Of a stretch of DNA of 64,000 nt, positions 1 through 64,000 are shown piece after piece. The stretch lies in assembly GCA_963377175.1 (NCBI GenBank), contig CAUJNA010003090.1, positions 581,476-645,475 of the forward strand, given 5' to 3'. The stretch's first letter is position 1; every line of letters starts with the position of its first letter. Made by a program: the position numbers and the translations under genes. The notes beneath the pieces were generated by a model. The model did no database searches. It was not told where the DNA came from and saw only the letters and a list, made by a program, of their open reading frames with translations. The DNA comes from Effrenium voratum (lineage: Eukaryota > Sar > Dinophyceae > Suessiales > Symbiodiniaceae).

Positions 1-693
1 CACGGCAACAATATGGGGTTCCAAATGTGGATGTTTCTTTTGAACCAACATCTGTTAGAGGGATCTATGCATCCCGTTCAAAAACTGGTCATTTGACCAG
101 TCAGTGAGACTGCAATATTTCAAAGGCCCAACATTTCGGTTGGTTGCAGCGCTTAGACCACCCGACTCTAGTCTCCGTGTTCTTGGGGAGTAGGTGTGGT
201 TAGCACACATTTGGAAATTTCAACCGGGACATGGCTGGGCCGCAATTGAGGTTCCATGCGCTAACTGGTAGTTGCTTAGGAGGGAGCCCCTGTGTCAAAA
301 GGAGCTTCGTCAAGCCGTCGGTGGAAAACATGTTGACCAGGGCAACACCTGGCTTCAGTCGCTCCAAGGGTAGGTGACTGTCACTGTCACCGTGTCTGGG
401 TGAATTATTTAATATTTCACCAACCTGAAATAAGGTGCTTGGGGGGGCAAACTGCAATGCGGTCCAAATTGTTTGTCTCACCCAACCGGTCAATAGCCGA
501 GCTCCAGCATGCTGCTTTCATTTTCGGTTCCATTACCACCCAAAGCGCGTAGCCTCCCCAAACTTGGAACCTGGTACCCTTCCCTGAAAAAGGGACCCCC
601 TGGTGTTCCATGGCAACGTGGACCAGCGGGTAGCCTCAACATTCGACACACCCAAAAGGGGAAGAGCTGACCCACCGATCCATTTGAGTTTCA
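1..693. other. No supported exon; repeat debris
   Basis: I see no exon with splice borders here. The stretch holds one end of a family C element near 397-453 (compare 4540-4656). It also holds a segment at about 215-310 that resembles 47625-47740; both contain a shared block ending in GGAGGGAGCCCCTGT. Several short antisense ORFs cross it, but none has a coding-like composition. Confidence 0.4.
397..453 (+). repeat. Family C element, one end only
   Basis: The segment starts TCTGGGTGAATTAT and continues with ATTTCACCAACCTGAAATAA, then a G run. It matches the left half of the complete element at 4540-4656. The right inverted repeat is missing, so this is a truncated copy. Confidence 0.6.
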
Positions 694-768
694 TCCCGCC
701 TCCGCCAGCCGCAGCCGCGCTTGCGCCCGCCTTTGGGCCGAGCTTTCGGGCATCTCGGCCAGGTAGGC
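694..768 (-). CDS. Possible internal exon, unknown protein
   Basis: A GC-rich island of about 75 bp follows a CCAG acceptor on the minus strand. It reads as a charged, alanine-rich helix containing LAEMPESSAQRRAQARLRLA, then meets a TGA at 691-693. No donor is obvious, so the 3' border is uncertain. It resembles other short helical exons on this strand (4407-4490, 8959-9045), but no family was recognised. It could be one exon of a long minus-strand gene or a relic. Confidence 0.3.
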
Positions 769-2393
769 CTGGACGGACAAAATTTATCTTGGAAGCTGGG
801 GGCAGCCCGTCGGCTGGTGGGTTTTGGTGGGGAGATCACTCTACTTAGTTTAGTCTTTGGCTAAGAAGCTTGGTCAGGAGTAGGTTGTAGGGAAATACTG
901 CTTAGGGAAAAAACAAAAAACACAACCAGGTTTGCAAGTCACAGACTGCTTCGGCACGTTTCTTTGACCGAGGTATTTTGTTGCACTGTTCGTGTAAATG
1001 TTCCTGCATCGATCTGAGGTATGGAGGTTTTTATATACCTACATATCCATGATGTATATATATATACATATTCCAGGTGGTACATACTGACATGAACTGA
1101 AGAGAATACAGAGGTCGCTGGATTTCTCAAGGTTGCATAATTGAGGGAACCCAAAAAGGGAAATGGCTCGGAAGCCGAGTTGGTGGCCTCAAAAAGCGTT
1201 GGTTTCTGAAGGCGGGTCAGGGGTCCCAAGGAGCGCCGGTCTGCAAGTTCATATGCCGAGTCACTTGGGTTTGGACAATTTTAGTGGTTTACATAAGAAG
1301 TTTGCTTACATTTTATTTGCCCATCTACTCTGGAAGTTTGCTTATCTTAGAAACCAACGAAAATGGAAGTTCTACAGGGTTTCCTGGTTTAGTGGATATT
1401 TTTGGGCCAATTGCAGAAATTTCCTGTAGCGGGTTTCTCTGGTATAAACCATCCCTTATGGTTTCCTTTGAAGGATCGTAACCATGATTTGCCCAACTTA
1501 TCATCCGGATTGCAGCCAAGAACGGACGGGGGCCCGAGACCATTGTCGGCTAATCAACATGAGTGTGTAACATAGGAAACCCACATGGTGGGTTTCCTTT
1601 TCTCACTTCCTATCGAGTGGATCAGCAAACAAAACTAACTTTGATTTACCACTGAAATGGTCCAAGCCCAAAAAGGAGTGAGGACACCAATCATGGCAAT
1701 CATGGCCCCCCTCCCATCTCCCCCCCCCCCCCGCTTTGGCTTCCCCCTAAGAGCCACCCAAAAAGGGTACCCTGAAAAGACGACGAGGCACCCTGACACA
1801 AACCCTGCCGTTCATGTCTCAGTGTCGGCCACCTGGGCAGTCCAACGGAACCCCGACAACGAGACCAAGCGTGTTTGTTCTTCTTGTTTGGGGGGAAGCC
1901 TGTCGTCAAAAGTACTTGTATGTGTACGTTCTATTTTGGGGGTCTGTTTTGGGGGGGGGGGGGGGGGTCCCTAAAAAACAACACCAAGTGTTCAACATGG
2001 GTGTTTCTTGAAAAAACATAAGACTTTGACATGCTTTGACCCCTAAAAAAGAGGAACGTGTTCACTTCAAAATGAACAGACACCACATGTTCAAGCATTC
2101 AGATCTTCCACCAGCCAGGCGCCAGCTTAACTGCAACTCAAACTGCTCACAACAAATTGTTTGAACGGCATAGCTGTTGATACCCGAGCCATTCGCAAAG
2201 AAATATCGGCACGAACACAACTACAGAATTAAGCCAATTATGGTGGTCTGTGGCTTGAGGACACAAAACGGACTCCAATCATTAACGCAATGCTGTGAAC
2301 CGCACGGGGGCCCTTGCATGATCATGATTCTCTGAATAGGAATCCATGTCATGGTTGTCTGAATGCTCGACTAAGGTCCACGAGCACCACTAC
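769..2393. other. No supported exon; repeats and homopolymers
   Basis: This stretch contains a short TA microsatellite near 1050-1068, a family A copy at 1687-1793, long C and G runs (about 1720-1732 and 1947-1968) and low-complexity sequence. ORFs of 60-105 codons occur on both strands. They run through the homopolymers and repeat copies, so I do not support them as genes. Confidence 0.4.
1687..1793 (-). mobile_element. Family A inverted-repeat element, degenerate
   Basis: It contains the family core CCACCCAAAAAGGGTACCCT followed by GAAAAGACGACGAGGCACC. The other half is obscured by a C run. No target duplication is visible. Confidence 0.5.
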
Positions 2394-2516
2394 CAACCTC
2401 GAGTACAAGAATGGCTTTGGCCATGGCACATGTGCTTGCGCCTAGCCCAGAAACCATGGATAACATAACTTGCCGCTTTTTGACCTCGAAACACAGCGTG
2501 ACCACCTTCCGGGTCC
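2394..2516 (-). CDS. Possible internal exon (123 bp), unknown protein
   Basis: On the minus strand an acceptor ending ACGCAG is followed by 123 bp and then a donor GTAGTG. The length is a multiple of three, starting with two bases of a split codon and ending with one. It reads as TRKVVTLCFEVKKRQVMLSM and then a small-residue, aliphatic stretch ending ILVLEV. The composition is plausible for a compact alpha/beta segment, but no family was recognised. It lies next to a plus-strand candidate gene end (2882-3101), so the two would belong to different genes. Confidence 0.35.
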
Positions 2517-2881
2517 CTGCGTGACAACAGTTGCTCAACATCGGAAAACAAGAAGTCGATTTAATTGGGCAGGTAAGTGAATACGACAAGAAACAAACAC
2601 TCGGATGCTCTTTGACCTGAGATTCAACATTCCTTTTCTGTTGGCAATTTGCATGCGTATGTTCAACCATGGGTTGGCCAGCAACAAGTTGTCCACGTGT
2701 TCTGTCTTGGAGTCCGGGAAGAGAGCTATACCTTAGCTTTTGCAGCCGACTGTAAAATTACAAGCTTAGAGTATGTGCAAATTTCAGTGTTCCATCTTTA
2801 TGATGGGAATCTACTTAGATGATGTACTATTGGAACACTGAGTCTGGAACATCCGACTGGTTATCGAAAACGCCTTCCTAG

Positions 2882-3101
2882 CGCACAAAAAGACAGTCAT
2901 TCGAAGAGGAAGGCTGGGGCCTAGAGTTTCATGTGCAAAGCATGATTCTTTCATATGGGTGCACGTTCTTGAGGGTAATTACCCCCTTTAGACTTGTTTC
3001 AAAGGGAAACCAACGGAAAATTACCAATTGTGGTGGGTCCCCCTGAAAAAAGACAGCGCCATATTCTTTCAGCCACCGCCAGCGCCCTCCGTGAGAAGTA
3101 A
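2882..3101 (+). CDS. Possible gene 3' end: two exons joined across a family A element
   Basis: Exon one is 2882-2958, after a CCTTCCTAG acceptor, and reads RTKRQSFEEEGWGLEF then HVQSMILSY. Exon two is 3053-3101 and reads QRHILSATASALREK, ending at TAA 3099-3101. Between them is a 94 bp segment that starts GTGCAC and ends AAAAAAG, nearly identical in extent to the family A element at 2957-3060. Removing it keeps the frame, with the split codon GG|A. The terminal peptide is short and no family is recognised. The splice call is made from sequence only. Confidence 0.4.
2957..3060 (+). mobile_element. Family A element with perfect ATAT target duplication
   Basis: The 104 bp element starts GGGTGCACG and ends AAAGACAGCGCC. 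It is flanked by ATAT at 2953-2956 and ATAT at 3061-3064. Its core carries AAAGGGAAACC and ATTACCAATTG. The element supplies both candidate splice sites of the gene end at 2882-3101. Confidence 0.75.
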
Positions 3102-3191
3102 TTTTAACAAGGTCACGGCTCACATGTGACAGCCCTTTGGATTCACTCAGGGACCAGGTCTTCGTTTCAGGAAACCCAAAAATGGGTGTTT

Positions 3192-3250
3192 TGCTTTTTG
3201 TTTCCCTTTAAACCATCCCAAATCAGGTACAAAAAGACGAGCCACCCTTA
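3192..3250 (-). mobile_element. Short family A copy
   Basis: This is a shortened copy: GGGTGTTTTG, then GTTTCCCTTTAAACC, then GACGAGCCACCC. It directly adjoins the donor side of the minus-strand exon at 3261-3345. Confidence 0.55.
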
Positions 3251-3260
3251 TTTTCGCCAC

Positions 3261-3345
3261 GCGCCCGGCGCCCGGCGGAGCGCGGGCGCCTCCCGTAGCT
3301 GCTGCCAGGCAGGAGGCAAGCCCTCGGCCAGCACCGAGGCTCGTC
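3261..3345 (-). CDS. Possible internal exon (85 bp), unknown protein
   Basis: A minus-strand acceptor GATCAG precedes a GC-rich segment reading RASVLAEGLPPAWQQLREAP and then an Arg/Ala-rich tail. The donor would be GTGGCG, and family A sequence begins within about 15 bp of it. No stop occurs in this frame. The other frames are also open, as is common at this GC content, so the frame choice rests on composition. No family was recognised. Confidence 0.3.
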
Positions 3346-4266
3346 CTGATCTGACCCTCGGACCCTTAGCGGTTGTTTCGACCACTGCTTAGACTGGGCT
3401 GTCCTCAGATCACTCGCTCAAAGCTTACCCTTTAGCCGGGTGAAATGGGAACAGGTCTCCCACTGAAAGTGACTCGCTTTGAGTGGGTGAAAGGGGAACT
3501 ACCACTAAACACCAACAAGATCCAAAAAGCAAAAGGAACCGGATGGCCGGGAACCACCAAGCAGACCAGTTGGTACCGATTCGCCGTGGGCTCCGAGGAC
3601 GTTAGAATTGATCCATTTGTTCGTCGGTTTCTCGCGGACGGCTTCGTGGCTATCGTTTTCTTGATGTTAAGGTCTGACTTGGTGGCAAGTTGTGTGTTCT
3701 TTTGCGGCAATCGGGTTCAGAAAACACCCCACTTGGGGGTTTTGGCAGGTCCCTATTCCCTATGAGACGATCCCAGTAGGTTGACTACTTTGTCGGTTGA
3801 ACATGTCAAGATTTGCAGGGAACAATTTGAGAACCCATTGGATCTTACGATGGTTTGTGGTCAGGTTATACAATGGTTTGATTTGGCCATTAGGCTCTCG
3901 GACAACAGCGGAGGTGTGCCTAATCACTGCGAACATACAGATGGTTGATGGGTTGTGGGTGAAGCGGAATTCCCAGACAGGACTGACTGAAAATTGGGAA
4001 TGCCCCAACATCACGTGGCCCGAGCTCAGCTTGTCCCTGCATCGAAGAAACAACATTGGTTGATTTTATTTCAAACGGTTCTATCAAAATTGACTAGACA
4101 CAGCGCACCGTTCCATCCGTCAATCTGGAGACACAACAAGTTCCCAAAATAGTAGTTTACGGTTCCCCGAACAGTTGTTTTCTTGGCTTCCTTGCCACCT
4201 GCAATTCAAAAAGAACAACAACTGACTATATTGTTGGTGGGTTCCAACAAAACTGCCACTTGGCCA

Positions 4267-4369
4267 TGGGTCCAAATCCCGTACCCCCAGTGAACATCCC
4301 AATCCCCACTAAAATAGACTAAAATGGGTGGTGCACCTACCCCAAAATGGTACTATTGGTTTTGACCCA
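4267..4369 (+). mobile_element. Family B inverted-repeat element
   Basis: The ends are TGGGTCCAAA and TTTTGACCCA, an imperfect terminal inverted repeat. The interior is closely similar to 41552-41657, and to 21174-21272 in inverse orientation. All carry AAAATGGGTGGT followed by CACCTAC. Confidence 0.65.
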
Positions 4370-4406
4370 CTGCCACTTTTGGAGAGTCCCCATCCCAATC
4401 AAAGAC

Positions 4407-4490
4407 CGCGCCTCGCCAGCTCTCGCCGTGCGCCAGCGCCAAGACACGGCGCCGCGCGGCCTCCAGGCGCCGCCACGCCTGCAGCCCCGC
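4407..4490 (-). CDS. Possible internal exon (84 bp, phase 0)
   Basis: On the minus strand, CGCTCAG is followed by exactly 28 codons reading AGLQAWRRLEAARRRVLALA, HGES and a short end. The weak donor is GTCTTT. The composition is an amphipathic, Arg/Ala-rich helix. It starts AG|GCG in phase 0 like the exons at 8959-9045 and 6981-7067. The family B element at 4267-4369 lies in the following intron. No function is assigned. Confidence 0.35.
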
Positions 4491-4539
4491 CTGAGCGCTG
4501 GGCGTTGGACACGGAGTTGCCGTGGCTTGAGCGCGTTCA

Positions 4540-4656
4540 TCTGGGTGAATTATAATATTTCACCAACCTGAAATAAACAAGGTGGTTGGGGGGCTATTCC
4601 CCACATAAACCACCATTTGGGGTGAGGTCGCGTGAGGTCGTTATAATTCACCCAGA
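4540..4656. mobile_element. Complete family C miniature inverted-repeat element
   Basis: It has 16 bp perfect terminal inverted repeats, TCTGGGTGAATTATAA at 4540-4555 and TTATAATTCACCCAGA at 4641-4656. They are flanked by the direct repeat TTCA at 4536-4539 and 4657-4660. The element is 117 bp and non-coding. This is the cleanest MITE-type structure in the window. Confidence 0.85.
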
Positions 4657-5370
4657 TTCATTTATTACCAGGGGACGGTGGATCAACCACAAGAGGATCA
4701 AAGGGACAATCACCAGGGACTGTCATCATTTCACTGTGGATCAATATGTTCAACCAGGGGACAAGATTCTAGTCCTTGTTTTTTTTGCTGGTGCGAGAGA
4801 TGCAGGGAATGAGAAATGGAATGACCCTCACAAATGCCATCCAACTGGTGGTTTCCTCTAAGAGGACCCCTCGGCTCGTTCCCACATTCCCTACTGAGCG
4901 CCAGCAAGTTTTGTAGGGCTCCCTAGATTTCCCTGCAAAACATCACCCTCAAGGGATACTCACTGTTTAAAACTGCCAAAAAGGGAGGGGAACGTGGGAC
5001 AGTCCCTTAATGCTTTAATTTAAGCCGGCGGGAAGAGCAGCACTTTGGACATGTGTGTACTAAGTTTAATCCAAACGACCCATGTTTAGTCTCGACCACC
5101 CCCCCCCCGAATGGGAACATAGTGACCCTTCTTGGGCGGCTCGAGAGTCGGAGAGGTTGCCTGCCTCAAGCTGTGAGAGGCGGTAGGGCGGCGAGGTCAA
5201 CGACACGCGGCTCCAGGGGATCCTGGCTCCCGGTTTTTCTGAGTCCCCTTCGAGTTCGCGTTGCGTGAGGAAATGGGTATGCGTCAGCAGGGATTTTGGA
5301 CCCCCCCAAACAAAAAGACGAAGAACAGTTCGCTTTGGTTTCCCGAAGAACAAAACACCATAAGAAACTA

Positions 5371-5410
5371 ATGATGTTAACCCCGGATGAATACACCCCT
5401 GGTTGAGTTT
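5371..5410 (+). repeat. Family D end fragment
   Basis: The segment GATGTTAACCCCGGATGAAT matches the left inverted repeat of the complete family D element at 35711-35839, apart from one or two bases. The right end was not found nearby. Confidence 0.45.
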
Positions 5411-5520
5411 GATCGGGGTACCCCTGGGAATCCGGATCGCTTTCGTGGGTGCGTCTAGCTTGGAAACGGTCTGGATGTGGCGAATCTGTGGAACCACCCC
5501 TGCAGGATATTACAAAAGAA

Positions 5521-5768
5521 TCAACCAAGGGAAGAACAGGTGAAATCCACAAAACGCGCATCCAAATCGTTGTCTAGCAGGTCCAGCTTCCGCTCCTTGA
5601 CGTCGTAGTTGGACATTAGGGGACCCCCAAAATGGTTGGCGTCCCTTTGGTCTCCCTTTAAACCAGCCACAAAAAGGGAACCCGCAAAAAAAGACACACC
5701 CATCTCCTCGCCTGCGGTCCAGGCGGTCGGATCTCCGCAAGTCCCGTCGGCGATGTGGGTTGGGGAAG
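5521..5768 (-). CDS. Possible gene 3' end: two exons joined across a family A element
   Basis: The upstream exon ends at 5700 and reads TGLAEIRPPGPQARRW in the chosen frame. The terminal exon, 5595-5521, reads ERKLDLLDNDLDARFVDFTC plus SSLG and stops at TGA. The 104 bp removed (5699-5596) begins GTGTGTC and ends GTCAAG, and is almost entirely a family A element. The junction is in phase 0. The start of the upstream exon is uncertain; a GACCGCAG acceptor lies at about 5712. No family was recognised. Confidence 0.4.
5615..5701 (-). mobile_element. Family A element
   Basis: Reading the minus strand it starts GGGTGTGTC, carries GGTTTAAAGGGAGACC and ends GGGGGTCCCCTAA. The outer inverted repeat is missing at the low-coordinate end. 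It sits between two coding-like segments (see 5521-5768). Confidence 0.7.
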
Positions 5769-6330
5769 TGAAAGATGGGGAACTGAAAGAAAACCATTTT
5801 GGCCAACCCGCAACAGCTAACCCTCACTTTCGGAGTGGATTGGCCAACGCAAGGCTTTCTGTTTGCCACTACGGTCTTGCCCAAAAAGGTTAAAGCCCAT
5901 GAACTCGGGGAATGAGAATTCAGACCAGGCAAGCTAAGTCAAATGATCCCAAACTTTGCCGCCTTTTTGAGCTTCACATTCAAAGGTCAGATAAATGACA
6001 AATCCTTGGTGTGCATTGCACAGGCTCTTGCACACCCCCAACCCAACTCAGCCCAGCCTGATGAGGATTACCTCGGAGTGTGGACACGGCAATCTGGATC
6101 CCCAACACCCCCAAGGGCCCAAGGGCCCTCCCCCTATTTTTTGAGGTCTTTAAATGTCAGCCCAGGTCTTGGGCTAGAGGGCTCCCTTGCGCTCCGGATG
6201 ATGAACTGCTCCACTTTGGAGAACTCCCTTTGAAAGGCCCAAGCTGATGCTGCAACATGTGGCTGCTGTGCGAGCCGACGGGAGTTTCTCTAGCAAAAGA
6301 GTGTGTGCGTATGTGGCCGCTTGTTTGGGT

Positions 6331-6390
6331 CTGTGTGTGTGTGTGGGTGTGCGTGCGCGTGCGTGTGCGTGTGCTTGTGTGTGTGTGCGT
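6331..6390 (+). repeat. TG/CG microsatellite
   Basis: Alternating purine-pyrimidine tract of GTGTGTGT with interspersed GCGTGCGC. ORFs across it are artefacts. Confidence 0.9.
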
Positions 6391-6770
6391 CATCTTTGCC
6401 CTTGTGTTGGGGCCCGCTGGGCTTTGCCCAAAAGGTGCCCCTTTCAGGTGCCTCCTTGAAGAGGAAGTCGAAGGACCAATGGAGGGGCTCCCCCTATTTT
6501 TCCCAGGCGAATCTCGGTCTGGTCTCTCCATCCTTCCAAACTTTAGGGTAGCAAAACAACCCTTCCAAGAGCGAGGGCTTCTACACTTGGGGTCCCAATG
6601 GAACACAACTGCACCAATCGAATTAGACACCAAAACACCTGAGGCACCCGAGTCAGAATCAAACCGATCGGTACTAAAATAGTTCACTCAGAACAATGTA
6701 ATGAAACTAACAAGCAGCACCCATTTGGCTGGGATTACCCACCTTCATCTACCTGAGCTTTGATAGTGTC

Positions 6771-7690
6771 TCACCTGAGGGAGCGGCGAAAAGGTTCAAT
6801 TTGGAGCCCGCAACCCAAACGATATCTTTGGGTTACAAAAGCACCCTTCATCTCTTTTGTGTCATAATTGAAACGTTGAATGTCCTTCAAAGGAATCCCG
6901 CTCCGTAAAAATGGCTTTCCATTTACTCTCTACAAGAACCAGGGGTTCGAACCTCCAAACCACCACTCCAAACCAAATACCCACGTGCGGACCTCCGGAT
7001 TTGGGCCCCCCGCAAAGCGCAGGCCCATCTGCGGGTTGCCGGCCTCGGCCAAGCTCTCGCGAATCGCCTGGCCGCGTGCTTTTGGTTTGCGGGTCAAAAT
7101 GTGAGCATGCCCAACATGTAAAAAACAACAGACAAGCCACAACGTCGCCCAACAAATAGTGGCCCAACCAGTAAAAATAATCGCAAATCAATCATGAGGG
7201 CTGCGATTGGGACTCTAATGTGCTCACTCGCTGTATTTTGATGACGGCCGCACTTAGAATACGGAACGAGTTGGAATGACCCCAAACTTATCAATTCAAT
7301 TGGTGTAGTTTTTGTTCAAGTGGATCCCCTTCCAGCCCTGGTTCCAACCAGGACTTACCCTACTTGGCGTGCAGCCAACAACCCTGGCTTATTCTGTCGA
7401 TGGACAAAATCAGCGGGTTGTTTACCCCATCATAGGGCTTCATTCATCCATCCCTGCAGGATTTGGTCTATCCACAAGACCCAGGAATTGCCCAGCCCAC
7501 TTGGAGCACGTAACCAGGGTTCATGACCACATACCTAGGGTGGTCAGCCAGAAGAACCCGCAGCACCCGCCAGCCCCGGGCCCTGCAGGCCCAAGCGTCC
7601 AAGCGGTTTGTCCCTGCAAGAAAAGAAACTGAAGATCTCACTTCCCGGGAATCGACCAGAAACCGCTCAAACTTTGCGCTGACATCATGC
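6771..7690 (-). CDS. Three-exon gene 3' end, unknown protein
   Basis: Exons on the minus strand are 7690-7642, 7067-6981 and 6884-6771. The first follows TTTGCTAG, reads HDVSAKFERFLVDSRE and ends at a good donor, GTGAGATC. The second is exactly 29 codons (AIRESLAEAGNPQMGLRF and on), with acceptor GGCCAG and donor GTATTTGG. The third follows CTTTGAAG, reads DIQRFNYDTKEMKGAFVTQR and on to RRSLR, then TGA at 6773-6771. All junctions are in phase. The last intron (96 bp, 6980-6885) is a family E element. An alternative reading runs from the first exon through to about 7545 without splicing at 7641. No protein family was recognised. Confidence 0.5.
6885..6980 (-). mobile_element. Family E element forming a candidate intron
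   Basis: Reading minus it starts GTATTTGGTTTGGAGTGG, contains GGAGGTTCGAACCCC and GTAAATGG, and ends CCTTTGAAG. The same sequence family recurs at 17322-17390, 26016-26070, 28399-28485, 48085-48145, 55272-55390, 56121-56207 and 61385-61445. The GGTTCGAAC core resembles a tRNA B box, but no A box was found. Confidence 0.6.
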
Positions 7691-8749
7691 CTAGCAAAGA
7701 AGCACAACATCTAGAATCATTGGAAGTGCAATTCCAGAATAAGCCCCCGGTCCAGAATCAAAGGTATATAAAATCGACCCCGTGCAATGCTCATTTCAAT
7801 AACCACAAGGTTGATGAGTGTTGCGTCTTTGGGCCAGTGGCTTCTCGCGCGCAATAGTGTGGCTGCAGAGACGCGAGCAGACTCGGGCGTATCCTGCGAA
7901 GGTCACTGCGCTCCGAAAGGAATCCCACTGATTGAAGGGAACCCCTTGACAAATGTGCGCGGCCATCCAGGTTATGAACCGTCCCCAAGAAGCAAGTCAA
8001 AACAAACCAATCCACCCCATATCTATCTCAGTTTTTCACGCTGATTAAACAAAACAAGTGCTGGTAGACGTTTGCCAAACCTTGAAACGACAATTAACGT
8101 CAAGCATTCAGCGCAATGCAGCATCCAATCTTTTCCTTACCAGGTTCTGCTGCACGGCGTGACTAACCGTAAGTGCGTTGGTAGCTTTACATGAGCCCCA
8201 GACTGGGGCGGCCTGCAACTAGGCCCCAGGTCCCTGGACTGTCTAGTCCACCTGACCCGCACCAAGCATGCGCACGTTCGCATCAGTCCCAGGGAGTGCG
8301 CCTGCCCTACCTCTGCCTGCCAGAGACACCAGCTCAAAAGCGCTTGTCTTCGCACGGTTCGTCACGTTGACGTTAAGCCTTTGCGCGAAGGGCACCTTGG
8401 AGGAGAAAGGCAATTCTGAAAGATAGGGTGGAAAGGGAGATGGACATTTTGGCCTCAAGCCAGAATGGCCCATTACGCCTATGAATGAATGCAGCTCACC
8501 CACCTGCCCGTGCACAAAGCTGGCAAAGATTTTCCAAGTAAAGTTTTCTTTTGGCTCAAACCTGCCACTTGCTATTCCCAAGTCTTTCTCCTACACCTCC
8601 AGCCCAACCTCTGGCCGCTGTTCCAAGGTTCGGCATGTTCGGCACTCCTTTGGGTACGTGAGATCCAGGGTTGATCCTTCGCAGGTTGATCGATGTTCCA
8701 CTTGGTTCAAGCTCCGTTCCCCTATGCGCACTAAACCCAGGTAGAATCA

Positions 8750-8792
8750 CCCTATTGATCAACTGGGGTTTATTAATCCGGGGCTAACATCA
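8750..8792 (-). repeat. Family D end fragment
   Basis: TTTATTAATCCGGGGCTAACATCAA matches, in parts, the right inverted repeat of family D at 35711-35839. The copy is partial. Confidence 0.45.
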
Positions 8793-8958
8793 ACCATCTT
8801 CCAGATGCTGAACTGAATATGGTTTCGTTATGATTTTGTTTTCCCCTGTTGGTTGTAAAGATAGTCTATCACTTCTGAAATGATTTTCCCTTTTGTGCCA
8901 GAGGTCTCAATGACTGATGCTGCCGAAACTCGGTGGCAACCCCACGGTTTCGCTTCAC

Positions 8959-9045
8959 CGCGCCCCGCGCCTCGCCGAAGCGCGCGAAGTCCCCCGCCAC
9001 TTTGCGGCGCACGTTGCGCAGCACCTCCCCGTGCCGCTGCGCCGC
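8959..9045 (-). CDS. Internal exon (87 bp, phase 0), helical
   Basis: The minus strand shows an acceptor CGATAG, then exactly 29 codons reading AAQRHGEVLRNVRRKVAGDF and on to RFGEARGA, then a canonical donor GTGAAG. Charge and alanine content suggest an amphipathic helix. The start AG|GCG GCG CAG is almost the same as at 10656, suggesting a repeated exon type or one gene with related helices. No other frame reads as well here. Confidence 0.45.
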
Positions 9046-9159
9046 CTATCGATTGGCGCTCTCACGGCAGGTTTTTCCGCTGGGAATCTGACGGGACTTT
9101 GCAGATGGGCAGTTTGGTTCTTAGAGGCTTTCGAAGCACTGATGCCCTAAAAGTGTTCT

Positions 9160-10591
9160 AACTGTTGGTGGGTTCAATGGAAACCCAACCACAAAAGCCT
9201 AAAAAGCTCAAAAACACAAGGGGAAGGCTGAGAAGTGTTGTTGTTTCTTCAGTGGATCCCAACTGGTTCCTTCCCAAAGACTCCGGTCGTCCTATGGAGG
9301 TCCACATGCCTTGCATAGGTTCGAGCACCTCCAAGACCCACACCTAACCCGCGCCAGGCCTTCGGGTGAAAACATCAGCTGATTTCGATCTGATCCTACG
9401 GATCGGCTGAGCCGGCGAAGGTGACAAACACGGCGAGTCAGGCCAGGCCAAAGGCGAGCACTGGGAGGCCTGGACACCTTTCTCCACCATCGGGACGGGG
9501 GGTGCTCTGGTCCTTCATCACCGGGGCCAGTCTTAAGCAATGCCAAAAGTGGGCGGCCCCTTTAATAGGGTTGCCCCTCCAACAAGAAAAAACATGCAAA
9601 CCGCAAACCGGCCCTCTGCAAGATCAGGGACCCTCTCTGCCTGGGGCTCCGTGATAGTTTTTGGGAGGGTTCCCGTTTGACCCCCCTTTTCACGGTTGAA
9701 CATGACCCTTTCATGCTCCATGATGGTTTTTGGGAGGCTTCTCTTTTGACCACCCAGAAAAGTAAGTCGACCCTCATCCCGTATTTCTGGACATGTCAAA
9801 ACATGCAATCCTTGCGATGGGAGGGTCATGCGACCGAATCAGATTGTCATTATACAACCCCAAACAACCGACCGGGCAGCTTCTGGCGAGAAGTGTGGCG
9901 ATACTTTTGGCAGGGCCCTGTTGGTCCACTATAGTCGTTCATCGTAAACGTCACCAAAGCTCCATTTTTTGGAAGGGGCACCGTCAATGAGCCGCTACCG
10001 CTCCTGTCCCCCAGCCCATTGCTCCAATGTCCGGATCATGCTTGGGGAAATGAATCCACGCTCAGATTGACTGATCTAACGAACGTTGATCTGGGCTTCT
10101 ATTGCAGACCTCCAGCAGCATTCCTTCAATGGAGCGTCAATGCATCCAAGCAGGACAAAGCTTTACAAGGAAGTTGTTGAACATAAACAATGCTGGATGG
10201 AAAATGTCAGCTCAGGAACCGTTCGCAGTACTGTAACTTGTTGTTTCAGACTCCAACCGCACAAAAACTGTTCAACACAAATAGAAAGCGGGTTGGTAAC
10301 TTGTACCTGGCCAAATCTGGGGATAGCTATATACATTTGTTCTCAGATTCTCGTCCATATTTAGCCCATTCGTCTGCTGTCGATGTACCATCAAAAACCA
10401 ACAAACCCATGTGCAGGTGATACCCCAACAAAACCCTCTGGAGCCCTCCATGAAACCTGCCCCAAAACCCCACCGCTTCTTTGGGCCTATCGACCCCAAA
10501 GCTTGCAGCTGTCGGGGGGAGGGGAATTGTTCGGAGACCCTCGTGGGTTTTGTTGGCCGCCCCTGGGCTGCCTTTTTTTTCAACAAATCCG
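9160..10591. other. No supported exon; internal direct repeat
   Basis: A direct repeat of about 40 bp (9651-9690 and 9718-9765) shares GTTTTTGGGAGG then TTTTGACC. Several ORFs of 70-100 codons overlap on both strands without convincing splice borders or composition. Confidence 0.35.
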
Positions 10592-10674
10592 CGCGCCTCC
10601 AAGCAACGCTCCGTCTTGGACAGCATGCGCACGATGCCCATGTGCTGCTGCGCCGCCTCGGTTGTGGAGAGAGT
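10592..10674 (-). CDS. Possible exon, helical, related to 8959-9045
   Basis: The minus strand reads LSTTEAAQQHMGIVRMLSKT then ERCLEARG. A possible acceptor CCGAG lies at 10657, which would make the exon start AG|GCG GCG CAG as at 9045. The 3' border is unclear because the frame runs on into an A-rich stretch. The shared Ala-Ala-Gln start and the shared end Glu-Ala-Arg-Gly with 8959-9045 suggest duplicated exons. Confidence 0.35.
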
Positions 10675-10743
10675 CCAACTTGCAAGGGAAAACGACGAGA
10701 CAAAAACACACAGGAAACACCCCAAGTGGGTTTTATTATTTTT

Positions 10744-10845
10744 TAGGGACACGAAATGGTGGACAGCTGGGATTTATGTCCACCGATGTCCACCAATCAC
10801 TTTTCAGGGGTTCACCATTAAACTCCATAGCCAAATTGAGGGGTC
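10744..10845 (+). mobile_element. Family F foldback element
   Basis: GGGACACGAAATGGTGGACA is followed by TTATGTCCACC (twice) and then GGGGTTCACCATTAAA. The GGTGGACA/TGTCCACC pair can fold back. Copies occur at 19105-19190, 35477-35572, 55735-55800 and 62086-62145. Confidence 0.6.
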
Positions 10846-11149
10846 CCTCCAAGGCGGGCTTGGTGGCTTTCTGTTGGGGTTCCCAGAAAACGTCCCAAGT
10901 TCTTGGGAATGCATGTCAAAGGATTTGTCTAAACAAAAGATTCTGACCGCAGGATTTCTGGGGACACTTTTGTCCCCCCTAATAAACATGAACTTGATCC
11001 TGAAAGAAAGGGCAGCGGTTCTTCCCATGGCGACTGAGCAAGGATTTACCTTCCACGGGTACCACTGCGTGTGTTTGATGTCCAACTCTTGATCTCTGTT
11101 CGAAGATTGACATCTTTGAAACATCATGCTTCAAACTCTTTGGGCCTCT

Positions 11150-11222
11150 CATGGATCACTGGATTTCCGCTTCACAAGTTGATCAACTTACTGGTGGTGA
11201 ACTCCCGCTTTTGGAGAAATGG
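11150..11222 (+). repeat. Family J dispersed repeat
   Basis: TCACTGGATTTCC, then TTGATCAACTTACTGGTGGT, is shared with 22258-22345 and 44520-44595 at moderate identity. No function is apparent. Confidence 0.5.
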
Positions 11223-11481
11223 CTCCGACACCCTGGCTTTGCCAAGGTCGCTGGGGGTTGGAATCTTCTTGCGTGCCCATGCTCAGAACCCGTCGAACAT
11301 CTGCTCGGGGAAGCTCTAGGCAAAGAATGTTGGCCACACCTTGAGGAAAGTCCAGCAACAGGTTCTGGCGCCCAAGATCTATACCCGGAAACATCGATCC
11401 AACATGGTTCAAACAGAATTTGGGCGCAGCTGGCAAACCACCAACGAGACCAACGAGGCGATTGTGTGGCGGCACGTCCTC

Positions 11482-11889
11482 TTATGTCCTCTTCTCCAGA
11501 GCTGCTGAAGAAGTTGGACAACAGCGGACAAGATTTGGAGATTGAGGCCATGAGTCAAATGGAAATGCGTTTTTGGGTGTCTTAAAACAGGGGAACCCCC
11601 CAAAACATGGCGGTTTCCCATTTGGTTCCCTTTAAGTAAACTCCAAAAGGGGTACCCTCAACAAAAGACAGACCCATTTCGTCACAAGGCAGCGATTCAC
11701 TTCCCTGTCTCCGGCCGATTCCGGTTTCGTTTCCAAAGGCCTTCCCAGAGTTGACCCCTCCAGGCCCTTTCCACAGAAAATGGTCGCCAGGCAGCCAGGC
11801 ACCTCTATAGGGCAGCTGCTTCCTGTGCCTTGTTTTTGCATGCTTGTTTTGAAGGCGGGCCAACCTTTCCAAGCAACCACATCCTCCAT
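11482..11889 (-). CDS. Possible small two-exon gene, ATG to stop
   Basis: An ATG at 11889-11887 in a good context (ACAATGG) opens 72 codons, ending REVNRCLVTKW at 11674. The next 93 bp start GTCTGTC and end TTTTAAG, and are the family A element. The second exon, 11580-11482, reads TPKNAFPFDSWPQSPNLVRC and on to LEKRT, then TAA. The spliced product would be about 104 residues. The donor context is not ideal. A plus-strand ORF (11151-11585) covers the same bases but runs through repeat copies. No family was recognised. Confidence 0.33.
11575..11675 (-). mobile_element. Family A element, both ends present
   Basis: GGGTGTCTTAAAACAGGGG at the left and AAAAGACAGACCC at the right are inverted repeats. 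The core has GGTTCCCTTTAAG and GGGGTACCCTCAA. The flanks are TTTT and ATTT, an imperfect duplication. Confidence 0.75.
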
Positions 11890-11984
11890 TGTATTGAGCC
11901 TCCCGGAAAAAATGACAATATTTCCAATGGTGAGAGATTCCCCTTAAAACCAACACGGAGAATTGAAACATATCTGTAAGCAAA

Positions 11985-12209
11985 TGGAAGAATTGTCTGT
12001 CTGATCTGGAGACTTGCCCCTTGTGTCAAGCGCCTGCCTCAAAACGAGCAGCCCTGGCAAAAGCCGACTCGGTCGCTGGCATAGTAGCAAGTTCGCTCCT
12101 GCGAGAGGCTGACTTGGAGCATATTGGGCGCGCCACCCTCAAACAAAGGACCCGAGACCAAGACAGGAGCATTCTCTCGCGCGAGAGGCCGTACCTGGTG
12201 GCGCCATGA
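11985..12209 (+). CDS. Possible terminal exon with CxxC motif; strand uncertain
   Basis: After AAATGGAAG the plus strand is open to TGA at 12207-12209. It reads NCLSDLETCPLCQAP, then KRAALAKADSVAGIVASSLL and a charged end. The CPLC could be half of a zinc-binding knuckle. The minus strand is also open here (VRPLARENAPVLVSG and on to FCQGCSF, stop), so the strand is not settled. The repeat block at 12212-12500 begins right after the plus-strand stop. Confidence 0.3.
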   Translation, partial: WKNCLSDLETCPLCQAPASKRAALAKADSVAGIVASSLLREADLEHIGRATLKQRTRDQDRSILSRERPYLVAP

Positions 12210-12211
12210 CT

Positions 12212-12500
12212 GGAAGCTCCGTCTCGTAAATCGCGACTCATAATCCGTACAAGTACACGCAGTTTCACTTGGTTTGGCAGCCCTATCTCAAAATCTAACT
12301 GTTCAATACAAGCGCGGAATCGGCTTCCCTTGGCAGCTCCAGCTCCAGAAATCGCAACTCTTCAGCGCAAGTGTAGCACGGCAAATACCTCGGCAGCCCC
12401 AGCTCGGAAATCGCACCATTGCAGTAGAAGTGTAGCACACTTTCGCAGCTCCAGCTCAAGGATCGCGGCTTGTTGGTTCAACTGTAGCATACCCTTTCCC
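12212..12500. repeat. Degenerate tandem repeat, five units of 53-64 bp
   Basis: Units start at about 12212, 12276, 12332, 12392 and 12445. The shared pattern is GGCAGCTCCAGCTC, then AAATCGC, then CAAGTGTAGCAC. Units three to five are the most alike. No reading frame is kept across units, so it is probably non-coding. Confidence 0.7.
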
Positions 12501-13395
12501 TCAGGGTGTAGCTGGATCTCTTCAAGCAAAGCCTCAAGCGAGCATTCGGGACAAAGGCGATGTAAACACTACATATGAGTGTGCATTGAAACTGAACTGC
12601 CGATTCTTTGACCAACCACTTTGAAGGTGGTTGCCCACAGAAATTAATGTGTCAACCTGACTTATTGATACAAGGATGCACGTATTCAAGGGATGGAGGA
12701 GACCGACATTGCCGAACGCTTTAAGTCATTGTTTGGTGTCGTAGGAACGACTCAATCATCGCCGTATACAACACTTTTTCTCAGCACGCATAAATGGTGT
12801 GCCTTGGTTGTGCAATCAACAAACAACATGGTGTGCATCGCGGGTAAGACATGTCAATTTTGATGCCAGTTTATACATGCATGTATATATACACATCGTA
12901 TGGATGTGAGCAAGCAACCATGGTGTCTCCTTTGAGGGCGCAGTACCCTTTGAGACTCATTTCAAGGAAAGCCGAAAGGAAGCTATTTCAGGAAATGCCG
13001 CTTCAAACAGAGACGGCCCGCAGTCCCATGTCTCTCTCAGCCGGAATGGCTCACTAAACGTTTCTTCCAAATCAACCGCACCACGATCAAATGGTCCGAG
13101 AGCTTGGTGAGGATTGTCCCATTCAACCCATAGCTCCTCTCACTTCCTGGGTGAAATGTCCAAACTTTTTGCTGCTCAAATGGGAGCGTCTCAAACCCAG
13201 AAAGGGATTGTGTCCTTTGGGTAATCAAAACCACCCAATGGGTCCGTTTGGAGAACCCAAATGTCCCATTTTGAGAAGAACCGCAAGCCCAAAATGCAAA
13301 CAGGGGTCCTCAATCTGGAACCTCACCCGCCCTTTTTGGGCTCGAAAAGGCGATGCGTAAAAATAATACGGGCTCAACCGTGTGCCCCTGGGGTA

Positions 13396-13428
<33 letters not shown>

Positions 13429-14194
13429 CATGTATTGATATATAGATAGCACATGTGCTTCTGTTCTTTATCAATGCTCCATGTATATAGACGTGCGTAT
13501 TCTCGTCTACAGACGTCTACATCAAGGGCACCGTTTCCCGTTCAACAGGGATCCTTCATTTCGGCGGGCGGGACATCCCCCTACAAATCTGCAGGGCTTC
13601 TGAATGTGTCGACTAATGCCAGAAATTCATGGCCAGGCTAGTGGACCTGCACAATCTTTATAAGGCTGAGGGACCCACCCCTACCACTCAGAATGGCTCT
13701 GATAAGAAGCCGTTGGATCAAACAGTTGCATCTGCACCTTTCTTGGGGTGGCCGATCCTTGTTCCCCAATCGAGTGAAGCGCAGTTGCCTCCTACTCAAA
13801 TCCGTCCTTGCCCCGGAAGTAGCGCACAATGCCGGGCAAAGCAGAAGATGGCTGCATTGCAGGCCTGGCCTGTCACGCAACGAAAACGTCGGCGTCCAAG
13901 CCGCATCTTCCTCTTGAGGCTCTTGGGGTTTGGATCCGTCCCAAAGATCTAAGAGAACTCCCTTCCAAAAACAACAGCACTCGTGAACCTGGAAATCCAG
14001 ACCACAAATAAAACCGGAAAGGTGCAACATTAAAAACCAAAAATCCATCAACAGGACCAACAGCCGCCAAGCAGCGGAACATTCTTTCACGACCCCCATG
14101 GCTGAGGGTTTTTCGTGCTTGAGTTTCAGGGACGCCCTCTCCAAACAAATAAAACTGGAAGCATGGCGGGCAACTGGCCCACGCTTCCCGGTAC
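12501..14194. other. Mostly repeats; ambiguous coding-like block at about 13790-13930
   Basis: It contains a TA microsatellite at 13395-13430 and AT-rich sequence. At 13790-13930 a GC-rich block is open in several frames on both strands (for example plus MPGKAEDGCIAGLACHATKT). Without a clear acceptor and donor pair I cannot choose one. Confidence 0.35.
13395..13430 (+). repeat. TA microsatellite
   Basis: Alternating TATATA tract followed by TGTATATATACACATG. Confidence 0.9.
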
Positions 14195-14260
14195 GTCCGC
14201 GGCCAACAAAAAGGAGCCGCCGACCCGGAAACCCCCCGCCTTCCGCTTTGCGGCCTTGGC
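14195..14260 (-). CDS. Possible internal exon (66 bp, phase 0)
   Basis: The minus strand has a pyrimidine-rich acceptor (GATGTTTTCTGCCCGGACAG), then exactly 22 codons reading AKAAKRKAGGFRVGGSFLLA plus AD, then a donor GTACCG. The basic start and glycine-rich middle give no family match. The AG|GCC phase 0 start fits the pattern of other minus exons here. Confidence 0.4.
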
Positions 14261-15252
14261 CTGTCCGGGCAGAAAACATCTCAAAGCTCGGCAAACCGAA
14301 AGTACCTGGTTTGGGTGTTAAAGTAGTAGGGGACCCTTTGATGGACATCACTTCTGCGTTTATTCATGTCCAGCAGCCACCAAAGTCATGTCCATTTTCC
14401 CGGGTTTTGGGGTGGGATGTGGTTGGTTCGCTTGCAACAGGGGAATCAACCACCGTGCCAAGCGCCGAATGCGCTTCAGAGCCGTACCAAGCGGCTGCCT
14501 TGTGTGAGACCCATAGCATATCATCTTTGCCCTTTTGAGGCTGCAAGAGACCTGAAATCTACAAAGAAGGATGGTGGCTTCACTCATGTTGATGCGACTC
14601 AAACTCAAGGCATGTGAAAACCCACAGAAACATATAGGACTATTGGAAAGTTCTATCTTAAGCCGTCATAACCATGTCAATGTCTTCAGAGTTGGCCAGG
14701 TCATACAGTGTGATGTTGGGTTTATCCGATTATTTTTGCGGTCGGCCGGGGCGTCGGAAGCCCCGGCAAACCCATCTTTTGGTCGGAATATAGGTCACTT
14801 GCTTGGAAGGATCCTCGGGTGCATTCGGACAACAGTTTGCGTGTGTACTGAAGTATGTGTGTACTTCTTTTTGACCGGGCTGCGCGCTCATTTCATTCTC
14901 CTTGTAAGGCATTAGCGTGCGTGCTCATAAAGGTTGATGAAGGTGGTGTCCTTGCTCCAAGTTGTCCGGGGTCCCTTCAGTTGAAAGGTGTCGTGCTTGT
15001 GTAGTTGCGTTCCAGTCCACTCGGCTGGTTCTACACCATATAGGAGCTTGGATTTAACATTAGCGCATCTTGCACTAGCAGTTGGAAGCACCCATGTATC
15101 TTAACCTTGGCGTATGCGGGTGTGTCGTCAAATTTCACTGATTATGACATGTCCACCGACCATTTGGCAGGGGATTCAGTCAAAATCATAGCCATCCCGT
15201 GCAATTACTATATATAGTTCACGGACCAGAAGAGGGAATCCTCCATAAATCT

Positions 15253-15421
15253 TTATGCGGAACCGAATCCATGGTTTCGCATCAAGGTGAGCTCTTTTGG
15301 ATATGGGTGGGGATCCCCAAATTGTGGTCTTTGTTTCTTCGTTTGCAACCAACCAAAAAAGGGGTACCAACTCCAGAAAAAGCACACCCATATTAATCAT
15401 GCTGTCCAATAAGTCCTGAAC
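15253..15421 (-). CDS. Possible gene 3' end: two short exons around a family A element
   Basis: After the acceptor TGTGTTTCAG, exon 15421-15388 reads VQDLLDSMINM. The intron 15387-15294 (94 bp) begins GTGTGC and ends CCAAAAG. Exon 15293-15253 reads ELTLMRNHGFGSA and stops at TAA. The split codon G|AG is in frame. The intron is family A plus the TSD copy and four bases. Both exons are short, so a chance match cannot be excluded. Confidence 0.35.
15305..15389 (-). mobile_element. Family A element with perfect ATAT target duplication
   Basis: The 85 bp copy runs from GGGTGGGGATCCCC to AAAAAGCACACCC. It is flanked by ATAT at 15301-15304 and 15390-15393. It carries GGGGTACC and CAACCAACC in the core. 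Confidence 0.75.
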
Positions 15422-15590
15422 CTGAAACACAAATTGGGTCATCCGCTGGTTCTACAAACCCTATCGGTGGAGTGCTTGCCCTGATATCCTCAGAACAGTG
15501 GATCCCTTTTTGTGTGGTAACCCACCATTTTTGGGGGGGTCCTAATTTAAGAAGCACTGAACACCCAACCAGTTTCGGGCCCACACCCAC

Positions 15591-15659
15591 GCAACTCTGT
15601 TGCGCCTCGTGCGGCGTTGACATTCGCGGACGCCGCGATACAGGACGCGACCGGCTCGT
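15591..15659 (-). CDS. Possible internal exon (69 bp)
   Basis: The minus strand has an acceptor CCTGGCCAG, a donor GTGGGT, and an open frame reading EPVASCIAASANVNAARGAT plus EL. The plus strand is open over the same bases, so confidence is limited. Confidence 0.28.
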
Positions 15660-15754
15660 CTGGCCAGGGGCGCAACAGAACTGCGCCGTTTGTTTGGAGA
15701 ACCCTTTGGAACACCCAAATTAAACCTGTTCTCGAGGCAACTGGTGTTGGGAAA

Positions 15755-15830
15755 CCTCTTTTTTTTGGTCTCCAAGGAAACTCAAAGGAACTGAACCGAA
15801 AGGAAACCAGCCATTTTGGGGTTCCCATAA
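15755..15830 (+). mobile_element. Family A copy, degenerate
   Basis: Contains GAAAGGAAACCAGCCATTTT followed by GGGGTTCCCATAA. The left end is blurred by a T run. Confidence 0.5.
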
Positions 15831-16057
15831 CTTTGGGACACTCCAATCGAGTTCACTTCCTGAATGGTCGGAAAAGGGTCCGGATTTGTTGGTTAAGAGG
15901 CCCCCCGAAAAAAGTTTGGAGTCCAGAAACTGGGGAAGTGAGGAAGCTTGTAATATGGAAGTGTCGTTTTCTGAGTGCACCGTTCTTTTGGTCGCTTTAA
16001 AAGGAAACACACACACAAACACCACTCTCTTTGTTGGCGGGGGGTGCGGGGTCCCCG

Positions 16058-16152
16058 AAAAGACAAGGTTAACCTTTTGGGGCCATTTCTAAAAATGGAT
16101 CAGAAAGGGGAAACTAAAAGGTCAAAAGGTCGATTCGCTTTGGGTAAGTGAG
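16058..16152 (+). repeat. Family H dispersed element
   Basis: ACAAGGTTAACCTTTTGGGG, then CTAAAAATGGA, then AAAAGGTCAAAAGGTCGATT. It is nearly identical to 21023-21115. AACCTTTTG and CAAAAGGT are partly inverted repeats. Confidence 0.65.
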
Positions 16153-17321
16153 AAAAACAATTCATTTCCTTGACTACTGTATCACTGGGGGGGCAACCCC
16201 TTGGCTCACGGAAAATAGGTGTTTACTTGTTGAGGGTACCGTGTGCTTAGGGAAACCAAAATAAAACTACCCATTTTGCGGGTTCCGATTTCGTTTTTAA
16301 GGCATAAATACCCGGTGTCCCTCAACCCCAACTTGGGGTTCACTACATTTCCCCGCACATCAACGCAGGAAAACCCATATAAACTCAGCCGGACCAAAAG
16401 GTGTTCAAACCAACCCAAACCTCCATTTGCTTGTCCGCCCCCAGGAAAAAGACACATAAAACAAATCCTTGCAATCGAAGAAACAAAAGAAACACAATTT
16501 TCCCTTTAAAACCAAGAGGGGAAAGAAGACATGTTCATAGTCATAGATTCCCAAACACTGCAAACAACGCGCATTCTGAAGCAAATGAAAGCAACGGGTT
16601 TAGGCAAAGGGAACCCCTGAAAAATTGGCAGAGCATCGCCTCCCGGGAATTGGCCAGGACCCAGCCTCGGAAGGAGTGGTCCCCAAGTCATTTGGGGATG
16701 GCTTCCCCATGTTTTGTTTAAAGGGCATTGGTGGGGTTTCCTTGTGATCTTCCTCTAAAACTGGTTAGACACACAAACATGTTTTTGAGCCAGACAATTC
16801 AGAAGGAAACTTAGAACTGCAAGCTTGCGAGCTTCAGGAGCCCATCTGCCACAATTCCAGTGAAGATTTGAGGTACATGTCCTTACCTGCTGTGGTGGTG
16901 ACTAGATTCTCAAATGGGAACTGAGCGGTAGTGGACGCAGTGTCTCACGTTGGACGAAAATCCCAGGGCCAAGATCAGGCGAACACTCGCGGGGATTGTC
17001 AAAATGAGGAGGCCTTGTACCCTTGAAAAGGCGGCACGCATCGGTGGCAGCAAGGCAACTCCCCGCCAGGAGTCGCCAACATAAGTCTTCAAATAGTTGT
17101 TAATGTCGGATCAATGGGACAGGGTGCTCAGCGGGGGGAGGTAGTCGAAGGTGGCCGCTCTGCGGGATTGAGGACGGTGCGGAAATCGGAATTGAAATCA
17201 CAGGCTTTTTGTGCGGGAAAATAGTTCTGCCGAACGCGCTGTAATATGAGGGGCGGCGCTTGTTTACTTTTTCGGTGACACGCGCGAAATGCTCCCGTTC
17301 AGCTTCTCTCTAGTTGCCTTG

Positions 17322-17390
17322 GATTGGTTTGGAGGTGTGGGTGTTGAAACCCTCTAGAACTGGGGGTTCAAATCCGTCGCCAATGCAAAC
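17322..17390 (+). repeat. Family E copy
   Basis: TTGGATTGGTTTGGAGGTGT at the left, then GGGGGTTCAAATCCG and ATGCAAACC. It matches the family E pattern seen at 6885-6980 and 56121-56207. Confidence 0.55.
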
Positions 17391-17471
17391 CAATTTAGTA
17401 TCTCAAGCCGTCGGCTCCCCTCCGATGTGGCTTGGCCAAAAAACAAGTCCAAGAACCCCCTCATATGGCTG

Positions 17472-17564
17472 TGGGTCAAAACTATGTACCCAAAATGGGT
17501 TGCCCTGGGAACTGGAAACCAGGACTCAAACCTGCGGTCCATATCCTGGTTTCATTTTGACCCA
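17472..17564. mobile_element. Family B element, subgroup 2
   Basis: The ends TGGGTCAAAA and TTTTGACCCA are perfect inverted repeats. The interior CAAACCTGCGGTCCATATCC is shared with 59055-59150 but not with the other family B copies. Confidence 0.75.
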
Positions 17565-17609
17565 TACCCACATTCCACAAATGGCCCATGGCCCAAAGCG
17601 ACCTGTCAC

Positions 17610-17690
17610 CGGATCTCAGCAGATACGACGAGAGCGCTCCGAAGGCCCCGGCGCTCGAGGGCTCGGCGCTGCTCCGCGGAGAAGCAACGC
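17610..17690 (-). CDS. Possible internal exon (81 bp)
   Basis: The minus strand reads RCFSAEQRRALERRGLRSAL then VVSAEIR, between an acceptor CTCCGAG and a donor GTGACA. The charged helix resembles other minus exons, and it also starts AG|GCG. Overlapping plus-strand frames are open too. Confidence 0.35.
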
Positions 17691-17871
17691 CTCGGAGCCA
17701 CGGATCGAGGAGACGTGGCGAGCGAATCGGGGAGATGCGTGGAGTCCCACCCCAAGAAGAACCTTCCAAGTGGTGGTTTCCCTTTTAAGGGGGGTTTAGC
17801 CCACTGCTGGAAGTTGGGGATTGTCGGTGGAAAAAGCAGGGGGGTGGTGCTGCTAGGCAATCAGTTGCTAT

Positions 17872-17900
17872 AAATATATATGTATATATATATATATATT
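17872..17900 (+). repeat. TA microsatellite
   Basis: ATATATATGTATATATATAT tract. Confidence 0.85.
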
Positions 17901-18611
17901 TCAGTTTACATTTTAGACTGGGGATCGGCTTGTGGGAATGGGAATCGTCTGTGATGGGGGTCTATGGTCGGGAGAGCCGGGACAAGCCTACGATAAGCCC
18001 TTGAAGGCTCATTAACAGCTTAATTTGGCCAAAAAAAACATAGACAAATGTGTGGAGGTCCCCATCTTTGTTTGAAACATGGCATCAACGATTTAATATC
18101 ATTTCAAGGCATCCAAAAAGGCATTCTCTTACATCTCTCGCGTTCGTTTGGTGCTCTTGATCTGTTCTTTTTTGTTGTCATCTGCGTGTTCCTTGTTGTG
18201 TTTCTGCTTCTCGGCTGGAGGTTGGTTGGTCGGTGAGTCGGTGGGTTCAGCAATCGATCGTCCGCGAAGCTTCTAACCTCATGTGACAAGAGCTGATCCC
18301 TAGAACCAGGTGAAACTCCAAAGAACATACGAGGCACGGTTCAAATTTGCTGTCCCATTACGGGCATGGGAAACTTTGCTTGCCCCAGAAGAGTCGACCT
18401 TGAAGAGCGACAAGCCGATGGAAATTCAAAAGTCGACCCTGGATTTGTCAAATCCTGGCGGCGAATTAGGGCGCGCGTTGCCCCAAAAGTGATCCGGTTC
18501 CCCCTGGGTTCATGTTGACTTTTCTTGGGGCGCGTTCCCCCAAGAAGACCAAACAAAAAAACCTGGGGCACGTTCTTTTGGATTTCCCTTGGGTTCCCCT
18601 CGGAATGTGAC

Positions 18612-18697
18612 CCCATGTGGCGCGATGTTCCGACTCGACTGGGCCAAGGCTCTCCAGCACCTCCCGGCGCCGCTCCGCCGGCAACTGCCGCAGGAGC
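18612..18697 (-). CDS. Possible internal exon (86 bp) with strong acceptor
   Basis: A classic pyrimidine-rich acceptor (GCTTTTGCTCTCCGCAG) precedes an open frame reading LLRQLPAERRREVLESLGPV then ESEHRATW. The donor would be GTCACA. The exon leaves one base at each end, so the phase is kept. No family was recognised. The plus strand is also open, but it lacks a comparable splice signal. Confidence 0.4.
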
Positions 18698-18859
18698 CTG
18701 CGGAGAGCAAAAGCAGCGTGGCACAAAGTTGACCCTAGTTGACTTTTGTTGGGGGGTGTTCGTTTTAGTGGGGTGTCACTCCACTTTTGTGGGTCCTGTT
18801 GGTTTCCCTTTCGACCATCCCCAGAAAGGGACCCTCATACAACGTATCCCCCTTTATTT

Positions 18860-18962
18860 GGGTGTGTCTTGTTTTGTGGTCCCCGTGCTTTTGTGTCTTT
18901 AAGGGAAACCACGAGGAACACCACCATTTTGGGGACCCCCCAACCAAAAAAACGACACGCCC
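18860..18962 (+). mobile_element. Family A element with perfect ATTT target duplication
   Basis: The 103 bp element starts GGGTGTGTCTTG and ends ACGACACGCCC. It is flanked by ATTT at 18856-18859 and 18963-18966. The core has AAGGGAAACC and CCACCATTTTGGGGACC. A second, degenerate copy precedes it at about 18785-18850. Confidence 0.8.
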
Positions 18963-18967
18963 ATTTC

Positions 18968-19110
18968 AGGAACCCAACGGCAAAAAAAAACCGTCCTCCA
19001 GAGATGATCTGCAGTGCCCTGGCGCGAGGCTGTTCGGTTCAGTTCCGTGCAAAAAACTGACGACGTGGGAGGAAATGGAGGTCTCAGACCATGGGCATGA
19101 ATTTTGTTTA
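18968..19110 (+). CDS. Possible exon after family A element
   Basis: Directly after CATTTCAG the plus strand is open. It reads EPNGKKKPSSRDDLQCPGAR, then LFGSVPCKKLTTWEEMEV, and continues to the family F element at about 19108. The donor is not clear. The composition is plausible but no family was recognised. Confidence 0.25.
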
Positions 19111-19185
19111 GGGATCCGAAATGGTGGACATCATTTGGGGTTTTGTGTCCACCAGACACTTTCTAATTCATGGCCATATTGAAAA
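19108..19185 (+). mobile_element. Family F foldback element
   Basis: TTTAGGGATCCGAAATGGTG, GACATCATTTGGGG, then TGTGTCCACCAGACAC. GGTGGACA and TGTCCACC form the foldback arms. Confidence 0.6.
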
Positions 19186-19189
19186 TCCC

Positions 19190-19252
19190 TGACGGGTTCC
19201 TTTTAATTTCTCGTTTGAACACAGCCCAAAAGAAAGACACATCCATACAGCG
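19190..19252 (-). mobile_element. Family A copy, degenerate
   Basis: GGGTTCCTTTTAATTTCTCG followed by AGCCCAAAAGAAAGACACAT. The ends are partly lost. Confidence 0.45.
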
Positions 19253-20219
19253 ACCTCTAAATAAGGCGTCGTTCCGTTCCTGACATGTTGACCACGTCTG
19301 TGAGTATGTTCCTCTCTCAGATGTTCGTGGTGTTGGTGCTCGTTGCTACGCAACAGATCACTTCCTTGCAATTGCGTTCCAGTGCAAAACATGCATACAA
19401 CATCTTGTGCCAGCTCAGCATTCGATCCAGATGCGTGGCATAATGATGGTGCTTATGGGACTTCTCCTCACCGTACGCTTGCTTAGGATGCAACTAACAC
19501 AGATAGGCGATGATGGCCTCGAGCAAACTTGCGCAAGCTGATTCCCGGTTCATGGACGATCTCAGCATTGCGCTGGAGCTGACTCCTAGGGCAGTGCCTC
19601 GGTCCGAGTGCACCAGGTCAAAAAGGTTCTAAGCCCTCCATTTTTACGGTGCCTTCCCATACCACCTGTTTTTCCGCGTGCCGAGGCGTCACGGTCGGGA
19701 ACAACGCAGCCCTTGTTGTGTAAAGGGAACCCTCCTGGAAATGATCCGGTTGGGGAATCTCGGCTAACTCAAAGGGGCAACGAGCCCAAGAGGAGCGTGA
19801 GCAAAATGACCGCCCCGGCCGACAAAGCAGGGGGTCCGGACAAGCTTAAACAGGGTCAGTCTCGTTGTCTCCTGCATTGTCTCTTCGGACGGAAATAAAG
19901 CATTTCGGGATATTTACTTCTTGAGAAGCCCTCAACACAACCAAAGTGCATCATGAATACAACCACTGTCCCAGTGAATCCAGTCGAGTCGCTATAGGCC
20001 AGGATCAAGTACCCTTAGTAAGAAGTACATCGGAAGGTTCTTGGAACCTTAGGTGCCTTCGGTTTTCTTTTGGGGCAACTCGAATGTGTGGAAGTCACTG
20101 CGCATGTTGGGCCTGCCTCTCACCGTGCCTCCATGGAAACCTTGAAACGCAAGCTTTTTTCAGAAAGGGCTTCACGTGGGTGTGTTTTTGGATGCCACGA
20201 GAGCTTGCTTTTGGTTGAT

Positions 20220-20690
20220 TACGTGCGGGCGACCGGGTGGTGGGTTTAGGGTGCGTTGCGGGTGGTTCAGGGTAGGAGTTTGGAGTGGCGTAGGGTTGGT
20301 TGAGTTCAGGTTTGATGTCGTGTCGTTGGGGAGGGCTTGGGTTGGAATTTGGGTGTACGGGATTCAAGGTAGGTCCAAGGGTGGGCTTGGGGTGGGTCTA
20401 GGGTGGGAGAAGGGCTTGCGGGGTGTTAGGGATGGTTCAAATTAGGTTTGAGGTAGGTTTAGGGTAGGAGGGTGGGGGGTTTAGGGTTTGGGGGCTTAGG
20501 GTAGGTTTGGTCGGGCTTATGGTCAGTTACTTAGGTGTAGGGTGTTTTTTTTGTTTGAGGTATTGGGGGAGGGGAGGGAGGTGATGTGAGTTAGGGTGAG
20601 TTTAGGACGGGCTTGGGGTGGGTGTAGGGTGGGTCTAGGGTTGGCTTTAAAATGGCGGGGGGGGCTAGGTAGCTTTTGGGCGGTCTTTGT
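20220..20690 (+). repeat. G-rich, degenerate TTTAGGG-like tract
   Basis: About 470 bp with recurrent GGGTTTAGGG, GGTTTAGGGT, GGGTGTAGGG and GGGTCTAGGG motifs in degenerate order. TTTAGGG is the telomere repeat type reported for dinoflagellates and plants. The tract could be an old interstitial telomeric or simple G-rich repeat. No gene is supported in it. Confidence 0.6.
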
Positions 20691-20699
20691 TGAGCAAAT

Positions 20700-20700
<1 letters not shown>

Positions 20701-20736
<36 letters not shown>

Positions 20737-20750
20737 ATGGCTGGATGGCT
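20701..20750 (+). repeat. CTGG tetranucleotide repeat
   Basis: About twelve copies of CTGG/CTGGAT in a row. The encoded WLAG repeats are an artefact of the microsatellite. Confidence 0.9.
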
Positions 20751-20792
20751 AATCCAGCGGGAAATAGTCCTTCAACAATATAACACTTCTCA

Positions 20793-20858
20793 AAATGGTC
20801 AGCCCCTGTTTTGGTGTCCAAAGGGAAACCAGCCAGTTCTAGGGTCCCCGAATCTAAA
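20793..20858 (+). mobile_element. Family A copy, partial
   Basis: TTTTGGTGTCCAAAGGGAAA and CCAGCCAGTT, then GGGTCCCCGAA. Confidence 0.5.
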
Positions 20859-21022
20859 GCCCAGCCATACTCCCCTCGGAATCTTTCCAGGGATCCGCCG
20901 AACTGCGCAGAAACTCCTCTTTGAGGCTTGTATAAATCCCACTTCGGGGTCCTCGCAAACCAGGCAAAAACAATGGCTTTCTTTGTTTTCCTGGACCTTG
21001 GTTGCCCAAAGGACACAGCAAG

Positions 21023-21115
21023 ATAAGGTTAACCTTTTGAGGCCCCATGACTAAAAATGGACAAAGGGGGAAGCTAAAAGGTCAAAAGGTTGATTCGCTT
21101 TGGGCGAGTGAGGTT
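21023..21115 (+). repeat. Family H dispersed element
   Basis: AAGGTTAACCTTTTGAGGCC, ACTAAAAATGGACAAAGG and AAAAGGTCAAAAGGTTGATT. Nearly identical to 16058-16152. Confidence 0.65.
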
Positions 21116-21173
21116 TTGGTGGATTCCGAAAACCCTGGCAAAGGCCTTAAATTGGCATGGCTGTGGGTCAAAA

Positions 21174-21272
21174 CCAATGGTACCATTTTGGGGTAGGTAA
21201 ATTCACCACCCATTTTAGAACCTATTTTAGTGGTTGGATTGGGGTGTTCACTGGGGGTTAGCCGATCCATGG
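21174..21272 (-). mobile_element. Family B element
   Basis: It starts TGGGTCAAAACCAATGGTAC and contains TTTTGGGGTAGGT, the inverse of the family B copies at 4267-4369 and 41552-41657. Its far end is degenerate. Confidence 0.65.
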
Positions 21273-21293
21273 CCATTTCAAGACACATCCCAC

Positions 21294-21381
21294 GCGGCCG
21301 AGGCCCGCGAAGGCCTTGTGTCGCCTGACTCTGTCACGAACCTGCGACTGCAACCACGACTGGGTCGCGCCAAAATCGAAC
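21294..21381 (-). CDS. Internal exon (88 bp) with strong acceptor
   Basis: The minus strand has an excellent acceptor (TTTCAGGTTTCCTTTCCCAG), then one base and 29 codons reading FDFGATQSWLQSQVRDRVRR and HKAFAGLGR, then a donor GTGGGA. This is among the best exon candidates here. The helix is basic and no family was recognised. The plus-strand ORF over the same bases (21234-21482) is probably its antisense shadow. Confidence 0.5.
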
Positions 21382-22127
21382 CTGGGAAAGGAAACCTGAA
21401 ACATGTAAAGAGTGAAGAGGGCGGCCACTTGTATTCCTGGAGGGCACTGGCCCCCATCAGACCTTTGTGTAGCCAGCTATAGACTTGCCCTTGGAAAAAT
21501 ATACAATGTTTAGCGGGCAACCCATGCTCAAGCAATTCATTCAGGCTTCAATTGATCCACAGAAGACAGGCGCTCATGTTCGCCTCTGGACAAGGCTTCG
21601 CAGGAAGATGCAACGTGTGAAACGGGCCCCAGCCAGCCTGGGGCCTGACACAACCAATCGTTTATAATGAACAACAATGTACAGGGGTAACACCAAATTC
21701 TGGTATCCTACTTTGTCTTGTCCTGTATCTTAGTTACTGTTGTTCCCAAGCAACATCAATCAAGCAACTGTGCCCCGTTTTGGGGGGTTGGTTGAACACT
21801 AGTGTTGGAGATAAATAATGATAAGAATTCCAATGAAAGCAACATTACCCAAGAGTGGACTGATCATGGCTATGAGTTTGTCCAAATACCCGCGAACCCA
21901 TATGTCCTTTTTGAATGACAACCATTGTTGAATTTAGAGACGCTCCCAAATTATTTGGGACGATTTCTCAAAGGAAAACCTTGTGTAGTTGACGGTTTCC
22001 CGGTTTGACAAACGACACCAAGATCAAAATCCTGGATTTGCCTTTTTTGAGGTTGAGCGCCAAAAATGACCAATTGTGCTTGGCTGATGTTTCCACAATT
22101 CACCCAACAGGGGACCCTGATACCGTA

Positions 22128-22185
22128 CGCGAGGCGTGAGCGATCGCGGCCTTTTCCTGGCACATGTTGAAGTCCTGGGCTGGGG
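22128..22185 (-). CDS. Possible internal exon
   Basis: The minus strand reads AQDFNMCQEKAAIAHASR after GCCCAG/CCCAG acceptor options, with a donor GTATCA. It is short and the borders are not unique. Confidence 0.25.
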
Positions 22186-22257
22186 GCCCTACGGCCCAAC
22201 CCCTTGCACCAACCCCGCGTCCTGGTTTCCTAATGAGGCGGCGATGAGGCCTTGTTC

Positions 22258-22345
22258 GGGTCACTGGATTTCCCCAAATCAAAAGTTGATAAATTTACTG
22301 GTTGTGTCCATTGAAACGATCGCCGCTTTTGGAGGCCACAAGGAA
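22258..22345 (+). repeat. Family J dispersed repeat
   Basis: TCACTGGATTTCCCC, GTTGATAAATTTACTGGTTG and CATTGAAACGAT match the copies at 11150-11222 and 44520-44595. Confidence 0.5.
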
Positions 22346-23005
22346 AATGGGAGAACCCTGTCAAACTTAGTGGAAAATCCAGAGTACTTTGATGAGTGAT
22401 TTTGTCCCCGTCACCTTTGCAGTGATGGATTCGACCTTGAGGGTGCTAACGATCATTGCACGTAGAAACTAACCGGCGGCACTTTGGCCGTTGACTAAAA
22501 CAACAGGCAAACGAATACAACATCACCTGAAGCAAATGGGAAGATTGAAGAAAAAATGAAACTAGCAATAAATGAAACCATAAGTAAAAGTTAGGTCACG
22601 AATTTCATGAATGTAGGTACATGGCGACACTTTTCTCGACCAAACCTCGCATCACTCCGGCTCCTTCATAAAGTAGGCTCGCCAGGGGCATTGACCTGCC
22701 ACCCAGCGTTCCAAGGTACGTGCAACTTGACCCTCACGGGTGGGTCGGTGATTCAACCACGTGTTGAAATATGAGCTGAGCACGATTCGGGGCTCCAGAA
22801 AACTCCCTCACGGGTTCCTTTTGCGAAAATACCAAAGAACTATGTGGGCATAGACCAGGCATCCAGACTTGGTTGCTGTTGACCCCTCTGCAAAAGGTTG
22901 GACTTTTTGTGGGTCCAATGGAAAACCCACTGTTTCCCAAAAAGTTGAAGTCCAAAGATCCAACTCAGTAGCCATTAAGAGATCATGTCCTTGTTAGACC
23001 TTCAC

Positions 23006-23283
23006 TTGGCTTCCTGATGGACAACTGTGATCTCCCGAACCACTTCTGCTCCTGCGCAAATCGGGATCGGGGCTCGCAAAAGCATCTGAGCGCGGATGGC
23101 CAGAGGCGAAGCACCCATCTCCGAAAATGGCGTCTGGGCTTTTTTGTGGTCTAACCGCATTGATTGACCTGCTGAGCCGTGAGCATGCAAGCCATTCCAA
23201 TTTGAACATATCGATTCCTTCTGGCTCTGAACAGAAAGGATCTCCAGAGTGTGCGGATCTTCGCGCGTCTCAAGCAGTGAACT
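23006..23283 (-). CDS. Coding block with canonical donor, unknown protein
   Basis: The minus strand is open for about 93 codons. It reads LLETREDPHTLEILSVQSQK near its start and TPFSEMGASPLAIRAQMLLR, then GAEVVREITVVHQEA, near its end. It finishes at a canonical donor GTGAAG at 23005. It may be one exon, or two with the inner part removed; a possible acceptor AAAGCCCAG lies at about 23136. The composition is strongly protein-like, but no family was recognised. Confidence 0.45.
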
Positions 23284-23500
23284 GCCCAAGAGTCCCCGTG
23301 CTTCACGGGTCAAAAGGCAAAGTCTTAGGGTCTCTCAGGTCCGGTGCTCTCCAAAACCAGGCTTAAATGGTGCAGGACACCCTTGCCATTCAGACCGAGG
23401 ACTCTATTTTGAGAAGCACTCCGACTTTGAAGACTTTAGGATACACAAAGTTGGGGTAAAGGGAAACCGCCCAAGAACAGGCCAAAATAAAGCAACCCAC

Positions 23501-23649
23501 TGGAGAAGAAACGAAAGTTGGGAGGCAAACCTCCGCTTGCCGTCCAAAAGGAAGTTTGAAATCGGGACTCGGACAACAATCACTCCACTGGGTAAGGTTG
23601 GCCCAAACAAATCCTCAACTTGTTTGGTCCAAGAACGACCCTGCAGCAC
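23501..23649 (-). CDS. Possible internal exon (149 bp)
   Basis: After GATTCTAAG the minus strand reads VLQGRSWTKQVEDLFGPTLP, SGVIVVRVPISNFLLDGKRR and on to FLLQ. The donor is GTGGGT. The predicted strand-rich stretch VIVVRVPI suggests a folded domain. It lies upstream of 23006-23283 on the same strand, so both could belong to one gene. Confidence 0.4.
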
Positions 23650-23744
23650 CTTAGAATCCCAGTAAATACCAACAAACAATGGTTTCAATCATGGTTCAAG
23701 TGGTGCGGATTTCGCAAACCATATACAGTAATTCCAAGAACCAC

Positions 23745-23817
23745 CCGCCCCCGGCCTTGTCGCCGGCTCCTGACAAGAGAGAGGCCGCCGCAAAGCGAGA
23801 CCCATGGAGTCAACTCC
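23745..23817 (-). CDS. Possible internal exon (73 bp)
   Basis: A strong acceptor (CGCTTTTTGCAG) is followed by GVDSMGLALRRPLSCQEPAT and a donor GTGGTT. No family was recognised. Confidence 0.33.
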
Positions 23818-24189
23818 CTGCAAAAAGCGAAGTTGGTTTACTCGCAAAGGTAAGCGTGCGGGAAACCCAAAGCGCGAAAAAAAACACTCATGTTTGTGAC
23901 GTCTGATGAAATCAACAGCCATGTGACTTGCAAGTGCCACCCCAAAATCGCATGGCCCTTTTCTGGGTCCAAGTGCCAAAGGATTGTTTGGGGGTCAAAA
24001 GTTGGGGGCCTGGCTGGGCCCCGAACCCCCACGCAGCACATAGGGCCAGTAGAGTGGGGTGGGCGCCCGCTCAAACCATGCGTCACGCTCGCCCTGTGGA
24101 AGTGCCTAGCCCTTTACATTGTTGTCTTTTCGAAGCACTCGTTTCGGGGGGTGGGGGGTGGGCGGCTCAGGTAGCCTGAAAAGTCCTAA

Positions 24190-24493
24190 TATGCAAAAGA
24201 TCGAAATCGGCCGGCCGATGCCCCATTTTTTTTGTAACCAGTAGTCATCCGCGTATCCGTGGTTGTCCCAGTAGATCTTGGCAAGTCCCTGAAGCTCAAA
24301 TAGGTTCCCTGCCAATAGAGGCTTGCCAATCAGTTTCACAATGGTCCCTTTGCCGCCTTGGGGCCAGCCTAGCGGAGCATACTCCAAGCTAGATCTGCAG
24401 TTCCAAGTGTTGGGTACAATATAATCTTCCCATGAGGTAATCTCAAACGGATCACCCTGACCCCTGGCAACACGGGGCTCCTTAAAGTGAGGC

Positions 24494-24529
<36 letters not shown>

Positions 24530-24591
24530 AGGCCGTGATGAATGTGACCTGAGCCGTTGCGCCAGCCATGACCAAAACTCCTGCGGGTCAT
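24190..24591 (-). CDS. Coding block with poly-Arg tract, unknown protein
   Basis: The minus strand is open for about 130 codons. After an arginine run encoded by a CGT repeat it reads PFEITSWEDYIVPNTWNC, then LEYAPLGWPQGGKGTIVKLI, GKPLLAGNLFELQGLAKIYW and DNHGYADDYWLQKKWG. The mix of Trp, Tyr, Gly and acidic residues is typical of a real enzyme or binding domain. I do not recognise the family. The end near 24190 is uncertain. Confidence 0.5.
24494..24529 (+). repeat. GAC/CGT trinucleotide repeat
   Basis: About twelve GAC units. On the minus strand the repeat encodes poly-Arg in frame with the block at 24190-24591. Confidence 0.9.
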
Positions 24592-24849
24592 GGTCGCAAC
24601 TTGTTCCCAAACTACATGTTCCTGTAAGCCGTGCTCTTCCTAGGAAATGTGGTGTGTGCCTTGCCACCAACTACATGGTGATTTCAGGTTCCAAAACATG
24701 CAGGCTCCCATACCTTCTTTTGTGTTGCAAAGGGCTCAGGTGAACTCGCAGCTTTCTTCGAACTCCAAGGCAAACAGCTGCTTGTCAGGTGAGCCAGCCG
24801 GACCAAGTTGGTCAAGTAAGAATCGGCTGGCAGATCGTGCTTGTGTCAG

Positions 24850-25180
24850 ATAAAATTGGCCGAAAAGTGTCCTTCCACAACATTGAACAGTGTTTCATCA
24901 TGGTGTGACGCCATCCACACTGAAGGCCAAACTCCGACAGCAAGCGCTCGCCATCGATTTCCACTTACAGTTGCCCGCACAAGTGATGCCCTTGAAAACC
25001 ACCCCCAAAACCCATCATTCAGAGGGCGCAAGCCGCTGAAGTGGGCGAGACTTCAAGTTTTCAGCGGTGACATCCCTCAGTCAGCTCCCTTTGAAACCTT
25101 GGGTCACCTGGCCCACACAGAAGGGGACACAGAAGACAAGATGTTCAGATGTTGTCCCAGAGTTGGTCTACTCTAAAGCA
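24850..25180. other. Coding-like block, strand unresolved
   Basis: Both strands are open for 60-110 codons. The minus strand reads EIDGERLLSEFGLQCGWRHT after a possible CTGTAAG acceptor. The plus strand reads KPLKWARLQVFSGDIPQSAP. I cannot choose between them. Confidence 0.25.
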
Positions 25181-25403
25181 TCAAATAGCTAGACCCCAGT
25201 GGTGTCACTTCCTCAGTCGGTTTCTGATCATGGTGCATGTGGACAAGGGTAAGATGCAAGCGATCGGCTCTTCCCACAGGCCAGGCCCGCCATTCTACAA
25301 CATCATACACTCCTGGTGCCATTCCTTTTCCATCCTGTTCAGTGATCCTTCTCAGAAAATTGGCGAACCGGGCTCTCTGCTGGTGGTGGATTCGGAAGTC
25401 AAT

Positions 25404-25704
25404 GGGTGAGGACGTGGTCTTCTTGGAAAAAAAAAGTGCGCCAAATTCGCGGCTTTTGGTGGGTGTCTGAATCCTCTATCTGTTTCCAAATGGAAAGTTG
25501 CCCCGCACCGCCAAACCGAACCATGGGGAAAGGTGATCCAACTCCCGCTAGTTGGGGTCCCCCAGCACGCCTACTCCCAAGCGGAATCACTGTAGCCAGC
25601 CACTTTCCTGAAGAAACCTCTGGGCAAACCACTATTATAACCCTCAACTTAGAATCTGTATGTACATCTAGATTAGGATTTCCCAAGGAAAGAGCCTTAA
25701 ACAA
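25404..25704 (-). CDS. Coding-like block, strand uncertain
   Basis: The minus strand is open for 100 codons. It reads LRVIIVVCPEVSSGKWLATV and then PLGSRRAGGPQLAGVGSPFP. The plus strand is open over the same bases. There are no decisive splice borders. Confidence 0.25.
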
Positions 25705-26015
25705 ATCCCTCTAGAATTCTGAGCCACCACAAAAAGGGGGGAAGCCTGTATCCCCTATCCTTGAAGGACAGTTTTTACCAAAGTTCCGGTCAAAGTGCCT
25801 CAGCAACAGGGTCGCAGGGACCCGGCCCCAGAGTAATTACCAGAATCGTCCCAGGAGCCCTGCGGATCCATGGGTACGATCCATGGGTACGATCCATGCA
25901 CCCCAAAAGATTCCTGGAAAGTCTGCCCACATTTGTCTTGGTGCCGGGTGCTCTTTAACGGGCAAAAAGCCCTCGAGCAAGATGTTTACCCTTCTTTTCA
26001 GCTTCCCTCCAACTG

Positions 26016-26070
26016 CTGGTTTGGATTGGCAGTTTGGTGGTTAGGGGCTGGTTTCCCATTTACCCTCTAC
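26016..26070 (-). mobile_element. Family E copy forming a candidate intron
   Basis: Reading minus: GTAGAGGGTAAATGGGAAAC, CTAACCACCAAAC and TGCCAATCCAAACCAG. It has the GT and AG expected of an intron and the family E terminal motif CCAATCCAAACC. Confidence 0.5.
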
Positions 26071-26424
26071 CTGATCTGTGCCTCTCTGGTCCCCGGAATC
26101 CCAATCTGGAAATCTGGTGGCCCGAAGGCCGTTCGAACCCCATTCTCGCGGGGAGAAACAAATTGAACGACGGGGAAAAGACATGCGTCTGTTTCTAAAA
26201 TAAGGGAAACAGAATGGCAACAGCTTCCTGTTGGTTTACCTTTAATACCAACTCCAAAAGGGTACCCTTCGCTCAAGAAATCCGGGCACACCCAACCATT
26301 TCGGGGTCCCCGCGAGCGCGAGCGGGAGTGGGAGGAGCGGAGGGCAGGGTGACGAGCCTCGGAGATTGGACTTTCTCGGCTCCGGAAAGCGCCGTCACAT
26401 CTTCGACGGTTGCTACCGTCGACT
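26017..26424 (-). CDS. Spliced gene 3' end: exons separated by family A and family E elements
   Basis: Exon 26424-26292 follows AAACCCAG and reads STVATVEDVTALSGAEKVQS and on to GDPEMVG. The next 97 bp (26291-26195) start GTGTGC and end ATTTTAG, and are the family A element. Exon 26194-26071 reads NRRMSFPRRSICFSPREWGS and on to SGDQRGTDQ, ending exactly at a donor CAG|GTAGAG. The following intron begins with family E sequence. The last exon would be only QLEGS or LEGS and a TGA at about 26001-26003. Two long open segments joined in phase, with good splice signals, make this one of the better models. Function is unknown. Confidence 0.5.
26200..26293 (-). mobile_element. Family A element forming a candidate intron
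   Basis: Reading minus: GGGTGTGCCCGG, CGAAGGGTACCC, GGTATTAAAGGTAAACC and CCCTTATTTTAG. It lies exactly between two coding segments (see 26017-26424). Confidence 0.75.
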
Positions 26425-26536
26425 CTGGGTTTTGAACAATTGGACTTTGAGTCATTGGCTCATTGAAAAACCATTGGCTTTTGAACCAACCAAAGTAGCA
26501 CGACTTTGACTTTGAGCCATCATTGGACTTTGTGTT

Positions 26537-26640
26537 AAACCATTGGACTTTTGTTCCCAACAGCTGGAAAGTTATGGAGTCGGTTTTTGAGAAACCATTG
26601 GGCTTTTTCTGCAACAGCTGGAAAGCTATGGATTTGGTCT
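26537..26640 (+). repeat. Two tandem 55 bp units
   Basis: AAACCATTGGACTTTT and CAACAGCTGGAAAGTTATGG recur 55 bp later as AAACCATTGGGCTTTT and CAACAGCTGGAAAGCTATGG. Shorter CCATTGG(A/C)TTT repeats precede them from 26440. Confidence 0.7.
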
Positions 26641-27389
26641 CTGCCCAATAGGCCAATAGGGAGGGTTCCGGAAGGTTCCAGTGGGTTCCGGTCTACATAA
26701 AAACCATTAGGTTCTTGTACGCATAAAACAAAATAAAACAAATACCCAATTGTGACCCTCCACCAACCCTTAACCAACCTGCCCCTCTTCTGGGATGACC
26801 GTGCATCTACTTTGACCAACCCAGCACCAACCACTCCACAGGGGGGACAATGACCATGCCCCCCGGAAAAAGAACACCCCAGAAAGCCCCTTGGATTCGG
26901 GCGCCCCTGTTGGGCGGCCCTTGGCAAGCGTGAACCTGCCCGGCTCAAACCGCTTCCCGAAGCAAACAAGTCCCCTTTTTGGGCTCCATGTACAAAACGA
27001 AGGGGGGAGGTTTAAGAACCTGGCCCCAGCTGAAAGTTGGCAGTTTTCCTTTGGGAGAACTGCACCACGGGTTGAATGGCGCTAGCTTTCACCCTGCTTG
27101 TTTTTCAAGTTTCTCGAAACTCTATCAAAAACCTGGGACCCCACAAAATGTAGCCCCTCATATGGTAGCGGATCCAGTTTGTTGCCAAGACAACCAGGAC
27201 CTGTTTCTCTGGGTTTTCACGTGTCAGTGTCCCTGGCTACTGGCAGAACCTTGGCTGGGTCCATTTTCAATGATTTATCCTCTGTTATAGTCTGAAAAGG
27301 ATTCCTCTCACTAGAAGGCAGGAACATGGAACGCATCAAAAGGTCCCTTGAGCCTCCGGGCAGGCTACATGTTTCATGGGACAAGACAA

Positions 27390-27450
27390 CCAGTTTTCTT
27401 TTGGCTCCTTGTAACCGCCAAGAAGGGCGCCCTCAAAAAACGACACCTGA
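27390..27450 (-). mobile_element. Family A copy, degenerate
   Basis: TTTTCTTTTGGCTCCTTGTA, GGGCGCCCTCAAAAAACGAC. Partial. Confidence 0.4.
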
Positions 27451-27639
27451 AGATAAGGGGGGTCTGTGTGATAGGGGGTCTACTCTGACAAAGTCCCCGG
27501 ATGAGTTCAGGCCGCAACCATGGTTCCGACGGAGGAGGTGAAGGAAACGGCAGCCAAAATCATCGCCATGGTGTCGGGCCTCAGTCGGAAGCGGTTTGTT
27601 TCTTGGCTGACCACCCAGTGTGGTCAATAGCCCTGATCA

Positions 27640-28100
27640 AGCGACCCGAGTGGGTGTTTATTACATTATATTTGCATTGTATCATCATATTGTGGTATAT
27701 TAGACCACGCTATTTGATTGTATTGTATTGTGTTGTAGTCTACTGTTTTATACCATACTATATTTTACTACACTAGATGATACTCGTACATTGTGCTGTA
27801 CTGTGGTATACTATATCGTACTGTCTTGTGTTATATGTGTTGTCATAGTATACTTAAATCAAAACAAAATTAGTGTGTGATATTGTAGTTCTTACAGTAT
27901 GGTATGTTATGTCATATTTTCCATACCGTGATATTCTTTATGGCATACTATATCATATGGCTTGCCATGTTTCTTACATCGTGTTCTGTCATATCATACA
28001 AAACTGTTAGGATATTAGTCACGCCTTTTTATGTTGAAAACAAACAATCAAATATATATATATATATATAATATGTATATATATATATATATACATATGC
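27640..28100 (+). repeat. AT-rich low-complexity tract with TA microsatellites
   Basis: From 27640 to 28020 the sequence is a drifting mix of TATTG, TATAC and ATACTATA words. It ends in two TA runs at 28051-28100. No gene is supported between 27450 and 29320, apart from weak plus-strand ORFs at 28220-28800. Confidence 0.7.
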
Positions 28101-28398
28101 CAGTGGTCTATGGAGTAACTCCCCCTTAAGGGGGCGCAGGGGACTTGTGAACCTGGGCTAGTGACATACCAAGTGGGACCCCCTTTTCAGCCCTCCCGGG
28201 CTCAGGCCTGGGCAAACACTTGGGAGCATTGGGGGAAGTGAAGGTTTGTCCGTTTTGCGAGAATTCAAGTAGTGAGCCAAAGTCTAAAATACGCGGTTCT
28301 GATGGACATGGAACTTTAGCTCCCCCATACTGCGGGGCACTTAGTCAATCCCCCATGACTCTCCCAAAATTGAATAAACTACTCCTGTGTATCAACTT

Positions 28399-28485
28399 CC
28401 CTCACTTGGTGGTTTGGAGTGGGATTGGTGGCTTACCCTCCACAAGGAACCAGGAACAAATCCCCAAGCCACAAATGCAAACTAC
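28399..28485 (+). repeat. Family E copy
   Basis: TTGGTGGTTTGGAGTGGGAT, TACCCTCCACAAGGAACCAG, AATCCCCAAGCCAC. Matches the family E order of motifs. Confidence 0.5.
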
Positions 28486-29329
28486 CAATTATGGCAAAAA
28501 AGAAAGGGGCAAACTGGGTGGCGCTACAGTAGAGGAGACAGGATGAGTCTGTGAGAAAGAAACCAAGGCCCTTTGCTGCGGCGGGCCGGGCCTGGTTTTG
28601 GGTTCAGGGGCCGTGGCTGGAAAGCTTCATTCGGCCGAATTGAAGGGGTCACCCTCACGGACATGTTAAATTCCGAGCCGAAAGCGAAGCACTACCTAAA
28701 TCCTTGTATCGCGCAAAAAGCAGAAACCCAGTGGCAAAAAAAGGGAAAGGCAGCAGCGCCTGGAAACTGGGTTCTATTGGCACCTCTGACTGTGGCCTGA
28801 AACACTATATACACATGCTTGTTGCCAAACTACAGCCCATTGATCGACGGCTGCTTCAGGTTTCAGGCATCTATGTTGGGAAAACAGCTTGAACCCCGTC
28901 CCGAGGAAGTTGCGCTGGCTCAAAACAATGCCGGGCCAACTTGCGCCGATCATTGACATATCATGGGTGGACGGAATCCTGCGCCAGGCGGTAGGTGGCC
29001 TATGCCGGTTTTTGATAGGGGTTCGTCCATCCCAAATGCACTACGGGGACGGGCATGATGCCAGTGAGCCCACCTATATACACGCTTGTCCTTGCTTTTC
29101 CAACGCCACTGAAACCTAAAATGCAAACCAGCAATGACCATTGCCCTGGAACAAAACATGAACCTGCAAGGCGATAAGGAGGATACGGCATCCCGACCGT
29201 GGTCGAAGGAGATCGCCGCTAAGCGGCATACCTTCGCGTACTCCTCACAGACAGAACAACTCATGTGAACACACATGACAAGCCGATCGAAGAAACTCCC
29301 CATCAAAACAACTCAAACGTCATGTCGAG

Positions 29330-30203
29330 AGAAAGGTGACCAGTGTGCAGCACTTGCGCGTTTCGCATGCTCCATTGCTGCTGGTCCCATCTTGTTACTC
29401 CGCAAATCCTGCGCATGCAACCCATATGAAATGTCTTGAGTTGCTTTCTGCCTTGCCAAGCTGTAGTCCATGTTTCTGCTGCGTAAAGTAAGACGCGAAG
29501 TACGCAGGGTCGCTAGACCTTTATTTTCGTAAAACTGCTTGACGTTCCAAACCAAGCTTGCCAAGCGCCAGAACGCTTTTCTGGCATCCCGGTCGGTGCG
29601 TTACTTCAGGCACGCGGGCTGAGGCTTTCGGCGCTATATGCACTGCTAATGCTTCCGTTTTGACATCCGATAATGCGAGCCCCCATGAAGCGCAGTGACG
29701 CTTCACCTGCTTGCGCACCTGCCGTAGCTGTGCCAGTGTGTCCGTGATGATAGCTAGAAGCCCGTTTCCCTCACCTTGAACATCTCGTGGCGAGCATGTC
29801 TACTGGGGTCAGTTTGCCTTCTGAGAATGCCATCAGCTCTTGTGAACAGTGCCTGCCACGCCTCACCCACGGCTCCAAAGTGGATATTGAAGAGCAAAGG
29901 CGCTAGGCAGCAACCTTGACCGGTTTCCAAACCAAAGGCGCAAGATAAGCCTCCCTCGCTGCTCACCTGTGCAGTTTTACCAGTGTGTATGAGCGTCCGT
30001 ATTGTTTTGGGTACGCCTTTGCATCTGAGGACGCCCGCAAGCCGTCTCTGGCACCGAGTCATACGCCTTGACGCGGTCAAGGAAGAGTAAAAACACAGGC
30101 ATTTGCTTATGCTTGGCCGATTCAATTAACATCCTCAGTGTAAAGATCATATCTATGGCGCTGCGTCCAGATCGAAAACCGCGTTCTGGGACATATTCCA
30201 GCT
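29330..30203 (-). pseudogene. 5'-truncated LINE reverse transcriptase relic
   Basis: Translating the minus strand in changing frames gives the motif order of a non-LTR reverse transcriptase. GFRSGRSAIDMIFTLRML and FLLFLDRVKAYDSVP (catalytic block with the first aspartate) come near 30170-30060. GLETGQGCCLAPLLFNI follows near 29930-29880. The post-RT segment ETWTTAWQ then CMRRICGVTRWDQQQW lies near 29470-29360. Frameshifts and stops break the frame, so it is dead. The second catalytic FADD-type block was not found. The 5' part of the element is missing, as is usual for LINE insertions. Confidence 0.8.
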
Positions 30204-30209
30204 GGCTAG

Positions 30210-31160
30210 TCAGGCCAACTGAAGGTGTTTGACCCAGGCGGGACCTTGGTGTGCGGCCTTCCCGCGGGAAGACCGCCCTCCAAAGCCCAGTCCCTGAGCC
30301 CCGCGGCTTTTGTTAGCCCCGCAAAAGCGTAAACGCCTGTCTTCCAAATAATGCAACGCGGGTTTCCCCCCGGCACCCAGAGCAAAAGCAGCCATTTGAG
30401 TAAACCGACGCAAGCCAGCCAGCCAACCCTCCACGCCTTTTCCCGGGACAGCATCCCCACCTACATGAAACGTGTTCCGTCTCGAGCTTTGGGCAATCAG
30501 GATCTGCAACCGGCTAAGCTGGGCCTTGAAGCGCGGGGCGAAGGCTGGCACCCTCGCCGTTCTTCCTCTTGAGGAGAAACATGAACTCATCGATGGCCTC
30601 GCGAAGCTCGGTGTCCAGCAAGCACCTGTAGTGCTCGCCCAGGGCATTTAGCACCTGAAGCCATCCCTTAGGGCCCCCGCAACGCAAGGGCAGCGAGGTG
30701 CTGGATTTTGTCCCCCAGGCAAACCCAGAACCGCAGCAACGCGGCTGCAAGGAGCGACTTGCCAAGCCGTGTTCCTCCAACAAATTGCCAAAATAGGACG
30801 GCGGAAGCGCGCCTTACCGCCGTGTTGGGCTAAGAAGTCCTCAACTTCCGGAAAGCGCTTCATGGGCAACATGGCCGTCGCAAGCTCTCTTGCGCTCCTT
30901 CGCTGCTTCCTTCAGTCCCGGTAGCCGGATGGCTTTCCAAAGCTGAGCTCCCGCAAGGGATCTCGGTTGCGGCGGAGTGCAGCTCACCGCTTGCGCAGTC
31001 CAGGGCAGTTCCTTTTCCTGCGTGTCGGGCTCAATGTCCAGCGCGATCAACTTGCTCCGCTGCCATGTCAAACAAGGCCGCAATGCTGCTCGGCCGAATT
31101 TTTCAGGCAGTTCCGTTTGCTTTTTTTTGACTTTTTGAGTCCCCAAAAAGACCCCACAGC
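30210..31160 (-). pseudogene. Copia-like retrotransposon gag relic
   Basis: The minus strand, read across frameshifts, gives GWLQVLNALGEHYRC, ELREAIDEFMFLLKRKNGEG and then APRFKAQLSRLQILIAQ. This is the pattern of the gag-like domain of Ty1/copia-type elements, which are common in dinoflagellate genomes. Upstream pieces (LPEKFGRAALRPCLTWQRS, then AIRLPGLKEAAKERKRA) may be more of the same element. No protease, integrase or LTRs were found. It is directly followed by the LINE relic at 29330-30203. Confidence 0.55.
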
Positions 31161-31256
31161 CATGAGACGAAAGGAGACCCACCCCTAAACCCACCCCAAA
31201 CCCAGCCCTCAGACTGTGCCCTATTCGCTTTCCCCGAGGGCAAGTGATTCCAACCC

Positions 31257-31743
31257 ATGGACTCCGTCTCGGCTCTGCGCCCGAAGGGCAAGGAGCAAAG
31301 TTTCCGGGAAGAGCAAAGAGCTGGGGCCCGCGAAGCGGCGGCGGTTGCGCAGTGCTTCGGTGCCGCGTTAGTCGGACTCCTTCCAGTGGGCTTGGCCAAG
31401 CAAGGCCATTTCCAGGTACGGCTCACTTTCGATCGAGTGGATTGGCCCAAAAAGTCCGCACTTTTCATGACCACCAAAATGGTCTTCCCATGTTTGTTCA
31501 AGTGCAGAAACTCAGGAAGTGAGAAGGAATGATTTGTTTTGGAGGTATGGATGCTTTACTGCCAGGCTAAGGCAGCAGAACCTCCAAAACCCATACCTGG
31601 AAATGGCCTTGACAAGGTCCAAATCTTCGCCACTCAATGGGCTTCCCACAAGGCAACTAGAGTCCAGAAAAGGTGTGAGTCGAGTGTGCTGGTGGAAAGG
31701 AAACATGATGGAAAAGCAATGGAAGGCAAGTTCCTTCAGCTAG
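31257..31743 (+). CDS. Possible complete two-exon gene, family I element as intron
   Basis: ATG at 31257 (context ACCCATGG) opens exactly 53 codons (MDSVSALRPKGKEQSFREEQ and on to LAKQGHFQ) to a canonical donor CAG|GTACGG at 31416. The intron 31416-31515 (100 bp) ends AACTCAG and consists almost only of the family I element. Exon two, 31516-31743, reads EVRRNDLFWRYGCFTARLRQ and on to KQWKASSFS, then TAG. The product would be about 129 residues, with an alanine-rich amphipathic start. The minus strand is partly open here as well. No family was recognised. Confidence 0.42.
31422..31523. mobile_element. Family I inverted-repeat element
   Basis: The ends are CTCACTTTC and GGAAGTGAG, a near-perfect inverted repeat. 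The body has GATCGAGTGGATTGGCCCAA. The flanks ACGG and AAGG are an imperfect 4-bp duplication. It forms the candidate intron of 31257-31743. Confidence 0.75.
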
Positions 31744-31808
31744 CCTTTGGAAATGCTTTCCTTGAGAAAGGTACCGAGAATCTACGAGATTTCACATAAT
31801 TCCCTAAA

Positions 31809-31917
31809 CTCACTTCCGATCGAGTGGATGGGCCCAAACAAGTAACCAGACTTGTTGTTTGCCACTAAAATGGCGCACTCTACAAAGTGACTAAAGTCCG
31901 GGAACTCAGAAAGTGAG
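31809..31917. mobile_element. Family I element with perfect TAAA duplication
   Basis: It starts CTCACTTCCGATCGAGTGGA and ends CTCAGAAAGTGAG. It is flanked by TAAA at 31805-31808 and 31918-31921. Fragments of the same family occur near 1600-1625. Confidence 0.8.
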
Positions 31918-32276
31918 TAAATGTAGAGCAAGTGAATCACAGTGTACCACAAACCACCAAGCTCTGGCGAATAGAGGATTGTTGATGGGTGTTGCTTGTT
32001 CCCTATTGCAAGATTTCAAGTTCACTTGAGGCAAATCGACCCTTCAGTCATGCTGGAAGAAAGGGCAACCCCCACACAATACCCAAAGTGGACATCTCAC
32101 TCAGGAAACTCAGTTGAAAACTACCAAAAAGTGAGATCTTTCGCACCACCACAAGAATGTTCGGGAAAAACTGCACTGCGTTCCAACCATGACATCCACA
32201 GGTTGCTTTTCTTGATCCTGCGGCTTGGCCGACCTAGGCCGCCGACTTATCCTTATCCGGAAATGGAACTGGAGAT

Positions 32277-32309
32277 CCCAATTCCCCAATTCCCCAATTC
32301 CCCAATTCC
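32277..32309 (+). repeat. Four tandem 8 bp CCCCAATT units
   Basis: CCCAATTCCCCAATT repeated without change. Confidence 0.85.
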
Positions 32310-32895
32310 ATTTTTAGCTGGCCACCATGATCTCACCAAAGTCAAATAGCCCCCAGCGGTCAACATCATTGTTTCAAAGCTGGGTATCCCGTGATCTCGT
32401 TTTCGGGACCCAACAGCATCCCGGGGCTCGTGGAACCCTCCGAAACCCTCCCTCGAGTTGCCCCAAACCACCAAAAGACGAGCCATGACGAGCCTATTCT
32501 GGGAAGAGACCAAATCCATAGCTTCCAGCTATGCGGGAAAAGAAGATAAAAGAAGAAACTTTCAATCGACTCCCCACTCGGTAAGTCGGTACTTTTTTGC
32601 GTCGGCATCGACGACAACGACCTATGCTCACTCAAGTAATGGCCCGGCTTTTCCAGAGCCACTGTCTCCTCCAAACTGGGGAAAAGCGCCTTTTGTTTGA
32701 GCCTTTTTCTGTAGTCTAAACTTGGTGGATCCAGGTACCATAACATATACGGATAACTTAGCTATGGCGAGTTTCTCTTTTCCCGCGGTTCCAACTGAAG
32801 AAGACCTGAGAGGCCCAATTACCCTAAAACTCTGTAAGACATCACGTGAGCGGAAATCCGCTCCTGGCAGGGAATTGTCCCCAACCTTCATCCAG

Positions 32896-33036
32896 AGTTG
32901 AAGTGGCTCAAGTTGATTTGGCGGCTTTGAAGGAGGGCCAGCGAGGCATCCTAAGATTCTGCAGCGAATCGAATCGGATCGGGTTGTCGAATCGAACAGA
33001 GCCCCGGTCTTCGCGGCTTGCGGCCTTGCGGCCTTG
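32896..33036 (+). CDS. Possible internal exon (141 bp) with canonical donor
   Basis: An acceptor (ACCTTCATCCAG) is followed by VEVAQVDLAALKEGQRGILR, FCSESNRIGLSNRTEPRSSR and LAALRP, ending at GTAAGAGG, a near-consensus donor. The length is a multiple of three. The minus strand is open too, with its own weaker acceptor. No family was recognised. Confidence 0.42.
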
Positions 33037-34586
33037 GTAAGAGGAACCAATTTCTACTGCGGCGTCCCTAACGGCTGTCTCCGGTTTCCATGAGTTTGAC
33101 AACCCGGGCAGTGTGAGACTGCGTTCATTTGGCAAGCGCTTGGAAAGTGCGGTAGCGAAATTTACGTCGCTGCTGCCCCTCCAAACAATCGGTGCTGTGG
33201 GAACAAGCTTACACATGTTCTTACCTACCCTCCCTACCAATCATGGAAGCTGACCATCGGAGGGCTTTGGAAGACTACTTTCCTTTTTGGGGAACCCTCT
33301 GTCCACTTCCATTGTTGGAATCCCTGCAAGGAGGGAAAAGGTTGTTGTCAGATTCTAGCCAACAAATAATTTTGAAAACCCCAGCTAAGGTCCCTAAGTG
33401 CGGATTTGTTTCTTCCAACCAGCGCCCCAGCTGGGCAGTTTATCGAGGGCCGCATCCGGCTGAGTTTCCGTGAAACACGCCACTTTCCCGGAAGTCAAAC
33501 GCCTGGGAATTGGTATCGCCAGCACCACTTTCCAGGTAGGCAGATCCTACATGCCGGGATTTCTCTGAACCCCAGGCCCTACAGTAAAAAGGTCCACCCA
33601 CACGGTGACTTGATGCACAAAGGGCGACTGTGAAGCAAGTTCTTCGGTGGTCACGGGTGCCCTGCACGCATGCCACATCGACTGGATGTGTCTCGAAACA
33701 GGGGAGCCCTCGAACTGATCATTGTCTCTGAGGCTTGCCTTCAAACCGTCCGAACAAGAGTGCCGAGGACCAAACAATGACACACGAACAAGAATCCCCC
33801 AGGGTCACGGTAAGACTTTCAGAAGGTATTCCAACAAAAAGCGTATCTGCAATTTGTACAATGCCGAAACCTGAAACAAGACTTGTATCCCCAAGCAAAG
33901 CTTTTTCGAAACACACAGGCCGGGAGATCCGAATCCCAACTAATCGCACATAAGGGAGTCCCTATGCAAGGAACCTTCATAGGTCGCAAACCCCCGAAAC
34001 ATGACGTGAAAACCGGATGTTAGGGGCATCGCGCAGGACACCCTTCACCGCTGGAGCCGGCATCACCTGAACGAGCGGACAGTCGCGTTTTTGATGGACA
34101 ACATCCACGCCGCTCCCTGGTTTGTGCCAGTATTCATAGGGCTTCATCCATACTGCAGGATGTTGTCCAGAAGTATTTGAGGAACAAACACTCTAGGCAT
34201 TCAAAACAGAAAGCAGACGGACGGCAAGCGGTTTAAACCGGGCCCCTTCGTTTGCCACCCATTTGTCTGTAATCTCGAATAGAAGGCTCCTTTTCGAAAC
34301 CCCCCAAAGCAGAGAAAAAACAACACCCATGCATAGCTCCTTTACTCCCATCTGAGACGCCCAGTGGGCTGCTTCCTTTTTTCCTATTTTGGAAGGCCAA
34401 TCCTTTTGAAATCAACCACTAAAAAAGAGCTTCGTTTCTTTCCCACATGGGCTTCGCTCCTTTTAGCCCCGAATCGAACCGAACAACCATGATTTTCCTG
34501 TTTAGTTTCCCCTTTCATCAAGATGCCAAAGGGGTCCCTGAAAGCGCGCACACACACAAATCAACCGTAAGCACAAAATGCTTCAG

Positions 34587-34662
34587 TGGAAGAAATTCCG
34601 ACCGACGTGTTTTTTCCCGGTCGAAAGTCCAGAGCCGACTTCTCAACGGCGCGTGCTCTGAG
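34587..34662 (+). CDS. Possible exon (76 bp)
   Basis: After AAATGCTTCAG the plus strand reads EEIPTDVFFPGRKSRADF, then STARAL, to a donor GTCGAG. If it is not spliced there, the frame stops at TAG near 34688. Confidence 0.33.
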
Positions 34663-34810
34663 GTCGAGTTGCACATTGAAAGCAGGCCAATAGGAGTGCT
34701 CTGAAGCGACCCCTGCCCGCAAGACACAAAGGGCACAAGACTCCCTCACGTTGGCAGTGGATCAATCATACGCCACGGCATGCTTTTGCGATCATGGGTC
34801 TATGTATGAC

Positions 34811-34875
34811 ATATATATATATATATTATGTATACAAATATATGTACATGTATATGATACATATATGTATAATAT
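34811..34875 (+). repeat. TA/CATA microsatellite
   Basis: ATATATATATATATTATG, then ATATATGTACATGTATATG. Confidence 0.9.
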
Positions 34876-35198
34876 GAAATATGAAGCAATGAGTGTCTCC
34901 CTCAATGTTGGCCCCGGCTTTATAAACCGATTCTGTCCATGGAGTGTTTTTCTCCAATAGCCATGAATCCCCACGAAAAGGGGACAACCCCAAGCAACAC
35001 CAACCAGTTGTTCTGCTTCCTCGGGGTTCAGCTTACGCATCCAGGCTCTGAAGTTGGGCAAGGACTCCCTGTCCATGGAACGAGGGCCCATAAGGAAAAT
35101 GGTCAGCCCGAAAGGTCATCCATGGCAACGTCAGGAGTGCATCAAACAAATCCACCATGTGGGCTTTTTCTTGTTTCCCCATTTTTTTCCTGAAGCAG

Positions 35199-35662
35199 AC
35201 ATGGGTTCCGAGCTTAAAGCACCAGCCGGGTTTCACAGTCTGGCTGCCCGAACGCTAGGATGCCTCTACCAAAATTGGAAGAATGAACAAGCCCGAAACA
35301 GGTGTGAGTCGGTTTTGGGGAAGTTTTGTTTGATTGGTTTCCAATGGCAAGCCCAAAGAAAGCCTCTTTTTTTGGAGGAGAGGGGAGGCCCCTCATTTTG
35401 AGCCAAAGTACGAATCCCAAGGTCAGAAGGCGTTGATCAAAAGGTCCGTGATGCATGGATGATATTTCCCACATGGGTGGTTATCTTTTTTTAACGAGGG
35501 GCCCTCTGGTGGACATCATTTAGGTGGGGACTTATGTCCATTTGGGAGGGGGTTCCCCATTAAAATTCATAGCCACGTGGGACAAGTTACCCATGGTCAT
35601 ATCAAGCCCCGCATGTGCTCGTCAGGGCCCGGACCCCTCTCTCACCTAGTGCTTGGGCGTAA
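35199..35662 (+). CDS. Three-exon gene 3' end, unknown protein
   Basis: Exon 35199-35301 has a strong acceptor (TTTTTTTCCTGAAGCAG) and donor CAG|GTGTGA. It reads MGSELKAPAGFHSLAARTLG then CLYQNWKNEQARN. Exon 35422-35476, after CCCAAG, reads SEGVDQKVRDAWMIFPTW and ends at GTGGTT. Exon 35573-35662, after TTCATAG, reads PRGTSYPWSYQAPHVLVRAR and on to SPSAWA, then TAA. All phases fit. The first two exons are convincing. The third overlaps a repeat also seen near 39415 (CACGTGGGACAAGTT), so the true end may differ. The second intron is a family F copy. Confidence 0.45.
35477..35572 (+). mobile_element. Family F copy forming a candidate intron
   Basis: It begins GTGGTTATC, has CTGGTGGACATCATTT and ACTTATGTCCA in the middle, and ends CCATTAAAATTCATAG. 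The same GTGGTT start is seen at the family F intron 62086-62145. Confidence 0.5.
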
Positions 35663-35710
35663 AAACGGGGTGTCCTCCTCAAACCGCTGTCAGAAACTCG
35701 GGGCCTGCTA

Positions 35711-35839
35711 ATGTTAACCCCGGATTAATAAGACCCTGGTTGATTAATAGGGGGGTGTCCCCTTTTAGTGGGGATTCATCACTGTTGGAGGGAACACACC
35801 CCTAATAATGGGACGGGTTTATTAATCCTGGGTCAACAT
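35711..35839. mobile_element. Complete family D inverted-repeat element
   Basis: The left end ATGTTAACCCCGGATTAATA and right end TATTAATCCTGGGTCAACAT are inverted repeats of about 22 of 24 bp. The element is 129 bp. Partial copies lie at 5371-5410, 8750-8792, 45001-45030 and 62692-62735. No target duplication is clear. Confidence 0.75.
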
Positions 35840-35984
35840 GAATTATTCTGCAACAGGTTCTGAAGTTTCGGGCTTGAACCCTTTGACCAGGTTTAGTGGG
35901 ATTTCTGTCCACCCTCCCCAAATTGGAGGGTGTTCCAACAGTTGAACTCCACCCTGACCCCATCAAACGTGGGGACCCGGGCAA

Positions 35985-36114
35985 CGAACCTATGCCGAGC
36001 GCATCTGCCAACGCCGAGCGCACCGAGGGTCCGCGAAATGAGACAAGCCGTCCCCGAGCGAATGATCCAGCGGTCGATCAAATGGCACCGCCGGATGGGT
36101 GCACGGTCTGCAAA
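35985..36114 (+). CDS. Possible exon, strand uncertain
   Basis: The plus strand reads VREMRQAVPERMIQRSIKWH then RRMGARSANV, ending at a donor GTGAGA. Another plus frame and the minus strand are open too. No family was recognised. Confidence 0.25.
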
Positions 36115-37004
36115 CGTGAGAGCGGTCGAAGCCGGTCAAAGTGTAAATAAATGCATGTGCCTCCAAACTCCAAACCAATCTGTGCAAAATGGACAGAAAC
36201 CGTCTGTGCCTTTGAAAGCTGCAGGCTCGGCAGGCCCTATTCCGGGCGTGGTTCCGAGTCAGGCTAGATATTCCAAACGGGTGGGCGAATTGTGCTGGGG
36301 AGCTCGCCGGGTGTTGTTTGCTCTTTTGGGATTCCTGCAGTTTCCCTACTGACCAGCTAATTCCTGCTTGAGATGAAATTGAGTTTTCACTGAAGACGTC
36401 TTAAAGGAAGACCTGCAAAGTTCAAACCCCAGAAAGGGAACAACCTTAGATCAAACTCCTTAAACTCAGATGCCCAGTGGCCCATGGGGAAACAAGGGCA
36501 TCCTTTTTGGTTGGTTGACTTTACAGGGGAACCCTTCTCAAAAAAAGAGAAAAGAAAACAGGCTTGAAAGGTTGCACCGCTGGGAAATGGGTATACGGGC
36601 CATGGTGCTGGATTCCCACATCGGGCCGACCGGCAGATTCGACCGAACCTCACGAGGATGCATCCGCCAAGAGAAATTCGGCACGAGGATGTGGCATGGA
36701 CCGGCCGAATTGAAAGCGGAGCGGTGTGAGATGGCCCATAGCTATGGGGTCCATTGGCTGGGCCGCAAACTTCCGTTTGCTTTTCAGCCAACAAATGAAT
36801 ATGTCCGCTAGTAGTGAAATTGATTCCCTTCAAAGCCAAGAGGGGAAATAAAGCATATTCTTAAGCAAATGGAAGGAAAGGACGAAACACAAGTATCAGC
36901 CGTCTCTCTTGCCGGCTCCCAGTGGCAAATCCTGCGCTGGTGTCCTTTTCGGCAAAAAATATCGGTTGCGAAATCGGTCCAACGCGGATGTCGTGTCTAG
37001 GTGC

Positions 37005-37080
37005 CCTTTTCGGTGTTGTGTTTTGTTCCTGTACCGGGAAACCAAACGGAAAGCACCGACCATTTTTTGGGGAGGGTTTT
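37005..37080 (+). mobile_element. Family A copy
   Basis: TTTTGTTCCTGTACCGGGAA, then ACCAAACGGAAAGCACCGAC and CATTTTTTGGGGAGG. Confidence 0.5.
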
Positions 37081-37397
37081 GTTATGAGATAAGCCCAAAG
37101 AATGAACTTCCCTTTGTAAGCCTGGAATAATTTGAGCAAAGAACCTTGAAGGAAACCCTTGCTCTGCTCATTCATCTCCGCACCACATTCGCTTGCACAA
37201 GAAACGGACAGCAAAGCGCCGGGTTGAGCTGAAAGCATTGGTATCCGTCGCCCCATCAGCCCCTCCCAAGTTTCTAACTGGGCAAAAGCGGACTGAACAT
37301 GTGTAGCTTCATGCGCTTAATTTCATATATTCAGGCTTTGAGCCGTGGACGATTCTCCGGGAGCCAGGTGGCTCTTGCCATGGCGAATCAGTATTCT

Positions 37398-37415
37398 GGG
37401 GTTTAGGGTTTAGGG
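37398..37415 (+). repeat. Short TTTAGGG array
   Basis: GGGGTTTAGGGTTTAGGG: two perfect telomere-type units plus a partial one, in otherwise ordinary sequence. Confidence 0.7.
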
Positions 37416-39463
37416 TCTTGACATCGAACCATCCTTTTCAGCTATCCTTCTTTTCAAAAACCGGTCGCCGGTTTCGGGTGTCCGGAGGAAATTCTAGAAA
37501 GAAGGATCCCTGGAAAGAATGGAACTGCAAGGTACCCCTAGAAGTATTGGCCCTTACAGTAGGAAAGTATGTATTCAAACACACTTGCTGAGAATCGCTT
37601 CGGAATCCTTCAAAATACCCGGAGGCTTTCCTGCCGCCATGGGGATCCCCATCCTGAGCCTCAGAAGAACATCCCGTTCCTCCCGAACGGCATGCAAAAA
37701 ACTTGTTCCACGAAACAGACTTTGACGACAAAGCCCAAAGGAAAACCGATAGGGGTTGCAGAAAATGGTCATGTCTCCTGATACAGGGACGGCACAGATA
37801 CCTCTTTGCACCGGAGTTCTTGAACTCTCGGTCTTTCAGCCTTGGATCATCTCAAATGCACTGCGTGTGCCGCGCGCGCTGGCCGCGCGCGTCTGGAGTG
37901 ATAGATCCATCCCAGCAACCTCTACTGCAAGTGTAAATTAGAACTTCGTAGCTGAGCCCAAACCAAACCTTCAAAAACTCGCGGAGTTGTCTTGAGCCAA
38001 CCCGCCCAAAGGTGATATAAAGCCCGGCAAACCGGGCAAGAAACCAGTTGGGCCGCGCTCTGTACAAACTGGGGTTTGGGGGAGCGTTGTTTTTCCCTCG
38101 AGAGCGGGTGCCCTAGCATTTCTCGTAGTGTGCATGTCGGGTTTTGGAAGACGACCATCTTGAAAAGGACCCAACCGCGTGTACTACTGGGGGCCTGGAA
38201 AGTTTGAATGGAGCTGTGGGGAATCTGAAAACCAAGTCCAGTAATGATTCATGATTCCAGGGCATACTGTATGATATTTCGCCCCTGCTTTCACATGCCG
38301 GGGTTCGAAAGCTCAAACTGGTATTTTGCATCCAGCCCCTACACGACGCCACTGAGCGAAGCCACTGAACGAAGACAAACAATGCCAGTTCAACACATTG
38401 AAGTTCAACAGTTTGAATTCTTGGTTTCAACGTTTGACCATACAATTCAGCTTGTGCTAGGCTCGATTTGCTCGCCACGAGGCGGCAAAGCCAGTGTAGA
38501 GTTGTCCGGTTTGAGCTCAGGCTGGACGCCTTCAGGCGGACTGAAACAGCGGTGCCAGCCGTGGAAACCAGAGGCTTCGTGTGAAGGGCACCTGCTTTTC
38601 TAGAGGCATCTGGATTTGTTTTTAAAGAAAAGAAGAACAAAACAACATGCCCATGGCCCCCTTTTGGCTTCCTTGTGGGTTATTTCGCGCCCAGGATTGA
38701 AGGGCAAAACCTGCCCCTTGGACCCTATTGCTCCAGGCCCGAACCTGTTTTTTTGACATCAATGTTCTGGTTTATGGGCCGACAAACACAGGGGTCGAAA
38801 AAATGGTTCCCCCAGCCGAACCCTGTTTTTTTTTTTTTAAGGGGATCCCCTAGTTGAAGACATGTTCAAGCCATATTTTTAGCTCCCCATTCTTTGTCAG
38901 ATTTGCCCAATCTCTTCAATACCCACACCTGCTCCCAATGTTTAGCATATTTTTTTTCTGAAGACACGGACGCATAGAAAAGTAGGGCACGGCTAGTGCT
39001 ATAATTCACTGCGAGGGGCATGACTTCATGGTTGTTTAAAATCCTCACAAAATGGTTCATGTTTTTTGAATCCCCCAGCAGAAGGATGTGTTGCGATAAC
39101 GGTTGTGTTCCATCCCCACTAGCTCCATGACCATCCCTACAAACACCAAGGCTCCTTCCACCATTGCACGTAGCCCCCTTCAGTCACCACCCTTCACTAG
39201 ACAGCTTCTCAATCTCCTCGGAGAGGCACCGCGCAGGCGAGACTCGAGCCGTGTCTGAAGGCGGATTCGCTCGCCGCTTTGGGCTTGAGCCGGAGTTCTA
39301 CTCTGCGAATGCTTGTCTAATGCTACGTAGTAACACAACCGGGGGTTCATTAAAAGGTACGGTAAACATGGAGTGACCACTAGGGAAAGCACCAAAAAAG
39401 CTCCGTTTTTCCCCACGTGGGACAAGTTGCCCATGACCATTTTGGGGCCGAACGGAATATTGG

Positions 39464-39772
39464 TCAAGTGAAGGGAGCAAGTGCCCAATGTACTGAGCGC
39501 TCTGCGGCATCTTCAATCTCTTTGGAGTCAAGTGCTCCTTGTTCTAGGGCCACCAGCCACCTTTTGAGACCAGACAAATCCTCGGGGGGAAAAAACAGTG
39601 TCCGGTGGAAGCCCAGCGTGGTATGAAACCCGACTTAGGGAACCCCCGAAAAGGGCGTCTCCTTCTGGTTTCACTTTGAAAACTGCATCCAAAAAGGGGC
39701 ACCCTCACGAAGAGAGACTCCCATATGAATTCCTATGAACCCCTACTTCACACCACTTGTGACGGATGATTC
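39464..39772 (-). CDS. Two-exon gene 3' end across a family A element
   Basis: Exon 39772-39719 follows TGCTTTTTTAG and reads IIRHKWCEVGVHRNSYG. The intron 39718-39634 (85 bp) starts GTCTCTC and ends CCCTAAG. Exon 39633-39464 reads GFHTTLGFHRTLFFPPEDLS, GLKRWLVALEQGALDSKEIE, DAAERSVHWALAPFT and stops at TGA. The terminal exon has a very protein-like, acidic-helical composition. The plus strand is much poorer. The junction is in phase (A|TC). The donor is GT but weak. No family was recognised. Confidence 0.5.
39634..39722 (-). mobile_element. Family A element forming a candidate intron
   Basis: Reading minus: GGGAGTCTCTC, GTGAGGGTGCCCC, CAAAGTGAAACC and GGGGGTTCCCTAAG. It sits exactly between the two exons of 39464-39772. 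Confidence 0.7.
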
Positions 39773-39899
39773 CTAAAAAAGCAGGAGTTTCTACAAATGG
39801 TTGCCAAATATCCAGCAAGCGCGAACGAATTTCCTGAATGATGCCACTCATGGTTCTCGACTTGGGTATGTCTCAACAGAAGGGAACTCTAACTGCCTG

Positions 39900-39980
39900 G
39901 AGTCTCCATGACCCTAAAAATAGGTCCACGACCCCATTATTTAGGGTAATGACCCCATTTTTAAAGGGTCATGGAGACTC
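39900..39980. repeat. Inverted repeat with 15 bp perfect arms
   Basis: GAGTCTCCATGACCC at 39900-39914 pairs with GGGTCATGGAGACTC at 39966-39980, followed on each side by AT-rich inner arms. The outer flanks both carry ACTCTAACTG, like a target duplication or a larger direct repeat. Confidence 0.8.
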
Positions 39981-40146
39981 TAACTGGTGGTTTTCCCAGT
40001 GGTTTGCCTTGAAACTCTTCGAGAAAAGACCCGAGGGTCCATGGTAACGATTTCAGGCCCCAAGAACGCATTCCGAAACCTGAAACAAGTATAGGTGCCC
40101 CAAGTAAAGGCCCCACATCATGGCTTTTGCTTTCTATTCGGGCCAG

Positions 40147-40319
40147 CCACCGATCGGCTTGAGCGCGCTGGCTTGAAACTGAGATCCTTGAGATACGGAT
40201 TCGAGCAGAACCCACGGCTCCAAGAGGCACCCCGCGAAGTCTCGAAAATCGAACCATCCGGGGCGGGCGAGATTTGGCCGGGTGAGCCCGTCCCAGCAGA
40301 GCCAGACAAGTCACTGCAG
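40147..40319 (+). CDS. Possible internal exon (173 bp) with both splice sites
   Basis: The acceptor TTTGCTTTCTATTCGGGCCAG-type tract ends at 40146. The exon reads TDRLERAGLKLRSLRYGFEQ, NPRLQEAPREVSKIEPSGAG and on to AEPDKSLQ. It ends at a canonical donor CAG|GTGCGC. It has two bases plus 57 codons. The minus strand is open as well, but lacks matching borders. No family was recognised. Confidence 0.42.
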
Positions 40320-40359
40320 GTGCGCCATGAGATTTTCATATCACGGTATATGCTAGATA

Positions 40360-40470
40360 GACTACATAGACTCTTAGACTATATAGACTACATAGACTAC
40401 ATAGGCGATATTAAATATATGGACTATATTAACGATATTGACTATATGGACTATGTAGACTATGCATGTA
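40360..40470 (+). repeat. Degenerate GACTATATA/GACTACATA repeat
   Basis: Repeats of TATAGACTACATAGACT and TATGGACTATATTAACGAT with drift. Confidence 0.75.
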
Positions 40471-40654
40471 CACTGTATTATGTACTGTTGTACCGAACTG
40501 GAATATGTACCTCTAGGTTTTGATGTGCCGACCTCGATGTGTGCGGGACTTTGGGCGCCGGGCGCCGGACATATTAGTGGGGCAGGGCAGAATTTCGTGA
40601 GTCCCCTGAATCCCGTCCCTCCCAAAGCCCCGAATAGTTGACCGAAGCTTTAGG

Positions 40655-40900
40655 TTTCACATGGGCGAGGCTTTTTGCGAGCTGGAAGCTCCGAAAGGCT
40701 CCCTTCCAGCTCCTGGGTTTGCCCTGCCTATAGCCCCAGCCTGGCTCCACTGGGTGTGCTGCGGGCTCGCCGAAGCGAGCCCCGTTCGCGCAGCTCCACT
40801 GCAGCGCAACGGGCAGATCCCAAGGCCGGTCGATGGCACTTTCAGTCGGTGCAAATGGAGCTTAGTTGGCCAAGGGCAAGCCCGAATCGGTCCTGTTCAC
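40655..40900. other. GC-rich coding-like block, strand unresolved
   Basis: The plus strand reads EAFCELEAPKGSLPAPGFAL and on. The minus strand, after GCGCTGCAG, reads ELRERGSLRRARSTPSGARL. Both look plausible, so I do not call a gene. Confidence 0.3.
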
Positions 40901-41025
40901 CTTCTCCTAGAACCTGAAACAACGAAAAGTTCCAATTTTTGAACTCCGCCATCTCTCCGAAGCATTTTTATTCGAGGCCTTGCCTGGCACAAAGCTTGGG
41001 AACCACATCTCTCTGGTTGTTTCAG

Positions 41026-41444
41026 GCCCCGGGACTCATTCACGAAAGGCAGCGCTCACCCTCGCAGGGAGCACACCTCTGGGAGCCGCAATTCGCTTGC
41101 GACGTGCCCACCGCTGCGCTCACAAACAGAGCGGAGGAGGACGGGGTGCACCGCGGAAAAGCCAGGTGTGGACATGTTTGTTTTTTCCTTTGTTTTCCAG
41201 GGAATCAACTGCCAAAACCTCACTGGGGCTCTCTGCAATCAGCAAAATGCGAGCAATTGACTTGTCAGGCTTGCGGAATCTCACCCTACAAGACCCCGTT
41301 TCGCCACCTCAAGGCCTGCGCTTGTTCCTGGATTTGTTTGGAATAAGACTCCTACGCTCAAAACGGTGTCCAAAAACGAAAGGGTCCGATTCATTTTGGG
41401 GCCCAATGTTGATCAAGGGCTCCAAAAAAAAATCCCCATGTTGA
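41026..41444 (+). CDS. Possible two-exon gene 3' end with a 35 bp intron
   Basis: A strong acceptor (CTCTGGTTGTTTCAG) opens exon 41026-41165, reading APGLIHERQRSPSQGAHLWE and on to DGVHRGKA, with donor CAG|GTGTGG. After a 35 bp pyrimidine-rich stretch ending TTTTCCAG, exon two reads ESTAKTSLGLSAISKMRAID, LSGLRNLTLQDPVSPPQGLR and on to a TGA at about 41442. The split codon is in frame. An intron of 35 bp is very short, and an unspliced alternative frame is also open. No family was recognised. Confidence 0.33.
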
Positions 41445-41551
41445 ACAACCAGTTGACTGGCCAGAAAATGGTCGAACTGTTTGGGCCTTACTCAAAATGA
41501 CGAAGCAATATTTCATCAAACAGGGTACAGAACGGACGCTGACCAGGTCCA

Positions 41552-41657
41552 TGGGTCAAAACCCAAATCGTACCCCAGTGAACATCCCAATCCCCTCTAA
41601 AATAGACTAAAATGGGTGGTACACCTACCTCAAAATGGTACCATTGGTTTAGACCCA
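41552..41657 (+). mobile_element. Family B element
   Basis: TGGGTCAAAA at the left and TTTAGACCCA at the right. The interior is about 90 percent identical by eye to 4267-4369. Confidence 0.7.
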
Positions 41658-41934
41658 CAGCCAGGTAACTTGTCTGACTTGTCAATGGACAGTTCTTTCT
41701 TGTTGGCTTTTTGGGCCAGGTGCCTGCACAGCCCGAGTCTGGGATCAGCAACAAGTATGCCTGTTGCAACCATGGACCAACGGTCCCCCCTTTCCACCAT
41801 GCGGAAAGCACATCAACAGCCCCAGGTGTGAGCGACCAACGCGCTCGCAATGCCCCAAGTCAATCGGCCAGATTGGGTCGCTTGGACGTGGCTTCACTCT
41901 TCAGCGCTCCAAAAGCAAGGATAGTTTTGATCTT

Positions 41935-42010
41935 GTCACAGTGGTTGTCCTTTCGGTTTCCTTTTAATACCACACACGAAGGGGTATATAGCCTCAAAAG
42001 ACAAACCCAC
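41935..42010 (-). mobile_element. Family A copy
   Basis: GGTTTCCTTTTAATACCACA, GGGGTATATAGCCTCAAAAG, ACAAACCC. Confidence 0.5.
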
Positions 42011-42031
42011 ACGGCTTTGACCAATCCACTC

Positions 42032-42056
42032 AGTGTGTGTGTGTGTGTGTGTGTGT
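42032..42056 (+). repeat. GT microsatellite
   Basis: Twelve GT units. Confidence 0.9.
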
Positions 42057-42101
42057 CAAACTGACGACTTTGAAGACTGACGCCATGGCGATGTCCTGGT
42101 T

Positions 42102-42655
42102 TCAGGGTTGCACCGGTTGAGACAGTCCTCCAATTCCAATGGTCCTACCCTGGGACCTGTCTGGCCTTCGCCTCCTGAGTTCCTGGACTTTAAGCTTGGG
42201 GTTGGACCATTTTAGTGTAACAAAGTTTAAAAAGGAAACCCAAAGGACAACCACATTTTGGGCGCTCAAAAAACGACATACTCACTTGTTTGCTTGACAC
42301 AATCTTCCCAAAAGGAAGTGAGTTGACACTTCGCTGTGAGGCAAAAGCCCTTTCTGAGGCTAGCTGCATAGAGCGCGCCCAAGGACCGGACGCCCCCTCG
42401 AGGCGGTGCACATGCTTCGAAAACAAGTCTGTCCTTCGCCTGAGGCAATGATGTCCGAAGTTTGTTTTATCACCGGATGCACAACACCACAGGCATCGAT
42501 GGACCGGAGCGATTGATGTCTCGGCTTTCTGGGATTGATTTCTTTGGGGTCCGGAAAAATGGGGAAAAACAGGCAACCCTCTGGGTCGAACCATGGAAAA
42601 AGACCATGGGTTGCTCTTTGCGCCCTTGGCATCAGGGCATCTGGAAACTGGGGTC
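42102..42655 (-). CDS. Three-exon gene 3' end, best-supported model
   Basis: Exon 42655-42474 follows GATCTCTCCAG and has 60 codons: PQFPDALMPRAQRATHGLFP, WFDPEGCLFFPIFPDPKEIN and on to ACGVVHP, with donor GTGATA. Exon 42439-42286 follows CATTGCCTCAG and reads AKDRLVFEACAPPRGGVRSL, GALYAASLRKGFCLTAKCQL, TSFWEDCVKQT. It ends at a perfect donor GTGAGT. The 98 bp intron 42285-42188 is a family A element ending TTAAAG. Exon 42187-42102 reads QELRRRRPDRSQGRTIGIGG, LSQPVQP and TGA. The phases agree throughout. The first intron would be only 34 bp. Exon 43109-43260 may lie upstream in the same gene. No family was recognised. Confidence 0.5.
42188..42285 (-). mobile_element. Family A element forming a candidate intron
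   Basis: Reading minus: GTGAGTATGTCGTTTTTTGA, GGTTTCCTTTTTAAAC, CACTAAAATGGTCC, ending CTTAAAG. The consensus donor GTGAGT coincides with the family A edge. Confidence 0.65.
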
Positions 42656-43108
42656 CTGGAGAGATCATTTATTCCCACTTGGAAAGGTATGCTTTTTGGT
42701 GGTTCCCTTCTGGTCATCCAGTGTTTTTGCCGGACCTTTTGATCAACCTTCAAATGGTCTTACCAATATTTAATAGCCACATGGGAAGTCAGGGATACGT
42801 ATCTTGTTTCCATCACCAAACTTGCAGGACTCTCAGCAAGCGGAAACCCGAAACACTGAAGGCTTTACCCTGCAAGCCGCCAGGGTGTGTTAATCGGTCT
42901 TAGTTTCCCCTCAATACAACAAGACATGCGGAGAAAAAAAAGAAGAAAAAAAAACAGCACCCATTTGCAGAAGCACCTTCTTGGGGCAGATCTCTGTTTT
43001 TTTTGCTCCTTGTTTTTTCTCCGGGAGTCGCTCAACAACAAATTGCGGTACTTCGCACACATTGGGATTGGTAACTTGCCTGGGGAAATGGCCACAAACA
43101 CATCCAAC

Positions 43109-43260
43109 CTGAAACCCAGTTGCCCCGTGATCCTGGTAGAAACTGGCAAAACCAAAAAAGCAACACCAGAACACGCCCTTGACGAAACGCGGAACGCGGT
43201 TTGGTCCTCGAAACCGGTCCTTCGATTTTTTAGTCGGCCGGTGGTGACGACAGGCACCCG
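43109..43260 (-). CDS. Possible internal exon (152 bp), upstream of 42655
   Basis: Acceptor ATTTGCGCAG, donor GTTGGA after TTTCAG. It reads RVPVVTTGRLKNRRTGFEDQ, TAFRVSSRACSGVAFLVLPV, STRITGQLGF. The minus strand stays open for 186 codons around it (42865-43425). The plus strand is open too. Confidence 0.38.
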
Positions 43261-44519
43261 CTGCGCAAATCGTTTTGGAAGACCGAGTGCTGGCTGGAAC
43301 TTTTGGGCTTCAAATGCGGGTTGGGGAAATTGGGGCTGGGGGAGTCTCGCTTCAAGTGTTGCCCAAAATTGGAAGCCAACAATCTGGAAGCGTTCTTGAG
43401 CAACTTCTCCATTTGCGGAAAACACAAATAGGAAAACACACTATCAAATGTGTCCAGTGATCGATTCCCGTTGAAACCTGCAGGGGAACATACACAAAAT
43501 ACTCGTAAGCAAATGAAAGCAACAGGTTCAAATTGGAAGCGTGTTGAAGTCGTACCATTGGGACTCTCCAGCCTGGCATTGGGGTTTGCTTGGGGTCTTG
43601 TGGCAAAGCTAATGCTCAAATGACCGCCCAGTTGTACCTTTAACCAAAGGGGGTTTCTCTTCCAAGGCTTCCCCATTAAAGCTTCACAGCTTTAATTTTG
43701 AGTAGGACTTCTATTGGCTCCAACCAAAAGCAAGGCTAGGAAATGATCTCAACTCATGCCCCCTCAAAGTTCCCAGAAACGGAACTCAAGGCCCAGAATG
43801 CCTGTGGCCCGCTTCATGACCCACAAGAAACTCAACTTAACCCCGCCGGGCCCGGGAGGCGAGGACCAGGTTAGGTGAGTCACCATGTAAAGTAAGCTGA
43901 GCTTACCGGAGAGGAACGTGTGGCAGTTCCAGCTTGCAGCACGCTTGCGTTGCCGGGGGCCGCGCATTTTTTTATTTGACTCGCTCATGGTCTGGGGCAT
44001 TGCGTCAACGTTTTGCCACGAAAACGCCACATGGAGACGATGCAGAAAACCGCCGCTAGGTGGCAGTAATTGGACCAGCGCATTCAACGAGATCTGCGCT
44101 GGCGACTCATGCAAGCACTGCCCCATCTCCATGAGAGATTCGCCGACGAACATAGGAGTTGATGTCTCCTCTGGCGAATTATATGCGAGAGCGAGGGAAA
44201 AAACGCCCGCTTGGCATATTGGTGACTGGCATTTCAAAGGGCCGTGAGACTGTTTTTGCTGAGAGACTCATGGCGTCCAACACCGGCACTCGAGTCATGC
44301 CTGACTGATACCTGACTCAAGACCGTGCACAGTGCTTTCAGGACAGAACGAGGGCGCACACAAAAAAACAGCTTCCTGCGAAACCTCCTTTCGACGAATT
44401 CGCATCAAAATGCCGTTGCTCGGTGCTTTGCCCAGAGCCCTGAAGAGAGCGGCAGCGCAAGTTGCAACTCAAAAGCCTCAGCGTGCGAAAGAATTTGTGA
44501 TCCCCACGAAGCCACATGA

Positions 44520-44595
44520 GCAGGGCTCACTAGATTTCCCGTTCAACGGTTGCAATTTACTGGTGGTTTCCGTTGAAACAGCCACTGTTGGATGA
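44520..44595 (+). repeat. Family J dispersed repeat
   Basis: CTCACTAGATTTCCC, CAATTTACTGGTGGT, TCCGTTGAAACAGCC. Confidence 0.5.
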
Positions 44596-45814
44596 AATAG
44601 GCCACAAAAACAACATGTGAGTATCCAAACATATAGACTGGCACACCTGAGGGCCAATACCAAAAGCATGTTCGAGAGCTGTGTCCAAAGGTGGATATGA
44701 GCCACGGACCGTATTACTCACTGGTTCAATTGGGTGGGCCCCGGCGTGAGGAAATAGGGGCTATTAGGCAGGTCCCCCCCATGTCCTCTCCAAATGAACA
44801 ACAAACTACCAGTACTTGCGTCAGTTGCTCATAGGTAAAACATCGTGAGAACATTACGTGAGCCATAGACATGTTCCACTGCCTTTCGGTGGACCTTGTT
44901 TTTAAAGGAAAACCATATCGAAACTAGGCCTGGCATGAAATTCGAACGGTATTTTTCAGAAACGCAAGACGTCTCAGAAGCAAACTACAATTCACGAACT
45001 GGTTGATTAATAGTGGGTGCCCCCACTAAAGTCGGGACACAAAAAAGGACTCTTAGAGCCACCAACCCCCTCAGAACATAGGACTTGCTTGTCCATCCGG
45101 GGTGAAAGGACTAGCAGTCACATGTGTTTGGGTTGCTCAAAGGTTCGGGCGCAGGTGTCCTCACGCTTCTTTCAAGAGACTTGTGCATTGAGTTGTGACC
45201 CAGAAAGGACCCGGGATGCAAATGACTGGAGTCGGAGGGAACCATGCCCACTTGCAAGGCAAAAAAGTTCAAAACCCGATGTAGCCCCCGATTCACAGGT
45301 ACAGCCAAGGAGTTGAGTCACCCTGAGCAAAAACAACAACGCAGACTTACCAGATTTTGGGTTAAGGGCAGGCGCACGAAGGGTGGCAACAAATCATTGC
45401 TACACTGACATCATCAAACAAATATTGCTTAACCTCATCATTAGATCATCGGTGGGAGCAAGCCTGGCTCAAATACCCGGTATATCAGAGGCTGGTGATG
45501 CTGTGTTACTGCTGCATCCTGTGTTTATATATATATATGTGTGTTTCTGAAAGGAATCAAAAGTCACGTTAGGCTTGGCCCGCGGTCGACACCCCCAGCA
45601 TCACCAAGATAAAGTGGGCGTCACGGTGCGTACTATGCAAATCAAGTGGTTGACACACCAGCATCGCTCGTGTCTTAGTGCAAGCATCGTCTAAAAATGG
45701 AGCCTGAAAAACATGGGAAGTTTATCAAGATCTTTGGCAGTCTGGCTCCAAAATGAAACTCTTTCGTCGGCAACATCCGTACCCCAGCAACAACCAATTT
45801 AAATACGTACAATC

Positions 45815-45885
45815 TACATATATATATATATACACCTATTTATTTATATATATATACACATATAAATAACAATATATATATATAT
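45815..45885 (+). repeat. TA-rich microsatellite
   Basis: ATATATATATATATACACC and further TATATA blocks. Confidence 0.85.
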
Positions 45886-46379
45886 GGTACCCGCCCCCAA
45901 AACCAAGGTTTTGTCTGAAAACACTGGTAATTGCGGTGTTGTCTGACAAAAACCTGCATCTGCCAGAACACGCATTTTTCAAGCGATTTTCCGCAACTGC
46001 AAAAGCCTCTCATCTGCCAAACCCAGCCCATACTGCAACCAAGCACTATGCTTGCATAAGGGCATCTCTTCAAGGAAGCTCTTTGGAAACTAAACAAACT
46101 GAAAAAAACTGAAAAACTAAAAAACCAAGGATTTGGAGGGACATGGCGGGGGGGGGGGGCAGCCCTCATGTCCCTCAGAATCCTTGTTTTATTGTTTTCT
46201 AGTTTTTCATTTTTTCCAGGTTGCCTTGGCATCTGAGCAGAACCGAGTCCATATTTGAAGCTGTCTGGCTCCAGCGCTTCCTTACTCCTCTTCTGCCCTT
46301 TGTTCTGACCCTGTCCTGGCATGGCCAAGCAGCCTGAGGATATGACCTTTGATGACCTCAACAACGCATGCGACGCTTT

Positions 46380-46990
46380 CGTATTTTATGAGTATTTTTC
46401 TGGTATTGCCCTGGTGACTTGTCAGACAAATTGAGCCTCGTATTTCCTCAGCATTCTCCTAGCATTCTCCTAGTATGCTCCTTTAGTATTCCCCCAGTCT
46501 TCCTTGAGTATTTCCCTAGTATTGCCCTAGTATTCCTTTAGAATTCTCTTGGTATGCCCCGAGTATTTCCTAGTAAGGGAAGGGACATACTAGGGGAATA
46601 CCTTCAGTATTGCCCTAGTATTCCTTAAATATTCTCTTGGTATACCCCTAGTATTCTCTCAGAATTCCCCTAGTATTCTCCCTGTGTTCACCTTTAATAT
46701 TGCCCTAGTACTTCCCTTGTAGTGCCCTAGTATTGCCCCAGTCAGGAAGCCTGAGAGAAGTCAGACAGATTGAGCTTGAGAGTATACCTCTAGTATTCCC
46801 TCAGTATTCCCGCGTATTATCCTAGTATTCACCTTTAATATTGCCCTAGTATTCCCTGAGTATGTACCTAGTATTGCCCTAGTATTCCCCTAGTATTGCG
46901 CTAGTATTCCTTTAGTATTCTCTTGGTATACCCCTAGCTAGTCTTCCCTAGATATTTCACTAGTAAAGGAAGGGGAATATTCGAGAATAC
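46380..46990 (+). repeat. Minisatellite of CCCTAGTATT-type units
   Basis: About 600 bp built of 10-12 bp units such as CCTAGTATTCCC, CCCTAGTATTGCC and TTTAGTATTCTC, with drift. A longer period is visible: GAATACCTTCAGTATT recurs, and CTTGGTATACCCCTAGTATT recurs. No gene. Confidence 0.85.
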
Positions 46991-47115
46991 CTTCAGTATT
47001 ATCTAACTAACTAGGCAGCTAAATAGATAACTAACTGATTAGCCAATTAACTAGCTAACTGGCTTGAGTGCCCATTCATTACAACTACTTAACTGACTAA
47101 TTAGCTGACTAACTA
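46991..47115 (+). repeat. CTAA-rich degenerate repeat
   Basis: CTAACTAACTAGG, AACTAACTGATTAGCC and GACTAACTAATTG words follow the minisatellite directly. Confidence 0.6.
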
Positions 47116-47244
47116 ATTGAACTTGCCTTGAACTTGAAAAATATGCATTTCGCAGAGGCGAAAATACACATGGTTCTCAAAAGCAGCATTTTGCCCAGTG
47201 ATTTTGGCAATTGTCCAGGTTCAAACCCTGGGTTTTGGGGGGTG

Positions 47245-47247
<3 letters not shown>

Positions 47248-47280
<33 letters not shown>
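47248..47280 (+). repeat. TA microsatellite
   Basis: Uninterrupted TATATA run of about 30 bp. Confidence 0.9.
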
Positions 47281-48415
47281 ATCTAAAACGTGTTCAGATT
47301 GGGGGTCGGCGGCACAGGGTCGCAGCGCTGGCTTCCCACCCCCGAGCTGAGTGGACTCGCCCAGTTCGACGTCTTCATGACACGGTCTTCCCTGCAAGTA
47401 AGTCCATGAACTCAGGCAGCAAGTAGCCTATTCAGAAACATGGAATCTGACGGGGTGCCCTGGAACACAATATGTTCCTCTAACAGTTCCATGCTAGTGG
47501 ACAGCAGAGAAGGGTCCAAAGAATCTTCACCACTGCCCTCCAAGCAGTCCGACTCTGTGCCCAAAGTGGGGCTCATGGTCCCTGTGAGTAACAATCTGGC
47601 ATACCCAAGCAGTATTGGGCATTTGGAGATGTCAACCAGGACATCAGTGGGCCGATGAGGTTCCATGCGCTAACTGATAGTTGCTTAAAGGAGGGAGCCC
47701 CTGTCATGGTTGCTTTGTCAAACCTCCAACTCTGGCTGGGCAAAATGGCAAAAGAGGTTGGGCAAGACATCCACCTGCCAGTTTGATGTTGCAGTCCAAG
47801 ACTTCCTGCACCCGGCTCCTTTGACTAACTGCTTGCCACTTGGGTTGTAGCACTTTGAACTTGTTGGACCAATTGAGTTAGCTAATGGCTCTAGGGGTAG
47901 CACGAGTGCGGGCGAGCTCTTTGAGCCCAAGCGAAATGAGCTGGAGGTCAAGCGACAAGTTGGCACCGAATAAACCCAACTCCAATGGTTTCGAAGAAGG
48001 AGTACCTGGAGTGGCCGTGGGGGGTCCTTTTGGATTTGGGCGGTTTCACCACTTGGGAGATTTTGTGGGTTCAGCTTCCCTCTTAAGGGCGGTGTCCCAT
48101 TTACCCTCTAGATCCAGGGGTTCAACTCCCAAATCCATTTCGGATGGGTGACAACTCCATTTGCTTAACAACTTCAGTCCCCTACAAAAGACTCCAGAAT
48201 GTTTCTAGTGATAGATTCCCCTTTCAACCGAAGCCTCCATTTGCTTAAGCCCTGGAAAAAGTCCAGTGATAGAGTCCCTTTTGAGAACCAACAAGGCAAA
48301 GCCCATCCGCAGATGGAAGGTGAAGCCAGGGCACTGCTTTGCGAAGCCGAAGGATTCAGGCACTTGGGCTTTCGCATCTCCTCACAGCCCTTGGTTGACG
48401 GCCAGGTCTTTCCAT

Positions 48416-48449
48416 GGGGAAGTGGGGAAGTGGGGAAGTGGGGACGTGG
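48416..48449 (+). repeat. Four tandem 8 bp GGGGAAGT units
   Basis: GGGGAAGT three times, then GGGGACGT. Confidence 0.85.
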
Positions 48450-48472
48450 AATCCAATTCCATTTTCTGAGTT

Positions 48473-49305
48473 TCAGATTCTGCTGATTTCACGCTGAATC
48501 CCCGAAATATCACCTAAGTTTGGAGGAGACCCCGGCACACTCCCCGGAACCCTTTGGCAGAATGCTCCATAATTAAGCCTCCTCCGGCTGCTGCAGTTCA
48601 CCCAAATATCACCCAAACTCCTTGAATTGCATCCCGGCTTTCGGGTATCCGAGCTCACCCAAACAGCCGCAGCCCTCCGGAGAAACGCGCGGAACAGTCG
48701 AATTGTCGGTCCCCAATCTGCCCCGAAATCTTGTCCTGCGGGGAAAAACATCAGCCCAGGTGTTTCCCCAGCACAAAATCTGGAAGCTCTGGAGCCTTGG
48801 GCTGACGTTGAGCTGCTCTTCAAACCAAGTTCCCAGTCCTTCCCATGGTAAGGTTCCACATGGGTCGTTCCCGTTGCATCTCTCCAAGTGATTGGTGAAT
48901 CGTGTTGGAATGTAGAAAGTGAACCAAAAAGGCGCCAAACGCCCCCTCCCATTTACAGAACAACCCGGGTGACCTGAAAAGTCTGCGCTTGCCTCCCTAG
49001 CATCACTCAAGGTTCGGGGAGAGGCATGATACGGGGTCTTAAATTTAGGGAACCCGAATTGTGCTGGTTGCTCCTGTTGGCTTCCCCTTAAAACCGACCA
49101 AAAAGGAGCTTCCGGGAAAGAAAACACGCACCACCATCGTGGAGTCCCAGTGACAGGAGCCCCGTCTCGCCCAAGCTGCACCGCTTGATCCCCGGCCAAG
49201 GCGCTCGTTGGAAGGGTTTTCCCAGTGAAAACATCGTGGCAAGAACAACACCCCGCCTTCGCTTGAAGGCTTCCTTAAGATGCGAAGCAAAACGTGGAAT
49301 CTCAC
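48473..49305 (-). CDS. Three-exon gene 3' end, family A element as intron
   Basis: Exon about 49305-49135 reads ENPSNERLGRGSSGAAWARR then GSCHWDSTM and ends at GTGGTG. The 97 bp intron 49134-49038 is a family A element ending AATTTAAG. Exon 49037-48974 reads TPYHASPRTLSDAREASADF and ends at CAG|GTCACC. Exon 48879-48473 reads DATGTTHVEPYHGKDWELGL, then GETPGLMFFPAGQDFGADWG, PTIRLFRAFLRRAAAVWVSS and on to QREISRI, then TGA. The last segment is open for about 135 codons. A good internal acceptor and donor (48736, 48658) also exist there, so alternative splicing or a different frame is possible. No family was recognised. Confidence 0.48.
49033..49135 (-). mobile_element. Family A element forming a candidate intron
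   Basis: Reading minus: GGTGGTGCGTGTTTTC, CCGGAAGCTCC, GGTTTTAAGGGGAAGCC, CGGGTTCCCTAAATTTAAG. Confidence 0.7.
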
Positions 49306-49798
49306 AGCTCTCCGAAGTCGGGAGGCGACAGGGTTCTAGTCAGAAATTCTGGGAGGCATTTCTCAAAACATGAAATGTATTTCCGATGTTGCACCCTGTC
49401 TTTGGGGTGGTCATTTTTCGGGAAGCCAAAAGCAAAACCAACCATTTGCTTCTTGCGGGGAGGGTGTGTGCATATAGTTTGATACATACCCCCAGGTTGA
49501 GCTTGTCGTGTGTTGAGGCTCGATACCCCAACATGGGTCGTCAGTTTGACACTGAGTGGATTGGTCTCGGTTGAAAGGTGGGTGTTAATGGGACATCATG
49601 TTGTTGGTTGGGAGAGGAGTTCCCGTAAAGCAGACAGACACACCCACCGATAAATATGGGCAGAGAAGCGCCAAACACGTCGATGGATCAATCCCAGCCC
49701 TCACCCTGCCATAATCAGTGCGAAGCTCCGGCCTTTCCCATGTAAGGATTCCTCAGCCCGGTCGATTGCTCCCTTCGAACTGGTTCCAAACAGGCTTT

Positions 49799-49895
49799 GG
49801 GGGGTGTGAGTGGTTTTGGAGAACCCCCCCCTTTTGGAGTGGTTTTAAAGGGAACACAAAAGGAGAACCACCGGTTTGGGGGGTCCAGACACACC
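49799..49895 (+). mobile_element. Family A element
   Basis: GGGGTGTGAGTGGTTTTGG at the left, GGTTTTAAAGGGAACACAAA in the core, GGGGGGTCCAGACACACC at the right. Confidence 0.7.
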
Positions 49896-50857
49896 TGTTT
49901 GCTTTTCTGTGAACGTGGGCCACGACCAATTTGTTCAACACAGAAAGTGGCCCTGAACCTCAACTTTCAACGCCGGTTTAACATGCCTTCGTTGCTGAAT
50001 GAAGCGTTTGTGGGCAATACGGAAAATCCGAGCTGTTTCAACCAAAAAGTGAAAGTCCAAAGATCCAACTTCACAACCCTTGCTATGGCAAAAAGCTTTG
50101 TTTTTTGCAGCCCCCCCCCCCCACCCTAAGAATCAAACAAACAAAAAACCGTTAAAAAAAACTGACCCAACACCAGTCAAGCCAAATGGCCATAAAGATG
50201 TTGACCTTTTTTTCAGAGCTGGGCCCCTACCAGTTGGCTTTAATTACGTTGCTCAAGCCGGGGGCGTTCGAAGCGAGCAACCAAAAAGTGGCGCACTCGT
50301 GGACAGACAGATCCCAAGCTACATGATGTCCACCAAGGGGTCGTTGGAAGTGGGGGCGGGTCCCAAGGGGTGTGCCGTCTGGGCTGACCTATTTTCCCCA
50401 GCAAGTCGAAAAAAACTGGTTCTGCCACCTTTTACTGTGTAATAGAGCACATCGGAGGTGTCCGGCCACGAAGGCACTACATGAGGTTGACTTCCCACCC
50501 AAAGCCTGACGAGTATCCCCGCAACCTCACCACAACCCGCCCCAAAGCGCCAATGGGAGCGATTTGATCCTAGATGTTGCTCATGGGAATACTCGTCTCA
50601 ACTTGTCAATTTGGCCCTAGTCTGGGGCCCTGGGGTATACTAAACATTTCGCGTTCAGATTCTGGCCCATATTGAGCCTACCTTTAACAACATGTTTCCT
50701 GATGAGACAGAAGCTGCATGCAATCCACGATTGTGGCGATTGAGCCAACTCTAAGAGTCCTGACCCAATGCAAGCCCCGGCCCTTGCAATGGAGACTGAC
50801 CTAAGGGTCATTGAAAAAACTACGATTTCGAGGACAGTCGGGACCCTACGGAACTGC

Positions 50858-50900
50858 ATATATATATATATATATACATGTATATATATATATATAAGAT
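50858..50900 (+). repeat. TA microsatellite
   Basis: TATATATATATATATACATG, then a further TA run. Confidence 0.9.
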
Positions 50901-50964
50901 GTAAGTACATGTACAAAGCGTCTATTTATATTATACATACATTCATAAGATATATAGGGATAGA

Positions 50965-50968
50965 GAAG

Positions 50969-51000
<32 letters not shown>

Positions 51001-51001
51001 A
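50965..51001 (+). repeat. AG dinucleotide repeat
   Basis: About fifteen GA units. Confidence 0.9.
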
Positions 51002-52136
51002 AGACCTGATGTGCTGCCATGCGTCAAGTCAACATAGGCGGGATCCTCCCACTTGCCACTGGAGGCGGGGACTGCGTAGCCAGCCCTCAGACCGGATTTG
51101 CAAAGAGAGGTTCGCCTCCCAACCGGAGTCACTTGGGCGACCACTCCGTTTGGTGCGCGTTATATTGTGTATGAGCCATGGGCAAAACCAACTCCGCATG
51201 TGGCGTATGGTCATGTGTTTTGTTTTCTTTTCTGTTTTGCTATAGGAATTAAGGATCCTTGCTACCAGGTGGATGAACAGTTCTGTTAACCCCAAGTCAA
51301 GGCGTCGTTTGACCTTGGCACATATGGGCATGAATAAATCAATGGGTCTCGGGCCCTTTGGTAGACATAAGTTAAAAGAGTCAACCAACGACCAAAGTTC
51401 AAGTGAGTTTAGGCTGAATTCTACTTCGGGGACGTACGAGTCAAGGGTGGTCATCCAAGTGTTTGCAATGGGATTCTCCCCCAACCCACCCTCAAGATGG
51501 GCCTGCGCAGGCCTATTTGCAAAATAATGTCGTAGTCATCTAGAAGGAGCGTTCCGTGTTCCGTGTTGGTGCGAGGGAACCCCTCCTAAAACAAGAAAGC
51601 TCCGCCCAAGTGGCCGGTTCTACCCTTTCAAACAGCGCCTTGCAAGTGAAATTGGAAACAAATAAATGTTGATGGACACTTTAAATACCCATGTCCCTAG
51701 GTGGGATAAATAAACCTTCAAGAAATCCCAAAAATGGCATACGTGTCTCCCAGTTGCAGGCCCCAGGTCCAAATGATTTGCGTCTCACACTGGGTCGATT
51801 CAATTGATTTCCTCTGTATCCAACTCGTGAAACACAAGAAACGTTGATCGAATCTCTGAGGTCGCCCTACGCTACTTGGTTCGGAAATGCGTGGGAACGA
51901 CCCGTAGGGATCTCTGGAAGTTCAAGGGATGGTTGAGTTCGGGGGTCGTTCCCTCCCCTGAGAGCCAGCAAGAAAAATCTAAAAAAATCTACCCCGAGCC
52001 ATGTACATCAAAAGGAAGAAGATCTGCACCAACTTGTACACTCGGCGGCGAAAGTCGGTGCACGACAGCTTACACAAGCAAACCTGCATGAGACGCAAGC
52101 GCATTCACGAAGTCGGAAGTCAGTGCAAAACTTGCC

Positions 52137-52336
52137 AAATCCCGCTGTGACGCAGTATGTCAAGATGTCCGTTTTTTAAGCACTAATTTGGACGTGCAAG
52201 GTGTAAATCCCAGTGCGACGCAGTATGTCAAGATGTCCGTTTTTAGGCACTAATTTGGACGTACGATGTGTAAATCCCACTGTGACGCAGTATGTGAAGA
52301 TGCCCGTGTTTAAGCACTAATTTGGACGTACGATGT
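52137..52336 (+). repeat. Three tandem copies of a 67-68 bp unit
   Basis: Units start at 52137, 52205 and 52272. Each has GACGCAGTATGT, AAGATG(T/C)CCGT and GCACTAATTTGGACGT. There are few differences between copies, so the array is recent or maintained. No reading frame is kept, since the 68 and 67 bp periods shift the frame. Confidence 0.9.
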
Positions 52337-52624
52337 CCCAATGGGACGCAATAGGATGTGCAGCTGGGAAAAGTATCCAGTGGGAGCACCGGAAGCAACA
52401 AATCCAAATGGGACGCCGCATGGCATGTATAATTTCCATGGCATCTAAGCCTATAACTTCTATCAAGTCAAATCCTACTGGCACACAGCCGAACAACACA
52501 AGGATCCCAACTCCCATGTGTTAGTTGACTCAACCTTCTCAATATCTTGGCCAGAGGCCAGAGGCAGTGTGCAATTTCTCGCCCAGACCCCTCCTGCAGT
52601 TCTTTCACCTTGTGAAGTTGCTAC

Positions 52625-52662
52625 CACCACCATCATCACCACCACCACCACCACCACCACAA
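52625..52662 (+). repeat. CAC trinucleotide repeat
   Basis: CCACCACCATCATCACCACC and following ACC units. Confidence 0.9.
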
Positions 52663-53419
52663 CCGCACCATCACGGGGCTGCACAGTAAAGCCGGCACAA
52701 TCTTGTTCCAAACACTCCTTCTCAAGTGCATCTTCGAGCTCAACGCGCAGCCTCTTCTTGATTGGCGTCGCCGTTGCAGGTGGCTGAGCTCGCGCGCCCC
52801 TTGAACCCCAATCTCACGGGCGCAGCGATGAGTTACGCGTGTGTCCCACGAGGGCAGCCACAAACAAAACCCGTTCCGGAACACGAATCCCCATGGGCAT
52901 ATGGTTTTAAAGCGACCCTAGCGGAGGGTGTAAATCAAAGTCACATCTCCCATGGCACAGCACAGAAAGAGGAAGTCATATCAGTGTGCTCGCCCGAACT
53001 TACCTAAGCACCGCCTATCCAAAGACCGTGGGCTCATTGAAGCAACGTGCTCAAAACACACAGCAGGCGCAAAACGCAACGACTTCTACAGATGGGTGTA
53101 ATGCCACGCTCAAAACCAGCACTCTCCAAAAACACTGCCTCCAGTCGCCTCCAGTCCGCGTGCAAGTTCGCTCAAATCCCAATGGTATGGCAACAGGAAG
53201 TCTGCTCAAACAAAATCCTGCCGCATGGAATTCGAGTTCAACGGTAACCATACATATGTAAACCCCGCACCAGGACGCAAGCCGCACCGACTTCCTCAAT
53301 CAGTACCCTGCATGGCACACGAAGTTGGACGCAGACGCACCGACTTTCACCGGAGAGAGTATGGCAAGCGTGCGTGCCAGCGGAAAACAACAACAACGAA
53401 AACACTGGTTCTTTGTCCC

Positions 53420-53600
53420 CTAAGAGTGAAAGTAGCGGACGAAACCCGTGCCCTTGCTTCTGGACTGTTCCCCACGCCCAAACAAACCCCTCGCCCTTCT
53501 GAGAGCTGAGACGCTTCTCTGGGGCGTGCCTCCCCGTTCCCCCGCGAGCCTCTGAAGCCGAGCGTTTCGGCCGGACACGGCCACGGCATTTGGGGGCGCC
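53420..53600 (-). CDS. Coding-like block, weak
   Basis: The minus strand reads AVSGRNARLQRLAGERGGTP, QRSVSALRRARGLFGRGEQS, RSKGTGFVRYFHS. It ends toward a family A copy at 53588-53687. No clear donor. The plus strand is partly open too. Confidence 0.25.
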
Positions 53601-53687
53601 GGTTTTTCGTGTGTTTTTTTTGGGGGGGGGTGGTCTTGGAGGGAAGCCAACACCCAAAAACCACGAACTTTGGGGGTGCCCTAAAAG
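53588..53687 (+). mobile_element. Family A copy with G run
   Basis: GTGTGTTTTTTTTGGGG, AGCCAACACCCAAAAACC, TTTGGGGGTGCCCTAAAAG. Confidence 0.55.
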
Positions 53688-53836
53688 ACTTATTAGAGGT
53701 CTTTTTTTCGGACGAGGTGCGTTGGGCACATGGCCGGAGTCGGCATTTGCATGTACTGCTGCTCCTGCGGCGCAAATGCTTTCTTTGTTTGACCGTTTCG
53801 GACTTTTCAACGTACAAAATGGGGAAACCGACCAGT

Positions 53837-53938
53837 GGGGTCTGTCTGTTGCGAGGGTTCCCATTTTGGGGTGGTTTTCAAGGAAAACCAAAAGGAACAC
53901 CACCATTTTGAGGGCTTCCCTAAAAACAAACACTAATT
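53837..53938 (+). mobile_element. Family A element
   Basis: GGGGTCTGTCTGTTGCGAGG, GGTTTTCAAGGAAAACC, CACCACCATTTTGAGGGC, TTCCCTAAAAACAAACAC. Confidence 0.65.
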
Positions 53939-53982
53939 TGGGGCTGCAGGGAAAGAGCACGAACCTCACCGGGGTGGTTTCT

Positions 53983-54354
53983 AACATTCTCCATGTGTCC
54001 AAGCATGCTCTTTTTCCCCAATGGTCGCGTGGCTAGGGATGCTGCTCACCCAGGCAGCAGAGCCCTCCATGCCCCAGGAACCCTGGCAGCGCGTGGGCTG
54101 CAGCCAAGCAACTCTCAAGTTTCAGGGGTGGGTGGGCGGCAAAAAAAAGAAAACAGTTAACAATTTGGGCCTTTGCCCACAACCACAAATTGTTAACTGT
54201 TCACACACTTGGGCCACAAGAGAATGCTTAGGCCACGCATGGGAACCATGCGAGGGTGCCCCAACATTCTCCATGTGTCCAAGCATGCTCTTTTTCCCCA
54301 ATGGTCGCGTGGCTAGGGATGCTGCCCGCCCAGGCAGCAGAGCCCTCCATGCCC
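53983..54354 (+). repeat. Duplicated 92 bp block, copies 280 bp apart
   Basis: 53983-54075 and 54263-54354 share ACATTCTCCATGTGTCCAAG, CATGCTCTTTTTCCCCAATG and the following GTCGCGTGGCTAGGGATGC. They are nearly identical. Confidence 0.85.
54152..54201. repeat. Perfect 16 bp inverted repeat with 18-base loop
   Basis: AACAGTTAACAATTTG at 54152-54167 pairs exactly with CAAATTGTTAACTGTT at 54186-54201. The right arm is part of the 102 bp block repeated at 55021-55122, but the left arm is not. Confidence 0.9.
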
Positions 54355-54389
54355 AACCGCAGGCGCCAGGAGACCATTGGGAAGAGCAC

Positions 54390-54740
54390 TAATGCCCATG
54401 CCCAGCCGAAGGGTGCTCGCGCCATGGGCGACCCAACAGCTCCACCAAATTCACAGACAGCCTCCTTGCAGGGCTGAAGCCTACCAAGCATCCTCTGCTG
54501 AGTGTCTGCCCAAACGTTCCGTGCCCCCGCAACATGAGAAGTGGACAGGGCGACGCCGAGCCGGCAGCAGTGAAAGCCGAGGGCTTGAAGAACAAAGCAG
54601 AGAGGCTCTTTCTGCGAGAGCTCACGCCCTGGTTGTCGCAAAACTGCCTCATGTGGCACGCAGCACGAGTAAAACAAGCTGAGCGAGCGCCTCCAGGGCC
54701 GCAATGGCTTGCAGGGAGCAAGACTGGGGCGCTTTGAACC
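54390..54740 (-). pseudogene. Retroelement RNase H domain relic
   Basis: The minus strand gives, across two frameshifts, LQAIAALEALAQLVLLVLR, then MRQFCDNQGV, then LQALGFHCCRLGVALSTS, HVAGARNVWAD and LSRG. This order (helix, DNQ, then HVxGxxNxxAD-LSR) is typical of the RNase H part of LTR/DIRS-type retroelements. The frame breaks show it is inactive. No RT or integrase was found next to it. Confidence 0.6.
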
Positions 54741-54752
54741 AGGAATCATGAG

Positions 54753-54849
54753 GGTTGGGGGGGAGGGAGGGGAGGGGGGAGGGAGCCCCAAAAGACCCTA
54801 AATAAGGCCTTATTAAGTCCCTCCCCCCTCCCCTTCCCCCCCAGCCCCC
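54753..54849. repeat. G-tract/C-tract snapback with palindromic centre
   Basis: GGGGGGGAGGGAGGGGAGG at the left is mirrored by CCCTCCCCCCTCCCC at the right, around the perfect palindrome AATAAGGCCTTATT at 54801-54814. Each arm could also form G4 or i-motif structures. Confidence 0.8.
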
Positions 54850-55271
54850 ATGAAGGAAGGCAGATCACGCCGCAAAACCACGCTGAACCATGCGTGCTCT
54901 GGAGCAGCTGGTGCCCCTGGCGGCAGCCAAAAGCCGATGCAACCGCAACGCCCTCCTCTGCAAATGCGTCTGCACATCCAGGCAGACCGGGGGCACCATG
55001 CACCAAGCAGACCTTGGATTCAATTTGGGCCTTCGCCCACAACCACAAATTGTTAACTGTTCACACACTTGGGCCACAAGACAATGTTTAGGCCACGCAT
55101 GGGAACCATGCGAGGGTGCCCCTTTCCGGCGACTCGCCGGAAGTGAACCCGGGAAACTGCCAAGAAGATCTCCGGGCTAGCGTCTTGCCTGGTCAAGTTG
55201 TTCCATGGAGTTGTTGTTGTTTCCCCGTTTGGCGTCGACTTACCAGCCAGGTTAGCTGTAGCGGGCACATG

Positions 55272-55390
55272 GGAAACCCCTCCTTAACCACCAAACCAAC
55301 AATCCAAACCACCAACAAGGAGGAAGCTGAATGACACCAACAGGGGTTCAGATCCCCAAACCACCAATCCAAACCACCTTCGGGGTAACC
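55272..55390 (+). repeat. Family E copy or pair
   Basis: CCACCAAACCAACAATCCAA and ACCACCAACAAGG, then AGGGGTTCAGATCCCC, AAACCACCAATCCAAACCAC. Confidence 0.5.
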
Positions 55391-55491
55391 TGAGTCGTGG
55401 TGGTTGTCCGTTTCAATCAACAAAAAGAGAAGAAAAGAAAAATAGATACACCCATTTGGAAAACCCTGCTTGTGTTTTTTTTGGGGGGGGA

Positions 55492-55563
55492 AGGAGGCTG
55501 GAGGGGCTCCTGCAGCTGCTGCATGGCGAGAAAGGCTGCGGCCTGGTTGTAGACAAAGTTCTC
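55492..55563 (-). CDS. Possible exon ending at family A-like sequence
   Basis: After AACTTGGCAG the minus strand reads ENFVYNQAAAFLAMQQLQEP then LQPP. The 3' border is unclear because it runs into a C/A run of family A type. The composition is good, but the exon is short. Confidence 0.38.
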
Positions 55564-55734
55564 CTGCCAAGTTACTGCTTGAAGCACTGGGCGTGCACAC
55601 CTGGAGCTTGAGCCCCCCCCTTTTCCAGTGGCTTTACAGGGATGGTAGAAGGAGACCCGGTTTTCGGGCGGGATCAAAATCCCGATTTTGATGCATGCTC
55701 GTTTGGGCATGAATCTTAACTTGGGACCCGTTCG

Positions 55735-55800
55735 GGCGCATCATGTAGCTGGGGATTCATGTCCACCACGTTTGAGGTGGTCCTGCATTAAAACTAATGT
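55735..55800 (+). mobile_element. Family F copy
   Basis: ATTCATGTCCACCACGTTTG, AGGTGGTCCTGCATTAAAA. Confidence 0.45.
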
Positions 55801-55809
55801 TCTTCTGCT

Positions 55810-57000
55810 TTGACTGACCTCGGAAAAACCACCCCATTCTGGGAATCGGATTCCCTCCATAAGACGAAGCCATTTGCCGGTTGGTTTGTGGTCAAATGGC
55901 AACACGCCGTTCCGGCTCATAGTTGGGAGACCTTGCGGGAAGGTGGGAAGCTGTGGGGGTGCCGGGGGGGATAAAGGGCCCCCTTGTTTGCGGAAGCCCC
56001 GGTTTGCCCTGACAAAGGAGGGTGAAAGTCAGATAGTTTGAGTGCCTTCTTTTTTCGGGCCCCCAGATTACAGCTATTTTCCGTGTCTTTCAGATTCCCA
56101 GCTTCGCACTAGTAGGTGAGTTGGATTGGTTTGGAGGTCAGGGCTGGTTTCCCGTTACCCTTTACAAGAACCAGTGGTTTTTATCCAAATCGAAATCACC
56201 AATCCAAACCACCACACCTATATCATCCTATATTATATGGGTTGCCGAACATTCAGCCCACCTTAACATGTAAAAAGGAGACCCCAGCTGCACCTCACGG
56301 TCAACCCACAGTTCACCCGAATGAGCGCGGTCAAGGACGCCACCCGTGTTTCACACCATATGTCGCGATCTCAACCATTTCAACTATATTCCAAGGCCAC
56401 AAACCCTTTCTCGCTCGCTGCACGTGTCTCAGAACTCCTCCTTGTGAAGAAGGCGGTCCAGCAGCAGACCTGTCCCCGCAGGCAGGCGCTTTGCCCCAAA
56501 ACACCAGGTCACCTGGTACATGTAGAAACACTTTGAAGCAGCTGTAAAGGTGGGTTTAAAGCTTGGCCAAAATGTATCCTTTAAGGGATCCTGGCTGAAA
56601 ACGCTGATTCCTTGAACTCTTGGGAACTCCCCCCAGACCCAAACACGGTGTGGGCTTTTGGGCTCACAAGCCAGGAAATAATGATGGACGGGACGGCCTT
56701 CTGAAGCCTCTGACCGTGAACTGTGGAACCTGTTTTGACGGCTGGTAACACTACTGTTTTTTGAACACCTTGGACAAACGGAATTCACTGGGTAGAGTTC
56801 ATGTTTAAGATACATCAAGGAGTTGCCAGGGGCCGACTGGTATTAGTTTGGCTCACCAAATCATTATACTTTGGCATTAGCCAACTAGACCTGCCATAGA
56901 TCATGGTGGTCGCTCTGGGAACTCACAAGCTTGTCACACAGCCGAATCCGTTTTTAGGAAGAAGTTTGCGTAATTACCTTGCCTCATCTGGCTTCAAAGG
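55810..57000. other. No firmly supported exon
   Basis: Contains the family E copy 56121-56207. The ORFs at 56116-56547 (plus) and 56429-56818 (minus) overlap each other and the repeat, and have no convincing borders. Confidence 0.35.
56121..56207 (+). mobile_element. Family E element with inverted ends
   Basis: TTGGATTGGTTTGGAGG at the left and CACCAATCCAA at the right. It has GGTTTCCCGTTACCCTTTAC in the body. It is preceded by GTAGGTGAG. Confidence 0.6.
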
Positions 57001-57159
57001 AGCTAAAGCTTGAATCCAAATCCACACCACCCATCCAACTAAGGGTTCCACAGCAATGGTCGGGTGGGTCGACAACAAAGACGCACCCAGGCTGGTCACC
57101 CAGGTACTGGAGACCTTTGTCTAGTATGTACGTTGGGAGTCGAATCATTCCAGGGTTTC

Positions 57160-57444
57160 TTAGGTGGTGCGAAATGGATTTTGTTCATCCACGGTAGGTC
57201 CATGCCCCAACTCGCACAGCCCAAAAGATGTGTCGGACGAGCGTGCGTGGTGGGAGTGACTCTGGTGTCCTTCCCATGGTTTCTCTTGGATGAAACTTCT
57301 GAATTTCGCCTCTTCCGCAGCCTGAAAAAGAAGTGGCTCCTTCGGGACCCAATCCGCACCTCGCAGGTTCAGCAGCTGCCTCACCTCCTGGTGAGGGACG
57401 GCTTCTCGTGGTTCCGAAACGAATCCAAGTCCATCATTCCCCAT
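57160..57444. other. Coding-like block, strand unresolved
   Basis: Plus reads EFRLFRSLKKKWLLRDPIRT after CTCTTCCGCAG, inside the longest ORF of the window (57064-57804). Minus reads EVRQLLNLRGADWVPKEPLL then FQAAEEAKFRSFIQEKP. Both are plausible. The 246-codon plus ORF as a whole is not convincing outside this block. Confidence 0.3.
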
Positions 57445-58484
57445 GTTGCAATGGGAAAGGGACTCAATTCAGCTGGGCTGCTCAAAATGGCATGTTGGCC
57501 AATCCGATTTTCCATAATCCCTAATGGAAAGCCACTACAAAGGACACCGGTTCGCTGCGTAACTGAAGGTAAGGATTCAGGATTGCTTTTGATTAGCCCA
57601 GGCTGGCACCTACGCTGTCCGTTGTCGGATCCCCTGCTACAAGTTTATAACTTCTGTGGACACCTCTCACTAAACAAACTAAAAAGAACAAACAAAGTGA
57701 GGTCATGGCTGCGAACCGTGAAGGTCCTAAATGGCTGTTGCCACGGTCAACGTTCAACGCTCTTAGGATGTGAATCCTTTCTTTGGCCGATTTTTAGTGA
57801 ATAACACAGAGAAATCCGCCCACTCACGTGGAAGTGAAAGCACCATCTTTCGTCAATCCACAAACCAGTAGAGAGGTTAGAATAAGGGTACCCTTTTTTC
57901 TGTAGTCTATTTTAGTAGAAGAACCCTCCCCCAAAGAAGGGGCAAACGGGCACTACTGGGGACCCAGCCCACTATTTGCACATGTTCCAGTTTCACCAAA
58001 GTCTGCGTCACGTCCCATTCGGCCTGGCTCTCGGGCCCTCCACCCATTGCGCCGGCGGTGCCAGAAGCCGCATCAAAGGGCGGCGTCAGGCCTCGAAGGG
58101 TGCGCCGTTCGATGAGAGCCTTTTGGTGTTGGCTAGGGAAGCCAAAGGGAAACCAAAGCGCCTTTGTTAGGGGGTCTATTTGAAGACATGCTCAAGTGAC
58201 ATGAAATGAATGTATTAATTGTGACCCGTTCGACGTCTGATTTAAAAAAACAAAAAACGATCTGTTTGGGGGGATGGGGTAGAACACCCCTCCGATCCCA
58301 AGCCACGACTGTTCGGAAGCTGAACTTGGAAAACTCCAGCGGGCCCGCTGTTTCAAAAGGAAACCCTTTTTGGGTTGACCATTTTCAGTCGGGAAGCCGC
58401 CAAACACCAAAAAGAACAAGGGTGCCACTGAACAACTGAGCAGTGTTCTTGTTGGGAAGGTAATGCCAGTGACGTATCACACAC

Positions 58485-58700
58485 CTACGCCCGCCTACAA
58501 GGTTGGAGTTTTGCACTCAACGTGCCTACCAGTCGCGTGTTCTGTGCCACGTCCGCATTCATGAGTGTACAGAAAGCAAGCGCGTCACATGAAGCCCTCG
58601 ATTTCTGCCTTAAAGTTTCACTCTGAGCTATCAAGATGTTCTTCTGCTGATGAGAGCCCAACCTTGACCAAGTCTTCAGCACTGGCCGCATAAGCAAGAA
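58485..58700 (-). CDS. Coding-like block, weak
   Basis: The minus strand reads VLKTWSRLGSHQQKNILIAQ, SETLRQKSRASCDALAFCTL and on to SAKLQPCRRA. It is open for 120 codons, but has no decisive splice borders. Confidence 0.27.
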   Translation of the reverse strand, partial: FLLMRPVLKTWSRLGSHQQKNILIAQSETLRQKSRASCDALAFCTLMNADVAQNTRLVGTLSAKLQPCRRA

Positions 58701-59054
58701 CAGGGGTGTCCACAAAACTGGGCTCCAGCCTACGCCTGTGCCTAAAAGCGGCCGAGATCCCCAGTGTGCAAAAAACAAACTCAGGAACACCCTCACTTTA
58801 AAGGGCCCAGAAAGAGACATGAAGTTTCGCACTGGAAACTCTGACGAGCTCATCAATCAGGAATACCCTTAGTCGACTACGTCTTCTCAAGTCAGGCCTG
58901 CGCCGGTAGCTTCCACCGTCAAAAGAGGGCTGCGTTTTTCCAAGTGAGGCGCGGAAAAAGCGGCCGCGCGTTGGCAGACGTTTGAGATGCGAGGCCTATG
59001 TCCACTCCCCTTTTGCCTGCTCAACTCGGGTCTGAAGCCAATTCGACTTTGGTG

Positions 59055-59150
59055 TGGGTCAAAAGTAGGGTAACACCAAAATGGCTTGCCCTGGTAGATG
59101 GAAAGGACTAGAACCTGCGGTCCATATCCTGGTGGTCCAATTTTGACCCA
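59055..59150. mobile_element. Family B element, subgroup 2
   Basis: Perfect inverted ends TGGGTCAAAA and TTTTGACCCA, with GAACCTGCGGTCCATATCCT inside as at 17472-17564. Confidence 0.75.
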
Positions 59151-59624
59151 TACCCACTTGGCTCAACCTAACGGAAGCCACGAAAAGGCGACCGGTGGGA
59201 TTTTCCTGGAAAAGGCGTCACCTGTTTTTCCCTTTAAAAGGCGCAGTTCACTGGGGTCCGACAAGAACATGCCACTGTTGCAGGTCCGAACAAGGGAAAT
59301 TCGGGGATCCCTGATACATGTGATGATTGTTCTAGACTCTTTTTTTGACATCTTGCTAGTATGCGGTTACTCCCTAAACGCAAAACAAAAGAAGGAAGCG
59401 GACAAATACGCCCTGATCCCGAGAAACTCCGATCAATTCTTTGGGGCTGGGAACTGGTCTTCTTGCCACCAGCACTGGGCAATGTCTTATAAGTCACAAA
59501 GCCGGAATGAGGATTTCCCAAGTAATTACCTTTCATCATGGGCAGTCCCTTCCTCTTACAAGAGGGTCACAGGTTCTCGGGCTGAGACCAGATCCGCTTG
59601 CGCTAGCCGATTTTCCAGCTATTA

Positions 59625-59885
59625 TATATATATATATACATACATAGTGCACATCTAATACACACATGTACAAATATGAATTATATATTTATAACCCTTA
59701 GTATGCTAGCAAAACTGTGTGCTTTGCACGAGTATATGCATACATACTATATATGTATATATGCATATATATATATATCTATATGTATGTATATGTATAT
59801 ATATACATATATGCATTCGTGTTTTTATGTATACATATATGTATATATATGCATCCAATACATATATACATATATATATACACAT
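59625..59885 (+). repeat. TA/CATA/TGTA microsatellite tract
   Basis: About 260 bp of TATATA, TATGTATA and CATATATA words. Confidence 0.9.
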
Positions 59886-60900
59886 TTGATTAAGAGGTAC
59901 TCCAATACTATGTCCTGAACCTCTGGGTTTCTTCCAGCCCAGCCGCCCGGCGGCGGTGGGGGAGCATCCTGCCATCACATTCGGCCGAGCCAAGCGCTTC
60001 ACATGAATTCTGGCAGAGGGCTCTCTGAAAACGAGTGTCGCTTTTTATCCCTTGGCGTGGGAAAACAAGTGAAGTTCTATCCCTTCCATCTTTTTTTCTC
60101 TGGCAAGCTTCGTCCCTACTATCCTTTTTATCCCTTGGGATGGTCGCAAAACTTTGCTCCGTGCTCTACCGATTTTGACACATCCCAGAACATTCGTTTT
60201 GGTTTTGAATCCAAAGAACTGTGAAGGGTACCTTTAGGTACTGAGGGGCCCCTGAATGGCCCCTTGAACGCTGAAATAGGTTGTACTTGGTTGATCCTTA
60301 GTATTCAGAACATTCTCAAAACCTCAAGGTCGGCTTTGCCGAACATCCCGTCTTCTAAACAATACGGATACGATTCCGATCTGAACAATCCGTTTTAGCA
60401 GCTTCAGGTTCAACTAGAATGTGAAGCTTGGAATCTGAAGATGTCATCCATTTCTCAGCCGGGAACTCATTCGTCCTGGGTCGGCATTCATTCCATGCTA
60501 TTCTTCGTCGGCAGACAAGTTGTGGCTTGGTCAGAATGCGGCCACGAGGTGGTTTGTGGCCTACTGGGAAGAATACAAACAATGCCGGTTCTTGGATCCC
60601 ATTTTCGGACACCGATGTGAGTCCGTGTCAAATTTTGTCCTCTTTTCGAGGATAAGCCAAGCGCGTAACGCGCCCAACCCATTTTTCCAAGAACCCAGCC
60701 ACCTAGCGAGGTAGGATTCAATATACCAGCGAGGCCATACAACGGGTGCGTAAAGGGTACATCCAAAAGTGTTCTATCTTCACGAGCAGCTACTGTTTAA
60801 CAGTTTACATGGTGAAGCATGTCTTAACATATCATGGTTCAGTTGGCATGTTTAAAGCACAAATTGTTTAAACATCGGGCAAAACCCTTCTGTTTCATAT

Positions 60901-61003
60901 GGGTGTGTCTTAGAATAGGGGACCCCCAAAATGGCGTCGGTTTTCCTGCTGGTTTCCTTTTAGAACCCGCCAAAAAAGAGTACCCTCGAAAAAGGACACC
61001 CCC
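60901..61003 (-). mobile_element. Family A element, both ends present
   Basis: GGGTGTGTCTTAGAATAGGG at the left and AAAAGGACACCCCC at the right. The core has GGTTTCCTTTTAGAACC. The flanks are ATAT and AAAT. A splice across it does not give a convincing frame. Confidence 0.8.
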
Positions 61004-61170
61004 AAATAAATTTATTTTGGCTTCCAGAGCGCCATGGGCTCATTGGTCAACCATGTTCAAACAAACCCAGGTACCCAAGCGTCGGCCCTTGGAATTCTAT
61101 ATGAGAAACCTCTTGCTGTGAGCAGATGACTGAAGGAAAGCCTTGCCCAGATCAACTTGACGTAACCTAG

Positions 61171-61336
61171 CGGGAAATCAGCTACAGAAGCTGAACTACA
61201 TTATAATACCCATGGGTGTGTTTTCTTGTTGAGGGAACCCTTGTTGGGTGGTTTTAACGGGAAACCAAAAGGAAAACCAAACCCAAAATGGACAGCCTTA
61301 AAAAGACAGCCACCCAAAAATCGAGATTCTGGTTAG
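61171..61336 (+). CDS. Possible gene 3' end: two short exons around a family A element
   Basis: Exon 61171-61215 after ACCTAG reads GKSATEAELHYNTH. The intron 61216-61305 (90 bp) starts GTGTGT and ends TTAAAAAG. Exon 61306-61336 reads QPPKNRDSG then TAG. The split codon GG|A is the same as at 2958/3053. Both exons are short, so support is modest. Confidence 0.32.
61214..61315 (+). mobile_element. Family A element forming a candidate intron
   Basis: GGGTGTGTTTTCTTGTTGAG, GGTTTTAACGGGAAACC, AAACCCAAAATGGAC, AAAAAGACAGCCACCC. Confidence 0.75.
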
Positions 61337-61470
61337 CAACGTACAGTACCTCCCCTGAGGCACCCTCGAACAGAAAACACACACTACTTGGCGGTTTAAA
61401 CAATCACCCCAAAAGACCAATCCAAACCACCTTTTGGGGTGATGTTTCAATCCGCTAATTAGAGGCAAGC

Positions 61471-61605
61471 CTAAACTCGGGCCACCTCTGAAGTGCTCGC
61501 CTGTTGGTTTCCCTTTCTATAAATCCCACCGCCGCGTCGCCGGGATCCGCTGAACTCGTCAAACCCCTCGGTCGAGTCGGCCTGTGAGGACTGGGCCATC
61601 CGCTC
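61471..61605 (-). CDS. Gene 3' end: exon plus short terminal exon
   Basis: After GATTTCTCGCAG, exon 61605-61530 reads ERMAQSSQADSTEGFDEFSG then SRRRG, with donor GTGGGA. A 42 bp segment containing family A core sequence ends CACTTCAG. A terminal exon 61487-61471 adds EVARV and TAG. The coding frame also stays open upstream (ANPKRDKGEWIDF), so the exon may start earlier, near 61660. The Ser/Arg/acidic composition suggests a disordered tail. No family was recognised. Confidence 0.45.
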   Translation of the reverse strand, partial: ERMAQSSQADSTEGFDEFSGSRRRGGGIYRKGNQQASTSEVARV

Positions 61606-62046
61606 CTGCGAGAAATCGATCCACTCGCCTTTGTCTCGTTTCGGGTTGGCGCCCGGGGACTTCCCGCAAGTTTGCGGGGGGAAAGGGAAAATGGCGGAAA
61701 AATATGAGAAAATATCTACTAGTCTAAAATCTAAAAAAATCTGCCCAGCTATCCCCAACAGCCCGAAAAGAACCGAGTCTGCTCTTGAACCCTCACTGCA
61801 ACGCTGCAACGCTGCTCCCAAACCACCCCAGAGCTTAGCTCGGCCGATCGACCAAATCCATTTCCAGCTGCTGGGGAAAAAACATGAAAAGGTGAGCTAA
61901 GTCAGAAGACCTTTGGCACAACGTTTGTGACTTTTTGGCGGGATACGACATAAAATTTCGAATCCCATGAACAAAGGATGAAATTCGCGAAGAGTTGCCC
62001 AAAGGCTCTGTAGAAGGAGGACGGCAAGCCTGACGCCTGTTCAGAC

Positions 62047-62361
62047 TCAAAACCAATCGGGAGGGAACCCGTCCATGCCATGCATCTTAATGGACCCGAC
62101 ATGGTGGACATCAAAATTCCGTGAGGATGTATGTCCACCAACCACTTGCCAGGAAAACTTGACAAACTCAAAGCTCTCAGCCCGAATCATTTTGTGAAGC
62201 TGAAAATGAATTCGCAACATGGGGTTGTCTCAAAATCTGTGACCGCCAAAATGGTTAATGCTTCCTTTGGGTTTCCTTTAAAACCAACCAATTCAAAAGG
62301 TCCCCTCGAAAAACACAAACCCAAATCAGACCTCAAAAGAGATTCCTCCGAACTAGGCCCT
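62047..62361 (-). CDS. Three-exon gene 3' end with two element introns
   Basis: Exon 62361-62321 follows a strong acceptor (GCTGCATTCACCTCAG) and reads GPSSEESLLRSDL. The intron 62320-62229 is the family A element (GTTTGTG to TTTTGAG). Exon 62228-62146 reads NPMLRIHFQLHKMIRAESFE then FVKFSWQ. The intron 62145-62086 (60 bp) is a family F element (GTGGTTGG to CCATTAAG). Exon 62085-62047 reads MHGMDGFPPDWF and ends TGA. All phases agree. The composition is convincing, but the family is unknown. Confidence 0.52.
62086..62145 (-). mobile_element. Family F foldback element forming a candidate intron
   Basis: Reading minus: GTGGTTGGTGGACATACATC, TTTTGATGTCCACCATGTCG, GGTCCATTAAG. The GGTGGACAT/ATGTCCACC arms make a hairpin of the whole intron. 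Confidence 0.65.
62221..62322 (-). mobile_element. Family A element forming a candidate intron
   Basis: Plus: GGGGTTGTCTCAAAATCTGT, GGTTTCCTTTAAAACC, CCCCTCGAAAAACACAAACC. The flanks are ACAT and AAAT. Confidence 0.7.
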
Positions 62362-62749
62362 CTGAGGTGAATGCAGCGAAACAAAAACACAAAGTTCGGC
62401 AAACTTGTCTGGGGATGCCCCGAGGTGCCTGGGGCCAAAAGGGGTGACACCACCTATGGAAATGGGCCTCGATGCATTCGATGCTTTCTCAAAGCCCTGC
62501 AAGTTCTTGCTCGCTGATCGTACCGCGCCAGACCACCGGCGTGAGCTGACCACTGGTCCAACAGTCAGCTTCCCGCCAATTGGTGGTTCCCGTTGACTCA
62601 GAATCAGGGTTTCAAAACACCTGAAGCAAATACAGAATTCCTAGTCCTCAAATCCAATAAGCCCTTAAACCACCAGTTCTCTGGCTTACCTGCTGTTAAC
62701 GCCGGATTAATAATCCCTTAATTAATGCATTGGGAAGGCAAATCCATTT

Positions 62750-62867
62750 GGTTGTCTTTTTTGAGGGCACCCTTTTGGGTAGTTGTTCAATCGGAATCCA
62801 AAACGAAACCAACCATTATCAACCATTGCTGGGGGGGTCCCCCCCAAAAAAAACAGATCACATACCC
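62750..62867 (+). mobile_element. Family A element with perfect ATTT target duplication
   Basis: It starts GGTTGTCTTTTTTGAGGGC and ends AGATCACATACCC. It is flanked by ATTT at 62746-62749 and 62868-62871. There is an extra C/A run near the right end. Confidence 0.75.
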
Positions 62868-62944
62868 ATTTGGGGATGTATCATGTCTTTTTCCAAAAAA
62901 AGAACAACTGGCCCGCGTGGCCCACGGCCATGTCCCGGTCGAGT

Positions 62945-63058
62945 CCGACTTCGGCTGCGCGCCAAGCCCGTCCTGCAGCGCCTCGAGGCTTTGGCGGATC
63001 GCATCCTCCAGGCCTTTCGGAGCTCCGAGGGCTTCGGAGTTGCTCCGGTTCAGAGCTG
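62945..63058 (-). CDS. Possible exon, strand uncertain
   Basis: After GGGAACCCAG the minus strand reads LNRSNSEALGAPKGLEDAIR, QSLEALQDGLGAQPKSDSTG. The plus strand reads RAKPVLQRLEALADRILQAF over the same bases and is also good. The minus acceptor tips the choice only slightly. Confidence 0.3.
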
Positions 63059-63084
63059 GGTTCCCCCTCCCCCCGAAAAAAGAA

Positions 63085-63175
63085 GTACAAATATATGTAT
63101 ATAGCGATGTATATATTATATATATATACATACATACATATATATATATATACACATTATAATATATATGTATCT
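63085..63175 (+). repeat. TA microsatellite
   Basis: ATATATGTATATAG, then a long TATATA tract. Confidence 0.9.
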
Positions 63176-63179
63176 CTTT

Positions 63180-63246
63180 GTGGATTCCTATCGGTGTCCC
63201 TTTAAACACACCCAAAAGAGGTACCAAAAAAAAGAACAGCCACCCA
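63180..63246 (-). mobile_element. Family A copy
   Basis: GTGTCCCTTTAAACACACCC, AGAGGTACC, AAGAACAGCCACCC. Confidence 0.5.
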
Positions 63247-63249
63247 GTT

Positions 63250-64000
63250 GCCCTGTTTCTCAAAACTATGGATCCGGTTTTAGCATGGTTTTGGACACGC
63301 ACCGACAAGAACCAACTTGGAGGTGTGCGAAAACTTGTGAGAAACGCCCATCCAACCTTGATGCCCAACCCACTTGATTGTGCCATTTAGAGAACCGGGT
63401 TCCCCGCGTGTTCCCCGATAGCAACAACATGCCAAATGAAACTCATTGACCAACGAGCAGGATGCATTGTTGTTTGCCAGTTGCAAGATTCCCTTGAATG
63501 TTCAACCCACTCAGTACTTAAGTACGACATGGACCGGTTTATAAGTGGGACCACAGGGGTTGACTAAGCTTCAAGCGCAGGAGCAGGTCAAACAGCGATT
63601 GCAGAGTCGATGAAAGGGGGCAAAACAACAAGGCAAACATTGATTTGCGCAGGCTCAACATCACAAACTCAAACAAATACCAACCTTCGGCCCAACTCCC
63701 GGTTTTACAACTCATGATTTTTCGCGAACTACCATGTTCCATGAATCAAGTCCTTTGACTTCGTCCTCTGAAAAAACCACCATTTGTCAGGTTTCAGGAA
63801 GAATGACGATTTGACACGCAGCGTACATGGTGAGAACTTGCTTTCAACCTCGTCAGACGTGGAGGTGGATCCGCATGCTGTGCGCTTGGCCCCTGTCTCG
63901 AATCTGGAGAGTACAGCTTCAGCAATGGCAGGCGACATGTTCTGGGACACTGTGGCTGGTAGGGTTGGGGGGGGGGTTGGGTGGTTGGGAGTTTGGGGGT
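63250..64000. other. No supported exon; G-rich end
   Basis: Weak ORFs occur on both strands. The last 40 bp are G-rich (GGGTTGGGTGGTTGGGAG). Confidence 0.4.

What the first reader, a model, noticed from the sequence alone, without database searches (positions are those of the whole stretch)
2957..62867. Family A: about 25 copies of an introner-like inverted-repeat element
A 60-118 bp element with ends GGGTGTGTCTT/AAGACACACCC and a conserved core (GGTTT.CCTTTAAA..ACC, GGGTACCC, CCATTTTGGGGG) recurs across the window. Perfect 4-bp duplications flank copies at 2957 (ATAT), 15305 (ATAT), 18860 (ATTT) and 62750 (ATTT), so it moved by transposition. At ten sites, cutting out the element with a GT near one inverted repeat and an AG at the other edge joins coding-like segments in frame. 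The sites are 2959-3052, 5596-5699, 11581-11673, 15294-15387, 26195-26291, 34-like at 39634-39718, 42188-42285, 49038-49134, 61216-61305 and 62229-62320. Introners are reported from dinoflagellates. The proposal that this family creates introns here is inference.
Basis: partly seen in the sequence, partly recalled or inferred. Interest (0 to 1): 0.85.

Follow-up and report, generated by a model that had tools for sequence, protein, structure and literature searches.

The report
Common dinoflagellate mini-transposon, not intron maker
The repeated element is real: an abundant, old, roughly 100-base inverted-repeat mini-transposon in a dinoflagellate genome, but tests of gene structure, splice rules and insertion sites give no sign that it makes introns.

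Summary
The repeat is real. A profile finds 27 copies in the window at E<1e-3, against 2 on the reversed window. The four stated perfect 4-bp duplications are there. The host is a dinoflagellate (251 exact spliced-leader 21-mers, control 0). The terminal 11-mer occurs 11,279 times in the 1.16-Gb assembly (control 699). About 103 bp, near-palindromic, with an ANNT target duplication: a MITE-like DNA transposon.

The intron claim is not supported. The ten joined peptides reach no Pfam cut-off. Exact excision does not open frames more often than shifted excision. Of 29 dynein heavy chain introns mapped by alignment none is Family A; two carry it inside. Those introns end AG|G in 23 of 29, the proposed ones in 1 of 10. 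Introners of similar architecture are already published for Symbiodinium (PMC9860276). Limits: one gene family, no RNA data, and a count of AGGT insertions, which would give perfect introns, did not complete.

The parts
1735..1784 (-). Family A fragment
   Evidence: E 2e-4
2957..3060 (+). Family A copy, 104 bp, TSD ATAT
3158..3238 (-). Family A copy
   Evidence: E 7e-9
5616..5701 (-). Family A copy
   Evidence: E 1e-16
11575..11675 (-). Family A copy
   Evidence: E 4e-18
15305..15389 (-). Family A copy, 85 bp, TSD ATAT
15747..15842 (+). Family A copy
   Evidence: E 8e-7
15961..16030 (+). Family A fragment
   Evidence: E 2e-5
18753..18841 (-). Family A copy
   Evidence: E 5e-6
18860..18962 (+). 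highest-scoring window copy, 103 bp, TSD ATTT
26225..26278 (-). Family A fragment
   Evidence: E 9e-7
33687..33785 (-). Family A copy, degenerate
   Evidence: E 9e-5
36999..37072 (+). Family A fragment
   Evidence: E 4e-5
39636..39721 (-). Family A copy
   Evidence: E 2e-8
39974..40026 (-). Family A fragment
   Evidence: E 6e-5
41941..42008 (-). Family A fragment
   Evidence: E 3e-9
42203..42281 (+). Family A copy
   Evidence: E 4e-7
49036..49128 (-). Family A copy
   Evidence: E 1e-8
49392..49447 (+). Family A fragment
   Evidence: E 7e-5
49802..49895 (+). Family A copy
   Evidence: E 1e-15
53610..53686 (+). Family A fragment
   Evidence: E 6e-5
53838..53933 (+). Family A copy
   Evidence: E 2e-21
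60901..61003 (-). Family A copy, 103 bp, imperfect TSD
61214..61279 (+). Family A fragment
   Evidence: E 1e-12
62221..62322 (-). Family A copy, TSD with 1 mismatch (ACAT/AAAT)
62750..62867 (+). Family A copy, 118 bp, TSD ATTT
63180..63238 (-). Family A fragment
   Evidence: E 2e-6

Best explanation
Family A is an old, very abundant MITE-like family (non-autonomous DNA transposon) of a dinoflagellate: about 103 bp, near-palindromic, with terminal inverted repeats GGGTGTGTCTT/AAGACACACCC and a 4-bp ANNT target duplication. Shown: copies, ends, target duplications, divergence, and copies inside long introns away from the splice sites. Inferred: a transposase encoded elsewhere acted on the terminal repeats, cut the target with a 4-bp stagger at AT-rich palindromic sites and pasted copies in, which have since decayed; the family does not as a rule create introns.
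For: Copies: 27 in the window; 11,279 exact terminal 11-mers genome-wide against 699 for the reversed control. Patterns with an intact left TIR, CCC at the right end and matching 4-mers on both sides: 99 hits for ATTT and 98 for ATAT, control 0 each (some ATAT places are hit on both strands, and a few ATTT hits look like duplicated contigs). TSD: 10 of 51 two-ended copies identical over 4 bp, 28 of 51 with at most 1 mismatch; 0 of 5000 shuffles of the right ends reach 10; shifted offsets give at most 2. Target motif (C)ANNT(G). Two Family A copies lie inside dynein introns of 649 and 872 bp. The 150 longest window ORFs (of 333 of at least 80 aa) gave one Pfam match below E 1e-3, at 7.9e-4.
Against: No transposase or autonomous partner was searched for. 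No empty site was found: 0 of 40 joined-flank queries aligned across the junction in held DNA. 75 of 141 hits lacked recognisable ends and were left out of the TSD count, and at least one near-identical pair remains among the 51. Hairpin stability: only one of four window copies folds better than all its shuffles (z -3.05; the others -1.40, -0.47, -0.93).
Confidence: 0.87

Rival explanations
1. Introner: Family A inserts into exons and is spliced out, so that copies are whole introns.
For: Introners with TIRs and 4-bp TSDs are published for Symbiodinium microadriaticum (PMC9860276, section read). All ten sites can be joined in frame. One joined peptide (2959-3052) had a sub-threshold Pfam hit across the junction (Glu_cyclase_2, E 0.011, 15.7 bits, cut-off 22.3), not backed by a PDB sequence search.
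Against: 824 of 1000 random intervals pass the joining test. 0 of 29 mapped dynein introns is Family A. Proposed acceptors AG|G 1 of 10 against 23 of 29. With 90-base flanks exact excision leaves an open frame in 25 of 50 copies, shifts of -2, -1, +1, +2 in 34, 28, 34, 28; in a second set 19 of 40 against 23, 27, 23, 27. The target is AT-rich, whereas PMC9860276 reports that gene-enriched introner families tend to favour GC-rich motifs.
Confidence: 0.06
2. Occasional introner: the family is a MITE, but rare insertions at AGGT give AG^GTGGG...CCCAG^GT, a perfect intron, and some of these persist in genes.
For: AGGT fits the ANNT target motif, and the resulting AG|G acceptor fits the introns mapped here. 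Inference otherwise.
Against: No AGGT flank among 51 two-ended copies. One of 51 has GT before and AG after its called ends, without a TSD and with 3 and 2 mismatches in its ends (the copy near 33684-33787). The genome-wide AGGT count did not complete (and later), so this rival is not excluded.
Confidence: 0.07

Closest known systems
MITEs (miniature inverted-repeat transposable elements)
   Same: About 100 bp, TIRs, fixed-length TSD, high copy number; too short to encode a transposase.
   Different: Parent transposase superfamily unknown. A 4-bp TSD with GGG-like termini recalls Sola2; that is recalled, not tested (one search gave a listing only).
Introners of Symbiodinium microadriaticum (Gozashti et al. 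2022, PMC9860276; sections 7, 9, 20 and passages read)
   Same: TIRs, 4-bp TSDs, similar length (their example interval is 115 bp), dinoflagellate host.
   Different: [quoted passage not shown] Family A ends in CCC, favours ATTT/AAAT/ATAT, and no mapped intron coincides with it.
Introner elements of Amoebophrya (Farhat et al. 2021, PMC7789003; passages read)
   Same: Inverted repeats with short direct repeats.
   Different: Those are defined as introns of annotated genes; Family A was found here in DNA without a recognised gene and inside longer introns.

Membership tests
MITE | Short element with terminal inverted repeats | tested here: met
   51 of 141 hits have both ends with at most 3 mismatches each, 81-126 bp
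MITE | Target site duplication of fixed length | tested here: met
   4 bp: 10/51 identical, 28/51 with at most 1 mismatch, 0/5000 shuffles reach 10
MITE | High copy number, dispersed | tested here: met
   11,279 exact TIR 11-mers against 699 control; 44 of 60 loci fetched for such an 11-mer hold a Family A hit
MITE | Mobilised by a related autonomous element | not tested
   No transposase search was made
Introner | Copies coincide with spliceosomal introns | tested here: not met
   0 of 29 introns inferred by alignment in dynein heavy chain genes; 2 of 29 hold it inside; one gene family only
Introner | Reading frame restored when element and one TSD are removed | tested here: inconclusive
   No excess at exact excision in 50 and 40 copies, but the test has little power if most copies lie outside coding DNA
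Introner | Splice sites supplied by the ends or the TSD | tested here: not met
   Ends GGG..CCC with ANNT; 0 of 51 with AGGT; proposed acceptors AG|G in 1 of 10
Introner | Enrichment in genes | tested here: inconclusive
   5 copies in the 20 dynein loci, some of them duplicates, against 27 in the 64-kb window; 7 in 22.4 kb of four longer dynein stretches that partly overlap those loci; no annotation available
Introner | RNA evidence of splicing | not testable with these tools
   No transcripts held

The most novel reading that the evidence does not exclude
A dominant dinoflagellate MITE family whose ANNT target preference occasionally yields AGGT insertions that splice perfectly, so that a conventional MITE seeds introns by chance rather than as a specialised introner.
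Probability: 0.1. Interest if true: 0.55.

Novelty: new member of a known kind. Interest (0 to 1): 0.22.

Why it matters
It documents one of the short repeats that fill a dinoflagellate genome (3.5% of this window). It also shows that 'GT..AG joins open frames' is weak evidence for introners in DNA rich in chance open frames. If an AGGT subset were spliced, it would link ordinary MITEs to intron gain.

Tried and rejected
Joined-peptide homology: Pfam on the ten reader junctions. The best, Glu_cyclase_2 at E 0.011 under its cut-off, was followed by a PDB search (two weak restriction-enzyme matches, E 0.39 and 1.4) and by reading the three + frames of about 1-7200 by eye (no further motif seen); taken as chance. 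PAP2 in 1 of 150 ORFs at E 7.9e-4 and Luciferase_cat at E 0.0042 under its cut-off in 42868-43440 were not followed. Rfam: no match at gathering scores. tRNA: none. Empty sites: 0 of 40 in held DNA; the genome was not searched for them. Resemblance of the CCATTTTGG core to the spliced leader: considered, not tested. Roy et al. 2023 (Curr Biol) is not held; known here only as cited in PMC11453091 (passages). Paper searches. I saw their listings and did not find this element named there, which is no proof that it is unpublished. The ATAT pattern was chosen because it was the second commonest TSD seen; AAAT, the reverse of ATTT, was not searched apart.
Full report
Host and copy number. The window lies in a 1.156-Gb assembly of 3699 contigs that holds 251 exact copies of the dinoflagellate spliced-leader 21-mer (reversed control 0), so the host is a dinoflagellate (the motif is recalled from general knowledge). 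The exact terminal 11-mer GGGTGTGTCTT occurs 5720 + 5559 times against 333 + 366 for the reversed control. Not every such 11-mer is Family A: the first four hits listed (L001-L004) have no profile hit.

The element. A profile was built from 22 genome copies found with the window copy at 18860 and rebuilt. It finds 27 copies in the window at E<1e-3 and 2 on the reversed window. They cover 2216 bp (3.5%). The consensus is 103 bp; its two 51-bp arms are 73% complementary over aligned bases, with 6 gap positions. Of 60 loci fetched for an exact 11-mer (L043-L062, L083-L122), 44 hold a Family A hit somewhere. Folded as RNA, one of four window copies is more stable than all its shuffles; three are not.

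Transposition. From the DNA held by then (141 hits), 51 copies had both ends within 3 mismatches; 13 were dropped as duplicates, 75 for poor ends and 2 at edges. At least one near-identical pair remains among the 51. In 10 of 51 the flanking 4-mers are identical and in 28 of 51 they differ by at most one base. Right ends shuffled among copies gave a mean of 2.8, and none of 5000 shuffles reached 10. The preferred target is (C)ANNT(G). Genome-wide patterns with an intact left TIR, CCC at the right end and matching 4-mers on both sides gave 99 (ATTT) and 98 (ATAT) hits, with 0 for the reversed patterns; some ATAT places are listed on both strands. Median identity to consensus is 0.85, so I read most copies as old (inference).

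The intron test in the window. For each of the ten sites I asked whether a GT and an AG within 12 bp of the ends, on either strand, join open frames of at least 10 codons on each side. All ten do; so do 824 of 1000 random intervals of similar length. The mean best joined length is 139 aa for the sites and 98 aa for the random intervals. Pfam: none of the ten joined peptides reaches a cut-off. Among the 150 longest ORFs (of 333 of at least 80 aa; the ten scanned are among them) there is one match below E 1e-3. Since exons matched in this genome can be near 90 bases, short exons in the window cannot be excluded.

The intron test in known genes. Dynein heavy chain genes were located with PF12774. 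Introns were inferred by aligning spliced translations to the intronless copy in L063, allowing GT, GC or GA donors and AG acceptors and taking the best score: 20 introns (five loci left out as duplicates, gaps over 2500 bases and non-contiguous matches skipped) and 9 more in four further stretches. GT is the donor in 2 of 20 and 3 of 9; the rest are GC or GA. The acceptor is followed by G in 16 of 20 and 7 of 9. None of the 29 introns is Family A. Two hold it inside, at 128-242 of 649 bp and 106-179 of 872 bp. Further copies lie between matched exons whose introns were not resolved (L163, L165). This is one gene family and a small sample.

The frame test. If copies were introns that split exons, removing the element and one TSD should leave an open frame more often than removing 1 or 2 bases more or less. 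With 90-base flanks, exact removal leaves an open frame in 25 of 50 copies (one of 51 lacked flank); shifts of -2, -1, +1, +2 in 34, 28, 34, 28; shifts of -3 and +3 in 25 and 24. A run on 39 largely overlapping copies showed no excess either. For 40 copies with perfect TSDs, chosen from the lists in the order printed, the numbers are 19 of 40 against 23, 27, 23, 27, and 20 and 21. Other flank lengths show no clear excess. The small deficit at in-phase shifts is unexplained and may be chance. The test has little power if most copies lie outside coding DNA.

Splice logic. For a clean intron with this family's TSD rule the target would have to be AGGT (AG^GTGGG...CCCAG^GT; inference). None of 51 copies shows it. 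The genome-wide count was asked for repeatedly and never answered.

Comparison. Gozashti et al. 2022 (PMC9860276; sections 7, 9, 20, the abstract and matched passages read) report S. microadriaticum introners with TIRs and 4-bp TSDs. Farhat et al. 2021 (PMC7789003, passages) report introners with inverted and direct repeats in Amoebophrya. A review (PMC11453091, passages) cites Roy et al. 2023 for introners in dinoflagellates. Whether it is related in sequence to a published introner family could not be tested.

Verdict. A real, abundant, ordinary MITE-like family. Intron creation is unsupported, and where tested in known genes it was not seen; a rare AGGT subset remains possible.

Noticed in passing
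window 59053-59157 and 17489-17572 (the latter also in L013); L126, L034, L029, L080: A second roughly 100-bp inverted-repeat family (ends GG..TGGGTCAAAA / TTTTGACCCA..CC, core near GACCGCAGGTTTTAGTCC), with 4-bp ANNT-like flanks by eye. In L126 it abuts a Family A copy with ATAT between them. It also matches part of a 743-bp dynein intron in L080.
   Followed up: partly
L001-L004 (contig C1, positions 95 kb to 3.19 Mb of 4.93 Mb): The four exact 11-mer hits there are not Family A; among the eight C1 loci fetched, Family A hits start at 4.39 Mb. To the eye the first part reads like dense coding DNA, so the contig may be contaminated or chimeric.
   Followed up: no
L063 (contig C234:67002-67982): An intronless dynein heavy chain stretch (open frame of 1460 aa) among intron-rich paralogues: a retrogene or another organism's DNA.
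   Followed up: no
contig C722:109307-122977: Dozens of exact spliced-leader 21-mers on one strand, spacing often near 136 bp, in a listing capped at 100 places: a likely spliced-leader gene array.
   Followed up: no
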